Of a stretch of DNA of 64,000 nt, positions 1-64,000 are shown in pieces. This stretch comes from Adenophora triphylla var. japonica (Eukaryota > Streptophyta > Magnoliopsida > Asterales > Campanulaceae): contig JAFEMH010002079.1 of NCBI GenBank assembly GCA_022495995.1, positions 248,001 to 312,000 of the forward strand, written 5' to 3'. The translations under genes were made by a program, and so were the position numbers. Below the pieces are notes generated by a model that worked only from the letters and a program-made list of their open reading frames with translations, did not search any database and had not been told where the DNA came from. The first letter of the stretch is position 1; each line of letters opens with the position of its first letter.

Positions 1-184
1 CACCTTCGACCATTACCATTGGCACACAACTGACAACTGCCTGGGGTTACGGTATGAGATCCATAATCTGATAGAAGAAGGAAAGTTGGAGCGTCCTTGT
101 GGACCTAATACAGTCGGAAACCCTTTTCCGAACAGCAACAGTGTAAACTCCATCGAGTGGGTGCCAAAGAAGATTGCTGCATAG
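1..184 (+). pseudogene. Ty3/gypsy gag C-terminus (remnant F), cut by the window edge
   Basis: The frame starting at base 2 is open to a TAG at 182-184 (61 codons). It reads through a degenerate zinc-knuckle end (HTTDNC) followed by LRYEIHNLIEEGKLERP. The same module, better preserved, sits in the gag of element E near 11200-11290 (HITDNC, then LRYEIQNLIEDGKLERP). Gag nucleocapsid knuckles bind element RNA during packaging. The first Cys/His pair of the knuckle is already lost or lies outside the window. It is followed directly by a linker and a protease remnant, so this is the left-truncated gag-pro part of an older element. Confidence 0.75.
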
Positions 185-1920
185 CCAGTTCCTCTGCCTC
201 TTCCAGCCAAGTCCTCATTAAACGACCACATCTGGTATGATGTATGTGACTGCACCGAATGCCTTGAATACGAGTTCCAGGACATAATCAGGGGCGATTC
301 TCCCAGAAAGCAGAAGAAACAATCTTCTTAGCAGAAATTGAAAGAAAGATACGAAGCCGGAGACACCAGCGTGGGTACACTCGGAGAGCCAACTGGAAGT
401 TCGATTACTATGTACTCTACACAAGCAAGTCCTCCCTTCCTGCAAGCAGCACAACTTCAGAACAGACAGAGGTGGGAAACCCGAAATAACTTGCTGACAC
501 CAAAGCTCAAGCCTCAGGACACCGGAATATCTCAAATCTTGGCAACCTTACTGCCAGCCAGAAGCCTAATCCCCCGCAGGATCAGCCAAGGTTCAACTTG
601 CCCAACTTCAGAGCATGGGACGGCAAAGGAAAGTCAAAGTCAACTTGGCATTCGCACTCAATCAACGTGCTGACCAAGGGCGACCACTGCTACAAGCAGC
701 CTTGACACAATACCGAGGCACCACCAAAACCTTTACTTCTCAAGAGGAAGACAGACAATGGATGGCTCGATGATTCTCCCTCTCCAGAAAGAGATCAGAT
801 CAACGATTCCAGACTGTATGGCAGCATGCTCACCTCATGTGACGAAGACCTACCAAAAGGGACCTCGGGACATAACGAAGCTCTGCACATCACTGTTCGG
901 CTCAACACTATCTCCCTCCTCGGAGTCTTGTTAGACAACGGATCAGCAGTCAACGTCCTTCACCTCAGTATGATGTGAGCTTTACGCATCGATGAAGGCC
1001 ATATGACCCCATCTGCCAGAACTATCAAAGCATACGACATCACGTCTCCTCCCATCCTAGGAACGGCGACTCTGGAGCTCTGGTTAGAAACCCAAATGGT
1101 ACCAGTAAAGTTCCACATGATGGACATTCCGTCCAAATTACAGCCCTGCTGGGATGCCCATGGCTACACCAAATGAAGGACATAGCCTCTACTCTCCATC
1201 ACTGTGTCAAGTTCAAAATCCGACAAGGAGATCTCGAGGTCATCAGAGGAGACAGTTTCCTCATAGGCAACGAAGCCGAAATGCCAACTAATCGTGCCCG
1301 CAGCCATGCACCGAGGCTACCTCCTGCAAATCAACAAAAGGACAATCGGGGCAAATCTCATCAGAATGCCTCAGAGTCCGGAGGTGCTAACTACGTCAAA
1401 GCCCTCGAGCAGGAAGATCCTGAAGCAGTCAGATTCATCAAGTTCAATTGCCATTTCCGAGACTTGGATCTAGAATGGAAAGAGACCTTGGGCTCCGCAA
1501 TGATTCAGGGACACAAACCCCCTATCTCTGGTCGAAGGTTCATCAGCATCCTTCGAGCAAACTCTCTGGCCACACCCGATGAGGAAATCTTCACAATAAA
1601 GGTCAACAGGCACCGGCTTACTCGTGAAGAATGTATGGCATTCGTCTAGGATGTTTTACATACAGAACTTCCCACCGAGCCCCTCTACTCAAGCAGAGGA
1701 CATGAAGTTTTTCCAGCAGCACCAGCTTCGCAACGGGGCACGAGACATCCTTGATTTGGGTTGAACCGTCAGACGGCAACGAATCAGAACTCTCTGGAGT
1801 AGAAAACGTGGCAGATCCGCAGGAAGATCCTTACATACACATGCTCAGATTCGGGGATGACACCAGTTCCGACGAGGTCACCTACGATAAAGGATCAAAT
1901 ACCATGTGTTTTGGTAAAAA
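185..1920 (+). pseudogene. Ty3/gypsy gag-pro linker and retropepsin-like protease (remnant F)
   Basis: Aspartic protease part of pol, which would cleave the polyprotein. The linker (about 185-430) matches the linker of element A at 38930-39150, sharing a block like AGDTSVGTLGEP. The protease begins near 841 and has the active-site string LLDNGSAVNVL with the catalytic Asp at 934-936. Plant Tat-type elements typically show DNGSA here. An in-frame TGA at 976-978 replaces the Arg present in A. A frame change near 1140 leads into the ORF at 1173-1649, which continues the same protein (a QGDLEVIRGDSFLIGNEAE block shared with A at 39900-39965). A pro-RT linker, DPYIHMLRFGDD, is readable near 1827-1862. 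No RT follows. Clearly non-functional. Confidence 0.8.
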
Positions 1921-2438
1921 CTAATCAACAAAGAAGAAATTTGAAATGAAACGAAGGAGGGTGCAATGGAATAAAATTGGTGCAATAATGTAATCAAGAT
2001 GGCTCGGTCATGTAACGAGGAAAACCCTTGAGATAACTATCTCGCCGGCACAAAACCTCGGGAGGTGATTATGAGCACCTACCTTCCCAAACAATTATAT
2101 TATCTATGAATTACAAGGTAGAAAGCTATGGCGGATTACAACGTGTTCTTGAGCTATGTGAGTGTAATGCGTGTGTATATGTGTTCGTGTGTTCTCTTTT
2201 CCAGCCATGAGCTTTAAATAATAAAAAAGAAAATAGAAAAAATCAAATCCTAACTAACTCCCCTACAATCTCGGTAAGTCATCCTCATCTTGACTTAGTC
2301 TTCGATCCATTGAAAGGAGTCTGTTGGTCATGGCTTTTCTCACGTGCTTTTTTATCCTTGCGATAAAATATAACAAAAATAAATAATTGTTATTAAATAA
2401 ATAATTTTTACCTTGCCCTCGAGTGTGAAGATGTTGAC
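1921..2438 (+). other. Non-coding gap after the protease remnant
   Basis: I see no gene here. The stretch has a GT-rich run (2158-2195) and AT-rich sequence (2220-2410). RT, RNase H and integrase, which should follow a protease, are absent, so a deletion is likely. Confidence 0.5.
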
Positions 2439-3323
2439 ATGCTGATAAGAACTCAAGATGTATCAATCCTGAATTTTACCCATAACACCATAGAAATCGT
2501 CAAACTTAATTTCCAGTACAGACAGTTATCCGGCGAGTGGAGGCAAATGGTTGACATGATAAAGATTCCTTCTGACCATGTAACCGACAACGACTTCGTC
2601 AGCAACATCTTCTCCAGATATCCCGACGAGACCAAGGGTCCAGTCCTTATTGTCAGATTATGCGATACAAAAGTTACCCTCAATTATTGCCTAATCATGG
2701 TAAACGAGGTCCTTACTAAGAGAGCTCAAGGATCATCATCATTTCCAGTTATCAACCCTAGTGGTAACTGGCCCATGCCGTCAGTCAAACTCACAGCCAA
2801 GAGCGCCGCCGGGGCCGAAGGCATCGACAAAGGAGACAGAGCTCCTCACCTTGTTACAAGTCAGATCAACCTCGGGAACGCCTCCAACAGCCACTCTGAG
2901 AACATCTATGAAAGTACTCCCAGTGAGACAGATCAAGCTTCCGAGGAAAGGAACGATCACCTCAGCATCAACATGCTTAAAGAAGGCCAAGATAAAAGAA
3001 TTCAACACCCCGTCGATTTGATAAAACAGATATGGGCAAACTTCTTGGTGACCGAGATCAAAGAAAGCCGCATGGAATGTCCAAGAATGACTTCCTTCAT
3101 CAATATAATCCAAGTGTTTCCGCCATTCGAAGATTTGGATGTGATGACAGTTCTAGACACCAGTCAAATAGCGCGCACCTACGGAGACTGCTTAGCTCTC
3201 GCAAGAAAAGCCCTCTTGGAGCTAGCCGCACAAGAAATCACCTCTGGGACGAAAATAAAGCTCAGAAGACTCACAAGGACCAAGCCCTTAAAGCGTCACG
3301 AACAGCTTCGGACAGAAAACTAG
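2439..3323 (+). CDS. Hypothetical protein, 294 codons, in remnant F
   Basis: I do not recognise this protein. It is the longest uninterrupted frame in the first 10 kb, although its flanks are decayed. The N-terminal half (residues 1-95) looks globular, with hydrophobic stretches such as KGPVLIVRL and NYCLIMVNEVL. Residues 100-175 are Ser/Asn/Glu-rich and probably disordered. The last 110 residues are helical and charged (DCLALARKALLELAAQE). It lies between the protease remnant and an LTR. Tat-lineage elements often carry extra ORFs between pol and the 3' LTR, so a sense-strand extra ORF is the likeliest class, but this is inference. The true start may lie upstream of the first ATG; I saw no clear splice acceptor. 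Confidence 0.45.
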   Translation: MLIRTQDVSILNFTHNTIEIVKLNFQYRQLSGEWRQMVDMIKIPSDHVTDNDFVSNIFSRYPDETKGPVLIVRLCDTKVTLNYCLIMVNEVLTKRAQGSSSFPVINPSGNWPMPSVKLTAKSAAGAEGIDKGDRAPHLVTSQINLGNASNSHSENIYESTPSETDQASEERNDHLSINMLKEGQDKRIQHPVDLIKQIWANFLVTEIKESRMECPRMTSFINIIQVFPPFEDLDVMTVLDTSQIARTYGDCLALARKALLELAAQEITSGTKIKLRRLTRTKPLKRHEQLRTEN

Positions 3324-4241
3324 GCCACTCTAGACCAATTCGACCTCAAAGGTTTTGCCCACGGCAACTTCATGGATTACCATCGCTTCTCAACAAACCC
3401 CCTCTGGCAAGGGAGGGAGGTCAATGGTCCAAACGACCTAGGAGATAGAATGGCACGGCACAAGGAGTACATAGCCCAGAAGCATGAGGAATACAAGACT
3501 TATCTCCCCGAGAGAAGCAAGCCCTTTGTGAAAGTGACGACAAAGACGATGAAGTTATTCTCTTCCAAGCCGATCATGGAGTCAACAATACCGGAATCCC
3601 AAGGGTCCTGGGAGGATGGGAGTGGATCATTCCGTTCTCAAATTAAAAGGCCAACTGAAAGAGGAAGGTCTATTCAAAAAGAAGAGAAAGATGTAAATAC
3701 ATCTCCAACAACTGCTCAGGGAGATTCCACAGACTACAGCATTCGTTTACAGCGGCAGAGAAAGCTCTCCCCAATGGTAGTTTATCTAGATTGCCGCATA
3801 CGGTTGGTTCAAAGAAGCGCTGGCTATTCTCATATGGGAAGAAACGCAAGCGCTAGCTCTCGACGAAGGCTCTACTGCAAGAGAGCTGATCTGGGCTAAA
3901 AGCGGAGGAAAGTTAGCAAACCATGACTACTGCTTATCCCAACTCCAGAATGGCATGAGCCTTCTCAGCAAGAAGGAGAGAAACATAGTATATCGTGAAG
4001 AGATCAGAGAGACAGTTCGCATGAACCAAGAACTCTCTAGCCTCCCCCGGATGGTCAGCAAGATATAGTTCAGTCCTGGCAACCTCTGTTGCGGACTGAC
4101 ATTCGAACAACTGCGGCGAACCATAGGCTCCCTCCCTGCAGAGGCACCTAAACCAGTATCTTGGGACAGAATCCGGAAAGCTGCCTAAGCCCCCGGGAAG
4201 ACATCTACAGTCAATGAATTGAGGGAAGACATACGGCCCTG
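3324..4241 (+). pseudogene. Degenerate continuation of the unknown remnant-F ORF
   Basis: Protein-like stretches continue in changing frames. One runs from 3372 to 3899. Another, near 3800-4068, is Leu/Glu/Lys-rich and helical (EETQALALDEGSTARELIW, then SLLSKKERNIVYREEIRE). A third, near 4085-4190, includes LTFEQLRRTIGSLPAEA. Stops and frame changes separate them. No motif identifies the family. The stretch ends at the TG that begins the LTR at 4242. Confidence 0.4.
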
Positions 4242-4826
4242 TGTAAGTACCCAAATTCGGATCTTTAAAATCCGTTAAAAGTTAACCGGAATCCGTTAAC
4301 TGGCCCGCTCCAGGTTAACCAGAACCCGTTAAACTCCCCGTTCTCAAGCCAACGAGACATCCCTGGACTGCCCAGTGCATCCCAACATCAAAGCGTACTC
4401 AACACACGTGATCACACGTAAAAGTACAGCTTTCCCCGAAAAACGCACTTTTCGGGGTCTTCCGGGATCCGATTTGCTATTTTCAAGCATCTCGACCTTC
4501 CGGAGGTCATAACTCCCTCATACGAACTCCGTTTTGGGTCCACCGCATATCAAATCGAACGAGAGAACAAGATCTACACTTATAAATAATTTAATTTTGG
4601 AAAATATGGAAATAATGGTTTGTGTCGTGCGACACACTTTGCCCCTAGACTTACGTGTCAAATTCAATCAAACTCAAGGCCAAATGACCAAAATGCCTCC
4701 CAACTTGAAGAAGGGTCTGGCCGAACTGTTTTCCCTGGTAAACAACCAGGCTAAGTAAACCCTTTCTCCTTCTCCAAGTAAATTACTTTCTCCCCAAGTA
4801 TTTTCTCCCTCCTCGAAGAAAACCCC

Positions 4827-4834
4827 TATAAATA
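4827..4834 (+). promoter_or_regulatory. TATA box of the E LTR
   Basis: The string tataaata sits in a C/T-rich context typical of plant core promoters. It defines the U3/R region of this LTR. Confidence 0.6.
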
Positions 4835-5418
4835 CTCACCTCCTCCTTCATATTCAAACACCATTTCTCTCCTCTCTCCACCCCAAGCAAAAGGCTTGTC
4901 TTTCTTCTGCTCTTCGGGGGCCCTCGTGCTACTCGTCGGCGGAATTCTCTACTCTTCAGGGGCCCTCGTGCTACTCGTCGGTGGATTCTGACACAAGCTA
5001 AACCGACCCAAGTCGAAACGCTGCCCAAATCCCTAGGTTCCTAAACACCAAATAAAAGGGGAAACTCTACCCAAACACTTCCGAAACACCTTTTAAACAC
5101 CTTTTCGTATCCCGTATACGTCCTCCCGATCCAATGATTCAACACCATATTTGGTAAACTCTCACTCTCAATGTAGATGTAACGCCGTCTACAGGGTCTG
5201 ATATGTTTTAGTCCAAGATCATCTTCTCTCCCGTAAGAGAAGTAATCTCGAGTTAAAACGGCATTCCGACCCCATTCTTTACTTTTATGTCAATTACAGT
5301 CGGATCATTCGATCCGTCGATCGCACTTTTATCGTCTGAACCGTTTGGTTTGTGATCGACATTTACAAGTCCGGATAGTTTGATTCGTAGATATCGCACT
5401 TACTTTACGCACTTTACA

Positions 5419-5572
5419 AGTCCGAGTCATTTGGATCGTCGATCGCATCTTTACAAATCCGAGTCATTTGGCTCGTCGATCACACTTTTACAGTTCGAGT
5501 CGTTTGGCTCGTCGATCGCACTTTTACAGTCCGAGTAGTTTGGCTCGTCAATCGCACTTTTACCGTTCTTAC
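5419..5572 (+). repeat. 36-bp minisatellite in the E LTR
   Basis: About four copies of a unit running from cgagtcrtttggctcgtcga to the next cgagt, each containing CGTCGATCGCACTTTTACAG. Diverged partial copies continue to about 5640. Confidence 0.75.
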
Positions 5573-5775
5573 CGTTTGGTTCGTTGATACCATCAATTCA
5601 ATACTGTCATTTACAGTCCAAACCGTTCGGTTTGTTGATCGCATTTACTTTAAACATCAGAGTCACAAACTGACTTGTTGATCGTCTTCTATTTGCCATC
5701 ATTTTCATCAAAATGGGTAACATCGTAATGCTCGGTTCAAACCAAAAGTTTGTCATTTGAACTCCTTTTCAAACT

Positions 5776-5930
5776 CAAAACCGACATTTGCCACGCAAAC
5801 GCTCATTTCCGTCTCAAAACCGAGGTTTGCCATGCAAACGCTCATTTCCGTCTCAAAACCGACGTTTGACATTCAAACGCTCATTTTCGTCTCAAAACCG
5901 ACGTTTGTCATTCAAATGCCTTTTTTACCA
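5776..5930 (+). repeat. 39-bp minisatellite in the E LTR
   Basis: Four copies of a 39-bp unit built on AAAACCGACRTTTG, CATTCAAACGCTCATTT and CGTCTC. Because 39 is divisible by three, the ORFs over it (5757-6123) are repeat artefacts. Confidence 0.75.
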
Positions 5931-6338
5931 AAATCAATGTTTGTCATTCAAACCAAGATTAAAGCTTGTCATTCAAGCTCCTTTTCAAAAGCAACACAAA
6001 CACACACACGCAGACTTTTCGAGAAAGGTAGAAAGACTCGTCATACGAGGCGTTTCGGATGATCTCAACATACTCTTCCCGAAACGTAACGTGACCTCCG
6101 AACCTAACAATCTCTGGTCCTAAAATGTCTTTTGAAAATTTTTGGCCACCAATCAAAACGTTCCCCATTTTCGAAGCCTTTTCCATGTTTTTGCTACCAA
6201 TAAAAACGACCTTGTTTTCAAAGCCATTTTCAAAGTTTGGGCTCATAATACAAAATGGCGTGGCGACTCTCTTTTCCAAGTGAAGTCTATTCGAAAGAAC
6301 CGCTCGCTGCAGGTCGCGCAAATCCGGGTAATTTCAGT

Positions 6339-6356
6339 TGGAGACTCCGCTGGGGA
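6339..6356 (+). promoter_or_regulatory. Primer-binding site of element E
   Basis: The sequence tggagactccgctgggga differs at one base from tggcgactccgctgggga in A and B. It lies 2 bp after the LTR end. It would pair with the 3' end of a tRNA; from memory, Tat/Ogre elements use tRNA-Arg here. Confidence 0.75.
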
Positions 6357-7526
6357 CGTAACATGTTTTTCAAAAATGCCGTTGTTTTAAAAACATTTTG
6401 TGGGTCAAACTTTCGTTTATCCTTCCTCATTTTCGTGTGCGTGTGTGTTTTATTTATGATTCGTGTTACTTCTCTTTTCTTTTCAAATAAGGAAAATTCA
6501 AACAGCTCCGGTTTTCAAAACATTGGACTGTTTCAAAAAAGGTGTTGCTTTTCATCTCTTTCAAAATCATAACATGTTCGTGCATTTCCGTTCATATTTG
6601 ATTTTTGTGATACATTTTGAACTGCGCATAAATTCTTTAAAACACAATCTGAAAATCTCTATTTTACTCAGAAAAAGAATTTAGTGACCGCACACTACTT
6701 ACACTGCTGCCTCGGTACACCGCACGCTACGCGCACTTGCTGCCTCGGTACACTGCACAATACGACCCGTAACCCGAGATAACCGTTCAGTTGGAGCTCA
6801 GTTGGTCTACCAGACACCTTTTGAGCGTGCACGGGGTCGTCCCAAACAGCCCATCCTAGCCCGTGTAAGCCATGCACTCTTTGTGTCACACTTCGTTCAA
6901 GACCCCGGTTGGTTTTTGGCTTAGTACGTGTCATAAAGCCCAAGTGTATGTTTTTTACGCCGGTTTCCCTCACAAGTCAAACTTAAAAGTTGAGACCGAA
7001 GGTCGTTCCTGACCCGAAGTCTTAGCTTTTCAGCCTTGACTTTGACGCGGAGCCATGCCAAAAAACATACCCGAAGGTTCAATGTGACACCGTGTCACCA
7101 AACCCTTAACGTATCCACCGTGCCAGCCACAACTTGGCCAACGCCAAAAGCTAAGGCCCCTCATGCAAGCGAGTCAGGAGAGGTCATGCCGAAATTTTGG
7201 CACGATTTCTACCTTAACTTAAGGTCGTTGACTTTGACCGTGGCCTACGTGTCACATACGTTGAAAGTTTGCGTGACCAGCTAGCCTTAAGTTCACTTTT
7301 TCCTTTGTCGGTGGAACCCGCTTGCCTTATAGGACCCTCGCTCGGGATTGTCCATCCCGGAAAGATGATTTACAGGTGAAAAACGAGGGGCTTATAAACG
7401 TAGTGCCTAGATCCACTGATCCAAGCCCTAGGTTAGTTGCGAAAAAGAAGAGCAATCTTTTCCAACCATTTAGGACTCTGAGAAAAACGTGTTTTCAGTA
7501 AACTTAAACATTTAATAGAATAACAA
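6357..7526 (+). other. Conserved 5' leader of element E (non-coding)
   Basis: No gene seen. Several blocks match the leaders of A (36830-38030) and B (30930-32410, reverse strand). They include tctattttactcagaaaaag at 6659, a CCCGGTTGGTTTTT block at 6904, and a roughly 150-nt block at 7320-7470 with GAGGGGCTTATAAACGTAGTG and CCACTGATCCA. A 6-bp inverted repeat, CGGGAT/ATCCCG (7343-7348 and 7354-7359), is kept as a pairing with base changes in A. Confidence 0.6.
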
Positions 7527-9760
7527 TTGCATGGTCCCATCTCGGGAATCTTTCCAATCGTGACCTTAGCGGTCCAATCGTCAATCGCGACCTTCCTCGG
7601 TCCGATATCTCAAATCTCGACCCCTCGCGGTCCAATCCTTAATCACGACCTTCCTCTATCCGATACCTCATATCTCGACCCCTCGCGGTCCAACTCTCAA
7701 TCGCGACCTTCCTCGATCCGATACCTCATATCTCAACCCATCGTGGTCCAATCCTCAATCGTGACCTTCCTCGGTCTGATATCTCATATCTCGACCCCTC
7801 GTGGTCCAACTCTCAATCGCGACCTTCCTCGGTCCGATATCTCATATCTCGACCCCTCGCGGTCCAACTCTCAATCGCGACCTTTCTCGTTCCGATATCT
7901 CATATCTCGACCCCTCGCCATCCAACTCTGAATCGTGACCTTTCTCAGTCCGATATCTCATATCTCGACCCCTCGCGGTCCAATCCTTAATCGCGACCTT
8001 CCTCGATCTGATACCTCATATCTCGACCCCTCGCGGTCCAACTCTCAATCGCGACCTTCCTCGGTCTGATATCTCATGTCTCGACCCCTCGCGGTCCAAC
8101 TCTCAATCGCGACCTTCACTGTCCGATTTCAAATCTCAAATCTCGACCTTCGCGGTCCAACCCTCAATCGAGACCCTCACGGTCCGATTTCAAATCTCAA
8201 ATCTCGACCCCTAGCGGTCCAACTCTCAATCGCGACCTGCCTCGGTTCGATATCTCATATCTCGACCCCTCGCGGTCCAACTCTCAATCGCGACCTTTCT
8301 CGGTCCGATATCTCATATCTCGACCCCTCGCGGGCCAACTCTCAATCGCGACCTTCCTTGGTCCGATATCTCATATCTCGACCCCTCGCGGTCCAACTCT
8401 CAATCGCTACCTTTCTCGGCCCGATATCTCATATCTCGACCTCTCGCGGTCCAACTCTCAATCGCGACCTTCCTCGGTCCGATATCTCATATCTCGACCC
8501 CTCGCGGTCCAACTCTCAATCGCGACCTTCCTCGGTCCGATATCTCATATCTCGACCCCTCGCGGTCCAACTCTTAATCGCGACCTTCTTCGGTCCGATA
8601 TCTCATATCTCGACCCCTCGCGCTCCAACTCTCAATCGCGACCTTCCTCGGTCTGATATCTCATATCTCGACCCCTCGCGGTCCAACTCTCAATCGCGAC
8701 CTTCCTCGGTCCGATATCTCATATCTCGACCCTCACGGTCTGATTTCAAATCTCAAATCGAGACCTTCGATGTCCAATTCTCAATCGAGATCCTCACGAT
8801 CCGATTTCAAATATCAAATCTCGACCTTCGCGGTCCAACCCTCAATCGAGACCCTCATGGTTCGATTTCAAATCTCAAATCTCGACCTTCGTGGTCCAAC
8901 CTTAATCGAGACCCTTACGGTCCGATTTCAAATCTCAAATCTCGACCTTCGTGGTCCAACCCTCAATCGAGACCCTCACGGTCCAATTTTAAATCTCCAA
9001 TCTCGACCTTCACGATCCAACCTTAATCGAGACCCTCACAGTCCGATTTCAAATCTCAAATCTCGACCTTCACGATCCAACCCTCAATCGAGACCCTCAC
9101 GGTCTGATTTCAAATCTCAAATCTCGACCTTCGCGGTCAAACCCTCAATCGAGACCCTCACGGTCCGATTTCAAATCTCAAATCTCGACCTTCGCCGTCT
9201 AACCCTCAATCGAGACCCTCACGGTCCGATTTCAAATCTCAAATCTCGACCTTCGTGGTCCAACCCTCAATCGAGACCCTCACGGTCCGATTTCAAATCT
9301 CAAATCTCGACCTTTGCGGTCCAACCCTCAATCGAGACCCTCACGGTCCGATTTCAAATCTCAAATCTCGACCTTCGTGGTCCAACCCCCAATCGAGACC
9401 CTCACGGTCCGATTTCAAATCTCAAATCTCGACCTTCGAGGTCCAACCCTCAATCGAGACCCTTGCGGTCCGATCTCCGATCTCCTATTGAGACCCTCAC
9501 GGTCCAATCTCAAATAGACTATCTCGACCTTCGCGGTCCGATCTCCGATCTCCATTCGAGACCTTCGTGGTCCGATCTCAAATAGTGGATCCCGACCTTC
9601 GCGGTCCGATCTCCGATCTCCAATCGAGACCTTCGCGTTCCGATCTCAAATATTCAATCCCGGCCTTTCACGGTCAAACATTTAAATCTTGACCTTGCAC
9701 GGTCCAATTTTCGATCTCAACCTTTCAAAGTCCAATCTTTTCCGACCAGCGCGGATCATT
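7527..9760 (+). repeat. Leader minisatellite of element E, 58-bp and 61-bp units
   Basis: Roughly 37 tandem units. The first half (to about 8740) has a 58-bp period with the core CCTCGCGGTCCAACTCTCAA. The second half has a 61-bp period with ACCCTCACGGTCCGATTTCA. Both periods are 1 mod 3 and the units lack stops, so an ORF rotates through all three frames (8076-9026 and 8770-9585). The 61-bp unit is related to the array in B at 30108-30845, read on the other strand, and holds the same place between leader and gag. Confidence 0.9.
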
Positions 9761-10029
9761 AGAAAGCGTGTTTTAAAGTAGTAAATGCACGTCGCACGAG
9801 CCTTAAAGCCTTGAGCTAAATACCCCTTCCAAAAACTTAGCCATACCTTTCATTCCCTACAGCAAACAGAGAGTGGTTCAGAATTTCGGGTCAATGCCTC
9901 ACCAGAATTACAGTTACGGCAGCATTAGACTGTTCCTAAGTTCCCTCAGTTCCCTCAGCCAGACTCTCCGACACGTCAGACTCACCGAGAAACTGTGACA
10001 GGAATGGAACCCCGCCAACGGTAATAGAT

Positions 10030-11319
10030 ATGACACTGGAAGAAGCCATCCGGGCTTGTGAGGTTCACAAGAATTAGAAAGAGGATCAGCAGAATTTCAT
10101 GGTACAACTTCTGAATGAGCGAGGTATAGCAGCTATCCCCCAGCCAGATAGTACTTTCATCCTAATCGAGGACGACGATCCTTCACGATCAGCTCTCCAA
10201 ACCTTCACCCAGGGTCCTCTGCCTTTGAAATCCGGAAATCCTTCAATCCAAGGAAACAACCGACCGGGGCTTCATACTGCCACCTCTCAAAGCACCCCTG
10301 TCATATACGGCCAAGCCAATAATACCCCTTTCACTCAATACAACCAGCGCAGCGCTGGACCATCTCAAACAGATCCCAATATCTCTCAAAATCCTCCCGT
10401 GTTCACTTCCTTCTCTCAATATGCCCAAAATTCACCCGGTTTCCCCCACATAACCTTTTCGACCCATTACTTCGGGCAGCATGCATTCGTTCCAGCTGCT
10501 TCATGGCCTCAAATCCCTCAATTTCCACAGTATCCACTAAATTATACTCCGTTCCCTCAAAACCCATTTGTCCAACCCCATATCTTGGTTCCCTCCAACA
10601 GTGGACCTTTGGTTACAGGTTCCAGCAACCCAGAGGTTTCTATCGACCCCCATGTGGTTATACCAGCAGAACAGAAGGCAGACGAAACTACGGAAGATTT
10701 TTACAAGGAACAGAGCCAAAAGCTTTCTGAAATCCTGAAGTCACTGCCCGAGGATGAGCAAATGAGAGCCTTCGAGTCAGGTTAGAAGCCATCAGTAAAA
10801 GCATTAGTCGACCATCGCTTCTTCCTTGTTCTCCGAGCCATGGTCGACACGGGTCCCCCATCCGAGAAAGACAAGAAGGAAAAGCATGCCCCGAACACAG
10901 AGCCATCTTACCAGTACAGAGCAGCAACTGCATTCAACCCTGCACCGGCCCTCGACAAAGGAAAAGACACCACTGTCAACCACCCCCAGAAGGGACATCA
11001 GTCAAACAATGGGGACACATCCCAGCAAAGCAATAGCTTTTCCAGAAAGCAACCTCTCATCCACTTCGACAAGCTAGACATGCCTCTAAGCAAAATGTTG
11101 GGGAAACTGATCAAAGAAGACCTGCTTAAGCCTGTGGCGGACTACAAGCCAAAGAATCCCACAGCCAAGGCTGACAAAAGCAAGTACTGCGCCTTCCACC
11201 AGTATCATGGGCACATAACTGATAACTGCTTCGGCCTGCGGTATGAGATCCAGAATCTGATAGAAGATGGAAAGCTTGAGCGTCCTGGCAGTTCAACAAC
11301 AAAAGAGCAGCTAGAGTAG
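10030..11319 (+). pseudogene. Gag of element E, two in-frame stops
   Basis: Gag of a gag-only element. The frame starts at ATG 10030 (MTLEEAIRACEVHKN) and is broken by TAG at 10075-10077 and TAG at 10783-10785; the rest of the frame is open to TAG at 11319. The N-terminal block (VQLLNERGIAAI, then a short strand and acidic residues) aligns with the gag N-termini of A, B and D. The middle is Pro/Gln/Ser/Phe-rich (FPQ and SQY repeats) and looks disordered. The C-terminus has a CHHC zinc knuckle, C-x2-H-x4-H-x4-C (YCAFHQYHGHITDNC), followed by LRYEIQNLIEDGKLERP. The capsid-core region seen in D is absent. No protease or RT follows. Confidence 0.8.
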
Positions 11320-12097
11320 GGGCTACCTACCCTCAAGATCTGTCAATTGTCTTTTGGTCAACCTTCGTAGGTTCTAGTACTTTCCTCTTTCAATCAAGTC
11401 CACCTCGGACATTGTAGTTAATCCTAAATTTTCTATAAATAAGTGTCTTTTTCTCTTCTTGCTAGACTTGAGACATTATTTGCACACCTACATTAATCTA
11501 ATGAAATGGTTATATCCTAAATGATCACTTGCATTGCTCAACAAATAATCTGGAAATAACTAATGTTATGATTAATCGGTGTGAGAAAGTCAATTGGTGC
11601 CCTCCCCATACACTTTCCTCACCTCACAAACGCCTCCCTCAAGCCATACACTTCCCAAAACATGTCCCCACCATCACCTTGACCAAGTCAATGACGGCGA
11701 CAACATCAAGGAACAACAAAAGGTCACTCAGCATCGAAAGATTGACCCCATGTCGACAACAAACTCGGAGCTCACCTTCGCCCTCGTGCGCATCGAGAAA
11801 GTTCAGGCAGGAGCTTGCCTTCGTCCTCAAGAACTTCAAAAAAAAAAAAAAAAGAGAGAAAAGTTCAAACAAGAACTTCAAAAAAAAAAAAAGAGAAAAG
11901 TTCAAACAAGAACTTCAAAAAAAAAAAAAGGAGAGAGAAAAGTTCAAATAAGAACTTCAAAATAAAAAGTGAGGCCAAGGACCCAGCACCGGCGATCAAA
12001 AGCTTGACAGATGGGCAAACAAAGTCAAAGCTCGAAGAATGGAGGTTGTCGATAACAATGGAGCGATCAAAGCAAAGGAAAAAACACATCATAAGCC
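11320..12097 (+). other. 3' region of element E after gag (non-coding)
   Basis: No gene seen. The stretch is related, on the opposite strand, to B at about 27950-28430: both have CACCTTGACCAAGTCAA and the block before it with CATACACTT repeats. Three imperfect copies of an AACTTCAAAAA(n)GAGAAAAGTTCAAA unit at 11835-11965 make spurious Lys-rich ORFs. The last five bases before the next LTR (12098-12102) are cttac, one side of a possible target duplication for C. Confidence 0.6.
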
Positions 12098-13974
12098 CTT
12101 ACTGTGAATGTGTGTCCAAATTCTATTTTTTTGTTGTTTAGTTTGGATTCACTCGAGTTTGAAAACATCCGGTTTAATTTGAAAAACAGAGTCGTCACGC
12201 CATTTTGATTTCCTCAAAACTTAAAAAAAAATATTTAGGGTTTGGAGGTTTAGTTACCCCTTGGGAAGAACGGATCGTCGTTCACCCAAGGTGCCTTGCC
12301 GTAGCAAGTCTCCCAAGATTCCATTTTTCGTCCTTGCTTGTGTGCTTTCTTGTGTGCATGTGTTGAAAAGAGGGGGGGGTGTTCCAAGTTGTCTTCCGAA
12401 CGTATAAACCATTTAGTTGGTTATCGCTCGGGATTCCTTGGATTTTATGTGTTCGGGACTTTGATCCCGTACTCATCTTGGACTTATGATCATCGCTATT
12501 TGACCTTGGGTCTTGTGTGATCAAGAGAAGGACTCTTCTTTATGGTCCAAGAGTGAGGTTCTTTAGAAAGTAGTGACCTTAGCCCATCAATCCTACACCT
12601 TGAGACGATTGAGCTTATGTAGGGACTACTATACTCGTCTCAAGTGATAATTGGAGATATAGGGTTCAAGGTTTATCCCTTTCTAAAGAGATTGTGGCAC
12701 CTTTCATGGAAGAAACGATGTAAAGATAGGATCTTTACACCGGTCCGCTCCAAAGGATGCATCAAGTACCAATGGGGACATAGGGAATGCATGTTAAAAA
12801 TGACATTTTTAATGAAAAAGATGACATTTTGGGTGCAAAAGATGCCATTTTGTTTGCAAAGGATGCTTTTTATGTAAAGAAAGGATTTTTAATGCAAAGG
12901 ATGCATTTTTATGTGGAAAATAGCATTTTATATGCAAAGGATGCATAAAGATGTCATTTTGAAAGCAAAGGATGCTCTTTGAGGTTAAAGAAATGACTTT
13001 TAATGCAAAGGATGCCTCTTTATGTATGAAAACAAGGTTTTAGGTGCAAAGGATGCAAGTTTAATATAAAGAAATCATTTTTAAGTGCAAAGAATGCTAC
13101 TTTATGCATAAAAATATCATTTTAAGAGCAAAGGATGCTATTTTAATACAAAGGATGCCACTTTGATGTATGAAGATGACATTTCAATGAAAAGATGACA
13201 TTTTATGTACAAAGATACTGTTTAAATTGCAGATTGACATTAGATTACAGCATGGTAAAGGTTGAAATCAGATTACAAACTGAAAAGATGAAGACTCTGC
13301 AAACTGGCCAAAGTTGTCGCGTGACATAGGTTGCCTGGCAAGGTATGTCGCGTGACATACTTAGCCACTTGTAGAGGCTTTAACAACTGAGATTTACAGA
13401 GGCAGCAAGGCATTAATATAGCCAAGTTACTTCACAAATGGGTCTCAGAGAGTAAGTATGTCAATAGCGAACACTTCAAGAGGGTGTGGATATGAGGGAT
13501 CCACACTCATCTCGAGTGTTCATACAAAACAATGTCAAGCCAATGCTATTACATGAAATGATATGCAAACGGATATGGATCTAAGCAATATGAGACTAAA
13601 ACATGCAATCTTACTCAGGATACATCAAAGTCAACACATTTAATACATAGATCTCATGTATAAGGGAGATAGGGGAAGAGAAAAGGATAGAGAATCGTTA
13701 CCCTTGAAGACCACGACTTCCTATATCAAGTTAGATATAGGAGCCTTCAAACGTCAGCCTCCGGAGCTAATATCAAGCCTTGGTTCAGTGAGAGCCGTTG
13801 GTTCTAGATGTGTATAGGAAATGTGTGTTGGATTGTTTGAATGGTGGGTTTATTGAGGGAATTAGTGTGTGTTTTGGGTGTATATGAGGAGAGAGACTAG
13901 GCTCCTGGACGTATTTTATAGAATGGCACTGAGGAATGAGAAAGGGCCCCCCTAAAATGAGAGGTGGAGGCCTC

Positions 13975-13982
13975 TATTTATA
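13975..13982 (-). promoter_or_regulatory. TATA box of the C LTR
   Basis: Read on the minus strand: tataaata within CCTATAAATAGAGGCC. The palindrome TGTCGCACGACA (14006-14017) starts 24 bp upstream. The B LTR has the same TATA context. Confidence 0.7.
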
Positions 13983-14039
13983 GGCTGCATGGCAGTGGCT
14001 TAGTATGTCGCACGACATAACAAGCCATAACCGCTTTCC

Positions 14040-14156
14040 TTCTAGAAACATGCAAGGTGGCAGCTTCTAGAACTCACCATGGCAGGGTATGTCGCACGAC
14101 ATAAGAAGCCTTATCCATTTACCTTCTAGAAGCCTGCAAGGTGGCAGCTTCTAGAA
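14040..14156 (-). promoter_or_regulatory. Upstream U3 block of C: paired TTCTAGAA sites and palindrome
   Basis: Four TTCTAGAA sites at 14040, 14065, 14124 and 14149 form two pairs, each with 25-bp start-to-start spacing and the spacer core TGCAAGGTGGCA. A TGTCGCACGACA palindrome (14090-14101) lies between the pairs. TTCnnGAA is the two-unit core of heat-shock elements, but no third unit is present, so a heat-shock role is only a suggestion. Confidence 0.55.
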
Positions 14157-14425
14157 GGGTTTTTATGCCAAAAGGAAAACGTGGATTTTTAATTCCAAGT
14201 AATTCCTTCACCCCTCGGAAGGTTCGGAACAGTTCCCGAATTGCTCCAGAACTTTAGAAAAGTCCGGGGAATTGTCGGGAAACTTAACCGGAAGGCATGA
14301 GCCAGATTTGGGTACTTACAGAAGCCCCTCGGCAATGTCACTTGCAGGGTGAGTGGGGTTGTCGATAAACAAGGATCCAATCTGGCGAACTGCCGAGACG
14401 GATTGGGTGACCAAAGTGGTCGAGT

Positions 14426-14489
14426 GGCTGAACCTTTGGCAGGCTACCTACGTTTCCCAAATGGGAATCAAGCCATAATCGTAGTTCGG
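14426..14489 (-). other. 3'-UTR hairpin module, copy C-1
   Basis: In sense (minus) direction: GAACTACG, an inner hairpin TTCCC(attt)GGGAA, closing CGTAG, then CCT(gccaa)AGG and TTCAGCC. A third inverted repeat, GACC(aaagt)GGTC, precedes it on the plus strand at 14409-14421. The matching modules are compared in the findings. Confidence 0.6.
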
Positions 14490-14527
14490 AATCCACTGGG
14501 TAAAGGGGGCGTCATATGTGACGAATT

Positions 14528-14588
14528 GGCTGAACCTACAGTAGGCTACCTACGTATCCCAGAGGAATCAAGCCAGGTCGTAGTTCGA
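14528..14588 (-). other. 3'-UTR hairpin module, copy C-2
   Basis: Sense direction: CTACG...TTCC(tct)GGGA...CGTAG, then CCTA(ctg)TAGG. The second stem uses an A-T fourth pair where B and D use T-A. Confidence 0.6.
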
Positions 14589-14693
14589 ACTTTTATTGAG
14601 TCGAAATGTTATTCCTTCATCAGGGAATAACGGAGATCGAAAGAGAGCGAAATGTTATTCCTTCATTCTGGAATAACGGAGATCGCGAGAGAG

Positions 14694-16107
14694 TGAATGT
14701 GCGCTCGCCCCCGGAAAATTTTGGGTTTCCCAGTTTAAATGAAAAGAAGGAGTCGCCACGCCGTTTTAAGAGGAAACATTGAAAACCTTTATTTAGAGAG
14801 AAAAACATGAGTTCGGAGGTCAGGTTACGTGTTGGGAAGAACCGAGAGTTCACCCAACACGCCTCGTCCGTAGACGAGTCTTTCAATCAAAAACATCCAA
14901 GTAAATCCAAAGTGTGTGCAAATATTGATAATAAACAAAGTGTGATTAAAGGCATCTTATTAATTATGGAACGAGAATTACATATTGTGAGCCCATTATT
15001 TAGGGAGGCCACATCCTCGATACAAACAATCTAAAACAGACATAAAGGAAAAAGGGTCTCTGCAGATGGGTCATGTATGTCGCATGACACATCGCACCAG
15101 TGACCACATGTGTCGCGTGACACAGGATCACTTGTAGACAAAGGTGTCGCGTGACACATATGAGCCATCTGCAGAAACTATACAATACGAACACAGAATC
15201 AACAGAAAACTATACATATCTAATCAATTAACTAGATTACGAACGTAATACAGAAACGAAACTAAATCAACCCAGGGAGTGTGGTTATGGGTAGATCCAC
15301 ACCCCCTTGGGGTTCAAACACCAAATCCAATCAAATAATCAACAATATAAGCTCAATTGCACGAATTATTCAGATTAAACAGAGAGATTGCGATTGGGAT
15401 TCAAGAATCCGTATAGCTAGGATCCGATTACCAATCCAAACAAAATTGAATGCTAGAATTAATAGAAATTAAGCAAGAGAGAGAGAGAGAGATTGAGAGT
15501 TAGGGAATCGTTACCCTTGTTGCTTCCACGAATTCTATATCCGGTCGGATATAGAACCCTTCAATTCTTCACCTCGTATCCGGGAAGGATTGATGCAAAG
15601 GGGCTCAATTGGTGTGGCTTGAGAATTGGGTTTGGAAGGGAGGAATTGGGTAGGTTGAAGGTAGGAGAGAGAGAGGTTTGTGTTTGGAGAGGTTTGTTAC
15701 GCTGCAAATTCCCGCGAGTAACAGTAGGCTAAAATTCGGATCCATTTATGAGAGGGGGAGGGTCTTATTTATAGGCTGCAGTTGGCTGCCTTAGTGTGTC
15801 GCACGACCTTACGCGTCCACTTTTCATGCCTCAAGCTGTCGCGTGACACAAGGTGGCTCAACCGCTTTTGGCGCCAAAAACCGCTACGGAACATTCCGGG
15901 AAAATACCCAAAAGGTCCAACAGGTTTTATTCCCAAGGGGTCCTTTGGCATGAATAATGTACCAAAAGGTACTTCCTTCGCGGGAAACTCATGGAACGTT
16001 TCGGGAAGTCTCGGGATAGGCCGGGAATTTACCAAAACGCCCTTTAATGCAGTTTTATTATATTAAAATGCATCTAAAAGGTTGCGAATTGGATTGGCGT
16101 ACTTACA
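14694..16107 (-). repeat. 3' LTR of element D
   Basis: 1414 bp, from TGAATGTGCGCTCGC to GCGTACTTACA on the plus strand (TGTAAGTACGC...CACATTCA on the minus). TATA box at 15766-15773. Five TGTCG-type palindromes are present: 15078, 15111 and 15145 downstream of the TATA box, and 15797 and 15837 upstream. A short GA run is at 15478-15490. The polypurine tract lies just beyond the high end. Confidence 0.85.
15766..15773 (-). promoter_or_regulatory. TATA box of the D LTR
   Basis: Minus-strand tataaata within GCCTATAAATAAGACC. The palindrome TGTCGCACGACC starts 24 bp upstream at 15797 and a second, TGTCGCGTGACA, is at 15837-15848. Confidence 0.7.
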
Positions 16108-16335
16108 GAGCCCCTCGGCAACGTCACTTTTGGAAAAAGTGAGGTTGTCGATAAAATAAGACCCAATCCCAATGAGCGGCTAGGGTTAAGGTGAAGGGCT
16201 AGAAGGGTGAGAAGTGGAAAAGATGGCTGGACCTTTCTGAGAAAGGATTCCTACGTATCCCTTGAACAAGGGAATCAAGCCAAATCGTAGTTTGGGACAC
16301 AAGACTGGAGGGGAAAACGACAAACCGAAGAAGTG
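16108..16335 (-). other. Polypurine tract and structured 3' UTR of element D
   Basis: Minus-strand polypurine tract gccgaggggctc at 16108-16119. It is preceded by an inverted repeat CACTTTT/AAAAGTG (within 16125-16141). One hairpin module at 16225-16296 has the strongest stems of all copies: TCCCTT(gttc)AAGGGA and CCTTTC(tca)GAAAGG. Confidence 0.65.
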
Positions 16336-17296
16336 AGAACTATGGTGTCTCAAACCAATTTTGAAAATATTGTGAGATCTATGGTGTCTCGAACCACTTT
16401 TGAAAATGTTGTGAGATCTATGGTGTCTCGAACCGAAGAAGTGAGAACTATGGTGTCTCGAACCGATTTTTGAAAATATTGTGAGAACTATGGTGTCTCG
16501 AACCAAAAATTGTAAATAATGTGAGAACTATGGTGTCTCGAACCAAATATTGTAAATAATGTGAGATCTATGGTGTCTCGAACCAATTTTGAAAATATTG
16601 TGAGATCTATGGTGTCTCGAACCAATTTTGAAAATATTGTGAGATCTATGGTGTCTCGAACCAATTTTGAAAATATTGTGAGAACTATGGTGTCTCGAAC
16701 CAATTTTGAAAATATTGTGAGATCTATGGTGTCTCGAACCATTTTTGAAAATGTTGTGAGATCTATGGTGTCTCGAACCATTTTTGAAAATGTTGTGAGA
16801 ACTATGGTGTCTCGAACCAATTTTGAAAATATTGTGAGAACTATGGTGTCTCGAACCAATTTTGAAAATATTGTGAGAACTATGGTGTCTCGAACCAATT
16901 TTGAAAATATTGTGAGATATATGGTGTCTCGAACCAATTTTGAAAATGTTGTGAGAACTATGGTGTCTCGGACCAATTTTGAAAATGTTGTGAGATCTAT
17001 GGTGTCTCGAACCATTTTTGAAAATGTTGTGAGAACTATGGTGTCTCAAACCAATTTTGGAAATATTGTGAGAACTATGGTGTCTCGAACCAATTTTGAA
17101 AATATTGTGAGAACTATGGTGTCTCGAACCAATTTTGAAAATATTGTGAGATCTATGGTGTCTCGGACCAATTTTGAAAATGTTGTGAGATTTATGGTGT
17201 CTCGAACCACTTTTGAAAATGTTGTGAGAACTATGGTGTCTCGGACCACTTTTGAAAATGTTGTGAGAACTATGGTGTCTCGAACCAATTTTGAAA
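16336..17296 (-). repeat. 39-bp minisatellite in the 3' UTR of D
   Basis: About 24 units of CTATGGTGTCTCGAACCA then ATTTTGAAAATATTGTGAGA. The unit contains an imperfect palindrome, CAATTTTGAAAATATTG. The period is 13 codons, so repeated-peptide ORFs appear on both strands (16561-17319 plus, 17343-16528 and 17015-16488 minus). I treat none of them as genes. Confidence 0.9.
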
Positions 17297-20075
17297 AAGG
17301 ATATGGTATGATGATTTGACGCTTGCAAGAAATAAGTGTTCATACCTGTGCTGTGCTCACCCGCAGCTGTCGGAAGGTCTTAGACTACCATTGTTGTTTC
17401 TGCTCTGCGGGGGATATGTGTAGCTTCCGGAGGGCTCACGCTACTTCTTTCCTGCTCTCTTGTTGTTCTTTCTTTCGTGTACTGGGCTTTGCATGGGAAA
17501 CTGGGGACTTTGCCTTTTTCTGTTTCTTTCTTTCTCAATTTGGTCTGAGGGCCAGTCTTGAGACTCAATTGATTATTGTACCTGCGAGGGTAAGACAACA
17601 ACTCCCAGTGCTATGCCTAAATAAGCTTATCTTGTTAGCAAAGATTAATTTATGTTAGCTTGTTTGCACGAGTCTGTCTGTTCTGGGAAAGCAAATGCGA
17701 TTATTGGGTTAAAGGTCAGTTTTGCCAGGTTTATACATGAAGTTTTTGGGATTGTTTCGGACAGGTATGTATAGTAGGGGTCCTCTCCCGTGAGGTGGAA
17801 AATGATATGGCGCAGCTAGGCAAGTCGGGGACGCTCCCGAAAGTACAGATTGCAGCAGGTCCAGAGTGTATCGCGTGTCTGAGACAGCAAGAAGCAGAGA
17901 AGGTGCAGAGGATAATCCTGGCTTGCGCAGCCCCAGTTGATAATGAAGAGCAATCTTGGAGGGAATCTGGTGAGGAGAGCCGGAGGGACACCTTAACCAA
18001 AGCCCCAGTTTGAGGGCAAATCCATGCAGCTTCATCGCAGGCAGAGTCATCTTGTGGCCACAGAGGCAATTCATCATTTCAAATCGTAGTCAATCAGTCG
18101 CTGGACAAGACTCGGAAGTGTTTACGTGCAGGGGCACATCCTTCGAGGGTGGGAAATGAATCCCGAGTTCTGTGTATGACACTCTCGCTTTGGGTTCGAC
18201 TCTTTTGAGAGAGTATAAGCATCACAAGGTGTGGAAAGTGTATGGAAGCCCCTGCTGACCGAAACGGTGTTTAGCTCTATCTTCCTATGATGTAGAAATA
18301 GAAGACTTTTCGAGATACTTGAAAACCTGTCTTATTCGTGATGATCACAAAGCTGCATAAAACCCTTTATTGATGTTCGGGTTAGTCAACCGCCAAAGCT
18401 GATATGAGCAAATATTTTTATCAATCCTGAGGAGAAAGCCCACTGATATCGAGATCAAATTCGGAAGGATGGAAGGTGTATGGGCATGGTCCTTGGGAGA
18501 CCGAATTCTCTGAGATTTGTTTATGATTTCGACCGGACCAATTAAGGTTGCCTACGTTCCCCTCCTTGGGAGGAGCTCAGGTCGCCGTAGTTCGGGCTTA
18601 TCCCGAATGAAGAGAATGAACGATGAAGTTCGGGGATGTGAGGACCTTCGAAGATTTTAAGAATTGAAAAATATGTCCTCTTAGAGTGTCGATGGGAGAC
18701 ATAGATGCGAAGCCCCAGTGGGACGTCCATGGCAGGTGTTTGCAGAGGAGAAATGAAATATGCTCACATACAATGTCAAATGAACGAACGGAATTTGCAC
18801 AATCTTCAATTTATGGTCATTTGAGCCGGGATGGACTTGGCTCTGCTTCAAGCAATAATCTGTTTTAGATCTCGACGATATTGGACTGAAACTGCTATCC
18901 GGTAGTAACTGCGGCTGGGCTTCAGGATTTCGATCGGTCTTCGGGTGATTTGGGATATCATGACCTCTTAAAATGAGAGGTCGGCTAGGCTTTTGCTGGC
19001 TGTACCTCTAAAGATGAGAGGTTTGGCTTTTGGGTAGGTGTTTGGGATTTCTAAGGTGAGGGAATCCATACTTGCATCTTCAATGCCTCTAAGAATGAGA
19101 GGTCAATCTTGGCTTTGGCTAAAGGCAGAGGTAAGGGTAATGGGAATGTCCTCTAAAATCGAGAGGACGGCTTGGGATCGGTTAGAGGTAATGGTGAGGG
19201 ACATCCGTGCTGTCTCTTTATTCACTCTGAGACTCCTCTTTGAGTAATGACCGGATCTTTTGACTTTCATTTCTAAGAGGATCACTGGGGACTAGGCTCT
19301 CTTTCTTTTCTTCTTTTTTTTATTATTCTCTCTTTTTTTTTTCTTTCGTATCTCTTTTTTTTTTGTATCTTCTCTTTTTTCTTTCGAGAGGAGAATTTCA
19401 GCTAGTCCCCAGGATGGATCACTGCATTCGTCATTTTTGAGCTTGGAGATGGTCGATTTTCTTTTGAATCACGGGAGTCTCAAGGATAGTCCCTCTTCTT
19501 CTGGTGATGGCTAAACGGGTTTCAAATATGCCGATCTTGAAATGAAAGGGTATTGTTTAGTGAGGGTGAGGGTAAAGGTTTCCCTAGGGGTGAAAGGTTT
19601 CAACCGCAGCCCCTACCGGATGATCCGAACGAGATTGAGTCTTCATTGCTTGCTTAAGTCTACTCTGAGAAAAATCCATGCAAATCCATCGAACAAAGAG
19701 ATAGGAAGAATGAAGGAAAATATGTGAGCATGTTGGAATCGAGGTGGGGAGTTGATAAGCCCCACTTTGGGAAATGATATCAGCAGGTTTTCTCTTTCCG
19801 ATTAATCCAAATATTAGTCATTTCAAAGCGTTGGTCGGTGAGCAGCACAAGTGATCATTTAGAATAAGACCAATTCAATAGAGTGTAACGTAGGTGTTCT
19901 AGTGATGTCTCGAGTCTAGCAGGAATAGAAGCAAATATTTTATTATTGCAAATAAAAGACTCATAACATGGACTTGACAGACTCGCGACCACATAAAAGA
20001 CACTCTAGAACCTACGACGCTGACTGATTGACTTCGTTGTCTACGGGTGAGATAACCTCTGGGCTTCTGCTGATA
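17297..20075 (-). other. Long 3' non-coding region of element D
   Basis: No convincing gene in 2.8 kb. Parts match the equivalent region of B in the same order: the string TGCCTACGTTCCCCTC in the type II hairpin module (D 18534-18596, B 27294-27355), GCCCCAGTTTGAGG-like runs, and TTTGACTCTTTTGAGAGAGT (B 26860-26880, D near 18190-18210). T-rich tracts lie at 19311-19385. Short ORFs here are not conserved. Confidence 0.55.
18534..18596 (-). other. 3'-region hairpin module, type II, copy D
   Basis: Sense direction: CTACG...CCTCC(caa)GGAGG...CGTAG, then ACC...GGT. The outer arms CTACG/CGTAG are shared with the type I modules. Confidence 0.5.
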
Positions 20076-22046
20076 TCACTGAAGAAGATCGGGGACAACA
20101 TTGGGGCGAGCCTTCTCAACCTTTCCATCATCAACAAGTCTTTGAATAACCTTCTTCAAGGGGATACAATCATTGGTGATGTGGCCCGGATACTGGTGAT
20201 ATTGGCAATATTTGCTATGATCCAAGTCCGGATTGGGTTTGGTGGGGTTGTAGTTATCAAGTGGCCTGATCATTCCCTGTTGAACCAATCCTCTGAAGGC
20301 CTCTTCGGTTGTCATTCCGAGATCATCAAACTGATACTGCTTATGGGGTGGCTGCTTTCTCTGGTCCCCTGCCTGTAGATTGCTGACACTGTTGTCGATG
20401 GTCATCTCTTTTGCTTTAGGGATCACTGGACTTGCCGCTCTGTGTCGAAATCCACCATTATTGCCAACATTGGTGCTTGATGTAAGGTTAAAGAGTCTGT
20501 TTTCGCTGCGGGCTCCCATGCCTACCATTTCCCTCAAGTCAGGATACCAACCACTTCCGATAGCTTCACGGAGAACTGGCTTCACACACGATAGAAAGAT
20601 GTCCTTTTGATCCTGCAGCGGGATTGACTCAGAGAGTTCATTCAGCTTAGCGTTCCATCTCTTGTAGAACTCGGTGATTGACTCATCCTGTTTCTGAATT
20701 GTACCGACCAAATCATCCCTGGTTGTGCGCCATTCAAGGTTTCCATGGTACTTTTCAAGAAAGGCCTCAGTAGTCTGACTCCAAGTAGCTCGAGCTTCTG
20801 ACTTAAGGGTTAGAAACCATGTCAAAGCAGGTCCTTTGAGTGTGAGATGAAAGTGCTGAGCCATAAACTCGGGAGTACAACCCATTGCCCCCATAGTCAT
20901 CACGTATGTGTCCACATGAGTTTTCGGGCATGCCGAGCCATCAAATTGTATTTTGGGCATTTTGAACTTGTAAGGAAGAGGCTTCACTTGTTCTGGATCG
21001 ACCACTTTGAGTCCACTTGATCCTACAGTCAACCGGTCAATCTGCTGTTGCATCTGCTTCAACAGTGCAGTTACCTCCGGAGTCATCCCGGGAAGCTGAG
21101 GAAGAGCGGGAGCAATAGTTGAAGAAGGCTCAAAACTAGCTGGTTGGAAGAGAGACGACTGAGTTGTTCCAGAAACTGGTGGTAGACTGAAGGGTGCTGG
21201 AGCTGGCAGATAGTTAAACTGATCGGTTGGGGAAGCACTGGCAGGCACGTAAGGAGTTGACCCCGGATATTGCAGAGGTGAGGAGCCAAAACCAAAAGCT
21301 GGATTCATTAAAGGCCGAGACTGATATCCCTGAAACTGAGGCTGTCTAGTAGGAAACTGCATAAATCCATCCTGGCTGAACTGATTCCCAGAGTAAGGAT
21401 GCTGATTCGGATACTGGGCGTTACTCAGGAAGTGAGGACCATGAGACTGACCTTGCTGATACTGAGAACCTGGAAACCACAGACCTTGATTGTTCGGAAA
21501 CTGGGACCCCAATTGTCTTAGAGGGATGGAAGTATTGGGAAAGGGTGAGGAGGTCAAATCATGGGAGGCCGACTGTGGTCCACCAAAACCAACTTGAAAG
21601 TTCACCGGCAGCCCCTGATTCTGAGCATAACTGAACTGTGCACCCTGGGTCTGAGGCTGAAAAGGGAGAGAAACATTCCCGGCTCCTAGATCGATGTCAT
21701 TAACCTCGGTAATCTCTTCATAAGTTCCATCAGCGCGTCGGATCACAATGATACCACAGCTTCTCATTGCATCCACGAACTTAGAATGTGCTGCCTCTTC
21801 CTTAGCTTGAGCGAGTAATTGAGTCTCACGCTCTCTAGCTAGAGCGGCTTCCAAATTAGCCCTCATCTCTTCCATAGACAGACTATGCATGACTTGTTGA
21901 TCCGCGGCAGATGAATCCTCAAATTGAGTGGTCATACTTTTCTCTGCACTAGACATCTCTGAAATTGAATCGGGTGCGAAAATCTGCTGAAACTGCAGCA
22001 GCCTCAAGACGCGAACTAAACGAACACTGGGAATCGGATCGCGCAC
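20076..22046 (-). CDS. Gag polyprotein of element D (intact)
   Basis: Open reading frame of 656 codons. A second in-frame ATG at 21956 (MSSAEKSMTTQ) is the better start by comparison with B and gives 626 residues. Gag forms the particle and packages element RNA. Residues 45-110 form a charged helix ending in the shared N-terminal block (AMRSCGIIVIRRADGTYEEI). Residues 125-330 are Gln/Pro/Phe/Tyr-rich. Residues 370-500 match the retrotransposon capsid domain (FDGSACPKTHVDTYV, then HFHLTLKGPALTWF and FYKRWNAKLNEL). A CHHC knuckle (YCQYHQYPGHITNDC) is near the end. It is the only intact gag in the window and has no pol behind it. Confidence 0.85.
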   Translation of the reverse strand: MRDPIPSVRLVRVLRLLQFQQIFAPDSISEMSSAEKSMTTQFEDSSAADQQVMHSLSMEEMRANLEAALARERETQLLAQAKEEAAHSKFVDAMRSCGIIVIRRADGTYEEITEVNDIDLGAGNVSLPFQPQTQGAQFSYAQNQGLPVNFQVGFGGPQSASHDLTSSPFPNTSIPLRQLGSQFPNNQGLWFPGSQYQQGQSHGPHFLSNAQYPNQHPYSGNQFSQDGFMQFPTRQPQFQGYQSRPLMNPAFGFGSSPLQYPGSTPYVPASASPTDQFNYLPAPAPFSLPPVSGTTQSSLFQPASFEPSSTIAPALPQLPGMTPEVTALLKQMQQQIDRLTVGSSGLKVVDPEQVKPLPYKFKMPKIQFDGSACPKTHVDTYVMTMGAMGCTPEFMAQHFHLTLKGPALTWFLTLKSEARATWSQTTEAFLEKYHGNLEWRTTRDDLVGTIQKQDESITEFYKRWNAKLNELSESIPLQDQKDIFLSCVKPVLREAIGSGWYPDLREMVGMGARSENRLFNLTSSTNVGNNGGFRHRAASPVIPKAKEMTIDNSVSNLQAGDQRKQPPHKQYQFDDLGMTTEEAFRGLVQQGMIRPLDNYNPTKPNPDLDHSKYCQYHQYPGHITNDCIPLKKVIQRLVDDGKVEKARPNVVPDLLQ

Positions 22047-22315
22047 CCAACTTGCCTTATCTGGAGAGGAGAGAGCGTGTATAAAGAGGGGGGTAGAGAA
22101 TTTTGAGGAGGTACGGGAGAGGGAAGAATACGGAAGGAGACGGACTCGTGCAACACTTATTATTGTTCAAGTAGAAATCGGTGTTTTAAGTCCTAGAGAC
22201 GGTTGGAAAAGGATAAGCCTTTATTCACGCAATCTAGACATCGGGGGAACCTAGGACACATCATCCACAAATACACCAAATGCGTTGTTTCAAAATTAAT
22301 AATAGGCGACAGTAC
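22047..22315 (-). other. Distal leader of D and left target duplication of B
   Basis: Leader directly upstream of gag on the minus strand. It has a purine-rich run at 22065-22140. The last five bases (22311-22315), AGTAC, are repeated at 34046-34050 and mark the insertion site of element B. Confidence 0.75.
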
Positions 22316-23930
22316 TGTGAATGTGTGCCCAAAATTTTGTGTTTGTTGGATTCACGCGAGTTTGAAGACATCCGGTTTAATTTGAAAAACGGAGTCGCCA
22401 CGCCATTTTGATTACCTCAAAACTTTGAAAAAAAGGTTTTATGGGTTCGGAGGTCAAGTTACCCCTTGGGAAGAACGTTTGGCGTTCACCCAAGGTGCCT
22501 TGCCGGAGCAAGTCTCCCAAGATTTCATTAATCGTGCTTGCTTGCGTGCTTTCTTGTGTGCATGTGTTTGAGAAAAAAGGGGGGAATGTCCCAAGTTGTC
22601 TTCCGGGCGTACAAACCATTTTTTGGTTGTCGCTCGGGATTCCTTGGAATTTTATGTATTTGGGATTATGATCCCGTCCTCATCTTATGACTTGTGATCA
22701 TCGCATTTTAACCTCGGGACCCTCGGGACTTGCGTGATCGAGAGAATGACTCTCTTTTGGTCAAAGATGAGGTTCTTTAGAAAAGGAGGGTCCTTAGCCC
22801 ATCAATCCTACGCTTTAAGACGGTCGAGCTTGTATAGAAGCTTCATACTCTTTCTTAAGCGATAATCGGAGATATAGGGTTCAAGGTTATCCCTTTCCAA
22901 AGAAATCGTGAACCTTTAATGGAAGGAACGATGTAAAGATAGGATCTTTTACACCGGTCCGTTCCAAGGTTGGGGGAAAGGGGAAATGCATGATGAAAAA
23001 TGACTCTTTAATGAAAAGATGACATTTTTGGTTTTAGCAAATGATGCTTTTTGATTGAAAGAAATGATCTTTATGCAAGTGATGCGTAAAAATAGGATTT
23101 TTATGCAAATGATGCATTGGAAAAGGTTTTTGAATGCAAAGGATGCATTTTTATTGAAAAGATTGGATTTTTATGTGCAAATGATGCATAAAAATGACAT
23201 TTTTATTTGAAAATGGGGGTTTTAGGTGCAAAGGATGCACCTTTATGAAAAAGACTACATTTTTATGACAAATGAGGTCTTAATGCATGCAAAAGGGAAA
23301 GGGGGTGATAAAGATGTGATCTTTATGAATAAATGCCAAGTCCCAAGCAAGATATATGAATGCAATGAGCAAGTATATCAATTAAAAGCAAGGTTAGGGC
23401 GTGCGAGGTTACCAATTGCTTCCTTTGCTTCTTCGAACGGAGCTAGGAGGAGAGGTTGGTCTTGGGTCTTCAAGGAGGAGGGAGGTAGCTTCTTGGCCTT
23501 CCTTCTTCACCTTCTTGAGCTTGCACCAATATTCTTCACGTCTTGGGAGTGTTTATAAGTGTATTGTGTATTTTGTGCCTCTATTGTGTGTGTTGAAATG
23601 GGTAGAGGAGGCCTCTATTTATAGGTAATCTGGATAAGGTGAATGAAGCCGTGCGGCCGGGAAGCGGCGAGCTAATGCGGCCGTGCGGGCTTATCCCGAA
23701 TGACTCAAAGCATTCTAGAACCATGCAAGGTGGCAAATTCTAGAACCCTCCTTCCTAATTAAGAAAAACGTGTTTCTTAATTAGGAAGGATCCCCTTCAG
23801 CCCTTATTTAATAAAAAACAGTTCCGGAATGTTTCCGGAACGCTGGGAAGGTCTGGGGAATTACCGGAAAACTTACCGAAATTGTCGGGAAAATTAACCT
23901 AAGGCATGAGCCGAGATTTGGGTACTTACA
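22316..23930 (-). repeat. 3' LTR of element B
   Basis: 1615 bp, TGTGAATGTGTGCCC to GGGTACTTACA on the plus strand. TATA box at 23616-23623. Two short palindromes are upstream: GCCGTGCGGC (23648-23657) and CCGTGCGG (23681-23688). A TTCTAGAA pair is at 23713 and 23738. U5/R has degenerate TGCAAATGATGCATAAAAAT-type repeats at about 22990-23330. This copy keeps CpG sites that are mutated in the 5' LTR. Confidence 0.9.
23616..23623 (-). promoter_or_regulatory. TATA box of the B 3' LTR
   Basis: Minus-strand tataaata within CCTATAAATAGAGGCC. The palindrome GCCGTGCGGC starts 25 bp upstream. Confidence 0.7.
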
Positions 23931-24034
23931 GAAGCCCCTCGGCAACGTCACTTGCAAGGCAAGTGGGGTTGTCGATAGAAAAGGATCCTATCTGGCGAAT
24001 GCCGAGACGGATTAGATGACCGAGACGGTCGAGT

Positions 24035-24096
24035 GGCTGAACCTTTTGGAAGGCTACCTATGTATCCCGGAGGAATCAAGCCAGGCCGTAGTTCGG
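24035..24096 (-). other. 3'-UTR hairpin module, copy B-1
   Basis: Sense direction: CTACG...ATTCC(tcc)GGGAT, then CCTT(ccaa)AAGG and TTCAGCC. The outer arm has one mismatch (CATAG for CGTAG). Confidence 0.6.
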
Positions 24097-24282
24097 AATA
24101 AGATCCGCTGAGGAAGGGAGAAGAGAAAACTGGTCTCTTGCTGGGGAAAATAGAAAATGACCTAGGAGGTCAAGCAATTGAACCTACTGGGGATATTCTA
24201 GAAGTGACCAAGGTGGTCTCTATGAGGGATTACTTCATCACTGAGGAGCGACGAAGGAACAGGGTGACCGAAGTGGTCGGAT

Positions 24283-24347
24283 GGCTGGACCTTTTATAAA
24301 AGGCTACCTACGTATCCCGGAGGAATCAAGCCTTGATCGTTGTTCGG
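24283..24347 (-). other. 3'-UTR hairpin module, copy B-2
   Basis: Sense direction: ATTCC(tcc)GGGAT, then the fully palindromic CCTTTTATAAAAGG. It lies just beside the 96-bp array. Confidence 0.6.
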
Positions 24348-24356
24348 GCTTTGACT

Positions 24357-25131
24357 GAATCGAAATGTTATTCTTCCAACTTGGAATAACGGAGATCGAA
24401 AGAGAGAGCGAAATGTCATTCTTCCACCTTGGAATGACGGAGATCGCGAGAGAGATCGAAATGTTATTCTTCCACCTTGGAATAACGGAGATCGAAAGAT
24501 AGAGCGAAATGTCATTCTTCCACCTTGGAATGACGGAGATCGCGAGAGAGATCGAAATGTTATTCTTCCACCTTGGAATAACGGAGATCGAAAGATAGAG
24601 CGAAATGTCATTCTTCCACCTTGGAATGACGGAGATCGCGAGAGAGATCGAAATGTTATTCTTCCACCTTGGAATAACGGAGATCGAAAGATAGAGCGAA
24701 ATGTCATTCTTCCACCTTGGAATGACGGAGATCGCGAGAGAGATCGAAATGTTATTCTTCCACCTTGGAATAACGGAGATCGAAAGATAGAGCGAAATGT
24801 CATTCTTCCACCTTGGAATGACGGAGATCGCGAGAGAGATCGAAATGTTATTCTTCCACCTTGGAATAACGGAGATCGAAAGATAGAGCGAAATGTCATT
24901 CTTCCACCTTGGAATGACGGAGATCGCGAGAGAGATCGAAATGTTATTCTTCCACCTTGGAATAACGGAGATCGAAAGATAGAACGAAATGTCATTCTTC
25001 CACCTTGGAATGACGGAGATCGCGAGAGAGATCGAAATGTTATTCTTCTACCTTGGAATAACGGAGATCGAAAGATAGAGTGAAATGTCATTCTTCCACC
25101 TTGGAATGACGGAGATCGCGAGAGAGAATGC
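24357..25131 (-). repeat. 96-bp composite minisatellite in the 3' UTR of B
   Basis: About eight copies of a 96-bp unit made of two 48-bp halves. Each half has an inverted repeat around TTCCACCTTG. One half pairs GTTATTC with GAATAAC, the other GTCATTC with GAATGAC, so the third pair switches from T-A to C-G with both arms changed. The copies are nearly identical, so expansion is recent. The 279-codon minus-strand ORF (25133-24294) is a repeat artefact: 96 is divisible by three. Confidence 0.92.
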
Positions 25132-25780
25132 ATTTTGTAAAGAAGTAAGAAGGACTCAATGATTTTTGTAAATAAAGTGGGATGTACCCGATAATTTTTT
25201 TTGTAAAAGAAGTGGGACGTACCCGATAATTTTTAAAAGAAGTGAATTAAAAATGCCAAAGGCAAATAAAATGTGCCACAGGGGTAAATTTGTAAAATAA
25301 GCCTCGGGGGCACTGGAGGGAAAATTTGATTGAAAATGATTGGAAATGCCAGGTGCACAAAGGGTAAAACAGGCCTATGGGGGACAAAATTGTAAGATTG
25401 AGCCTTCAGGGGCAAAAATTGTAAAAACCAGCCACATGGGCTTAGTATGTCGCGCGACCTAGTATGCCATGTGGCCAGGTTTGTCGTGTGACATACATAG
25501 CCTGAACTGTACTTTTCATAGCCTTTGGAATTGGACTGAAATTGCCGATACGAGTTGGAATTGGGTGACCAAAGAGGTCACCTACCTGGTCCCCTCGGGG
25601 CAATGGCAAAGAGATATTGGTCCCTTACTATAAGGATGGAAACGGGGTGACCTAGGAGGTCAAACGGACAATCCTACTAGGAATGTGCCAAATATAAAAA
25701 AAGAGGGTGACCAATGTGGTCAGATAGCTATACTTTTATTGAAGAATGGAGAAAGGAAAAGATGACCAACGTGGTCGGAT

Positions 25781-25843
25781 GGCTGAACCTTTATGAAAGG
25801 CTACCTACGTATCCCGGAGGAATCAAGCCTTGATCGTAGTTCA
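25781..25843 (-). other. 3'-region hairpin module, copy B-3
   Basis: Sense direction: CTACG...ATTCC(tcc)GGGAT...CGTAG, then CCTTT(cat)AAAGG and TTCAGCC. A GACC(aacgt)GGTC inverted repeat sits next to it on the plus-strand left side. Confidence 0.6.
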
Positions 25844-27293
25844 AGCCTCATCTAGACAGTTAGGAACGATGTCTAGGATTTTCGACGTTTTGACAATTAG
25901 GAAACTGTCGCCTGGTGTTATCTCGCTATAACGGAAGTAACGAAGGCGATTTTGGGAGAAAACGTTATCATTAGCAATTGGCACGTTACTTGAGCCTAGA
26001 GATGATTTTTTTCTTTTCTTGGAAGCAAGGGACTGGGTCTGTATTTTGGAAAAATATTGAAGACGGGTTTCAAGCAAGTGGGGTCGTATCCCTTGGGAGC
26101 GGACTGAACTGCTGTTGTTGCTGAGATGTTGTCAACGCGGACTGGAATTCCCTCTTGGGCTGAGACTGGGTTTAAACCTCGGGTCTCGATGAATGTTCCT
26201 TTCTCACACTCTGGCATTTGAAGCTGATGCTGACAGGCTTTTACAACCAAAGACTAAAACAGATGTTGAAATGACCAAACATCTCTTCTAGGGATGGATG
26301 CGACTTATCGGAGCCCCGGTCTGAGGAAAAACTTTCTGCAAAACCCCATGTCTTACTAAAGCAAGGAAAGATCCTTTCATTGGCAAAGCCCCGGTTGGAT
26401 GAACTGAGTAGGCAAAGATTTAGGTTATGAACAAGTGACTTGGTGAAGCCCCAATCTGATGACCTAACAAAATTCCAATATGATTGGTACTGCGGAAGTG
26501 ATCCTGAGGTTGATCTGAACAAAACTGAATCCATCTAAGGACCTAGTGAAGAACCCGATGCGAACCCCAAAAATGACTAAAGAAGCCCCAGTCTAAAGAA
26601 ATGGTTTGGCAAAGCCCCAGACTTGAAGAGTTTCAAGGCAGCCCTAATGCGAATTGTAGCAAAAGAGGAAAGACCTATCTTTTTTTTTTTTTTTTTTTTT
26701 CTTTTTTTTTAGTCAATCAGTCAACCTTAGACAAAGAGAAGAATTTTAGGAAGATATATACATGCAGGGGCATATTTTTCGAAAGGTGGGAATAGATTCC
26801 GATTTTGTGTTATTTTGATGGCCTTATTCGATGTAGGCACAAAAACTCGCTCTAGGTTTGACTCTTTTGAGAGAGTATAAGCGTAGAGAGGTTGATAAAA
26901 TTGTATGGAAGCCCTGCCGACGTAAAATCAGTGTTTAGCACTATTTTTCCTAAGATGTAGAAAAGGAAGACTTGTCAAGACATCTCAAAACTTGTTTTAT
27001 TTACAATGATCACAAGATTGCTTAAAACCCTTTATTAATGTTCGGGTTATTTAACCACTAATCTCGATATGAACAAACATTCTTATTAGTCATGAGGAGA
27101 AAGTCAACCAATGCCGCGGATCAAGAAAGGTTTGTGTATAGGGAGGTCATTGATGAGACCGGGTTTTCTGGGATCTGACTGTGTCTATGGGAGAGGTTAT
27201 CCGATGAGACCGGATTTTCTGGGATTTGACTGTGCTTATGGGAGAGGTTATCCGATGAGACCGGATTTTCTGGGATTTGACTGTGCTTATGAC

Positions 27294-27355
27294 CGGACCA
27301 TTGCTGGTTGCCTACGTTCCCCTCGTTGTGAGGAGCTCAGGTCGCCGTAGTTCGG
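27294..27355 (-). other. 3'-region hairpin module, type II, copy B
   Basis: Sense direction: CTACG...CCTC(acaac)GAGG...CGTAG, then ACCA(gcaa)TGGT. Related to the copy in D at 18534-18596. Confidence 0.5.
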
Positions 27356-28426
27356 CCTTGGCCGGACTGTTTTGGGAAATGGGATTTGTGGTTCCTTTAG
27401 TGAAAAGGCTAGGATGAGATGATGAGGCGTGGGCCTCGAGATGATTCCTTGACCAAGTCATTCTTGGACGGCTGCTTCTGATTGCTTCTTCTTTCATTGG
27501 GGGAGAAAGGATTTGCACGTGCCTATGAGCTTATGAAATGCTTCTGGCTTTGCTTCGACCACCCCATTGTTATCGACAACTTTCATTCTCTGAGCTTTGA
27601 TCTTGCCTGTCCGTCAAGCTTTTGATTGGTGACGCTGAGTCCTTGGCCTCATTTTTTTTCTTTTATTTTTTATGTGCAACCCTGTTTTTTTGCCTAGACT
27701 GCCCTTTTTTTGGGATTTTCAGCCTAGCTGGGCATTACTCTTTTTGCACCAAGATTTTTTTTTTTTTTTTTTATATGTGCAACCTGTTTTTGCCTAGACT
27801 GCCCTTTTCTGGGATTTTCAGCCTAGCTGGGTATTACTCTTTTTGCACTACCCATTTTTTTTCTTTTATTTTCTAAAGCACCCGAGGACCAAGGCGAGCC
27901 CCTGCTTGAACATTCTTGATATCCTTGAGGTCTAAGCCAAGCTCCTAGGTTGTTGCCGACACGGGGTCAATTTTTTGAAGCTGAGTGGCCTTTTGCTGTC
28001 CCTTGATGATGCCGCCGTCGTTGACTTGGTCAAGGTGATGGGGAGGACATGGTTTGGGAAAGTGTATGGCTTTGATGAAGGCCTTTTGTGGGGTGAGGAA
28101 AGTGTATGGCTTGATGGCGTTAGTTGACTTTCTCACACTGATTAATCAAAATGTTAACTATTTCGAGAGATTATTTGCTGAGCAATGCAAGTGATCATAT
28201 AAAATAAAACCATTTCATTGAATGTAATGTAGGTGTGCAAATAATGTCTTAAGTCTAGCAAGAAAAGAAGAAGACTCTTTTATAGAAAATTGAAGATTCA
28301 ATACAATGTCCGTAGAGGACTTGATTGAAAGAGAAAAGTACTAGAACCTACGAAGGTTGACTGAGAGACTATTTTTCTTTTCTTTTTTTTTTAATCTTAC
28401 TTAAGGATAAGTAGACCCTAGTCTAG

Positions 28427-29869
28427 CTACTCTTCGCGGGTTGGATTGCCAGGTAACTTGAGCTTTCCTTCGTAGATCAGCCACTGAATTTCTTTCTTCA
28501 GATCCACACACTTGTCTGTCACATGACCAAAATGCTTGTGGTACTCGCAGAACTTGGTCCTGTCAACTATACTTGGGTTTCTCGGCTTATAATTCTCGAG
28601 AGGTGTGAGAAGGCCTCGTTTCACCAAATCGCCGAAAACTTTGCTCATGGGCATCCCAAAATCATCATGCTGACGTTTATGACCTTGCACTTCCTGAATT
28701 GACCTCTTACCATAACTTTCTATTTTTGGCCCATGGAGGTTCTCGAGCTTCCCATCTTCTATCAACTTCTGGATCTCATACCTCAAATAGGTGCAATCAT
28801 CGTTGTCGTGTCCAGTGGTATTGATGGAAAAGACAATGCTTAGACTCATCCAACTGAGCATTGTGGTTCCTGGGCTTCCAATTTTCCAATGGCTTTATCA
28901 GCTTTTCTTTCATCGCTTTTTCCAAAGATCTTGCTTAAAGGCATCTACGCATTGTCAAAATGAAGGGAGCGGGGTTTTCGGGAGACATTCTTTGTTCTCC
29001 GTGCTTGGATTTCCATTGTCCAGTTGGTTCCACTGTTGGATTTGGCTGAAGGAAGCTACGACACCCTTTCCTTTGTGAGGAAGCTGGTGTCTTTGAGTAG
29101 TACGATTCTTTGCTTGGTACTGATGGCATTGGGTTATGCTTGGTGGAGTCATTTCCTTGCCTGGTTCGACATCTTGGGTCAAGGGAGTATTGATACTCAT
29201 CATGAGGTCAAGCTTCTCTTGCATTTGTTTCACTTGCTCCATCAGTATTGCCACATGGGGGTCAACGGGGACTCTCGCAACAGGACTTGTATCAGCAGAG
29301 GGAGCCATAGTAGCAAACTGGTGAAACTGACGGCTGAATTCATTAAGTCCGGTAGGTGATAGCTGAAAACTTGAATCATCCGAATTTTCTTTTGGCAACT
29401 CATGATTGCATTCAGGCGGGTATAGAGGTCTCAGAACGTAGCCACATGGCTCAAACTGATTATGTGAAGCCGGAGCATAAACTGGCAAGTACTGCTGAAA
29501 CTGAGGGATAGGTGGGGTGAAGCCCAATCCGTTCTGAGGAACTGAGGGCGATGGGGCCCTGATGAGCTGGGATGTTGGAAAGGACTGAGGAGAAGTGGTC
29601 CTTGGCAAGGGATCATATGTGGATGGAGGAAGGTATTGGTTATAGGCTGAGGGAGCTGAGATGGCTACTTCTGGAGTCTCATCTTCTACCATAACCAGGG
29701 AACCGTTGGACTCGACCACTATCTGAACCCCATGACGACGGAGCGCATCGATAAGCATGGCTTGCTGTTCCTTATGAACCTTATGGGCACTTTCCAAGGC
29801 CAGGACTAACTCTTCCTTCCTAACCATCTGACTTCCTGCACCCTCACTGTTTTCTGTCAAATCTGCCAT
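28427..29869 (-). pseudogene. Gag of element B with two zinc-knuckle modules, frameshifted
   Basis: Starts at ATG 29869 (MADLTENSEGAG). The first frame (29869-28955) has the shared N-terminal block (LIDALRRHGVQIVVESNGSL), a Pro/Gln/Ser-rich middle and a short helix (VAILMEQVKQMQEKLDLMM). It then loses frame. The second frame (28861-28427) contains LRYEIQKLIEDGKLE and a complete CHHC knuckle, FCEYHKHFGHVTDKC, with LKKEIQWLIYEGKL. A further knuckle lies before LRYEIQK, broken by a one-base frame change near 28815. B therefore had two knuckle modules in tandem, the first like E and F, the second like D. No capsid core is visible. Confidence 0.8.
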
Positions 29870-30107
29870 TCTGACTGAGCTGATGAACTGTCTGAACCTA
29901 AGGTTTTCTGAAAAACTGCTGACCCAGAATTCTTGTCCACCTCCTTCTTGCTGCGGGAAAGGGATAGGCAGGGTTTAGACTCGGGGATAGATAAGGTTTA
30001 GACTCGAAGGTAAATGTTTAGGCTGAAGGCTCAAGTAACATGCACTTATCGCTTTAACTTTTGCTCGAAACACATTTTTTCCTAATCCTAATTGATCGGA
30101 AAAGATG

Positions 30108-30845
30108 AGACCTTGAAAGGTCAAGATTGAAATTTGGAGATCGGACCGAGGAGGTCTCGATTAAGGATTTGACCATGAAAGGTCGAGATGGGAAATCGAA
30201 AATCGGACCGAGGAGGTCTCAATTAGGAATATGACCATGAAAGGCCGGAATAGAAAATCGGACATCGGACCGAGGAGGTCTCGATTAGGGTTTGACCATG
30301 AAAGGTCGGAATAGAAAATCAGAAATCGGACCGAGGAGATCTCGATTAGGGATTTGACCATGAAAGGTCGGAATAGAAAATCGGAGATCGGACCGAGGAG
30401 GTCTCGATTAGAGATTTGACCGTGAAAGGTCGAGATAGAAAATTGGAAATCGGACCGAGGAGGTCTCGATTAGGATTTGACAATGAAAGGTCTAGATAGG
30501 AAAATCAGAAATCGAACCGAGGAGGTCTCGATTAGGATTTGACCATGAAAGGTCTAGATAGGAAAATCGGAAATCGGACCGAGGAGGTCTCGATTAGGAT
30601 TTGACCATGAAAGGTCGAGATAGGAAAATCGGAAATCGGACCGAGGAGGTCTCGATTAGGGGTTTGACCATGAAAGGCCGGAATAGAAAATCGGAAATCG
30701 GATCGAGGAGGTCTCGATTAGGGTTTGACCATGAAAGGTCGAGAGAGAGAAATCAGAAATCGGACCGAGGAGGTCTCGATTAGGGTTTGACCATGAAAGG
30801 TCGGGATAGAAAATCGGAAACCGGACCGAGGAGGTCTCGATTAGG
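30108..30845 (-). repeat. Leader minisatellite of element B, about 60-62-bp units
   Basis: About 12 units containing GACCGAGGAGGTCTCGATTA and TTTGACCATGAAAGGTCG. On the minus strand they align with the 61-bp units of E at 8740-9500. Both arrays sit between the conserved leader and gag. Confidence 0.9.
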
Positions 30846-32413
30846 GATATCAGAGATAAGAAAATGCAATTATGATTACATTAATTGTTCAAGTTTACTT
30901 AAAATCATGTCTTTTATTTATTCCTATTTGGTTGGAAAAGGGGGGTTTGCCCTTCTTTTTCGCAACTACTCTAGATCCTGGATCAGTGGGTTCCGTCACT
31001 ACGTCTATAAGCCCCTCGTATTCCACCGTATTTCGACCTCCCGGGGTGGGCCGGCCCGGGCGAGGGTCCTATAGGGCACGCGGATCCCACCGACCGAGAG
31101 TAAAGAACGCTCCTAACGGGTCTAGCGGATCATAGGAACTTTCAAACGCACGAGCGATGCGGATTATAGTCAAGGCAATACCGGGAAAGTCTCGTCTTTC
31201 TGCCTTGATAGGATTTTGGCAGAATTTCGCTTGAGCGAATGACGTTTTGACTTTCGGTAATGTCCGAGAAGATAATAGGCATGGGTCGGGCGGCAAAAGC
31301 CGGATGACACAGTGTCACATTGAACTTCGTTGCATACGCCGGGCGTGAGTTAGAATCGAAGTCAATGCCGGGTCAAGATCTTGCCAATCTTTCCTTGTCG
31401 GAATTTTGGCAGAGCTTCGCTTGAGCGAAAGATATTTTGATTTGTTGGCAAAGACTCGGTCTTGACTCTTACGCATTCCGTGCAGGTCAAGGTCAATAGT
31501 CAATGTCGGAGTCGAGATCTCGCCAATTTTTCCTTGTCGGAATTTTGGCAGAGTTCCTCTTCCGTTATGAAATAAGGCTTGACCTTTACGAGGGTATGCA
31601 ACTGGGCTATATGACACGGACTAGACCAAAAACCAACCAAAAGTCACGGTTTTTTGAAACGTGTGACACGGACTGTGCATTGGTCGACACTGGCTGCCAT
31701 GGGGAGGTTGGGATGATTCCGTGCGCGCCCGGGAGCATCATAAGGCTGTCCGTGACTGCAGCTGGAACCACCCTCGGGTTTGAAGGACGTGCGTGCAAAA
31801 GTGTACATGATATATCAGGTGCGCGTAGTGTGCGGTCTCCTAAAAATGTTCCTTTTTGAGTTAAAACAGAGATTTTCAGAAATGTGTTTTAAAGGAATGA
31901 TTTTCGGGACGGGGAGAATGCAACACATAAGCAAGTAAATTTTCTGGGAGCCCCAGTCAGTCATGGAGCTGAGTAGCCCCAAGCTGCTAGGACTGCCAGA
32001 TTAACCATGATTTTTCCTGGTGGAATTGCCACTGAGGTCGCCCGGTCAGAATCCAATGAGGATTGAGCCGTACGACTGCATGGATCAATTTTCCAGGTTC
32101 CACTCCTTTTGCTATTTTTCGGGTTGTTTCCCGTTCAAAGTATGCATAGATTCCAAGATACAAATGATGCAATGCATGGTAAAGAAAGCAAGCATGATTA
32201 ATGAAATCGGCGACGGGAGTCTAACCCGCTCAAAGGGAAAAGCTTTCTTTCTATTTTTTTTTTTCGAAAAAATGATACCGGTACGTGGGATTGTTAAACC
32301 ACCGGTTATCCCAACTCCCACGTTAGGGAGTGTACAGGAAGGGTAAGTGGCTTCCACCTATATACCGAGTATCGATTTTTGTTTTGAAAATAAAGCTTTT
32401 CTCCTTTGGGAAT
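30846..32413 (-). other. Conserved 5' leader of element B (non-coding)
   Basis: Contains, on the minus strand, the blocks shared with E and A: TTATAGACGTAGTG and CCACTGATCCAGGATC near 31010-30960, an inverted repeat CCCGGG/CCCGGG (31040-31045 and 31055-31060), GGTTGGTTTTTGG near 31630, and a post-primer-site block with TTTAACAATCCCACG near 32290. Three related copies of TTTTGGCAGARTTYCGCTTG occur near 31206, 31392 and 31542. No gene seen. Confidence 0.6.
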
Positions 32414-32431
32414 TCCCCAGCGGAGTCGCCA
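32414..32431 (-). promoter_or_regulatory. Primer-binding site of element B
   Basis: Minus-strand tggcgactccgctgggga, identical to that of A, three bases from the 5' LTR end. Confidence 0.8.
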
Positions 32432-32434
32432 AAC

Positions 32435-34045
32435 TGTGAATGTGTGCCCAAAATTTTGTGTTTGTTGGATTCACGCGAGTTTGAAGACATCCGGTTTAAT
32501 TTGAAAAACGGAGTCGCCACGCCATTTTGATTACCTCAAAACTTTGAAAAAAAGGTTTTATGGGTTCGGAGGTCAAGTTACCCCTTGGGAAGAACGTTTG
32601 GCGTTCACCCAAGGTGCCTTGCCGGAGCAAGTCTCCCAAGATTTCATTAATCGTGCTTGCTTGCGTGCTTTCTTGTGTGCATGTGTTTGAGAAAAAAGGG
32701 GGGGGGGGAATGTCCCAAGTTGTCTTCCGGGCGTACAAACCATTTGTTGGTTGTCGCTCGGGATTCCTTGGAATTTTATGTATTTGAGATTATGATCCCG
32801 TCCTCATCTTATGACTTGTGATCATCGCATTTTAACCTCGGGACCCTCGGGACTTGCGTGATCGAGAGAATGACTCTCTTTTGGTCAAAGATGAGGTTCT
32901 TTAGAAAAGGAGGGTCCTTAGCCCATCAATCCTACGCTTTAAGACGGTCGAGCTTGTATAGAAGCTTCATACTCTTTCTTAAGCGATAATCGGAGATATA
33001 GGGTTCAAGGTTATCCCTTTCCAAAGAAATCGTGAACCTTTAATGGAAGGAACGATGTAAAGATAGGATCTTTTACACCGGTCCGTTCCAAGGTTGGGGG
33101 AAAGGGGAAATGCATGATGAAAAATGACTCTTTAATGAAAAGATGACATTTTTGGTTTTAGCAAATGATTCTTTTTGATTGAAAGAAATGATCTTTATGC
33201 AAGTGATGCGTAAAAATAGGATTTTTATGCAAATGATGCATTGGAAAAGGTTTTTGAATGCAAAGGATGCATTTTTATTAAAAAGATTGGATTTTTATGT
33301 GCAAATGATGCATAAAAATGACATTTTTATTTGAAAATGGGGGTTTTAGGTGCAAAGGATGCACCTTTATGAAAAGACTACATTTTTATGACAAATGAGG
33401 TCTTAATGCATGCAAAAGGGAAAGGGGGTGATAAAGATGTGATCTTTATGAATAAATGCCAAGTCCCAAGCAAGATATATGAATGCAATGAGCAAGTATA
33501 TCAATTAAAAGCAAGGTTAGGGCGTGCAAGGTTACCAATTGCTTCCTTTGCTTCTTCGAACGGAGCTAGGAGGAGAGGTTGGTCTTGGGTCTTCAAGGAG
33601 GAGGGAGGTAGCTTCTTGGCCTTCCTTCTTCACCTTCTTGAGCTTGCACCAATATTCTTCACGTCTTGGGAGTGTTTATAAGTGTATTGTGTATTTTGTG
33701 CCTCTATTGTGTGTGTTTAAATGGGTAGAGGAGGCCTCTATTTATAGGTAATCTGGATAAGGTGAATGAAGTCGTGCGGCCAGGAGCAGCGAGCTAATGC
33801 AGCCGTGCGGGCTTATCCTGAATGACTCAGCATTCTAGAACCATGCAAGGTGGCAAATTCTAGAACCCTCCTTCCTAATTAAGAAAAACGTGTTTCTTAA
33901 TTAGGAAGGATCCCCTTCAGCCCTTATTTAATAAAAACGGTTCCGAATGTTTCCTAACGCCGGAAGGTCCGGGAATTACCGGAAAACTTACCGAAATTGT
34001 CGGGAAAATTAACCGGAAGGCATGAGCCAGATTTGGGTACTTACA
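32435..34045 (-). repeat. 5' LTR of element B
   Basis: 1611 bp, the partner of 22316-23930. TATA box at 33739-33746; TTCTAGAA pair at 33833 and 33858. Differences from the 3' LTR cluster in the outer 300 bp of U3, where this copy has several C-to-T or G-to-A changes, mostly at CpG sites (for example gcggcg to gcagcg, cccgaa to cctgaa). The right target duplication AGTAC follows at 34046-34050. Confidence 0.9.
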
Positions 34046-34050
34046 AGTAC

Positions 34051-34994
34051 CTAAACAAAACCGAAGCATTTATGGGACGAACGAGCAGCCCCAATTTCTG
34101 GAGAAATTTGGGCAGCATAACGGCTATTCCTGAAGAATTTCAAGGAAAAATCCGGTATGACCTCTCGTCGGTGCACGTTGACAAAGCGACATGATCTCTC
34201 GTTAGAACATGCCGTGGGAACGACATGTCCTCTCGTGAAACCATGTTGCGATGGCAACATGCCCACACGTGCTAGGGTTTGGAGGAGGTACGAAAGTCTA
34301 TTAAGAATTTTGAAACAATTCATTTTAGCGTATTTGAAAATGTCGTGTCAAAAACCAACCGTTTGGGTGAGGTTTAAAAGTGTGGCGCCACCTATAATGC
34401 GCTAGGGGGATAGGTTTGATTTCAGGCGCTCAAGCGTAGGCGAATTTCATGGCCGTCCGCGATGCCGTCAATCGTACCCGAGGGTTCTAGATCTACGTGA
34501 AGTAGTGTGCGGGATGGCTATGTTCCTTTATTTTGCGAAAAATGATTTTTTTTTTATTTTTATTTTAAAGAAAGAAAAGACAACACACACCCTCACACAG
34601 GATATACAGGGAACAACAATCAATTGAGTCACGCTTGATCCAAGGGACTGCCCTCAAACCAGTCTTCTGATGTTATGTTCAGTGGCCACCCTTTGTCGCG
34701 TGACACAGGACATCCAGAGACAAAGGTGTCGCACGACCTGGATGGTCACTGAACTAGCAGCTCTTCAATCATCAAATCAGCCCCTGTTTTACCATAGCAA
34801 GAGCAACACAAAGAGAAGACTAATGCACAAAAAGTGACCACAAGCACAAAGGGCTCACAAGTTTCATAATAAACAAGATGTATGAACCACAAATGATTAT
34901 CGAATAATGCACACAAAATGGATGTATTGGATGTTTGACTAAATAAAAGCTTGACCCACTCAACACTTGAAAAACAGGTTTTCAAATGTTTTAT
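34051..34994 (-). other. Proximal leader of element D (non-coding)
   Basis: No gene seen. It has a perfect 8-bp inverted repeat with a 4-base loop (CATGTTGC 34242-34249, GCAACATG 34254-34261), several CGACATG.CCTCTCG-type repeats at 34160-34235, and two TGTCG-type palindromes (34694-34705, 34727-34738). It resumes at 22310 beyond the B insertion. Confidence 0.55.
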
Positions 34995-35012
34995 TCCCCA
35001 GCAGAGTCGCCA
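34995..35012 (-). promoter_or_regulatory. Primer-binding site of element D
   Basis: Minus-strand tggcgactctgctgggga, one base different from A and B. The D LTR stub (35014-35028) follows after one base. Confidence 0.8.
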
Positions 35013-35028
35013 CTGAATGTGCGCTCGC

Positions 35029-36810
35029 TGTAAGTGCTCCAATTTGAGCTTGTTAGAATTTTCGTTAGAAAATTAACGAAAGTTATAACATTTCTAACAA
35101 TTCCTAACAATCCTAACATTTCTAACAAAGTGAGGGTAAAATGGGCATTGTTATTTAAGGATAAACCAAGGAAAAGAATCAAAAAAGTGAAAGAAATGGT
35201 CAAAAACCAAAAATAGAAATGGCTGGAACATAATCTGGCTGTTTAATTTGAATTTTAAAAAAGATTATTCCTTGTGTCCAAAGCCTGAGCGACATTTAAT
35301 GAACAAGCACGCGACTGATCCTATCCGCGCGGATAGGTTTGTCATTTCCAGAGGGCTATAAATTGAGCCCTCCAGTCACAAAAATAAGGAGGAACAAGAG
35401 CACAATTCACAGTATTTGGCGAATATACTCGAGAAAACAGTGAGAATTCTATAAGAATTGTCACCTTTTTCTCTTGAATCTTCCCAACTTTCACTCACTC
35501 AAATCAAACCCAAACACTCTTACATTCAAAGTCTCAAACACTCATACATTCAAGCCAAAGCCCCAAAATACAAAGAAGATAGGTATAACCTCCCTCTTCT
35601 TACCCTAAATCTCTCATCCATGCATGCATTTTCAAACTACAAAATGTAGTTCATTCATCTTCTTGTCTTAGATCCAAGAAGATCACCATGGAAGTTCATC
35701 TCCATGGATGATCTTCTACAAGGATCAACATTATTTTCAAGTTCTCTTACTTTCTTGCAAAGAAAACACATTTTCAAAACCCTAAAAAATATTTTCAAGC
35801 ATCAAATCTCATTTTCAAAGGATAAAATTCCCCTCCCTAAGCAAATGAAGTGCTTAGTCCTAATGTACCCCAAGGATGGTTTGGTATAGTTGATTCACCA
35901 CTAAAATTTCAAGTGATCACTAACCAAAACCTAGGGAAATGGGGACAAGCATGGATGCAAAACCCCCCTTAAAATCATATTTTCTTTCTTGAGAAGTTAC
36001 TGTCCAGTAGCAATTTTCCAAGACCCCAGTCCATTGTCTTAATTTTTGGACACAGATAAACTTGGAATTTGGTGTTGAATATAAAACACTTTTTGTAGCC
36101 AACATCCATAGATTTCCAGAAATATTTTTACTTTATTTTTTTGGTGAGTAAAACTCCTCTTTTCAAATTTTCTTTTTGAGGCCAGTTCATCAGCTTCTGG
36201 GAATCCAGATCTCATATCTGAGATTTCCAGAAGGTTTTGACCCCTCAAATCTTCTCCAAAATGGGAAATTCCTTCGCAAAAATCTTATTTAAGGTGTCTG
36301 GAACAACTTTCATTCTCTGAGTTTATCCAGATTATGAAGTTTTAAGACCCTTGAATCCATTTCAAAATCAAAGGTCCACTGCCTTTTTCATTCTGGCAGA
36401 AGTGACTTTCAACTTCAAAAGGTCTTTTGAGTACCAAATATCAATCCAAAAATCTTCCAAAAAATCATGGGATCAGTTTAAAGTCTTAAAAAGATATCCC
36501 AATTTTTACTTTTCTGAGTTTCAAATTACTTTTGCCAAAACACACACACACGAGACACACACAAATGATTTTCAGCTTGGAAGACTCGTTTTACGAGGCA
36601 TTCCAGGTGCACACTAACGTCCTTCCCGGCGTGTAACATGACCTCCGAACCCAAATTTCTGATCTCGGGCATTTTTCAAAGTTTTGGCCCTTAAAACAAA
36701 AATGGCGTGGCGACTCCGGTCTTTTTTTCGATTGGTTTTCAAAGAAACAAAAAATTTCAAAGTCAAAACCCTTTCGGGAATAAAATTTTTTAGGCGGGCA
36801 CATCATCACA
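35029..36810 (+). repeat. 5' LTR of element A
   Basis: 1782 bp, TGTAAGTGCTCC to CATCATCACA. TATA box at 35357-35364. A perfect 18-bp palindrome, CCTATCCGCGCGGATAGG, at 35320-35337 ends 19 bp before it. About 5 percent different from the 3' LTR by eye. Confidence 0.92.
35320..35364 (+). promoter_or_regulatory. LTR core promoter of A: 18-bp palindrome plus TATA box
   Basis: Palindrome CCTATCCGCGCGGATAGG (35320-35337), 19-bp spacer, tataaatt (35357-35364). In the 3' LTR the TATA box (52538-52545) is kept but the palindrome is degraded (ccgcacggat). The core contains the CGCG-box form bound by CAMTA factors, so such binding is possible but untested. Confidence 0.6.
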
Positions 36811-36811
36811 G

Positions 36812-36829
36812 TGGCGACTCCGCTGGGGA
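36812..36829 (+). promoter_or_regulatory. Primer-binding site of element A
   Basis: tggcgactccgctgggga, one base after the LTR. Same site as in B. Confidence 0.85.
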
Positions 36830-38168
36830 AATAAGCTTTTTCTAAAAAAAAATGATATTTGGTATATTGGTGGAAACCATTAAACTTCCCGTTACCGCCT
36901 CCTAACACGAGTCGGGGATAAATTGTGGTTTAACAATCCTACGTACCGGTATCACCGTTTTCAAAAAAAAGAGAAAAAGCTTTTGAGGGTCAAGCTTCCG
37001 TCCCGGCTTTGAAAATCATTTGTGTGTGTGTGTTGATTTTTGCACATTTTTCGTGTTATTTTGGCCGCCTCGGAAAAAGTCAAAATTATGTGCTCATTAA
37101 ATTTCAAAAAAAAAAAATTTCAAAAAAAAAAGGATTTTCAAAAAAGAAAATTTTCAAAAAAAAAAATCATGCATCATATTTTTAAGACACATAAAAAAAA
37201 TTTCTATTTTACTCAGAAAAAGAATATAGACTGCTTGCACACTACGCGCACGTGACCGCACACTGTACACTACGTCCCTAACCCGGGGAAATCCTTGTCG
37301 CGGTCCGTTTGGTCTTATTACGCCTCTCGGACGAGCACAGGACTACCCAAACATCCCATGGAGCCTCGTGTCGACCATGCACTTGTCCGTGACACACTTT
37401 GTCCAAGACCCGGTTGGTTTTTAGTAAATTACGTGTCATGCCCCTGTCTCGTGTATAGACCTTTCCTTTCAAGCCTTTGTCGGCATACCGACTCAATATC
37501 TTTCGGAGACCACTAATCGGTCGAAGTTGCCGGTTTTCCGCCGCGGACTTTGACCAAGATATTGACCGGCGCCTTGACTTCGGCTCGGCGGCACAAATTA
37601 TACACGACTCCCATTGACACTGAGTCATCAAGGATTAATGATTATTCCATGCCTAATTACGGCTTAACTGACGACAAGTCAAGATCAATTGTGGACGCTT
37701 ATCAGTCCAAATCATGCCGACTTTTCGTCGAGCCCTCGGACATAATCTTGACTTTTGACGTCAACTTTGTCCGTAATTTACATCGAATGCTCGTTAAGAC
37801 TCGATTACCCGCCAGACTTTTAGGATCGTTTTCCTTTCGGTCGGTGGGACCCGCTTGCCCTATAGGACCCTCGCCCGGGGCTGTCCACCCTGGGAGGTCG
37901 AAATACAGGTGGAATACGAGGGGCTTATAAACGTAGTGATGGGGCCCACTGATCCAGGATCCAGAGTAGTTGGCGAAAAAGAAGAGCAATCTTTTCCAAC
38001 CGACTAGGTTAATAAAACATGTTTTAAGTAAACGTGAACAAATAACTGCATGTTGCATGAGCCCAATGCCCAAACATCTACCCTCCTTCCATTCCCAGAC
38101 ATCTGAACCCTCGTGTCTTTCCCCCCGCAGCTCCGCACAAAGCTTGGTTTCGGGCACCGGGTCATCGT
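36830..38168 (+). other. Conserved 5' leader of element A (non-coding)
   Basis: Shares ordered blocks with the leaders of E and B: tctattttactcagaaaaag at 37201, GGTTGGTTTTTAG at 37411, and 37850-38030 with GAGGGGCTTATAAACGTAGTG and CCACTGATCCAGGATCC. Unlike E and B it has no minisatellite. A-rich stretches at 37100-37200 give a spurious Lys-rich ORF. Confidence 0.6.
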
Positions 38169-39219
38169 TTGATTAGTTGGGAAGAGTCAAGCGCGTCATC
38201 AGCTTCACCATTTGTTCAGACTCCGGGTTTCAGAATGTCTGCGTCAGCCGGTAATGATGGGGACCACGTTGCTCCGTCCTCCAAAATCCCTCAGACAGAC
38301 CAGTATTGGATCCAGTTGGTAGAACAGATGAGACTTCGACATGAGGCTCAAATTAGCGACCTTCTGGGGGTTGTCGCAAGTCATGGTTTGACTATCAGTC
38401 TCAATTCCGATGGCACTTTTACCGCAAAGAAGGAAGAAAGTCCTCCTCCTCTTCTTAATCGTCCGGATACATCAAGATGCTACCCCAAGATTCCTATGTC
38501 TCCACCGCCGGGACTCACTGCCCGTCGACTTACGGGGCAAGCGGCCCCAAACAGCCGATCGGGGACGAAAGGGTTCGGCATACCGTCGGTTATCCCCTCT
38601 CAAAGTGATAATCCCGCAAATATCGGCTGGGTGATGAAGATCGGGGAAGCTTGATTGAAGAAATATGGTCAGCCATCAAAGCCTTGGAAGAACGCCGGAA
38701 CGGACTGGCAAGCACTGGATTGAAGAGGCCACACGCCACTTCGGGACCTTAACAATCTCCCAAGCGGGAGGCTACCACGAAGGACAAACATATGCCTGTT
38801 CCCGGGATCTTAATATCTCTCATTATCAGGCGGAGTCCAACCACTCGCTTTCGAGATGAGCCCAACAGCGAGATCTCCCGGACCGGTTCCACTCAAAGTC
38901 GTTCCACCACCGCTCAACTTTGAGGTCCCAAATCCGCCGCGTAGTAGAACACATTTGGTGGGATATACGTGACTATCCCGATTGCCTTGAAAGGGACTAT
39001 CGGGGCTGGATACACGAGGACCGTCCTCCTAGAAGAAGAAAATTTCCTCCCGGCCAAAAATTGAAGGAGAGATTCGAGGCCGGTGATACCGGTGTGGGTA
39101 CGCTCGGGGAGCCATGCAGGGGATTTGATTATTATGTACTCTACTCCGGCCAGTCTTCCCAAGCAAACGGGGGTAAAAGAGCGAGAAAAGCCTTAGAATT
39201 GAGACTTTCGGACGCTTGA
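38169..39219 (+). pseudogene. Gag N-terminus and gag-pro linker of element A, shortened
   Basis: The frame 38169-38654 has the shared gag N-terminal block (QISDLLGVVASHGLTISLNS) and a Pro/Ser-rich stretch. It then breaks up. The frame 38920-39219 carries the linker found also in F (WWDIRDYPDCLERDYRGW, then AGDTGVGTLGEP). The capsid core and the zinc knuckle seen in D are missing, so A cannot make a complete gag. A different frame (38665-38859) shows no recognisable domain. Confidence 0.7.
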
Positions 39220-39512
39220 GAATCTGTGGACACAGGTAACTCTACGCAATCGAAATCTATCCCCGCGGGAACGGCCAAAATTCGGTTGTCCGGCTCCCAA
39301 GTGCACACCGACAAAGAAAGACCAACGCCGGTTTGGCGCTCCCACTCAATCAACATGTTGGCCGGAGACGGCAACCGCCACAAAAGGCCTCGGTATAACC
39401 CGGGGGCTTCGGCAAAGGTTCTACCTCGCAAGAAAAAGCACGAAGTGACTGGCTTGATGACTCTCTATCCCGAGACAAGGACCAAATCTATGATCCCCAC
39501 CTATATGGCAGC

Positions 39513-40220
39513 ATGATCACCTTCTGCGACAAAGATTTGCCAAGAGATGTCTCCCAACACAATGAAGCTTTGTACATCACCATTAAGCTCAACACCGTAT
39601 CGCTCTCGGGAGTATTGGTGGACAACGGATCAGCCATCAACGTCCTTCCCCTCAGCATGATGCGGGCCCTGCGCATCAATGAAAGACACATGATCCCCTC
39701 TACCCGGTCAGTCAAGGCATATGATGGCACGTCCCGTCCCATCCTGGGGACAGTGACTCTGGAACTCTGGTACGAAACCCAAATGGTGCCAGCAAAGTTC
39801 CATGTAATGGATATCCCCTCCGAGTTCACAGCCCTACTAGGGCGCCCTTGGTTGCATCACATGAAAGCCATAGCCTCCACTCTCCACCAATGTGTCAAAT
39901 TCATTAACCGACAAGGGGACCTTGAAGTCATAAGGGGCGACAGCTTCCTCATAGGGAACGAAGCCGAGACCGTTACCAAGCATGCTCTTAGCCAGACACC
40001 GGGGCTACCTCCCCCGAGTCGACCAAGTGACTATCGGGGCAAGTCTCGCCAAAATCCCCCAGAATCCGGTGATGCCAACTATGTCAACGCACTCAAGCGA
40101 GCAGACTCCGAAGAAGTCCGATTCATCAAATCCAATTGTCATTTCCAACATTTGGAGGCATCTTTGGAAGGAAACATTGAACGCCGCCATGATACGGGCA
40201 CACTGAGCCCCGGTTCCTAA
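39513..40220 (+). pseudogene. Aspartic protease of element A (open over 235 codons)
   Basis: Retropepsin-like domain with VLVDNGSAINVL, catalytic Asp at 39621-39623, followed by LGRPWLH (the second conserved protease block) near 39838-39858 and QGDLEVIRGDSFLIGNEAE. This is the best-preserved part of pol in A. It is not joined in frame to RT: 40221-40924 holds stops and a decayed linker with EDPYIHMLG near 40486-40512. Confidence 0.8.
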
Positions 40221-41089
40221 TCACGGCTTTGTCACCATTCTTCAAACCCACTCTCGACCACCTGCCAAGTCGGGAAATTTTCATGATAAAGATCGACAAG
40301 CATCGTCATACTCAGGCTCGAATCTATGAACGTCGTGTGGGACGTCCTCCTTCTTGAATGCCCGATTAAACCTTTCCGCTCAAGCATGGGACATGAGATT
40401 TTCTAGCGGCACACCGAGACGCAATACGTCCTTACATACGGATTGAGCGGTCGGATTGTGACGAGATAGAAATCCCGAGAATTGAGGAAGATCCCTACAT
40501 CCACATGCTCGGTTTTCGGACGCCAAACACAATTGATTGGTTCGAGACAAAGAGATGATACGGCGAGGAAGGAAGGAGGACGAAACGAGACGGCCCCAGA
40601 GTCATGAGGCCTCGGCAATGCCGCTAAAGAATTGGGAAACTCTCTCGGGCCGTCCGCGACCAAAGAAGAAATGATCACCAAACTTGGATTGGTTCCCCGT
40701 CCCTTTGTGTCAACCTTTGTAAAGTCCTCTGAGTCTCTCATTGTTGAGTTTGAGTCTTAGAATCGTCCAGATGGCCTCACGCACGAAGACCACGAAATTG
40801 TAGCCAATCTTTGTATTCCCTCTTATTCTCGATGAAATGACGAACCTTTACGAGTATCCCTTAATTGCCACTTTAACTAATGATGAATTAACTAATAATC
40901 TAAAAACAGGTTAATAACGATTCACTAGATGAAGAAGCGAGACACATTAAATGAACAATATATCAAAGAAATCTTTAAGCGGGTTGTCAGGAAAGAGGAA
41001 AATCGAGCCCAGCTGCCGAAGAGATTTTGACGAGTGTGAATTTGGGAGCTGCGGAAGAGCCTAAAGAGACGCAGATTGGTAGTTTCTTG

Positions 41090-41990
41090 AAGGGAGTGAA
41101 AGGGATGCCCTAATTGAGCTGCTAAAAGAATTCGTGGATGTGTTCGCATGGTCCTATAAAGATATGCCGAGGCCTCGATCCTTCCATAGTTGAGCACCGA
41201 ATACCGCTCGACCCGGAAGTCAAGCCGGTAAAGCGAAGCTAAGAAGAATTAAGCCGAATGGTCCCTACAAGTGAAAGAGGAGATAGAAAAGATGCTCGGG
41301 CGGGGTTCATCGGGGTCATTGAATACCCTACATGGCTTTCCAATATAGTAACGGTGACCAAGGCCAACGGAAAGATCCGGTCTTTGCGTAGACTTCGAGA
41401 GACTTGAACAAAGCCGGTCAAAGACGATTTCCCCACAAACATCGACATTTTGGTAGATTCCACGGCCAACCATGAAGTTAAATCCTTCGTCGACGGTTTT
41501 GCGGTTACAACCAAATCAAAATGGCGAGAAGAGGATCAAGCCAAAACGGCCTTCACGACCCCTTGGGGCACCTGCTTGCTACACGGTCATGCCATTCGGA
41601 CTAAAGAATGCTTTGGGGCTACGTACCGGAGGGCGGCTACGGCTACGTTCCATGACATGATCCACAAAGAAATTGAGGTCTATGTGGACGACATGATAAT
41701 ACATTCCGAGAGGATCGGATGGCGGCACTTTGTTGATTTGAGAAAATTCTTCGGCCGCCTCAGAGACCACGGCATGAGGCTGAATCCGGCCAAGTGCACC
41801 TTCGGTGTAAGACGAGGTAAGGTGCTAGGATATATGGTGACGAACGGGGAATCGAAGTAGATCCCCAGAAAATCAAGGCGATAGTTGAAATGAAGCCACC
41901 AGGACAACGACGAAGTGAAATCCTTCATGGGAAGGCGCAATACATAAGCCGCTTTGTAAATCGGTGACCTCGATCTGCGAGCCGATCTTC
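41090..41990 (+). pseudogene. Reverse transcriptase of element A, frameshifted
   Basis: The pre-RT block ALIELLKEFVDVFAWSYKDM is at about 41108-41168. Later come VTKANGKIRS, FTTPWGT and the catalytic YVDD (Tyr 41681, Asp 41687 and 41690) in EVYVDDMIIHSE, then NPAKCTFGVRRGKVLGYMV. At least three frame changes and stops separate the pieces. RT copies element RNA into DNA; this copy cannot. Confidence 0.85.
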
Positions 41991-41999
41991 AAGTTGATG

Positions 42000-42500
42000 A
42001 AGAAAAATGCCTACGAGAATGGACTCCGGAATGTCGGCTTGCCTTTGAGCAGATCAAGGCATACCTTGTGAATCCCCGATTCTCTGCCCACCACATCGGC
42101 AAAAGCCACTCTTGCTATATCTAAGCATCACGGATACGGCAATTGGGGCTATGCTAGCTCAAGAGAAGAAAGATTCCAAGGTCGAAAACGCCATCTATTT
42201 CGTAGCGAGAAAGCTCCAAGGAAGCGAACTCAATTACTCTGCTTGCGAGAAGACTTGCGCGAGGTTTGGTGCAGGTAGTGGGAAAGTTGAAACACTACAT
42301 GCGGTCTCACCCGATACATCTTGTCTCAAGGATAGACCCCATCAAATATACGTTCGACAAGCCTTCCATCTCCATGAGGTTGGCAAAATGGTCGTTCTTT
42401 TTGGCCGAATATGACATCACTTATGTTTCAAGGAAATCCGTAAAAAGGACGCATAATGGCGGAACATTTGGCCGATTTCCCAAGTGATGAGTCAGGGACT
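42000..42500 (+). pseudogene. gypsy-type RNase H (gRNH) of element A
   Basis: LYLSITDTAIGAMLAQE starts near 42114. Then come AIYFVARKLQGSELNYSACEKTC and, in the next frame, GKLKHYMRSHPIHLVSRIDP and KWSFFLAEYDITYVS. The order and motifs fit the RNase H next to RT in Ty3/gypsy elements. One frameshift is near 42270 and another follows near 42450. Confidence 0.8.
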
Positions 42501-42539
42501 GAACCTCAATTTCCCGATGATGGAATCTTCGCTCTAGAA

Positions 42540-42945
42540 GGAGAAAATCGCGGCAACTCTTCTTCGACGGGCGTCAAACAAAAGGGGAACGGAATAGGAA
42601 TGCTTACAGTCGATCCTCTTGCGACGAACACACCCCCATGCTTGATGAGGTTGAACTTCGAAGTCACCAACAACGGCTGCTGAATATGAAGCTTGCATAG
42701 CCGGGTTGGAAGCCGCCCTTGAAAGAAATATCAAGGAATTGGAGGTGTATGGTGACTCTGCCCTCATCATCAATCGGAGTCTCTAACAAATGGAAGACCG
42801 TGGACCCGGGTCTGACTGAAATATCACACTTACATGGAAGAGCTAGTAACCCAATTCAAGGAGATCGGCTTTCATTACTTGCCCGAGAGATCGCAACGGT
42901 TGCGGATGCTCACGGCAACGCTAACCTCCCTCGTTGAAATACCCG
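42540..42945 (+). pseudogene. Second, archaeal-type RNase H (aRNH) of element A
   Basis: LFFDG (Asp 42566-42568), then in another frame KGNGIGMLTVDP and LNFEVTNNG, then ELEVYGDSALIIN near 42740-42777 and EELVTQFKEIGFHYLPE. A second RNase H after gRNH is the marker of the Tat lineage. Frameshifts prevent function. Confidence 0.8.
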
Positions 42946-43109
42946 AAGGAAAGTCCGTCAAACCATTCGAGTCGGGAGAAGAGAAAATCCCGCTTATTGC
43001 TTTGAAATCGAAGCGAAGCCGCGGCGCGGTGATCCACAGTACACTCGGATCTATCGGTACCTTAAGAACGGAGAAGCCTCCTTCAAAAATGAAGATGGGG
43101 AATATAAAG

Positions 43110-44330
43110 AAGGAATCAGCGAAAAGTCTCTCGGCCACAGGCGGCTCGCCTCCCATTATGTTCTTTTGGGAAATATGCTATACAAGAAGCGTTATCAAGG
43201 CCCCCTCTGCGATGCATCGGCAAACAAGAGGCTACGGAACTCATGAGAGAAATACATGGTGGTACTGCGGCCCCCACATGAATGCTCGAGCCACGATGCA
43301 AATTATGCGAGAATGGGATACTTTTGGATCTCCATGGAAGCCGGCGCATCCGGTTCGTCAAAAACTGCGACAAATGTCGGCGATACTCAAACCTTAATCA
43401 TTTGCCTCCTCACGAGTTATCTTGCATGACAACCCCTTGGCCTTTCGTCACTTGGGGAATTGATGTCATAGGCAAAATCACGCCATCGAGCGATATGACC
43501 ACGAATTCGTCTGGTAGGCGTGGATTATTTCACCCAAGTGGGTTGAAGCCAAGTCCTACAAAATCCTCAACTCAAGGAAAGTAGCCCTCTTCATCAAAGA
43601 GAACATCATATGCGGATACGGGTTGCCGGCGAAATCATCTCGAGATAATGGATCCCACTTCGAAGGGGAATGCGACGAGTGCTGGCGAGAATTCGAATAA
43701 CCCGTCACAAGTCATCTCCTTACGGGCCCCAAACCAACGGAGCCGTCGAGGCGGCAAACAAGACTTTGGAAAACATTATCCAGGAAAATGGTTGTCCAAG
43801 GCGAGAGATTGGCCCGAGAAGTTACACTGGCACTGCGGGGCTACGAGAACATCGGTCGAACGGCAAGCGGGAAACACCGTTTGCCCTCACATACGGAATG
43901 GAAGCCGTACTCCCAATCGAGCTAGAAATCCTCGCTCAGGTATCACTTGGAAAGCCGGATCAACGAGGTCGAATGGCTCCAAAGTCGCCATGATGAATTG
44001 GCCTGCTAGATGAGCGACGATTGAAAGCAATGGAACACATCCGAGCCTACCAAGGAAGAATGGCCGAGCCTTTGACAAGAAAGTAAAGCATCGGGAGATC
44101 AGGAAGGGGATCTCGTTTTGAAAGAAAAGCCCCGGTCCGTGTCAACCCCCTCGGCAAATGGGAGCTGTATGGGTCGGGCCATACGTCGTCCGAAGATCTT
44201 CTCGGAGGAGCCATGCAACTTGCGAGACCTCGACGGGAATCCCTTTGTACACCCGGTGAATGGTGACAAGGCTGCGAGATACTACGCGTAAAACAAAAAA
44301 AAAAAAAAAAAAAAAGAGTGCTAAAGAGTA
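43110..44330 (+). pseudogene. Integrase of element A, frameshifted
   Basis: The zinc-binding region shows CGPHMNAR and, in another frame, RFVKNCDKCRRYSN near 43345-43395. The catalytic core shows FVTWGIDVIGKI (Asp 43462-43464), a DNGSHF-type block (Asp 43644-43646) and GPQTNGAVEAANKTLENII (Glu 43748-43750). The Asp-to-Glu spacing of about 35 residues fits D,D35E integrases. The C-terminal part breaks up by 44280 at an A tract. Confidence 0.82.
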
Positions 44331-44388
44331 ATACCCAACTAGGTTGAAAACCCGAAAAGGGCGGCCTAGGTAAAAAACGGGGTTGCAC

Positions 44389-44424
<36 letters not shown>

Positions 44425-45116
44425 AAAAAAACAAAAAAAAAACAAAAAAAAACAAAAAAAATCGGGTTGAACTACGAAGACACAGGCTCCTCAAAATGAG
44501 GAACGTAGGCGGCGGAAACGGTTCGGTCTAAAACACAAATAAAAGTCATACTTTGACATCAATACAAGCGATCGAGACCATGAAAGCGTCTCGAAAAACT
44601 ACGAAGCAATTCAAATATTCATTACAAGTTAAAAACTTTTTGATGAGTCTAAGCCCGATTCATTCCTACAGCGCGGCACTGCTAAAGAAAATTAAGATAC
44701 ATAATCAAACTAATGTATGCGCCATGACAAGAAAGGGATACTCGGAAACCTCGGAGTCACTCCATGCCACTCGAGCGGCCTCTCCCCTCTTCTTCCCCCT
44801 TCGAGTCTTCTTCTTACGAACAGGGAAAAATGTCGGTCTTCCTCCTACCAAGCTACGGTATAGGAACAGGATCTATCAAACCGGCCTCTGTGCGGGGCCT
44901 TAGTAGCCCTAGCGTCATCTCTCATCTCCTGTAGCCTAGGCGGTAGCATAGGAGCCCTCCTCTCTGTCTCTTGACGTAAGCCTCATAGTCGGTCACGGCG
45001 TCTCCGCTCTGTCATGAGGGTTGGCCCTCGCCTCGGCCCTCCTCCTCTCGAAAGCAGTCGGGTCCTCCGCACCCACAATGGCCTCACGCCGCCTCAAAAT
45101 AGCCATCGAGTCTCTC
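44331..45116 (+). other. A-rich spacer between integrase and the antisense genes of A
   Basis: Has A tracts at 44291-44316 and 44388-44460. Between them and after them are GAACTACG (44470-44477) and AACGTAGGCGGC, a decayed copy of the hairpin-module outer arms. No gene supported; the ORF at 44553-44903 has no recognisable domain. Confidence 0.5.
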
Positions 45117-46246
45117 CTAAATGCCTCTCGTACCAATCCGGGTACCAAGTGGTCGGGAACACGGGTCTCGGACGCTGAGAATAACCCGAGGAGGAAAGGC
45201 GTCATACCTCCATGCTCGGGAAAGAAATGGAAACACCGAGGGATCATCCATAGAAGCAGGAGCCACCACCACGATGGCTATATCATCAAAGTTCTCCAAA
45301 GGAACTGCTCCGAGGCGAGCGTCTCGAGAACCAAGGACGGAATATAGAAGGCTGGGTGAGAAAGCCCGGAAGCATGACCACATGAGACCCGTCTGAAGCA
45401 CTCTGCGAGTCTCCACCCGCCAACAAGGCAACGACCATCGATATCTTACGTGCGCGACCGGCCATCCAACGCTCCCATGAGCCACGATCATCGAAATCCG
45501 ACAACCCCCCTCTGGCAAATGTCGAGGCTTGATCATGTCGGGAGTTTCCCGAAGAATCCCCAAGCGCTCCATCGGCCACGGGGTCAAGAGGAGCAGGCTG
45601 CCCCGTGCATATACCGCTTCCCGGTAGCCGGCCTATCGAGAGCATGGAAAGTCTCCCCGGGATCGGAGGTACAACATCTACGCCCAGCGACAATGAACGA
45701 CTACATCCAGCAGAGACCGATGGCAGATCCCAAAAGAATAGACCATAAACAGGGTCCCGAACATGCAAAGTGCAAAGGCATCCCAATAGGCATCGTCGAG
45801 CAAGCCTAAGCCCCTAAACCTATCGGGGAGGCCGGAAATATCAAAATGATCGGGACCACGGATCATACCTTGCGCTTCCTCCGGGGAAAGATGAAGGAGG
45901 ACGCACAATCTGTCAACAAAAGAAGCCCCTCCGGGCAAAGGAACCGCTACCTCTTCCACCTCCGGACCACCAAGCAAGACCCGAAATTCTTCGACGGTTG
46001 GGACCATCTCGTTGAAGGAAAGGCAAAAGACATGCCTTCTAGTGTCCCAAAATGAGGAAGAAGCCCTCGAAGATCGTAATCCGGAATCAATTCCTTGAGA
46101 GACCATAAGCACTTCACCTTGTACCTTTCTTCAAAGAATAACCTCATCTCATGCATAATCTCCAGGGACAAATCCTTGAACTTGTTGAAGAATGACATTT
46201 GGGATTCTTGGGACAATTTTGATGGAGCTTTTCTAAGGTTTTCCAT
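45117..46246 (-). pseudogene. Antisense gene of A, DUF7745-like
   Basis: Starts at ATG 46246 (MENLRKAPSKLSQ). It reads a helical segment (DLSLEIMHEMRLFFEERY), then KCLWSLKELIPDYDLRGLL. After a frame change near 46030-46060 it reads FCLSFNEMVPTVEEFRVLLG, close to the block typical of plant DUF7745 proteins (VFTFN..DMVPTIEEY..LL). GLGLLDDAYWDAFALCMFG and a hydrophobic stretch follow, to about 45690. Further frame changes carry it to 45117. Role unknown. Tat elements are known to carry antisense extra ORFs in this position. A CCGCGCGG palindrome core lies upstream at about 46375-46382. Confidence 0.55.
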
Positions 46247-46749
46247 GGATTTTCTCTCTTTCTCCCGAAAATGGCTGTTTGAATTTGGAGGTTGAAGAGG
46301 ATATTTGAATTTGAAATAAAGTGAGACCAGATCTGAAGCAAAATTAAAGGACAATGTCGAGATGCGGGACTCCTCCGCGCGGATATGTTTGCTTTCCATC
46401 GAGAAAAATCTGCAACGAGTCCAAGTTGCTACACCAAAGAGGAATATTCCGTCCGGTTGCTCGGAACACTGTGCAAAAACCTCCCCAAACCGGTCCATAT
46501 ACCAAACACTAACACCCTTGCCAAAAAAAAAAAAAAAAAAGAACCAAGGCTCATGCAACATTGCATTCATCTTGCATTGCATTCATAAAAAAAATAAAAT
46601 CCTAAATTATTACATTCCAAAAAAAAAAAAAAAAAGAAAAAAAAGAGTGTGCAAAAAAAAAAAAAAAAAACAAACAAACATCAATAATCCTAAATTATTA
46701 CATCCCAAAAAAAAAAAAAAAAAAAAAAAAAGAAAGAGCAAAAAAAAAA
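46247..46749 (-). other. Promoter and A-rich spacer between the two antisense genes
   Basis: Upstream (minus strand) of the DUF7745-like gene. Contains TCCTCCGCGCGGATAT (46371-46386), close to the LTR palindrome, and A tracts at 46520-46538, 46619-46635, 46653-46670 and 46706-46730. The tandem block AATCCTAAATTATTACATYC occurs twice (about 46600 and 46687). Confidence 0.5.
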
Positions 46750-49700
46750 TGTGTGCATAAGTGTACAAATCTCAATCCCGGTCATAAATCTCAATCTCGA
46801 AAATCTCAAAAAATCAATCGGAATCCCTAGCGCCCGACGTCGTCCCGGTCCCTCTTGCGACTCGGGCCCGCCTCCTCGGGAGCCACTGAAAATCTCGGGC
46901 TCGAGAATCGTCCTCGTCTCCCGAGAAAGAGGCTCGTCGGGACCAACCGGCACGCTACGATAGGGCAAGCCAAGATCTGCGAAAAAATCATATCCGAAGG
47001 TGAAGGCGTCAGACTCCTGGACGTACGAAGACGACCCGCCCATCTTTGCCAAACGTGTCCACTGCCCGTGTGGATCCCCGAGAATGACGTGATCCGAAGG
47101 CGGCACCGCGCGGGGATCAATGAGAGGAGACGAGAGGAGTCTCTGAAGAAGTCTACGAACGAATAGGGAAGCCTCCCGCGACAGGCGCCGGCCGTGGTCG
47201 CCTCGCTCTAGCGAGGAGCCCCGCAAGCGACCATCCTCTGATGAATCTCTTAGCTCCGATCACTTGCTTCGTCGGCTTCTCGACGACCACCTCAGAAAAG
47301 CGCACAAAAGCAAAAGCGTCGAAACAGTTGAAGCGAAAAATGATGACGGGAAAGAAAAGAAAAGACAAAAGAAAAAAAAAAGAAAGAGAAGCCATACCTT
47401 CATGCCGGACGAGGCGGAAAGCTCGTGGAAGCCGCTCGAGTGAGGATCTGCACCCTCAATCGGACCCCATCCTGGATATATGAAAAATCCGTCCAGGGTA
47501 CCGCGGGATCCCAAGCCCCTCTCTATCCGAACACAGGGCATCCTCGGCCTCCTCAAAACAAATACGGGGTATGGCTCAATCGCCACAAATGCCGAGAAGT
47601 CTTGGCCAGGCTCGGTAATCATCCCAGTCGCGAATCTGTCACTCGGGTGCATCATATCGGCGGGAGGCTCCACCGGTGTCCTCGAGGCGAGTTCACGCCA
47701 TCTTTGGCGCGTCACCCTCTCTCCCGGATAATAGGCATCGCGAGTCGGACCTCTCGAGAATCCTCCATTGCCACGGTCAAATCTCGGCGCCCTTCGGTGC
47801 GCCACCTCGAAACGATCCCGGGGATAAAATATCATCCTCTCATCCGTCTCGGCCTCCCGTCGAAAGGAAGGCAATCCGCGTATCTGAGAGTCGTCGCCCC
47901 ACTGGAGCTTATCTTCTCTCGGGCATGCTTGGACCAGAGCGCATGGCCGGATACGCCCCGACGTACTCCGCCGGCTGTCGCCACATCGTGACGTGGAAAA
48001 ACTCCAACGCCCATACACTGCGAAGGTAAAAATCAAATCAATCCGGTTGCAAAAGAAAAGTGTGTGCTCAAGAAAAAAGGGAAAGCAAAGAGAGCTTATA
48101 CCTCCGGGGCAAACTCAAAGCGGTACAAGGAGCTCACGGCCTTCCGGTGTACCTATCAAGAGCAAAGTAAAGCTCTGCCGGCCAGGCCTCTCCCAGGAGA
48201 CGTCTCCGGCCATCTCCATGTCCTCCAAGGACCTCGGCAAGGCAAAGGCTGCCGTCCCCTCGGCATGTCCAAAAGGGTGCTCGAAAAAGCAAACCATAAG
48301 AAGGCCACAGCAATCGATCGGCGCCTATCCTCTCCTCCCGGCCTCGTAACTCACAATGGTCTCCACAATCTTCCCGTAGACCACGGCATCCTCCATCCCC
48401 ATCCCCTTTTTGGGAATAGGGGAAAATCCCGAAGAGCACAGTAGATCCGCATCGCTGTAGCCGTCCCGCCACTCAATGCTTTGCGTCCATTGAAGGACAA
48501 ACCCGTGATCGCGGCATAGTCGGAAAGGCGTAACCGTAGCCTCGCCCCGGAAGAAGTGAAACGTGTGGGTCGCATCCCACCGGTCTTTGCGCCAAAGCAA
48601 ACATCGAGGCCCTTGCTCTTAGGGAACTTGACCAATCCCCTCAAGCACTCAACAAACTCCCAAGCCCGGTCTCAACGACAATCATCTCGGACTCGGCAAA
48701 GCTCCTCGGCCCGCATTCGGAAGCCGGTCCCACAAGTCAACTACAGACTCCACCGATCCTCGAGTCTTCATCTTGTTCAGCTGCTCCGTAACGTAGTTGT
48801 TCCCACCCTGCAATAAAACAAAAAAAAAAAGAAAATGTCAAAAAAAAATTGCATTTGCATTTGCACAAAAAAAAGGCATACATATGCATCATGAAATTTC
48901 AAAGAAAATTCGACAGCATAACAGCATACAATGAGCATAGCCCCATTTTTCTCGCACAAAAAAAATAGTTTTCAGCAAATCCCAATCAACATTCATGAAA
49001 AAAAAAATTTCATACAAGGAGTCAACGGAAGCAAAAACTCTGTCCCATTTTCATAAAATAACATGCATACATTCATCGAAAAAAAAAAATGCATTCCTAC
49101 GGAAGTAAAAACTCCGTCCCGTTTTCACAAAATAACATGCATTCAATCAACGGGAGGAAAAATCCGTCCCACTTTTCAAAAAAAAATCAATCAAAAATCA
49201 TACATTCATATCATCATCTCATGTTGGCAAAATGCCAATTCTTTTCTCAAGCAAAATGCACATTTTGGAACACCAACAAATTCATTGCAACATGCATATC
49301 ATCAAAAATCAATATTCAAATTTCAAAAAAAAAAATCACAATTTTCATTCACAATTTTCGAATTTTAAAAAAAAAATGGCGAAAATGCTAATTCTTTTTC
49401 CAAGCAAAATGCATATTTTGGGATACCCACATAATCATTACAACATGCAAAGCATCAAAATCAAGATTCAAAGCCAAGAACATCAATCATTCGAATTTTC
49501 AAAAAAAAAAAAATTCAAAAATCACCCAAAATTCAATTTCAAGCAAGAAATCAACAAAGGGAATGAAAAGATTCGAAGTATACCGTTCGGAGACTCGGAT
49601 CAGAAGCCCAATGTTGCCAAGCATCGGGGTATGGCTCCTCCGCAATCGATTGCGAAAGAGTATAATGCCTCCTCATTCGGACGAGCTCCAATCGTCTCTC

Positions 49701-49751
49701 CGCTACCGGGCCACGTCCTTGGCCTTGAAAAACACCTTCCCCGTGTTCCAT
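46750..49751 (-). pseudogene. Antisense plant-mobile-domain (PMD) gene of A
   Basis: PMD proteins (MAIN/MAIL family and transposon-borne relatives) have an RW..T.TFH..GE.T.TL.D...I.GL signature. Here the minus strand at 48600-48500 reads RWDATHTFHF and GEATVT in one frame and LSDYAAITGLSFNG in the next. Near 48265-48170 it reads SLEDMEMAGDVSW, like the PMD block before a conserved Trp-Gly. Near 47900-47800 comes MIFYPRDRFEVAHRRAPRF. A possible first exon starts at 49751 (MEHGEGVFQGQGRG). The C-terminal part (47226-46750) is low complexity. Exons, introns and frameshifts cannot be told apart by eye. The insert at 48650-49550 is A-rich and may be intron. Confidence 0.55.
48830..49550 (+). repeat. 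A-rich region with diverged direct repeats inside A
   Basis: Copies of CATGCATACATTCATCRAAAA and CGGAAGYAAAAACTCYGTCC alternate at 49015-49175. A second pair, built on AATTCTTTTYCAAGCAAAAT, is at about 49236 and 49391. No gene supported. Confidence 0.5.
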
Positions 49752-49892
49752 TGCTTGAAAATCGAAGAAAATCGGAAGATTTTTGAAGCTTTTTGGACAA
49801 CAATGGCGGTTTTGAGCGTTTTCTCTCTCTCTCTCGTAATTGCGAAATTTTCAAAAAAGCTGAATGGGGAAGAGGAAGGGCGTTGGCCCTCA

Positions 49893-49933
49893 TTTAAAAC
49901 CCTACGGAACACGCTCCTATCCGCGCGGATAGG
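49893..49933 (-). promoter_or_regulatory. Internal antisense promoter of A resembling its LTR promoter
   Basis: The same 18-bp palindrome as in the LTR, CCTATCCGCGCGGATAGG, at 49916-49933, followed on the minus strand after 16 bp by a TATA-like tttaaat (49893-49899) and a GAGGGCC-type context. The candidate start of the antisense PMD gene is 142 bp further on. Confidence 0.5.
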
Positions 49934-50034
49934 ATTGTCGAGTCAAAATGACCCTTTTGCCCTTTAAAAATTTGGGACTCTGCGGTTCGGTCCCAAACTT
50001 GACAAAGTTAACCAAAGTTAACCAAAGTCGGCCC

Positions 50035-51235
50035 TCTTGTCATCAAAATTATCAAACGGCGGTCAAACGTAAGTCCGATCTCCCGAGAAAGATAACGGGA
50101 TCCCGTATCTTTCATCAAAATCATCAAACGGCGATCAAACGTAAGGCCGATTTCCCGAGAAAGATAACGAGATCCCGTATCTTTCATCAAAATCTTCCAC
50201 GGCGGTCAAACGTAAGACCGATTTCCCGAGAAAGATAACGAGATCCCGTATCTTTCATCAAAATCTTCGGCCGGTCAAGCGTAAGACCGATTTCCCGAGA
50301 AAGATAACGAGATCCGTATCTTTCATCAAAATCTTCCCGGCAGTCAAACGTAAGACCGATTTCCCGAGAAAGATAATGAGATCCGTATCTTTCATCAAAA
50401 TCATCAAAGCAGCGAGTCAAACGTAAGACCGATCTCCCCAAGAAAGATAACGAGATCCCGTATCTTTCATCAAAATCATCAAACGGCAGTCAAACGTAAG
50501 ACCGATTTCCCCGAGAAAGATAACGAGATCCCGTATCTTTCATCAAAATCTTCCCGGCAGTCAAACGTAAGACCGATTTCCCCGAGAAAGATAACGAGAT
50601 CCCGTATCTTTCATCAAAATCCTCCACGGCAGTCAAACGTAAGACCGATTTCCCCGAGAAAGATAACGAGATCTCGTATCTTTCATCAAAATCATTAAAC
50701 GGATCAAACGTAAGTCCGATCTCCACCGAGAAAGATAACGGAATCCGTATCTTTCATCAAAATCATCCCCGGCGGTCAAACGTAAGACCGATTTCCCGAG
50801 AAAGATAACGAGATCCCGTATCTTTCATCAAAATCTTCCCGGCGGTCAAACGTAAGACCGATTTCCCCGAGAAAGATAACGAGATCCCGTATCTTTCATC
50901 AAAATCTTCCCGTGATCAAACGTAAGACCGATTTCCCCGAGAAAGATAATGAGATCCCGCATCTTTCATCAAAATCATCAAACGGCAGTCAAACGTAAGA
51001 CCGATTTCCCCGAGAAAGATAACGAGATCCCGTATCTTTCATCAAAATCATCAAACGGCAGTCAAACGTAAGACCGATTTCCTCGAGAAAGATAACGGGA
51101 TCCCGTATCTTTCATCAAAATCATCCCCCGGCAGTCAAACGTAAGACCGATTTCCCTGAGAAAGATAACGAGATCCCGTATCTTTCATCAAAATCTTCCC
51201 CGGCAGTCAAACGTAAGACCGATTTCCCAGACGAA
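50035..51235 (+). repeat. 70-bp minisatellite in the 3' region of A
   Basis: About 17 units of roughly 65-75 bp with GTCAAACGTAAGACCGATTT, CCCGAGAAAGATAACGAGAT and CCCGTATCTTTCATCAAAAT. Each unit has the inverted repeat GAAAGATA/TATCTTTC. Units that read ACGGGATCCCG in between extend the stem to nearly the whole segment. Confidence 0.9.
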
Positions 51236-51322
51236 TACGTCTGATTTTCCCCAGCAAAAGCTAACGAAATCCCCAGCGAAGCTAACGGAATCCCAAAAGC
51301 CAACGAAATCTCGAGTAGATCT

Positions 51323-51385
51323 CGAACTACGAAAGGGCTTGATTCTCACTAGGGATACGTAGGTAGCCTATCACTAGGTCCAGCC
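51323..51385 (+). other. 3'-UTR hairpin module, copy A-1
   Basis: CTACG...ATTCT(cacta)GGGAT...CGTAG, then CCTA(tcac)TAGG, TCCAGCC and GACC(aaaat)GGTC. Confidence 0.6.
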
Positions 51386-51439
51386 CCTCGACCAAAATGG
51401 TCACCCTCTCCTTCGGCAGCAGACAAAGTCCACCGAAAG

Positions 51440-51830
51440 GCCATTTCAAATCAAGGTTCGAGGCACCTAAAAAGCCATCATCTCCAAGGTTTGAGGCACC
51501 TAAAAACGTCATCATCAAGGTTCGAGGCACCTAAAAAGCCATCATCATCCAGGTTCGAGGCACCTAAAACGCCATCATCTCCAAAGGTCCGAGGCACCTA
51601 AAAAGCCATCACCATCAAGGTTCGAGGCACCTAAAACGCCATCTCCAAGGTTCGAGGCACCGAAGACGCCATCATCAAGGTTCGAGGCACCTAAAACGCC
51701 ATCATCAAGGTCCGAGGCACCTAAAACGCCATCTCCAAGGTTCGAGGCACCTAAAACGCCACCTCCAAGGTTCGAGGCACCTAAAACGCCATCTCCAAGG
51801 TTCGAGGCACCTAAGACGCTATCACACACA
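51440..51830 (+). repeat. 30-bp minisatellite in the 3' region of A
   Basis: About 13 units of CATCWYCAAGGTTCGAGGCA plus CCTAAAACGC; an isolated unit is at 51998-52034. The period is ten codons, which explains the VLGASNLGDG-type repeat ORFs on the minus strand. Confidence 0.88.
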
Positions 51831-52044
51831 ACACTAGGAAAGCGATAAATCGCAATCATCCCCAGCAAGAGCAGATAGCCACCAGACCAAAAATGGTCAT
51901 TCCTATCCCCAGAAGAGCGGATAGCCATCCGACCGAAAATGGTCATCTCTTACCCCCAGCAGAGTTTCTCTCCAGCAACCAATTGCAGAACCCGCTCATC
52001 AGGTTCGAGGCACCTAAAACGCCATCATCTCCAGGGTCAAAGAC

Positions 52045-52107
52045 CCGAACTACGACTGGCTTGATTTCCATTCGGGATACGTAGGTAGCCTATCGCTAGG
52101 TTCAGCC
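52045..52107 (+). other. 3'-UTR hairpin module, copy A-2
   Basis: CTACG...CGTAG around a short inner repeat, then CCTA(tcgc)TAGG and TTCAGCC. The third inverted repeat here is GATC(acct)GATC, where other copies have GACC/GGTC, so both arms changed together. Confidence 0.6.
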
Positions 52108-52162
52108 ACTCGATCACCTGATCATCCCGCCAAATATGGAGCCTTACTCTTATCGACGATCC

Positions 52163-52198
52163 CGCTTCCTTCGAAAGCGCCGTCGCCGAGGGGCTACT
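52163..52198 (+). promoter_or_regulatory. Polypurine tract of A with adjoining hairpin
   Basis: CGCTT (52163-52167) and AAGCG (52175-52179) form an inverted repeat just before gccgaggggctac, the polypurine tract touching the 3' LTR. B has CACTT/AAGTG at the same place, so the second pair changed from A-T to G-C in both arms. Confidence 0.7.
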
Positions 52199-53981
52199 GT
52201 AAGTGCTCCAATTTGAGCTTGTTAGTATTTTCGTTAGAAAATTAACGAAAGTTATAACATTCCTAACAATTACTAACATTTCCTAACAATTCTAACATTT
52301 CTAACAAAGTGAGGGCAAAATGGGCATTGTTATTTAAGGATAAACCAAGGAAAAGAATCAAAAAAGTGAAAGAAATGGTCAAAAACCAAAAATAGAAATG
52401 GCTGGAACATAATCTGGCTGTTTAATTTGAATTTTAAAAAAGATTATTCCTTGTGTCCAAAGCCTGGAGCAGCATTTAATGAACAGTGCACGCGACTGAT
52501 CCTATCCGCACGGATGACTTTGTATTTTTCAGAGGGCTATAAATTGAGCCCTCCAGTCACAAAAATAAAAAGGGACCAAGAACACAACTCACAGCATTTT
52601 GGCGAAAATACTTGAGAAAACAGTGAGAATTCTCTAAGAATTGTCACCTTTTTCTCTTGAATCTTCCCAAATTTCACTCACTCAAATCAAACCCAAACAC
52701 TCTTGCATTCAAGCCTCAAACACTCATATATTCAAGCCAAAGCCCCAAAATACAAGAAGATAGGTATAACCTCCCTCTTCTTACCCTAAATCTCTCATCC
52801 ATGCATGCATTTTCAAACTACAAAATGTAGTTCATTCTTCTTCTTATCTTAGATCCAAGAAGATCACCATGAAAGTTCATCTCCATGGATGATCTTCTAC
52901 AAGGATCAACATTTTCTTCAAAGTGTTCTTACTTTTCTCCAAAGAAAACACATTTTCAAAACCCTAAAAACCATTTTCAAGCACCAAATCTTGATTTCAA
53001 AGGATAAAATTCCCATTCCCAAGCAAATGAAGTGCTTAGTTCTAATGTACCCCAAAGATGGTTTGGTATAGTTGATTCACCACTAAAATGTCAAGTGATC
53101 ACTAACCAAAACCTAGGGAAATGGGGACAAGCATGGATGCAAAAAAACCCCTTTAAAATCATATTTTCTTTCTTGAGAAGTTGCTGTCCAGTAGCAATTT
53201 TTTAAGACCCCAGTCCATTGTCTTAATTTTTGGACACAGATAAACTTGGAATTTGGTGTTGACTGCAAAACACATTTTGTAGTCAACATCCAGAGCTTTC
53301 CAGAAATATTTTACTTTATTTTTTGGGTGAGTAAAACTCCTCTTTTTAAATTTTCTTTTAGAGGCCAGTTCATCAGCTTTTGGGAATCCAGATCTCATAT
53401 CTGAGATTTCCAGAAGGTTTTGACCCCTCAAATCTCCTCCAAAATGGAAAATTCCTTCGCAAAAATCTTATTTAAGGTGTCTGGAACAACTTTCATTCTC
53501 TGAGTTTATCCAGATTATGAAGTTTTAAGGCCCTTGAATCCATTTCAAAATCAAAGGTCCACTGCCTTTTTCATTCTGGCAGAAGTGATTCTCAACTTCA
53601 AAATGTCTTTTGAGTACCAAATCTCAATCCAAAAATCTTCCAAAAAATCATGGGATCAGTTTAAAGTCTTAAAAAGACATCCCAATTTTTACTTTCCTCA
53701 GTTTCGAATTATTTTGGCCAAAACACACACACACACACAAATGATTTTCAGCTTGAAAGACTCGTTTTACGAGGCATTCCGGGTGCACACTAACGTCCTT
53801 CCCGGCGTGTAACATGACCTCCGAACCCAAATCTCTAATCTCGGGCATTTTTCAAAGTTTTGGACCTTAAAACAAAAATGGCGTGGCGACTCCGTTCTTT
53901 TTCCGGGTTTTATTTGGTTTTTCAAAAGAAACGCAAAAATCGAATTTTTTCCCGAAAAATTTTAGGTGGCACATCATCACA
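52199..53981 (+). repeat. 3' LTR of element A
   Basis: 1783 bp, the partner of 35029-36810. TATA box at 52538-52545. The sequence after it (cctagcagtaa) belongs to no element in the window. Confidence 0.92.
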
Positions 53982-54981
53982 CCTAGCAGTAATACCCCAC
54001 CGTTAGATTTTTTCATTCGTTCCACACTAGTACACTACTAGTCAACTATTTTTTTTTTTTTTGATTATTGCATACTGAGAGTACCACTTTTAAAAATTAA
54101 GCTTTACAAAATTTGTTTTTTTATTTCCCTTCAAATTTCTCTTGGCGTTCAAGATATGTAATTTTACTATGCACATTACAGATTTTTTTTTTTAAATATA
54201 AATTGTATAAAATGATAATGTAGTATTACAATACTAGAAAGTTATTTTTTTGAATGTTCACTCTATACAAAAAAAAAAATGTCCAATTTAAGATTTTTAG
54301 TCTGTTATATTTCATAAATGGAAATTATAATATTGTTTTAAATAATTTTATCTTCATAAAATTAAGATAATAATTTTTTTTTTAAATATGTAAAAAAAAC
54401 AAAAAAATCAACAGTTATTTTGAATTTGATTATTCTAATTTTTGGGAAAAAAATATTTTAAAAAAATTATAACATGGTGTAATAAATATTGGGTGGGAAA
54501 GAAGAGAAGAGAGCACAAGAATCATGACAGAAGGAATCAAAATCAGTAGTGCACAAATTCCCACCACCCATAATTGATCACATTTATTTAGAAAATATTG
54601 TGTAAATAGAATTTTGATTGTGCAAATAGAAATACCCTTCTGGATTTTGTTAAAAGAGTTTTTTCGTATTCTCTTTTTGTTTAACTGATGATGAACTTTG
54701 TCTGTCTCATTCTAGTATTGAAAATTTGAAAGGTTGTTGGAAAGTCCGATGATTGGAGAACTATGTAGCATCACATGTTACTTTGTTTAGATTGCGATCA
54801 GGAACTTTTGTGTAGTCGAAAATTTGCTTTGTTTGATTATTTGTTTTAATTATTATGGCTTGATCAAGCCTTGAGCTACAAACTTTCAAACAGGTGATCC
54901 TATATCTTTTGCAGTAGAATCAATGAAAACAAAGGTCTCCATCTGCTACTGAAAGAAAGAGGAAGTTGAATAGAGTTATGG
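53982..54981. other. AT-rich intergenic sequence
   Basis: No gene or known repeat seen. A small inverted repeat, GGGTGGGAA and TTCCCACCACCC, lies at 54492-54578. Confidence 0.5.
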
Positions 54982-55697
54982 TTTTAACCATCCATGTTTT
55001 TTTTTAAGTAATTTTAGTCATTGTACTCAAAATACACCTTCACTATGCCCAAATTTCCTAACTATATCCAAAATCGTTAACGAAAAGTTAACTTAATCTA
55101 ACATAAGTTAATGGAAGTTTAAGAAAGTTAACGAAAGTAAACAACTGCCATCATCACCTCATCCCTCCCTCTCCCACCCCTCTCTCTCTCTCTTCAAACC
55201 CACCACCACACCCCCTCTCTTTGAATCCGCCACCAACAACCCAAACCCCACCACCATTCTCGTTCACCTTCAAAACCATCCCCATCTCACGCACCAAAAT
55301 AATTACGCCCTCCTAAATGAATGTAGAAAAAAAAAATCAAATTTGCTTTTGATTAAGAGCAAATTTCAATTTTTTTTTTTGTTGGGGATAGAGAGATTAT
55401 AATAATTGGTTAAACGTTTTGTCAAAGGATGGTAGGATGGATGGTTGGAGATGAGAGGGAATTTTGGTGGACACATTGGAATTTGTTGGTGGAGATGGGA
55501 GAAAGGGGTGGGGGGAGGGAGGGAGGGAGGGATGAATCGAGAATGACAGTTATTTACTTTTATTTTTCATTATCTTTCTTTAGGTTTCATTAACTTTCGT
55601 TAACTATTTTTGATATCGTTAGGAGGTCTGGGAAAAGTAAATGCATACTTTTGAGTAAGAAGATTAAAACTATTACAAATACATGGATAGTTAAAAT
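54982..55697. mobile_element. Non-autonomous inverted-repeat DNA element (MITE-like)
   Basis: The left end GTTTTAACCATCCATG and the right end CATGGATAGTTAAAAT are inverted copies. The similarity runs about 150 bp inwards (TAACGATATC/AATCGTTAACGAAAGTTAAC on either side). The centre is Pro/His-codon-like CCACC-rich sequence and a GGGAGG run. No transposase. The exact ends and target duplication are uncertain. Confidence 0.65.
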
Positions 55698-55980
55698 TGA
55701 AGAATGCCAAACATTGAGACAATCTGCCATGCAAAATTTAACTACATAACAACAAAATTCATTGCAATTGCAGCAAATCGGTTTTGAAATACACCCCGAT
55801 CTTTGTCAACTAAACACCAGCTAAACAAACAAGCCAAACTAACTGAAAAATGCACACGTTTCAACTCAAAAGAAGGTGGGAAAACAAAAGAATCTATAGC
55901 GACTCGAGAAAGTAAACACAAGCATCAGTTACAACTCAAAAATAAAAATAAAAATAAGTCGGCACGGAGAATTTAAGAAA

Positions 55981-57632
55981 CTAGTCACTTGAAGAACCAT
56001 CGTCATCATCTTCATGTTGTGTAACAACTTTCTCTATAAACCTCTTCCTCACTCCTTCAAGGACAGCTTCTCTCGAGGCATCTCCACTGTGTCCGTCATT
56101 AAGTACAGGATCGGACTGGCAGAGAACTAACGCAACACCTGTATATACAGAAAATGCATAGAATCAAGGAATAAGCCAGTATCCGTGTCCAGAAGAATTA
56201 TACTAGGGCGAAAAGATAGGGCAAAACAATTTAAAGTGGTTGCACAACTATACTAAAAAAGAAAGAATATTTTTTTTTAAACTATGGCACTCGAACCAAG
56301 ACCAAAAAGTTAGTAATCATGCTTTTTAACCCCACTGAACTAGGTAAGTTACTTGTTTAATGGGAGCACTCTCTGTATATATATTTTTAAAATATTTTTT
56401 CTATTAAATGTGAGAAATTATTGGGTGCACCTCCATCCATCATGGCAAAGGTAGATCCGCCCCTGGCACAGGGTGCCTTAGCATCCACCTTAGAGACTTA
56501 ATTTATAGTAAAAATGTATATTGGAATACAGTATTTTCTCAAGTTTACCGGCCCAACAAGGGATCTCTAGCAATAAAAACAAGTGCAGGCAAGAACTTAA
56601 CTATAGATGCGGCAATGAAGCAGAAAATAAAAGCAAAGATGCCAGACAAATATAGGGGGCGATATCTACAAGTTACAACCACTGAATGACACTCTATATA
56701 TTTCAAGTAAACTACAGACAGTGGCAAAGCCAAAATTTTGGTCCAAGGGGGTCAGAATTATAACACTGTTATTGTCCTCTAGAAAAGGGGGTCAAAATTC
56801 TGTGGCTTCACTACTGACTACAGGGAAGTGTTTGAGGAGCATTTTCTTGGTTTTGAGCCGAGGGTGTAAAAAAAAATCTTGAAAGTAATTAGAAGAGTGA
56901 AAGTAAATTGTGGTCCAAATACGTCAAAATAAGAACTTTGCCAGTTATCTCAATAGTGACGTGCAAACATAAAAGTAGAGGTAGTAAGAAAGATAGAATA
57001 AGCTTTTGATAAGAACTAATAAGAAGTTATACCTTCCGGAGTATACCTACGACCAAAAGTTTGTGAACCCACATAGTTCGCCTTGACCGCACCATTATTG
57101 TAGATCAACAAAGTTGGAAGATTACGGTCTGGATAGTTCGGAATGCATTCAGTTGATATTATCTTAACAAATTTAGTTGCTGAGTACATTGTTGCCAGTT
57201 CCTCCAAACACTCCAAGAGCAGTCCACATTCTGGGAAACTACACGAAAACACATCATAAATCATAAACACGTATACATATACGCCTCTATTTACCACAAT
57301 ACAACAACAACATTACCCCAATAATGAAGTCAGTAATATCAAAATTCTACAACCTAGATTCAAAATTATAATTTACTTACCCGTCCTTGTACAATAGCAC
57401 AACAACCCAAACATCTGATGGAGCTTGCGAAACCTCTCGGACAAAATCTGATCCAGATATCTGCATCACTGATCCAAACCTTGCAATCTTGACTGTCTCT
57501 CTCATTTCTGCTAATCTCTTCTTCCTTTTCACATTCACCAATAACAATCAAACAGAAGGAAAATTAATGATGAACATAATAAAGAACAATAGCTTTTGGC
57601 TGAAAGTCCATGTTAGGTATTCATCAAAAGAA

Positions 57633-57677
<45 letters not shown>

Positions 57678-59631
57678 TCAAAAGAAAAACAAATAAAACA
57701 CTGGAGACCAGATATAGATGATTGCATCTACTCTAATCATCACCGTGATGAAATTTTAGAGAGTTTTTGAAGATAAAGAAAATCAGGATAAGATGGCAGC
57801 CATGGTTAATTTTTTTCTGATCTGAACCATTCAATTTCCAATCACCCTATTGGGAACAACTATTCAGGATTTGGGCCGGGTAGGACCACAATGGCAGTAA
57901 AACTTGCCAAATCAAATTTTGATGCAGTTGCATTGCCAATTCATTCAAATATTTGTTTTGCATTCAAACCATTCTGGGACGAGTTGAAGAGGTATTCCTA
58001 ATACTTTCACAGATAAGACTGCCTGATAAGTTCGTCTCTTTCCTTCCCCTCATAGCACAAGCAACTAAGAAAGCTATTGCCATAGTTGTAACTGTAAACA
58101 ATGCCACAGAGAAAAAGTTTTTTCTTCACCCATGATGAATCATAGGATATAGTTCAGCAGCTCATTATAATCAGTATCCAACTAGCTTGACTTCATTGGG
58201 GAAGCGGCTAGTTCTTAGATTAGACTAACCAGAAGGAGATAAGAATGTGTTCATTTGGTCCATAGTTCATCAAATGGAAAATCTATTATGTATATCTATT
58301 AAACGTAATTGCTCGCTTGGCCAGACCAAAAAAAGGCATGGGAGTGTGGGAGTCTTCAGTGTAGCACCAGACCAGCTGATTGAGGCAAAAGATCAAAGCT
58401 TTCCCACATGCAGAAAGCAAGGTTTTCTAAGAGCCACACTGAAAAACATTCTTGCCATCTTCAACAAGCCTCAGATGAACTACTTATCTTTATGACCTTT
58501 GTTACAACGAAATACTTCAAATATTGAGCTAGAAATACCTCGGAGCTATTACAATTTAACTTTCTCAATGAAAGTTTTCTGTGCTTTCTCTGTTCACAAG
58601 GTTCAAATAACTTGGAGAGCTATAATTAATTTGTTTCCTAAACCATCATTTTGTGCAAGTCTTACTAAAAGCAATTATCACTGCATCTCTAAACTTTTGC
58701 AAACTTCTTCTTCCCTCAAGACATTCACCACCAACAGCTCAAAACAAGTAAAACCAATCACTAATAAACAACAACAACAAATCCTTGCCCCAAAATGAAA
58801 TGGGGTCAGCTAGGTTTAGCTCAATTCCTATGCTAGGTTTTCACTAATAACAATTGCTCTTAAGTACAAGTAGTTCATTTCATCCACTTTCTAGTTTCTA
58901 CTAGCTTTCTGACTGAGATCCCCTCCGGCCTAAGCTTCTTTTTTTTTTTTCCGACTGAGATCCCCTCCGGCCTCCGCTTCTTTTTTTTTTCATTTTCCAT
59001 TAGTGCATCATTGGATTGTCTCAAGTTCTACTTATGTATCAATCAGCAAATAGTACATCTAACTATATTAAGTAAGAAAGTTCACTACTTTTTCTTCAAT
59101 TTCTCTTTATCCATAGTTGCATAGTCTTCACACGTCGGTCTTGCTTATATTCAGTCATCAAATAGTGCATTGAACAAAATTGAGTAAAACAGTAACATAG
59201 ACTAGCCAAGTCCATGTCAAATCCCAATCCAAAAAATTATCATAATTACTTGTTCATCACATGTCTCGAAGGCATATATTATCCTTTTTTCCATTGAAAT
59301 TATTACGAAACGAATCAATTACTCACAGTTTCTTCTGTGCAGCTAAATAAATGTAATTTGGGGAAATTGATGTGAGAAGACATATATACCTGTATTCTTC
59401 TAGGAACCGATCATCGTCGAAATCATCTTCAAGATCTTCGAGTTCATCTTCGGTCTTGCGATCGATCCAAAATTTGTCTTTGGGGAGGGAATCTTCATCT
59501 TGCGCGGGAGTGAAAGCAGGGGGCTTGAACGCCGGGGGTTTTGGGGGCAAATTTCCGAGCTTTCTTTGAATATCGTCCCACTGTGTAGAAGCTCCTTCCA
59601 AGTCTTTGTACACAAAATGGTAATTCGCCAT
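55981..59631 (-). CDS. PDCL3-like: PDCL3/VIAF-like phosducin-family protein, four exons, 249 residues
   Basis: Exons on the minus strand: 59631-59390, 57524-57381, 57238-57033, 56138-55981 (TAG). All introns are GT-AG and phases match. The N-terminus has STQWDDIQRKLGNLPPKPPA, as in PDCL3/VIAF proteins, then a Pro-rich stretch and an acidic helix (EDELEDLEDDFDDDRFLEEY). Exon 2 gives KKRLAEMRETVKIARFG and ISGSDFVREVSQAP, opening a thioredoxin-like fold without a CxxC pair. Exon 3 gives FVKIISTECIPNYPDRNLPT. The tail is acidic (EDDDDGSSSD). Family members are cytosolic co-chaperones of the CCT chaperonin, helping tubulin and actin folding; that role here is by homology. All key blocks are intact, so it is probably functional. 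Introns contain a SINE fragment and other repeat debris. Confidence 0.92.
56712..56822. mobile_element. Small inverted-repeat remnant in intron 3
   Basis: CAGTGGCAAAGCCAAAATTT on the left faces AAATTCTGTGGCTTCACTAC on the right, with GGGGGTCA next to each. Such GTGGC.AAGCC ends with AAGGGGGTCA are common in plant transposon debris. Upstream at about 56400-56475, GGTAGATCCGCCCCTGGC looks like more of the same. Confidence 0.4.
57634..57670. repeat. (AT)n microsatellite downstream of intron 1 start region
   Basis: About 17 AT pairs followed by ACACAC, inside intron 1 of the PDCL3-like gene. Confidence 0.95.
58762..58850 (-). mobile_element. Au-type SINE 3' fragment in intron 1
   Basis: Plus strand reads CAACAACAACAAATCCTTGC, then CCCAAAATGAAATGGGGTCA and GCTAGG. 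The reverse complement matches my recollection of the conserved 3' end of plant Au SINEs (a GGGACTAAGG-type block and a TTGTTG tail). Only the 3' part is recognisable. Confidence 0.5.
58909..58990. repeat. 40-bp tandem duplication in intron 1
   Basis: CGACTGAGATCCCCTCCGGC occurs twice (near 58912 and 58952), each copy followed by a short GC-rich linker and a T tract. Confidence 0.7.
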
Positions 59632-59639
59632 TGTTGATT

Positions 59640-59642
<3 letters not shown>

Positions 59643-59671
<29 letters not shown>
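59643..59671 (-). repeat. (GA)n run in the 5' UTR of the PDCL3-like gene
   Basis: About 14 CT pairs on the plus strand, 12 bp upstream of the start codon. Such GA runs are common in plant 5' UTRs. Confidence 0.85.
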
Positions 59672-59677
<6 letters not shown>

Positions 59678-59723
59678 AGTTCTGGAGCTTTATGCAAAGA
59701 GAATGGGCAAACAACCAATATAT

Positions 59724-60761
59724 GCAATGTACTTTAGCAAACTATATCAAATAATGGAATGTACTACTTAGTATCTAAAAAAGACAACGTACTTTCTGAG
59801 TTACTTTCAAATAATGCAACATTTTGATTTTATAATTAACGGGGTTAAAATAATAAACGGAATTATGACATGGCATCTGAGTTGGCCAATTGAGTTAAAT
59901 CAATCATCTAACAGAGATTTGCCCAAACAAGCTAAGCCAAGGATTTTGAAAGAAAATATGTTTCTTTCCAGATCTAAGTACCTACTGCTAAAGAAGATTT
60001 GCCTCAGTCGTACTAATAGATCGATTCGAACTTTTAGTTTCCCTCTGACCGCTGATAGATCTTCAGCACTGAAGAATCGTTATAGTAGAAAAGTAATAGG
60101 TAATATATAGGTCAATCTGATCTTGCGATACAGAGACCTAGATAGTATCTCCAGATTTCTAGACATAAACCCTAATTTAGGGAAAATTCAAAAACAAAAT
60201 GATTTTCCCGGCCAAAAAATTCGAACCGAAAATTTCAAAACCAAAAATTCTTCACAATCAAATAAAACCCCAAATTTCTAGACATAAAACCCCAAAAATT
60301 CGAACCAAAACCCTAAATGTATTGAACAAACCTGCTACACTAATTTGATGAGTTGCGAACCTTCAATATGATTTTGATTTTCCCGGCCGGTGCTTCAATT
60401 GATTGTGAAGAACCCTAAACACTCACCTTCGCCAGTATTTTCCCGGCCGGTGCTTCAAGATGATTTTTAGTTTTAGTTTTCTTTCTTGCGTCGTTCTGTA
60501 TTTACTCCCCCGGCGCTTCAATTGATTTCCAGGCCGGTACTCTACCATTCACACTTTGCAACTCACGAGATTAATAATAGATTACCTGGTAGCTAATAGG
60601 TAAAAATTTCCGTAATACGTCGTTAAGTTTTGTTAACGCCATCCATTTTAAAAGTTGCATTATTTGATATAACTAAAAAAAAGTATATTTCATTTTTTAG
60701 ACACTAATAAGTATGTTTCATTATTTGATAGACAATGGTATAGTACGTTACCTTTAAAAGT
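59724..60761. mobile_element. 1-kb inverted-repeat element in the shared upstream region
   Basis: The left end (59724-59870) and the reverse complement of the right end (60600-60761) share TATCAAATAATG, a TAGTRTCTAAAAAA block and TCAAATAATGCAAC in the same order, about 150 bp in all. The centre has three copies of TTTTCCCGGCCGGTGCTTCA or close relatives (60371-60540) and no transposase. It sits exactly between the divergent PDCL3-like and PMD genes, so it may contribute promoter sequence to either. Confidence 0.7.
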
Positions 60762-60914
60762 CATTTTCTCCAAAGAGAATTGTTATATAAACCCGTAAAA
60801 TTGTTGAGTAAACCCGTAAAAGCTAAACCCATCCCAAACAAATTAAATAAACCCTCATTTTCCCTTTATACCCTTGTCTTTACCCACACCCACTCACCCA
60901 ATTAACTCTTCATT

Positions 60915-60915
<1 letters not shown>

Positions 60916-60987
<72 letters not shown>
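60916..60987. repeat. (CT)n microsatellite upstream of the PMD gene
   Basis: About 35 CT pairs, followed by GA-rich sequence to 61090. It probably lies in the promoter or 5' UTR of the PMD gene. Confidence 0.95.
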
Positions 60988-60989
<2 letters not shown>

Positions 60990-60999
60990 ACAATCAAGT

Positions 61000-61565
61000 C
61001 TTAGAGAGAGAAAGAGAGAAACCCACAAAAATTTTAGAGAGAGAAAGACATCGGATTGAGAGAGAAGAAAGAGAGAGAAGAAAAAAAAAGCAGAACCGAA
61101 GTAGAAGAAGAAGGACAACAACTGCCATTTTCAACACCATTCAAGATGTCAAACCTAGGAAAATTCGATAATTATTCTTTCCTTCGTTCTAAAATTACTT
61201 TAATTTTTTTTCAATTTGAGAGATTTTGATTTTGAAAGGATTCGAAAATCTGGGTTTTAGTGGTTCGGCCACTACTGGTCGATTTTTTAGATCTATTCGG
61301 CCAGATCCAATCGAAAATGCTCAAAAATTCGGTCACACCCGGTCGAACCTGCTTTAAATTTCGGCCATGACCAACCGAACCTTTCTCAAAAATTCAGTCA
61401 CACCCAGCAGAACATTGCTCAAAATTTCGGTCACACCTGACCGAACCTTGCTCAAAATTTCGATCACCCATGGCCGAACCTTGCTCAATGTGATGTTAGT
61501 GTTTGATTTTGATATGATATGATATAAAATTGCTATGAGTTTGATTTTTTGATGTTTTATTTGCA
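61000..61565 (+). other. Probable 5' region and intron of the PMD gene
   Basis: An ATG at 61146 starts a short frame (MSNLGKFDNYSF) that may be a first exon, but I cannot fix its donor. Five diverged copies of a TCGGTCACACCCGRYCGAAC unit lie at 61266-61485. The region ends in a TTTGCAG acceptor before 61566. Confidence 0.45.
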
Positions 61566-63451
61566 GTTAAGCAAATTTTCTCAAGAAAACGTCCAACTGC
61601 TTCCCTTAGGAAGCAACAAGAAGTGGCACGTCAAGTGCAATCTTCACAGAACCTTGATGCTGAGCCAGTTGAGGATGCAAATGTTGATCCTCGTCAGTCG
61701 GTCTACAATGAGGAATCTCATTATATGGAAACCTCACCTCAGATAGACCTTATTCCGGCTCAAAATTATAGTGACCCGGAATATAAACGGGAATATGAGC
61801 CGAAAAATGAGGATGATGAGGATGACTCCGAGGGAGGTGGGGATGAAACGTCTTATCCCGATGGCCAGATGTACAAAACATTACTCATTTTCTATGAAAC
61901 CCATATTGCTAAATCCATTTGGGAGGGTAAAGATGATAGAATCCTAAAATGTATTAATCATATAGGAAAATTGAAAAAATGGCAATTGGATTTGAATAAA
62001 GTATCAGAGCCGGTTCAAAATACTCTCCTTAATTTCGGTCTCTTGTGCTTAGTTAATGGAAATGGAGCGTATGACAATGTAGATAAAACGTTGGTTAACG
62101 CTTTTGTTGAGCGATGACATCCGGAAACTAATAGTTTTCATATGCCATTTGGGGAGATGACCATCACTTTAGAGGATATGTCTTGTCTTACACTGCTTTC
62201 GGTAGTAGGTGTACCCTTATTTGAGAGTCCCGCTTATTCTAGTCAGCCACCTCTTAATAAAGTCTGTGAGGTTTTGGGAGTGACAAAAAAAGTTGCTAAA
62301 GATGGAATTCCTGCCAAAGGGGCATTGGTCAATTTAGAATGGCTGAGATCGAAGTTCTCCCCTCATTTGTACTCCTCAGACCCCCGAAAAGCTGTCTGTG
62401 CTGCTAAGGCATATCTCTTATATTTATTGGGGTGCACAATTTTCTTTGATAAGACCGGGACATGTGTCAACTCGAGCTATCTAGATTTTTTGAGAGATGA
62501 TGGGGCAATTGGGAATTATGCTTGGGGAGCCAGAGCGTTAGCTTTTCTGTACCGGCAACTAGGAAAAGGATCTAGGTTTAACTGCCATCAGATTTCCGGG
62601 CACTTAACCTTGTTGGAGGCATGGGTTTATGAGAGGTTTCCTGCGTTTAGGAACGATTTCAACAACTCCTATCTACCCAATTTGTCGCTCACATTGAAGT
62701 GGCTACCACCTCGGGCTCAACCAGCGACAGTTGCCTCCGTGCAAGTAAAGAGGCAACATATTGACATTATTCAGGATACAGAAGTAAGTATTATTTTTGT
62801 AGTAATAATTCTCACATGTATTTTTGTTTTCTTAAATGAAACTATATTAATATTTTTATGTTTTTATTGTAGGTGATTTGGATGTCGTATGAAGGTATTC
62901 GCGCTCAATATCCTTTTTCTAGAGTCGCGCTATATCAAGGTGCCATAGTTGCCGGTAATGTTGTGGAACCACATCTTCCTGATCGGGTCTTGCGACAGTT
63001 TGGGTGCATGGAAACGATACCAAACCCTCCACTTGGACTTGGGATGGCGAGAGGAGATAAGAAGTCTTTAGTAGGGTAGATCATGTTTGCCCAGTCATTC
63101 TATTCCTAAAAGTCGAATTGCGTCGATAAACGCAAGTTCCGGGAATGTAGAGTGCCTCAAGAGGCTGCAGATGATTATCTGCAATGGTACTCTACATATT
63201 CACACCCTATTGTGCACCCCATTACTGAGCGGGCTCATGCTGTCAAGAGGACAACTGAAGTTGCTGCCCCTAATCCGTGGGATATGATTATGAATGTCCG
63301 GAACGTCATGATTCCTATTGCTGAGAGATGGACAGATGGAGATCACTCAGTTAGTGCACAGGAGGCTATGAACGTCATCTTTAGAGCACTGGCAGCAACT
63401 CAAATCCCAGCACGGACATCAACTTCTCAGGGTGGTAGAAGACTACAATAG
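61566..63451 (+). pseudogene. Plant mobile domain (PMD, MAIN/MAIL-like) gene, disrupted
   Basis: Exon from an AG acceptor at about 61566 to 62783, intron 62784-62872 (GTAAGT...TGTAG), then an exon from 62873. The N-terminus is acidic and low complexity (EDDEDDSEGGGDE). The PMD follows: SFHMPFGEMTITLEDMSCL, YNYAWGARALAFLYRQL-type block (GNYAWGARALAFLYRQLG near 62511-62565), HLTLLEAWVYERFP and VIWMSYEGIRAQYPFSRVAL. An in-frame TGA at 62115-62117 sits where PMD proteins normally have Trp (R-W-x-x-x-T). After 63077 two stops and a frame change precede the C-terminal part (QEAADDYLQWYSTYSHPIV, to TAG 63451). MAIN/MAIL proteins act with a PP7-type phosphatase in silencing; many other PMDs belong to transposons. 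This copy is probably a pseudogene. Confidence 0.8.
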
Positions 63452-63461
63452 ATTTGTAGTT

Positions 63462-63735
63462 TTGGTTTTGTATGAACAATTATTTTTGGTTTTATATTTG
63501 ATGTTTAAAAATGAGGTAATGATTGTATGAACAATTATTTTTGGTTTTGTATTTGATGTTTGAAAATGAGGTAATGATTGATTTATGGATTTATGGTTTG
63601 TATATATATGGGGTAATTGGTTGGTGTATGTATGAGGTGAGTGTGTATATGGGTTAATGGTTTTATGTGTATGGGGTGATTGGTTGGTGTATGGATTTGT
63701 ATATGTGTGTATGGGTAATGGTTGCAGCATAGACG
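63462..63735. repeat. 68-bp tandem duplication and GT-rich minisatellite after the PMD gene
   Basis: GTATGAACAATTATTTTTGG and TTTGATGTTTRAAAATGAGG occur twice (63470 and 63526). Copies of TGGGGTRATTGGTTGGTGTA follow at 63608-63690 in a GT-rich run. The ORF on the minus strand there is low complexity. Confidence 0.75.
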
Positions 63736-64000
63736 AGTCGGGTGTTGGTGTAATGCCCTAGGCTTTAGTTATGTTTAACTGAAAACCATTATGTATCATC
63801 TTTATCGTTTATGTTTATTATTTGATTATTATATAGTTTGCATATTTATTGTAATAATCTCCATCCCTAATTATTAAGAGAATAATTAGTATAATTGTCA
63901 ATGGATAATCATATGATGATTATATGCATAGAGATACACATTGAAATTATGGGTACTTGTTAGAGAACAAGTGACTGGACTTGACCCGTATGAGATTTAT
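63736..64000. other. Unassigned sequence at the right edge
   Basis: No gene seen. TGTAATGCCCTAGGCTTTAG at 63753 could be an LTR or transposon start, but the partner end is outside the window. Confidence 0.3.

Follow-up and report, generated by a model that had tools for sequence, protein, structure and literature searches.

The window, by which we mean the whole 64-kb stretch of DNA analysed, holds the retroelements A, B, C and D, whose 3' regions carry copies of a short module. Elements A and B extend as follows:

35028..53981, plus strand: element A, with LTRs at about 35028-36810 and 52197-53981, a decayed gag-pol and a long region between pol and the 3' LTR
22314..34045, minus strand: element B, with LTRs at 22314-23930 and 32433-34045 (98% alike), a gag tail and no pol detected

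The LTRs of element A are 93.5% alike, and its 5' LTR is followed by TGGCGACTCCGCTGGGGA, which we take to be a tRNA-type primer site. Pfam matches comprised RVT_1 (1.8e-9) and, downstream of it, RT_RNaseH_2 (1.3e-13), while a weak integrase match (rve_3, E 0.043) fell below the cut-off. Judged on these features and on its polypurine tract, element A classifies as a Ty3/gypsy LTR retrotransposon. A mark of the Tat clade (Ogre, Retand, Tat) is a second, archaeal-type RNase H domain, according to the available portion of PMC6317226. The Pfam scan of element A's pieces, in which the reading frame is broken in many places, gave no second RNase H family. Another Tat-clade mark is present: a tandem-repeat-rich hypervariable region between pol and the 3' LTR, with arrays at 50035-51228, 51450-51824, 24361-25127 and 16333-17297. 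For Retand, the accessible part of PMC11963269 names an antisense ORF with Transposase_28 (TRP28, PF04195) between pol and the 3' LTR. Element A does have minus-strand ORFs in that region, at 45117-48114, and none of the 6 tested (one also at E up to 0.1) matched a Pfam family; as no Transposase_28 antisense ORF was found, we did not assign the element to Retand.

Elements B and D showed no match to element A's pieces. Both have gag and no detectable pol, and both have kept the modules, a hairpin by the polypurine tract and the LTRs. From gag to the type-X module described below it is only about 1 kb in B and 1.5 kb in D; in A, 2.9 kb separate the RT ORF from the pol stop. The gag ORF of element D had no relative with E up to 0.001 among 7,995 protein candidates scored, and the gag-region ORF of element A had none in the viral contigs. 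No tRNA genes were found in the window.

The first-pass annotation had described eight copies of the module outside any gene. A single loose pattern recovered all eight where it had placed them, on one strand per element (minus-strand matches at 14447, 14549, 16250, 24057, 24307 and 25804; plus-strand matches at 51326 and 52049). Eight is not the total, however: covariance models added three diverged copies, so that the window holds 11, listed here with the means of detection:

44469..44529, plus strand: A0, type X, located past the stop of gag-pol; its closing stem is AGAC/GTCT, its P2 is TCCTC/GAGGA, and P3 is unformed
51322..51409, plus strand: A1, type M (pattern and covariance model)
52045..52130, plus strand: A2, type M, polypurine-proximal (pattern and covariance model)
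24011..24096, minus strand: B1, type M, polypurine-proximal (pattern and covariance model)
24259..24347, minus strand: B2, type M, 3' of the 48-nt tandem array 24361-25127 (pattern and covariance model)
25757..25844, minus strand: B3, type M, on the 5' side of that array (pattern and covariance model)
27270..27355, minus strand: B0, type X, closing stem GACC/GGTC (covariance models)
14402..14489, minus strand: C1, type M, polypurine-proximal (pattern and covariance model)
14503..14588, minus strand: C2, type M, P3 CCTAC/GTAGG, P4 CGTCA/TGACG (pattern and covariance model)
16202..16295, minus strand: D1, type M, P2 and P3 long, P4 absent (pattern and covariance model)
18515..18595, minus strand: D0, type X, closing stem CGACC/GGTCG, P2 CTCCTCC/GGAGGGG (covariance model)

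Module A1 was itself a training sequence of covariance model R1. In the window search D0 reached E 9.6e-6 and B0 E 4.6e-5. The match for A0 (44484-44529) was weak, ranking 13 in model R1 (E 0.14) and 11 in R2 (E 0.18), and it was retained because the full motif is present in its flanks. A pattern match at 11362 is no module copy and is absent from the results of both models. Further weak covariance matches (25702, 59858, 45998 and more, E 0.095-9) were discarded as chance.

None of the copies falls within a recognised coding region, as had been claimed, and all 11 are situated 3' of the coding part. One copy comes after the stop of gag-pol, and others lie near the polypurine tract. About 180 nt upstream of A0 there is a pol-like end (...NGDKAARYYA*). 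Of the type-X loci, 10 of 12 have a match to the last part of element A's pol on the upstream side of the module, and 4 of 12 have a pol-like stop 256-276 nt before it. For the type-M copies we looked at 3-kb loci: in 25 of 34 a polypurine-LTR junction of like orientation follows downstream, none of the 34 has one upstream, and for 9 the downstream part of the locus shows no junction that could be recognised. Copies within one element are 80-90% alike in the window comparison. Of their flanks, 6 of 10 do not exceed 0.72, the 95% quantile for random sequence; the other 4, at 0.74-0.78, do, and the conserved island is therefore not sharp everywhere.

In elements A, B, C and D the modules adjoin tandem arrays. 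At a single site in the genome, copies of the module follow one another every 180-181 nt (C1:6224, 6405, 6585). Both observations would fit a site where reverse transcriptase pauses or switches template, producing the arrays between and beside the modules. We consider this quite improbable as the role of the module, as such a site would need neither conserved junction letters nor compensatory upkeep.

The fold was drawn from 111 distinct copies taken solely from the source plant's own 2.48 Gb genome. They describe a three-way junction formed by a closing stem and two variable hairpins, mostly with a third hairpin behind. From the 5' side the module reads GAACUACG, a short linker, the 5' arm of the closing stem Pa (NGGCU/AGCCN or equivalents), UGA and hairpin P2; then come (U/A)ACGUAGG, hairpin P3, UYC, the 3' arm of Pa and, mostly, hairpin P4. 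Stem lengths and loops vary among the copies. The closing stem occurs as GGCU/AGCC, GACC/GGUC or GGUC/GACC, and these three types swap both arms. GGCU/AGCC, which the first-pass annotation did not name, shows clear compensation, and GACC/GGUC is found in two of the three added copies. In the genomic rows the outermost Pa pair fails to form in 45 of 110, and P3's fifth pair in 39 of 84. The stems quoted earlier have the letters given for them: the second stem is CCTA/TAGG in A1, A2 and C2, CCTT/AAGG in B1, CCTTT/AAAGG in B2 and B3 and CCTTTC/GAAAGG in D, and the first is TTCCC/GGGAA in C1 and TCCCTT/AAGGGA in D. The third repeat, GACC/GGTC, was likewise read correctly, but it is not universal, being absent from the D copy at 16250 and replaced in C2 by arms CGTCA/TGACG.

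The hairpin behind the junction is present in 88 of 112 genomic copies against 23.1 expected. CUACG was kept in 107 and CGUAG in 111 of 113 copies, largely an effect of bait choice, and the two could form a pseudoknot. No covariation was seen for it across the 113 copies: the pairing had changed in 8, of which 3 became wobbles, 5 were broken and none was compensated on the other side. A count of single changes found CTATG opposite the usual 3' side in 2,214 genomic copies. In exoribonuclease-resistant RNA the 5' end is encircled by a ring that a pseudoknot closes. The module resembles such viral RNAs in its three-way junction, its following hairpin and its repetition in a 3' region; threading the upstream CUACG onto CGUAG in the junction would make it a comparable block to 5'-3' exonuclease or a device for RNA stability. 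We regard this as improbable, since the pseudoknot has no covariation in its favour, the topology differs from the flaviviral one, and no Rfam family matches. The window gave no Rfam match at the gathering score, and a search with module A1 at E up to 10 returned one match only (E 8, on the other strand).

A second covarying hairpin directly adjoins the polypurine tract:

52188..52197, plus strand: polypurine tract GAGGGGCT plus what separates it from element A's 3' LTR, whose first letters are TGTAAG (ends set by eye, to within one or two bases)
52153..52189, plus strand: polypurine-proximal hairpin of element A, CGACGAT..CGCTT/AAGCG..GTCGCCG
23939..23975, minus strand: polypurine-proximal hairpin of element B
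14329..14365, minus strand: the element C counterpart, with a weakened fold of -4.3 kcal/mol
16115..16151, minus strand: polypurine-proximal hairpin of element D

Its pattern has 17,081 matches in the genome and 0 in the control, and its two switching pairs are kept in 46 and 45 of 47 parsed distinct variants.

Paired changes had been put forward as the sign of a selected fold. They are present in the first eight copies but only suggestive on those eight alone: 3 of 24 pairs had a two-sided change, as many as 44 of 500 shuffles reached, there were 5 two-sided cells (6 of 500) and the covariation score was reached by 23 of 500. RNAalifold on these eight copies proposed a partly different fold. 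As a stand-in for R-scape we compared the 11 window copies and the 111 genomic copies with tree-preserving substitution shuffles, and both sets showed covariation beyond phylogeny. For the 11 copies we counted 17 two-sided cells against a null maximum of 10 in 5,000 shuffles, although no single pair fell below 0.02 against the pooled null. The RNAalifold covariation term was unfavourable (+1.43), all 1,000 nulls being at least as good, whereas energy and two-sided cells were better than in all 1,000.

Among the 111 copies 91.6% of 1,710 cells are paired. The 125 two-sided cells compare with a shuffle mean of 35.6 (reached by 0 of 500), with at most 20 in slid registers and with a tree-preserving maximum of 72 (500 shuffles). 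On the tree we found 11 compensated double events, where the null had a mean of 0.5 and a maximum of 4 (500 shuffles). Changes on both sides affected 11 of 16 pairs, a number reached by 3 of 500 shuffles and lying within the tree null (mean 6.3, maximum 12). The 60 broken-pair events exceed the tree null (mean 37.5, range 24-57), which is what decaying copies would give. A register-free swap of the P2 arms had a weak effect (4.41 vs 4.19, sd 0.092, shuffles up to 4.54), and the arm-match values for Pa (0.0026), P2 (2e-5) and P3 (0.0014) are biased, P2 most, because the arm lengths were picked from the fold.

It could be argued that there is no selection, the changes being shared by descent or duplication and the arms matching by chance: the copies are related, the first eight are indecisive and some measures stay within the null. 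We find this hardly credible, given that the tree-preserving nulls are exceeded for cells and double events, that both arms are exchanged among the three closing-stem types and that the polypurine hairpin independently shows the same arm exchange. Not every measure passes, yet the module is supported as a selected RNA structure in the 3' regions of these elements, with covariation beyond relatedness. Its paired bases have altered in concert without loss of the fold, which marks it as a selected working part.

The earlier suggestion had left a choice between RNA and single-strand DNA. The 111 copies have 94 G.U and 41 A.C pairings, and this excess of G.U indicates that the sense RNA is what folds; the alignment folding energy of the 11 copies was -8.69 for the sense and -4.74 for the antisense strand. 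Sense-strand RNA is thus favoured over single-strand DNA or the opposite strand. The same figures make it very improbable that the module acts as DNA (a protein site, cruciform or insulator) with palindromes merely resembling RNA stems. The nearly invariant CTACG/CGTAG does look like a protein site, subject to the bait caveat, but the variable stem lengths and loops would hardly be tolerable in one.

The module is abundant. Counts in the plant's own genome are lower bounds: at least 105,397 matches to the relaxed pattern (reversed control 276) and at least 53,351 to the strict one (control 0). In bacterial and archaeal genomes (257 billion bases) 5 scattered matches to related patterns were taken as chance. 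In viral contigs the strict pattern had 0 matches, and one match to a looser pattern (L006) was dismissed by eye.

Modules are kept in two elements without detectable pol, which points to a cis-acting signal on genomic RNA. We infer that the module may serve as such a signal on the full-length transcript, and tentatively read it as a repeated export or packaging signal with additive copies that a protein would read. The single-stranded CUACG, UGA, ACGUAGG and UYC would be the letters recognised, by a host export factor or by the element's Gag; the junction would display them, its stems being free to drift in sequence. Several copies could add up to help an unspliced RNA of great length leave the nucleus, enter particles or do both, much as repeated export and packaging elements may do in retroviruses. 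Our leaning is towards nuclear export and handling of the full-length RNA first, and packaging is a close second. The polypurine hairpin probably frames plus-strand priming.

A packaging or dimerisation signal proper, with modules binding Gag (nucleocapsid) and recruiting RNA into virus-like particles, gag-only relatives' RNA included, would suit both the retention of the modules in B and D and the several stem-loops with conserved junction letters. Packaging signals are bound by Gag and required for encapsidation. The retroviral ones, however, usually lie near the 5' end, unlike the 11 copies in the window, and we think this rather unlikely. Possible, if doubtful, is a new class of RNA, the first in plant LTR retrotransposons, in which a pseudoknotted three-way junction forms a mechanical or protein-bound gate (an exonuclease block or host-factor export). 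Such a gate would be common to autonomous and gag-only elements and number some hundred thousand copies in this single genome, and host transcripts reading into these elements would also carry it.

Rous sarcoma virus has repeated direct-repeat elements of ~100 nt flanking src, downstream of its main genes and ahead of the 3' LTR. Like the modules, they stand either side of a variable insert before the 3' LTR; the insert here is an array or an antisense-ORF region, and the likeness noted is one of layout. RNA export elements such as the RTE, MTE and CTE raise the level of unspliced RNA in the cytoplasm and bind NXF1 or an adaptor; they are not known to share the module's sequence or fold. In the available portions of PMC12786077 (RTE of IAP, MTE of MusD) and PMC4829213 (CTE of simple retroviruses) they are likewise structured RNAs on the full-length unspliced transcript, the MTE having pseudoknot and kissing-loop motifs (PMC12786077); here the putative export signal belongs to a plant element and is present in several copies per element.

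The hypervariable 3' region of these elements is reportedly the subject of Macas et al. 2009. In the accessible parts of PMC7004042 and PMC11963269, Tat/Ogre/Retand elements have such a region in the same place, from pol to the 3' LTR, with arrays, antisense ORFs and long non-coding stretches, and non-autonomous relatives are known. The main text of PMC11963269 has 0 occurrences of 'hairpin', 'secondary structure' and 'inverted repeat', and that of PMC7004042 has 0 of 'hairpin' and 'secondary structure'. We found no earlier description of the module in the open-access literature, judged mostly from less than full texts; among the matches listed for the motif letters, all were unrelated by title.

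The module accounts for part of what is kept in an otherwise hypervariable 3' region. It is a possible marker for annotating where non-autonomous elements end on their 3' side, and host transcripts could be searched for it. With covariation behind it and a fixed place, it offers a testable part of about 90 nt for probing, swapping and reporters. RNA export of LTR retrotransposons has not been directly studied in plants, as far as the available portion of PMC12786077 states, and the module may bear on the route by which their very long unspliced RNA is exported and packaged.

The window, from a genome of 2.48 Gb, holds a nest of LTR elements. Their LTRs start with TGTAAGT, and GAGGGGCT lies before this start:

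22314-34045, minus strand: element B, with LTRs at 22314-23930 and 32433-34045 that are 98% alike
From about 35028 and from about 52197, plus strand: the LTRs of element A, 93.5% alike
Minus strand: elements C and D, known in the window by their 3' ends

The first-pass annotation had claimed eight copies of a folded module in these elements, and we found all eight. A covariance model of the kind it had called for was built from them (R1). R1 scored all eight copies at 69.9 bits or more and, in the window scan, added two that were not in the training set, at 18515-18595 (E = 9.6e-6) and 27270-27355 (E = 4.6e-5). The stretch 44467-44554 ranked 13th (E = 0.14); two weak matches ranking ahead of it were dropped. 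With a second model (R2: the R1 copies plus the two added ones) 44484-44529 ranked directly after the ten copies, with E = 0.18 in the window and 0.0017 in 601 bases. Around it are GAACTACG, a hairpin with the arms TCCTC/GAGGA, AACGTAGG and a closing stem AGAC/GTCT, which brings our count to 11 copies, spread over four elements: A0, A1 and A2; B0, B3, B2 and B1; C2 and C1; D0 and D1. A0, B0 and D0 form type X and the remaining copies type M. D0 was assigned to element D by its position.

Several other features were encountered in the window. A further element, on the plus strand and with an LTR that starts like those above, begins near 4247 (4247-12096); it has primer-site-like letters at 6339, and element C cuts it off before a module is reached. 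Tandem arrays of 58-62 nt occur at 7569-9675 in this element and at 30109-30845 in B, with a mutual likeness of about 67-72%; the array in B is 5' of the gag tail, and likewise in the element near 4247. At 35001-35028 letters resembling the end of D's LTR adjoin the start of A. Beyond A, a 5' LTR of D could not be located (the best match, of 68%, falls within A's own LTR), and by eye the flanking bases show no repeat; a rearrangement is possible at this boundary. An ORF with a plant mobile domain (PF10536) lies outside the elements at 62118-62876.

On the sense strand the module reads GAACUACG, a short linker, the closing stem Pa, UGA, hairpin P2, U or A, ACGUAGG, three letters, hairpin P3, UYC, the 3' arm of Pa and mostly a further hairpin, P4. 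In the M copies of the window Pa is UGGCU/AGCCA in five of eight, AGGCU/AGCCA in B2 and B3 and GGGCU/AGCCC in A1. In the X copies it is CGACC/GGUCG (D0), CGACC/GGUCA (B0) or AGAC/GUCU (A0), and a third type, UGGUC/GACCA, occurs in two loci elsewhere in the genome (L040 and L056). P3 of the M copies is CCU..AGG, followed by U-A (B copies, D1), A-U (A1, A2, C2) or no pair (C1); in B0 its third pair is A-U. C2 and B2 are 82% alike over 173 aligned nt; both arms of P3 and P4 differ between them and the stems are kept. A P4-type stem (four or more Watson-Crick pairs within the 32 nt that follow the core) was observed in 88 of 112 copies compared to 23.1 expected from letter shuffles, with arms including GACC/GGTC, GATC/GATC and GTCA/TGAC.

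The arms had been described as changing together. The eight copies by themselves give modest statistics: changes on both sides in 3 of 24 pairs (44/500 shuffles reach this), 5 two-sided cells, i.e. single pairs in single copies (6/500), and a covariation score reached in 23/500. Whole-arm exchange gave 0.0024 for P3 (0.05 with the five distinct types only) and 0.0095 for P4 (seven copies), and RNAalifold's best fold was partly different. The signal becomes clearer as copies are added: with ten copies 6 of 17 pairs were two-sided (5/500) with 12 cells (0/500), and with eleven 6 of 17 (35/500) with 16 cells (0/500). Since kinship alone can surpass plain shuffles, we built a further null in which the tree stays as it is, each branch retains its substitutions in number and kind, and these are only moved between columns. 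For the 11 copies (5,000 nulls; one gap in C2 hand-shifted to its structural place) 90.2% of the cells were paired compared to 65.3% in the null (maximum 85.6). There were 17 two-sided cells (null maximum 10) and 7 two-sided pairs (maximum 6); the summed G statistic was matched by 1 of 5,000 nulls, and no single pair fell below 0.02. On 1,000 null alignments with the fold left to RNAalifold, two-sided cells numbered no more than 10 (16 on the real alignment), and no null energy was as low as the real -8.69. RNAalifold's covariation term counts against the fold: it was unfavourable (+1.43) and at least as good in all 1,000 nulls.

We then turned to the organism's own genome. A strict letter pattern had at least 53,351 exact matches (reversed control 0) and a relaxed one at least 105,397 (control 276). 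The strict bait fixed GGCTTGATT, and therefore one arm of Pa, leaving the P2 middle, P3, P4 and the 3' arm of Pa free; the relaxed bait fixes only GAACTACG and ACGTAGG, with 20-48 free letters between. In this free interior P2 took many forms, such as UCUC/GAGA, CCUCUU/AAGAGG, UCUCCC/GGGAGA and CCCC/GGGG among the matches listed. R2 was run on 74 of 100 loci (the 26 omitted mostly overlap others) and gave 118 matches, or 111 distinct rows. In this alignment, which is fitted to the model structure and leans towards it, pairing holds in 91.6% of the 1,710 cells. Two-sided change affects 11 of 16 pairs (3/500 shuffles reach this) and 125 cells, the latter compared to 35.6 in shuffles (0/500) and no more than 20 when the register is slid. 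On the tree we counted 11 pair-keeping double events, in which one branch changes both sides (500 nulls: mean 0.5, maximum 4), and the 125 cells again exceeded the null (mean 28.5, maximum 72). Other results count against the fold: 60 pair-breaking events (null mean 37.5, maximum 57), an unpaired first pair of Pa in 45 of 110 rows and fifth pair of P3 in 39 of 84, and a register-free P2 arm swap of 4.41 versus 4.19 (sd 0.092; shuffles up to 4.54). Covariation surpasses phylogenetic expectation in cells and double events; the number of two-sided pairs (11) stays inside the null (mean 6.3, maximum 12).

One locus (L007, G000:C1:6224-6624) carries three modules spaced 180-181 nt, and within its 3 kb no polypurine-LTR junction was recognised. 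It is possibly a satellite in the making.

The first-pass annotation had left RNA or single-stranded DNA as the folding molecule. In the same cells of the 111 rows there are 94 wobble G.U pairs compared to 41 mirror-image A.C pairs (10 versus 5 in the window alignments), and the alignment folding energy is -8.69 kcal/mol for the sense and -4.74 for the antisense strand. The G.U excess and the lower sense energy point to RNA of the sense strand. CUACG and CGUAG could form a pseudoknot across the junction. CUACG is intact in 107 and CGUAG in 111 of 113 copies, letters that the baits demanded. None of the 8 changed copies is compensated (3 wobble, 5 break); in the window B1 and B2 are each broken on one side, and 2,214 genomic copies combine CTATG with the usual 3' side.

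A second covarying hairpin, absent from the first-pass annotation, is found before the polypurine tract: UCGACAAC..CACUU/AAGUG..GUUGCCGA, immediately 5' of GAGGGGCU. It is present in all four elements:

52153-52189: polypurine hairpin of A
23939-23975: polypurine hairpin of B
14329-14365: polypurine hairpin of C
16115-16151: polypurine hairpin of D

A's version is CGACGAU..CGCUU/AAGCG..GUCGCCG, with two two-sided pairs. Chimeras that join A's 5' half to a 3' half from B, C or D, and the reciprocal ones, fold more weakly than A's own hairpin, and those with A's 3' half also more weakly than B's, C's and D's own. With four sequences, shuffling gives a weak result (71/500). The pattern has 17,081 matches in the genome (control 0), with 48 distinct strings among the matches listed. 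In the 47 that were parsed the outer switching pair is G-C in 24, A-U in 22 and A.C in 1, the inner one A-U in 35, G-C in 10 and A.C in 2, with three fully paired combinations.

For placement we took 34 M copies from 22 of 30 strict-pattern loci, picked so that each copy counts once. Of the 34, 25 have a polypurine-LTR junction downstream on the same strand (upstream: 0/34); the M copy closest to a junction lies 102-163 nt before it. For the other 9 no junction was recognisable in the 1.1-1.5 kb seen. X copies were placed with all 12 loci carrying GACC-type modules among 30 relaxed-pattern loci. The end of A's pol was matched upstream in 10 of them, and in 4 a pol-like end closes with a stop 256-276 nt upstream of the module. 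No such upstream match was seen in L052 and L066; L052 has gag zinc-knuckle-like motifs. In A itself about 180 nt separate the pol-like end NGDKAARYYA* from A0, which follows it. A's spacing, in which X precedes the first M by about 6.4-6.9 kb, recurs at several places in the genome, here on contig C1:

X at 275159, first M at 281856
X at 1013773, first M at 1020361
X at 1241972, first M at 1248860
X at 2212023, first M at 2218426

B and D had no tblastn match in the window to 23 pieces of A's gag-pol region, a search in which only gag-side pieces matched outside A (to the element at 224-1469), even D's gag was missed and no pol piece matched elsewhere in the window as a control. A's pol-end pieces do match relatives in genomic loci. 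The better argument is the little room for pol: about 1 kb from B's gag tail to B0 and about 1.5 kb from D's gag ORF to D0, compared to 2.9 kb in A between the RT ORF and the pol stop. A gag domain is present in D, and in B and the element E2 a gag tail with letters read by eye as zinc knuckles. Judged by these sequences B (22314-34045) and D (16108-22313) look gag-only and non-autonomous. Modules within an element are 80-90% alike; of 10 flanks compared, 6 do not exceed the random 95% quantile of 0.72 and 4 do (0.74-0.78). Between elements the close pair B1-C1 reaches 0.92 beside the polypurine tract.

Similar letters may occur in sequences of other plants, which is a lead only. No Rfam family matches, and we found no description of such a module in open-access literature listings. 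For the region between pol and the 3' LTR, the parts consulted of four papers (PMC7004042, PMC11963269, PMC3305785, PMC6317226) describe arrays and antisense ORFs and name no folded element.

Our data show the fold, strand, place and repetition of the module and its retention in elements without detectable pol. As both B and D keep modules and polypurine hairpin, the best fit is a part required in cis, the proteins being provided in trans. A protein would read the conserved junction letters. Resistance to exonucleases, and hence stability, would be the boldest candidate job; the two likeliest candidates are export and packaging.
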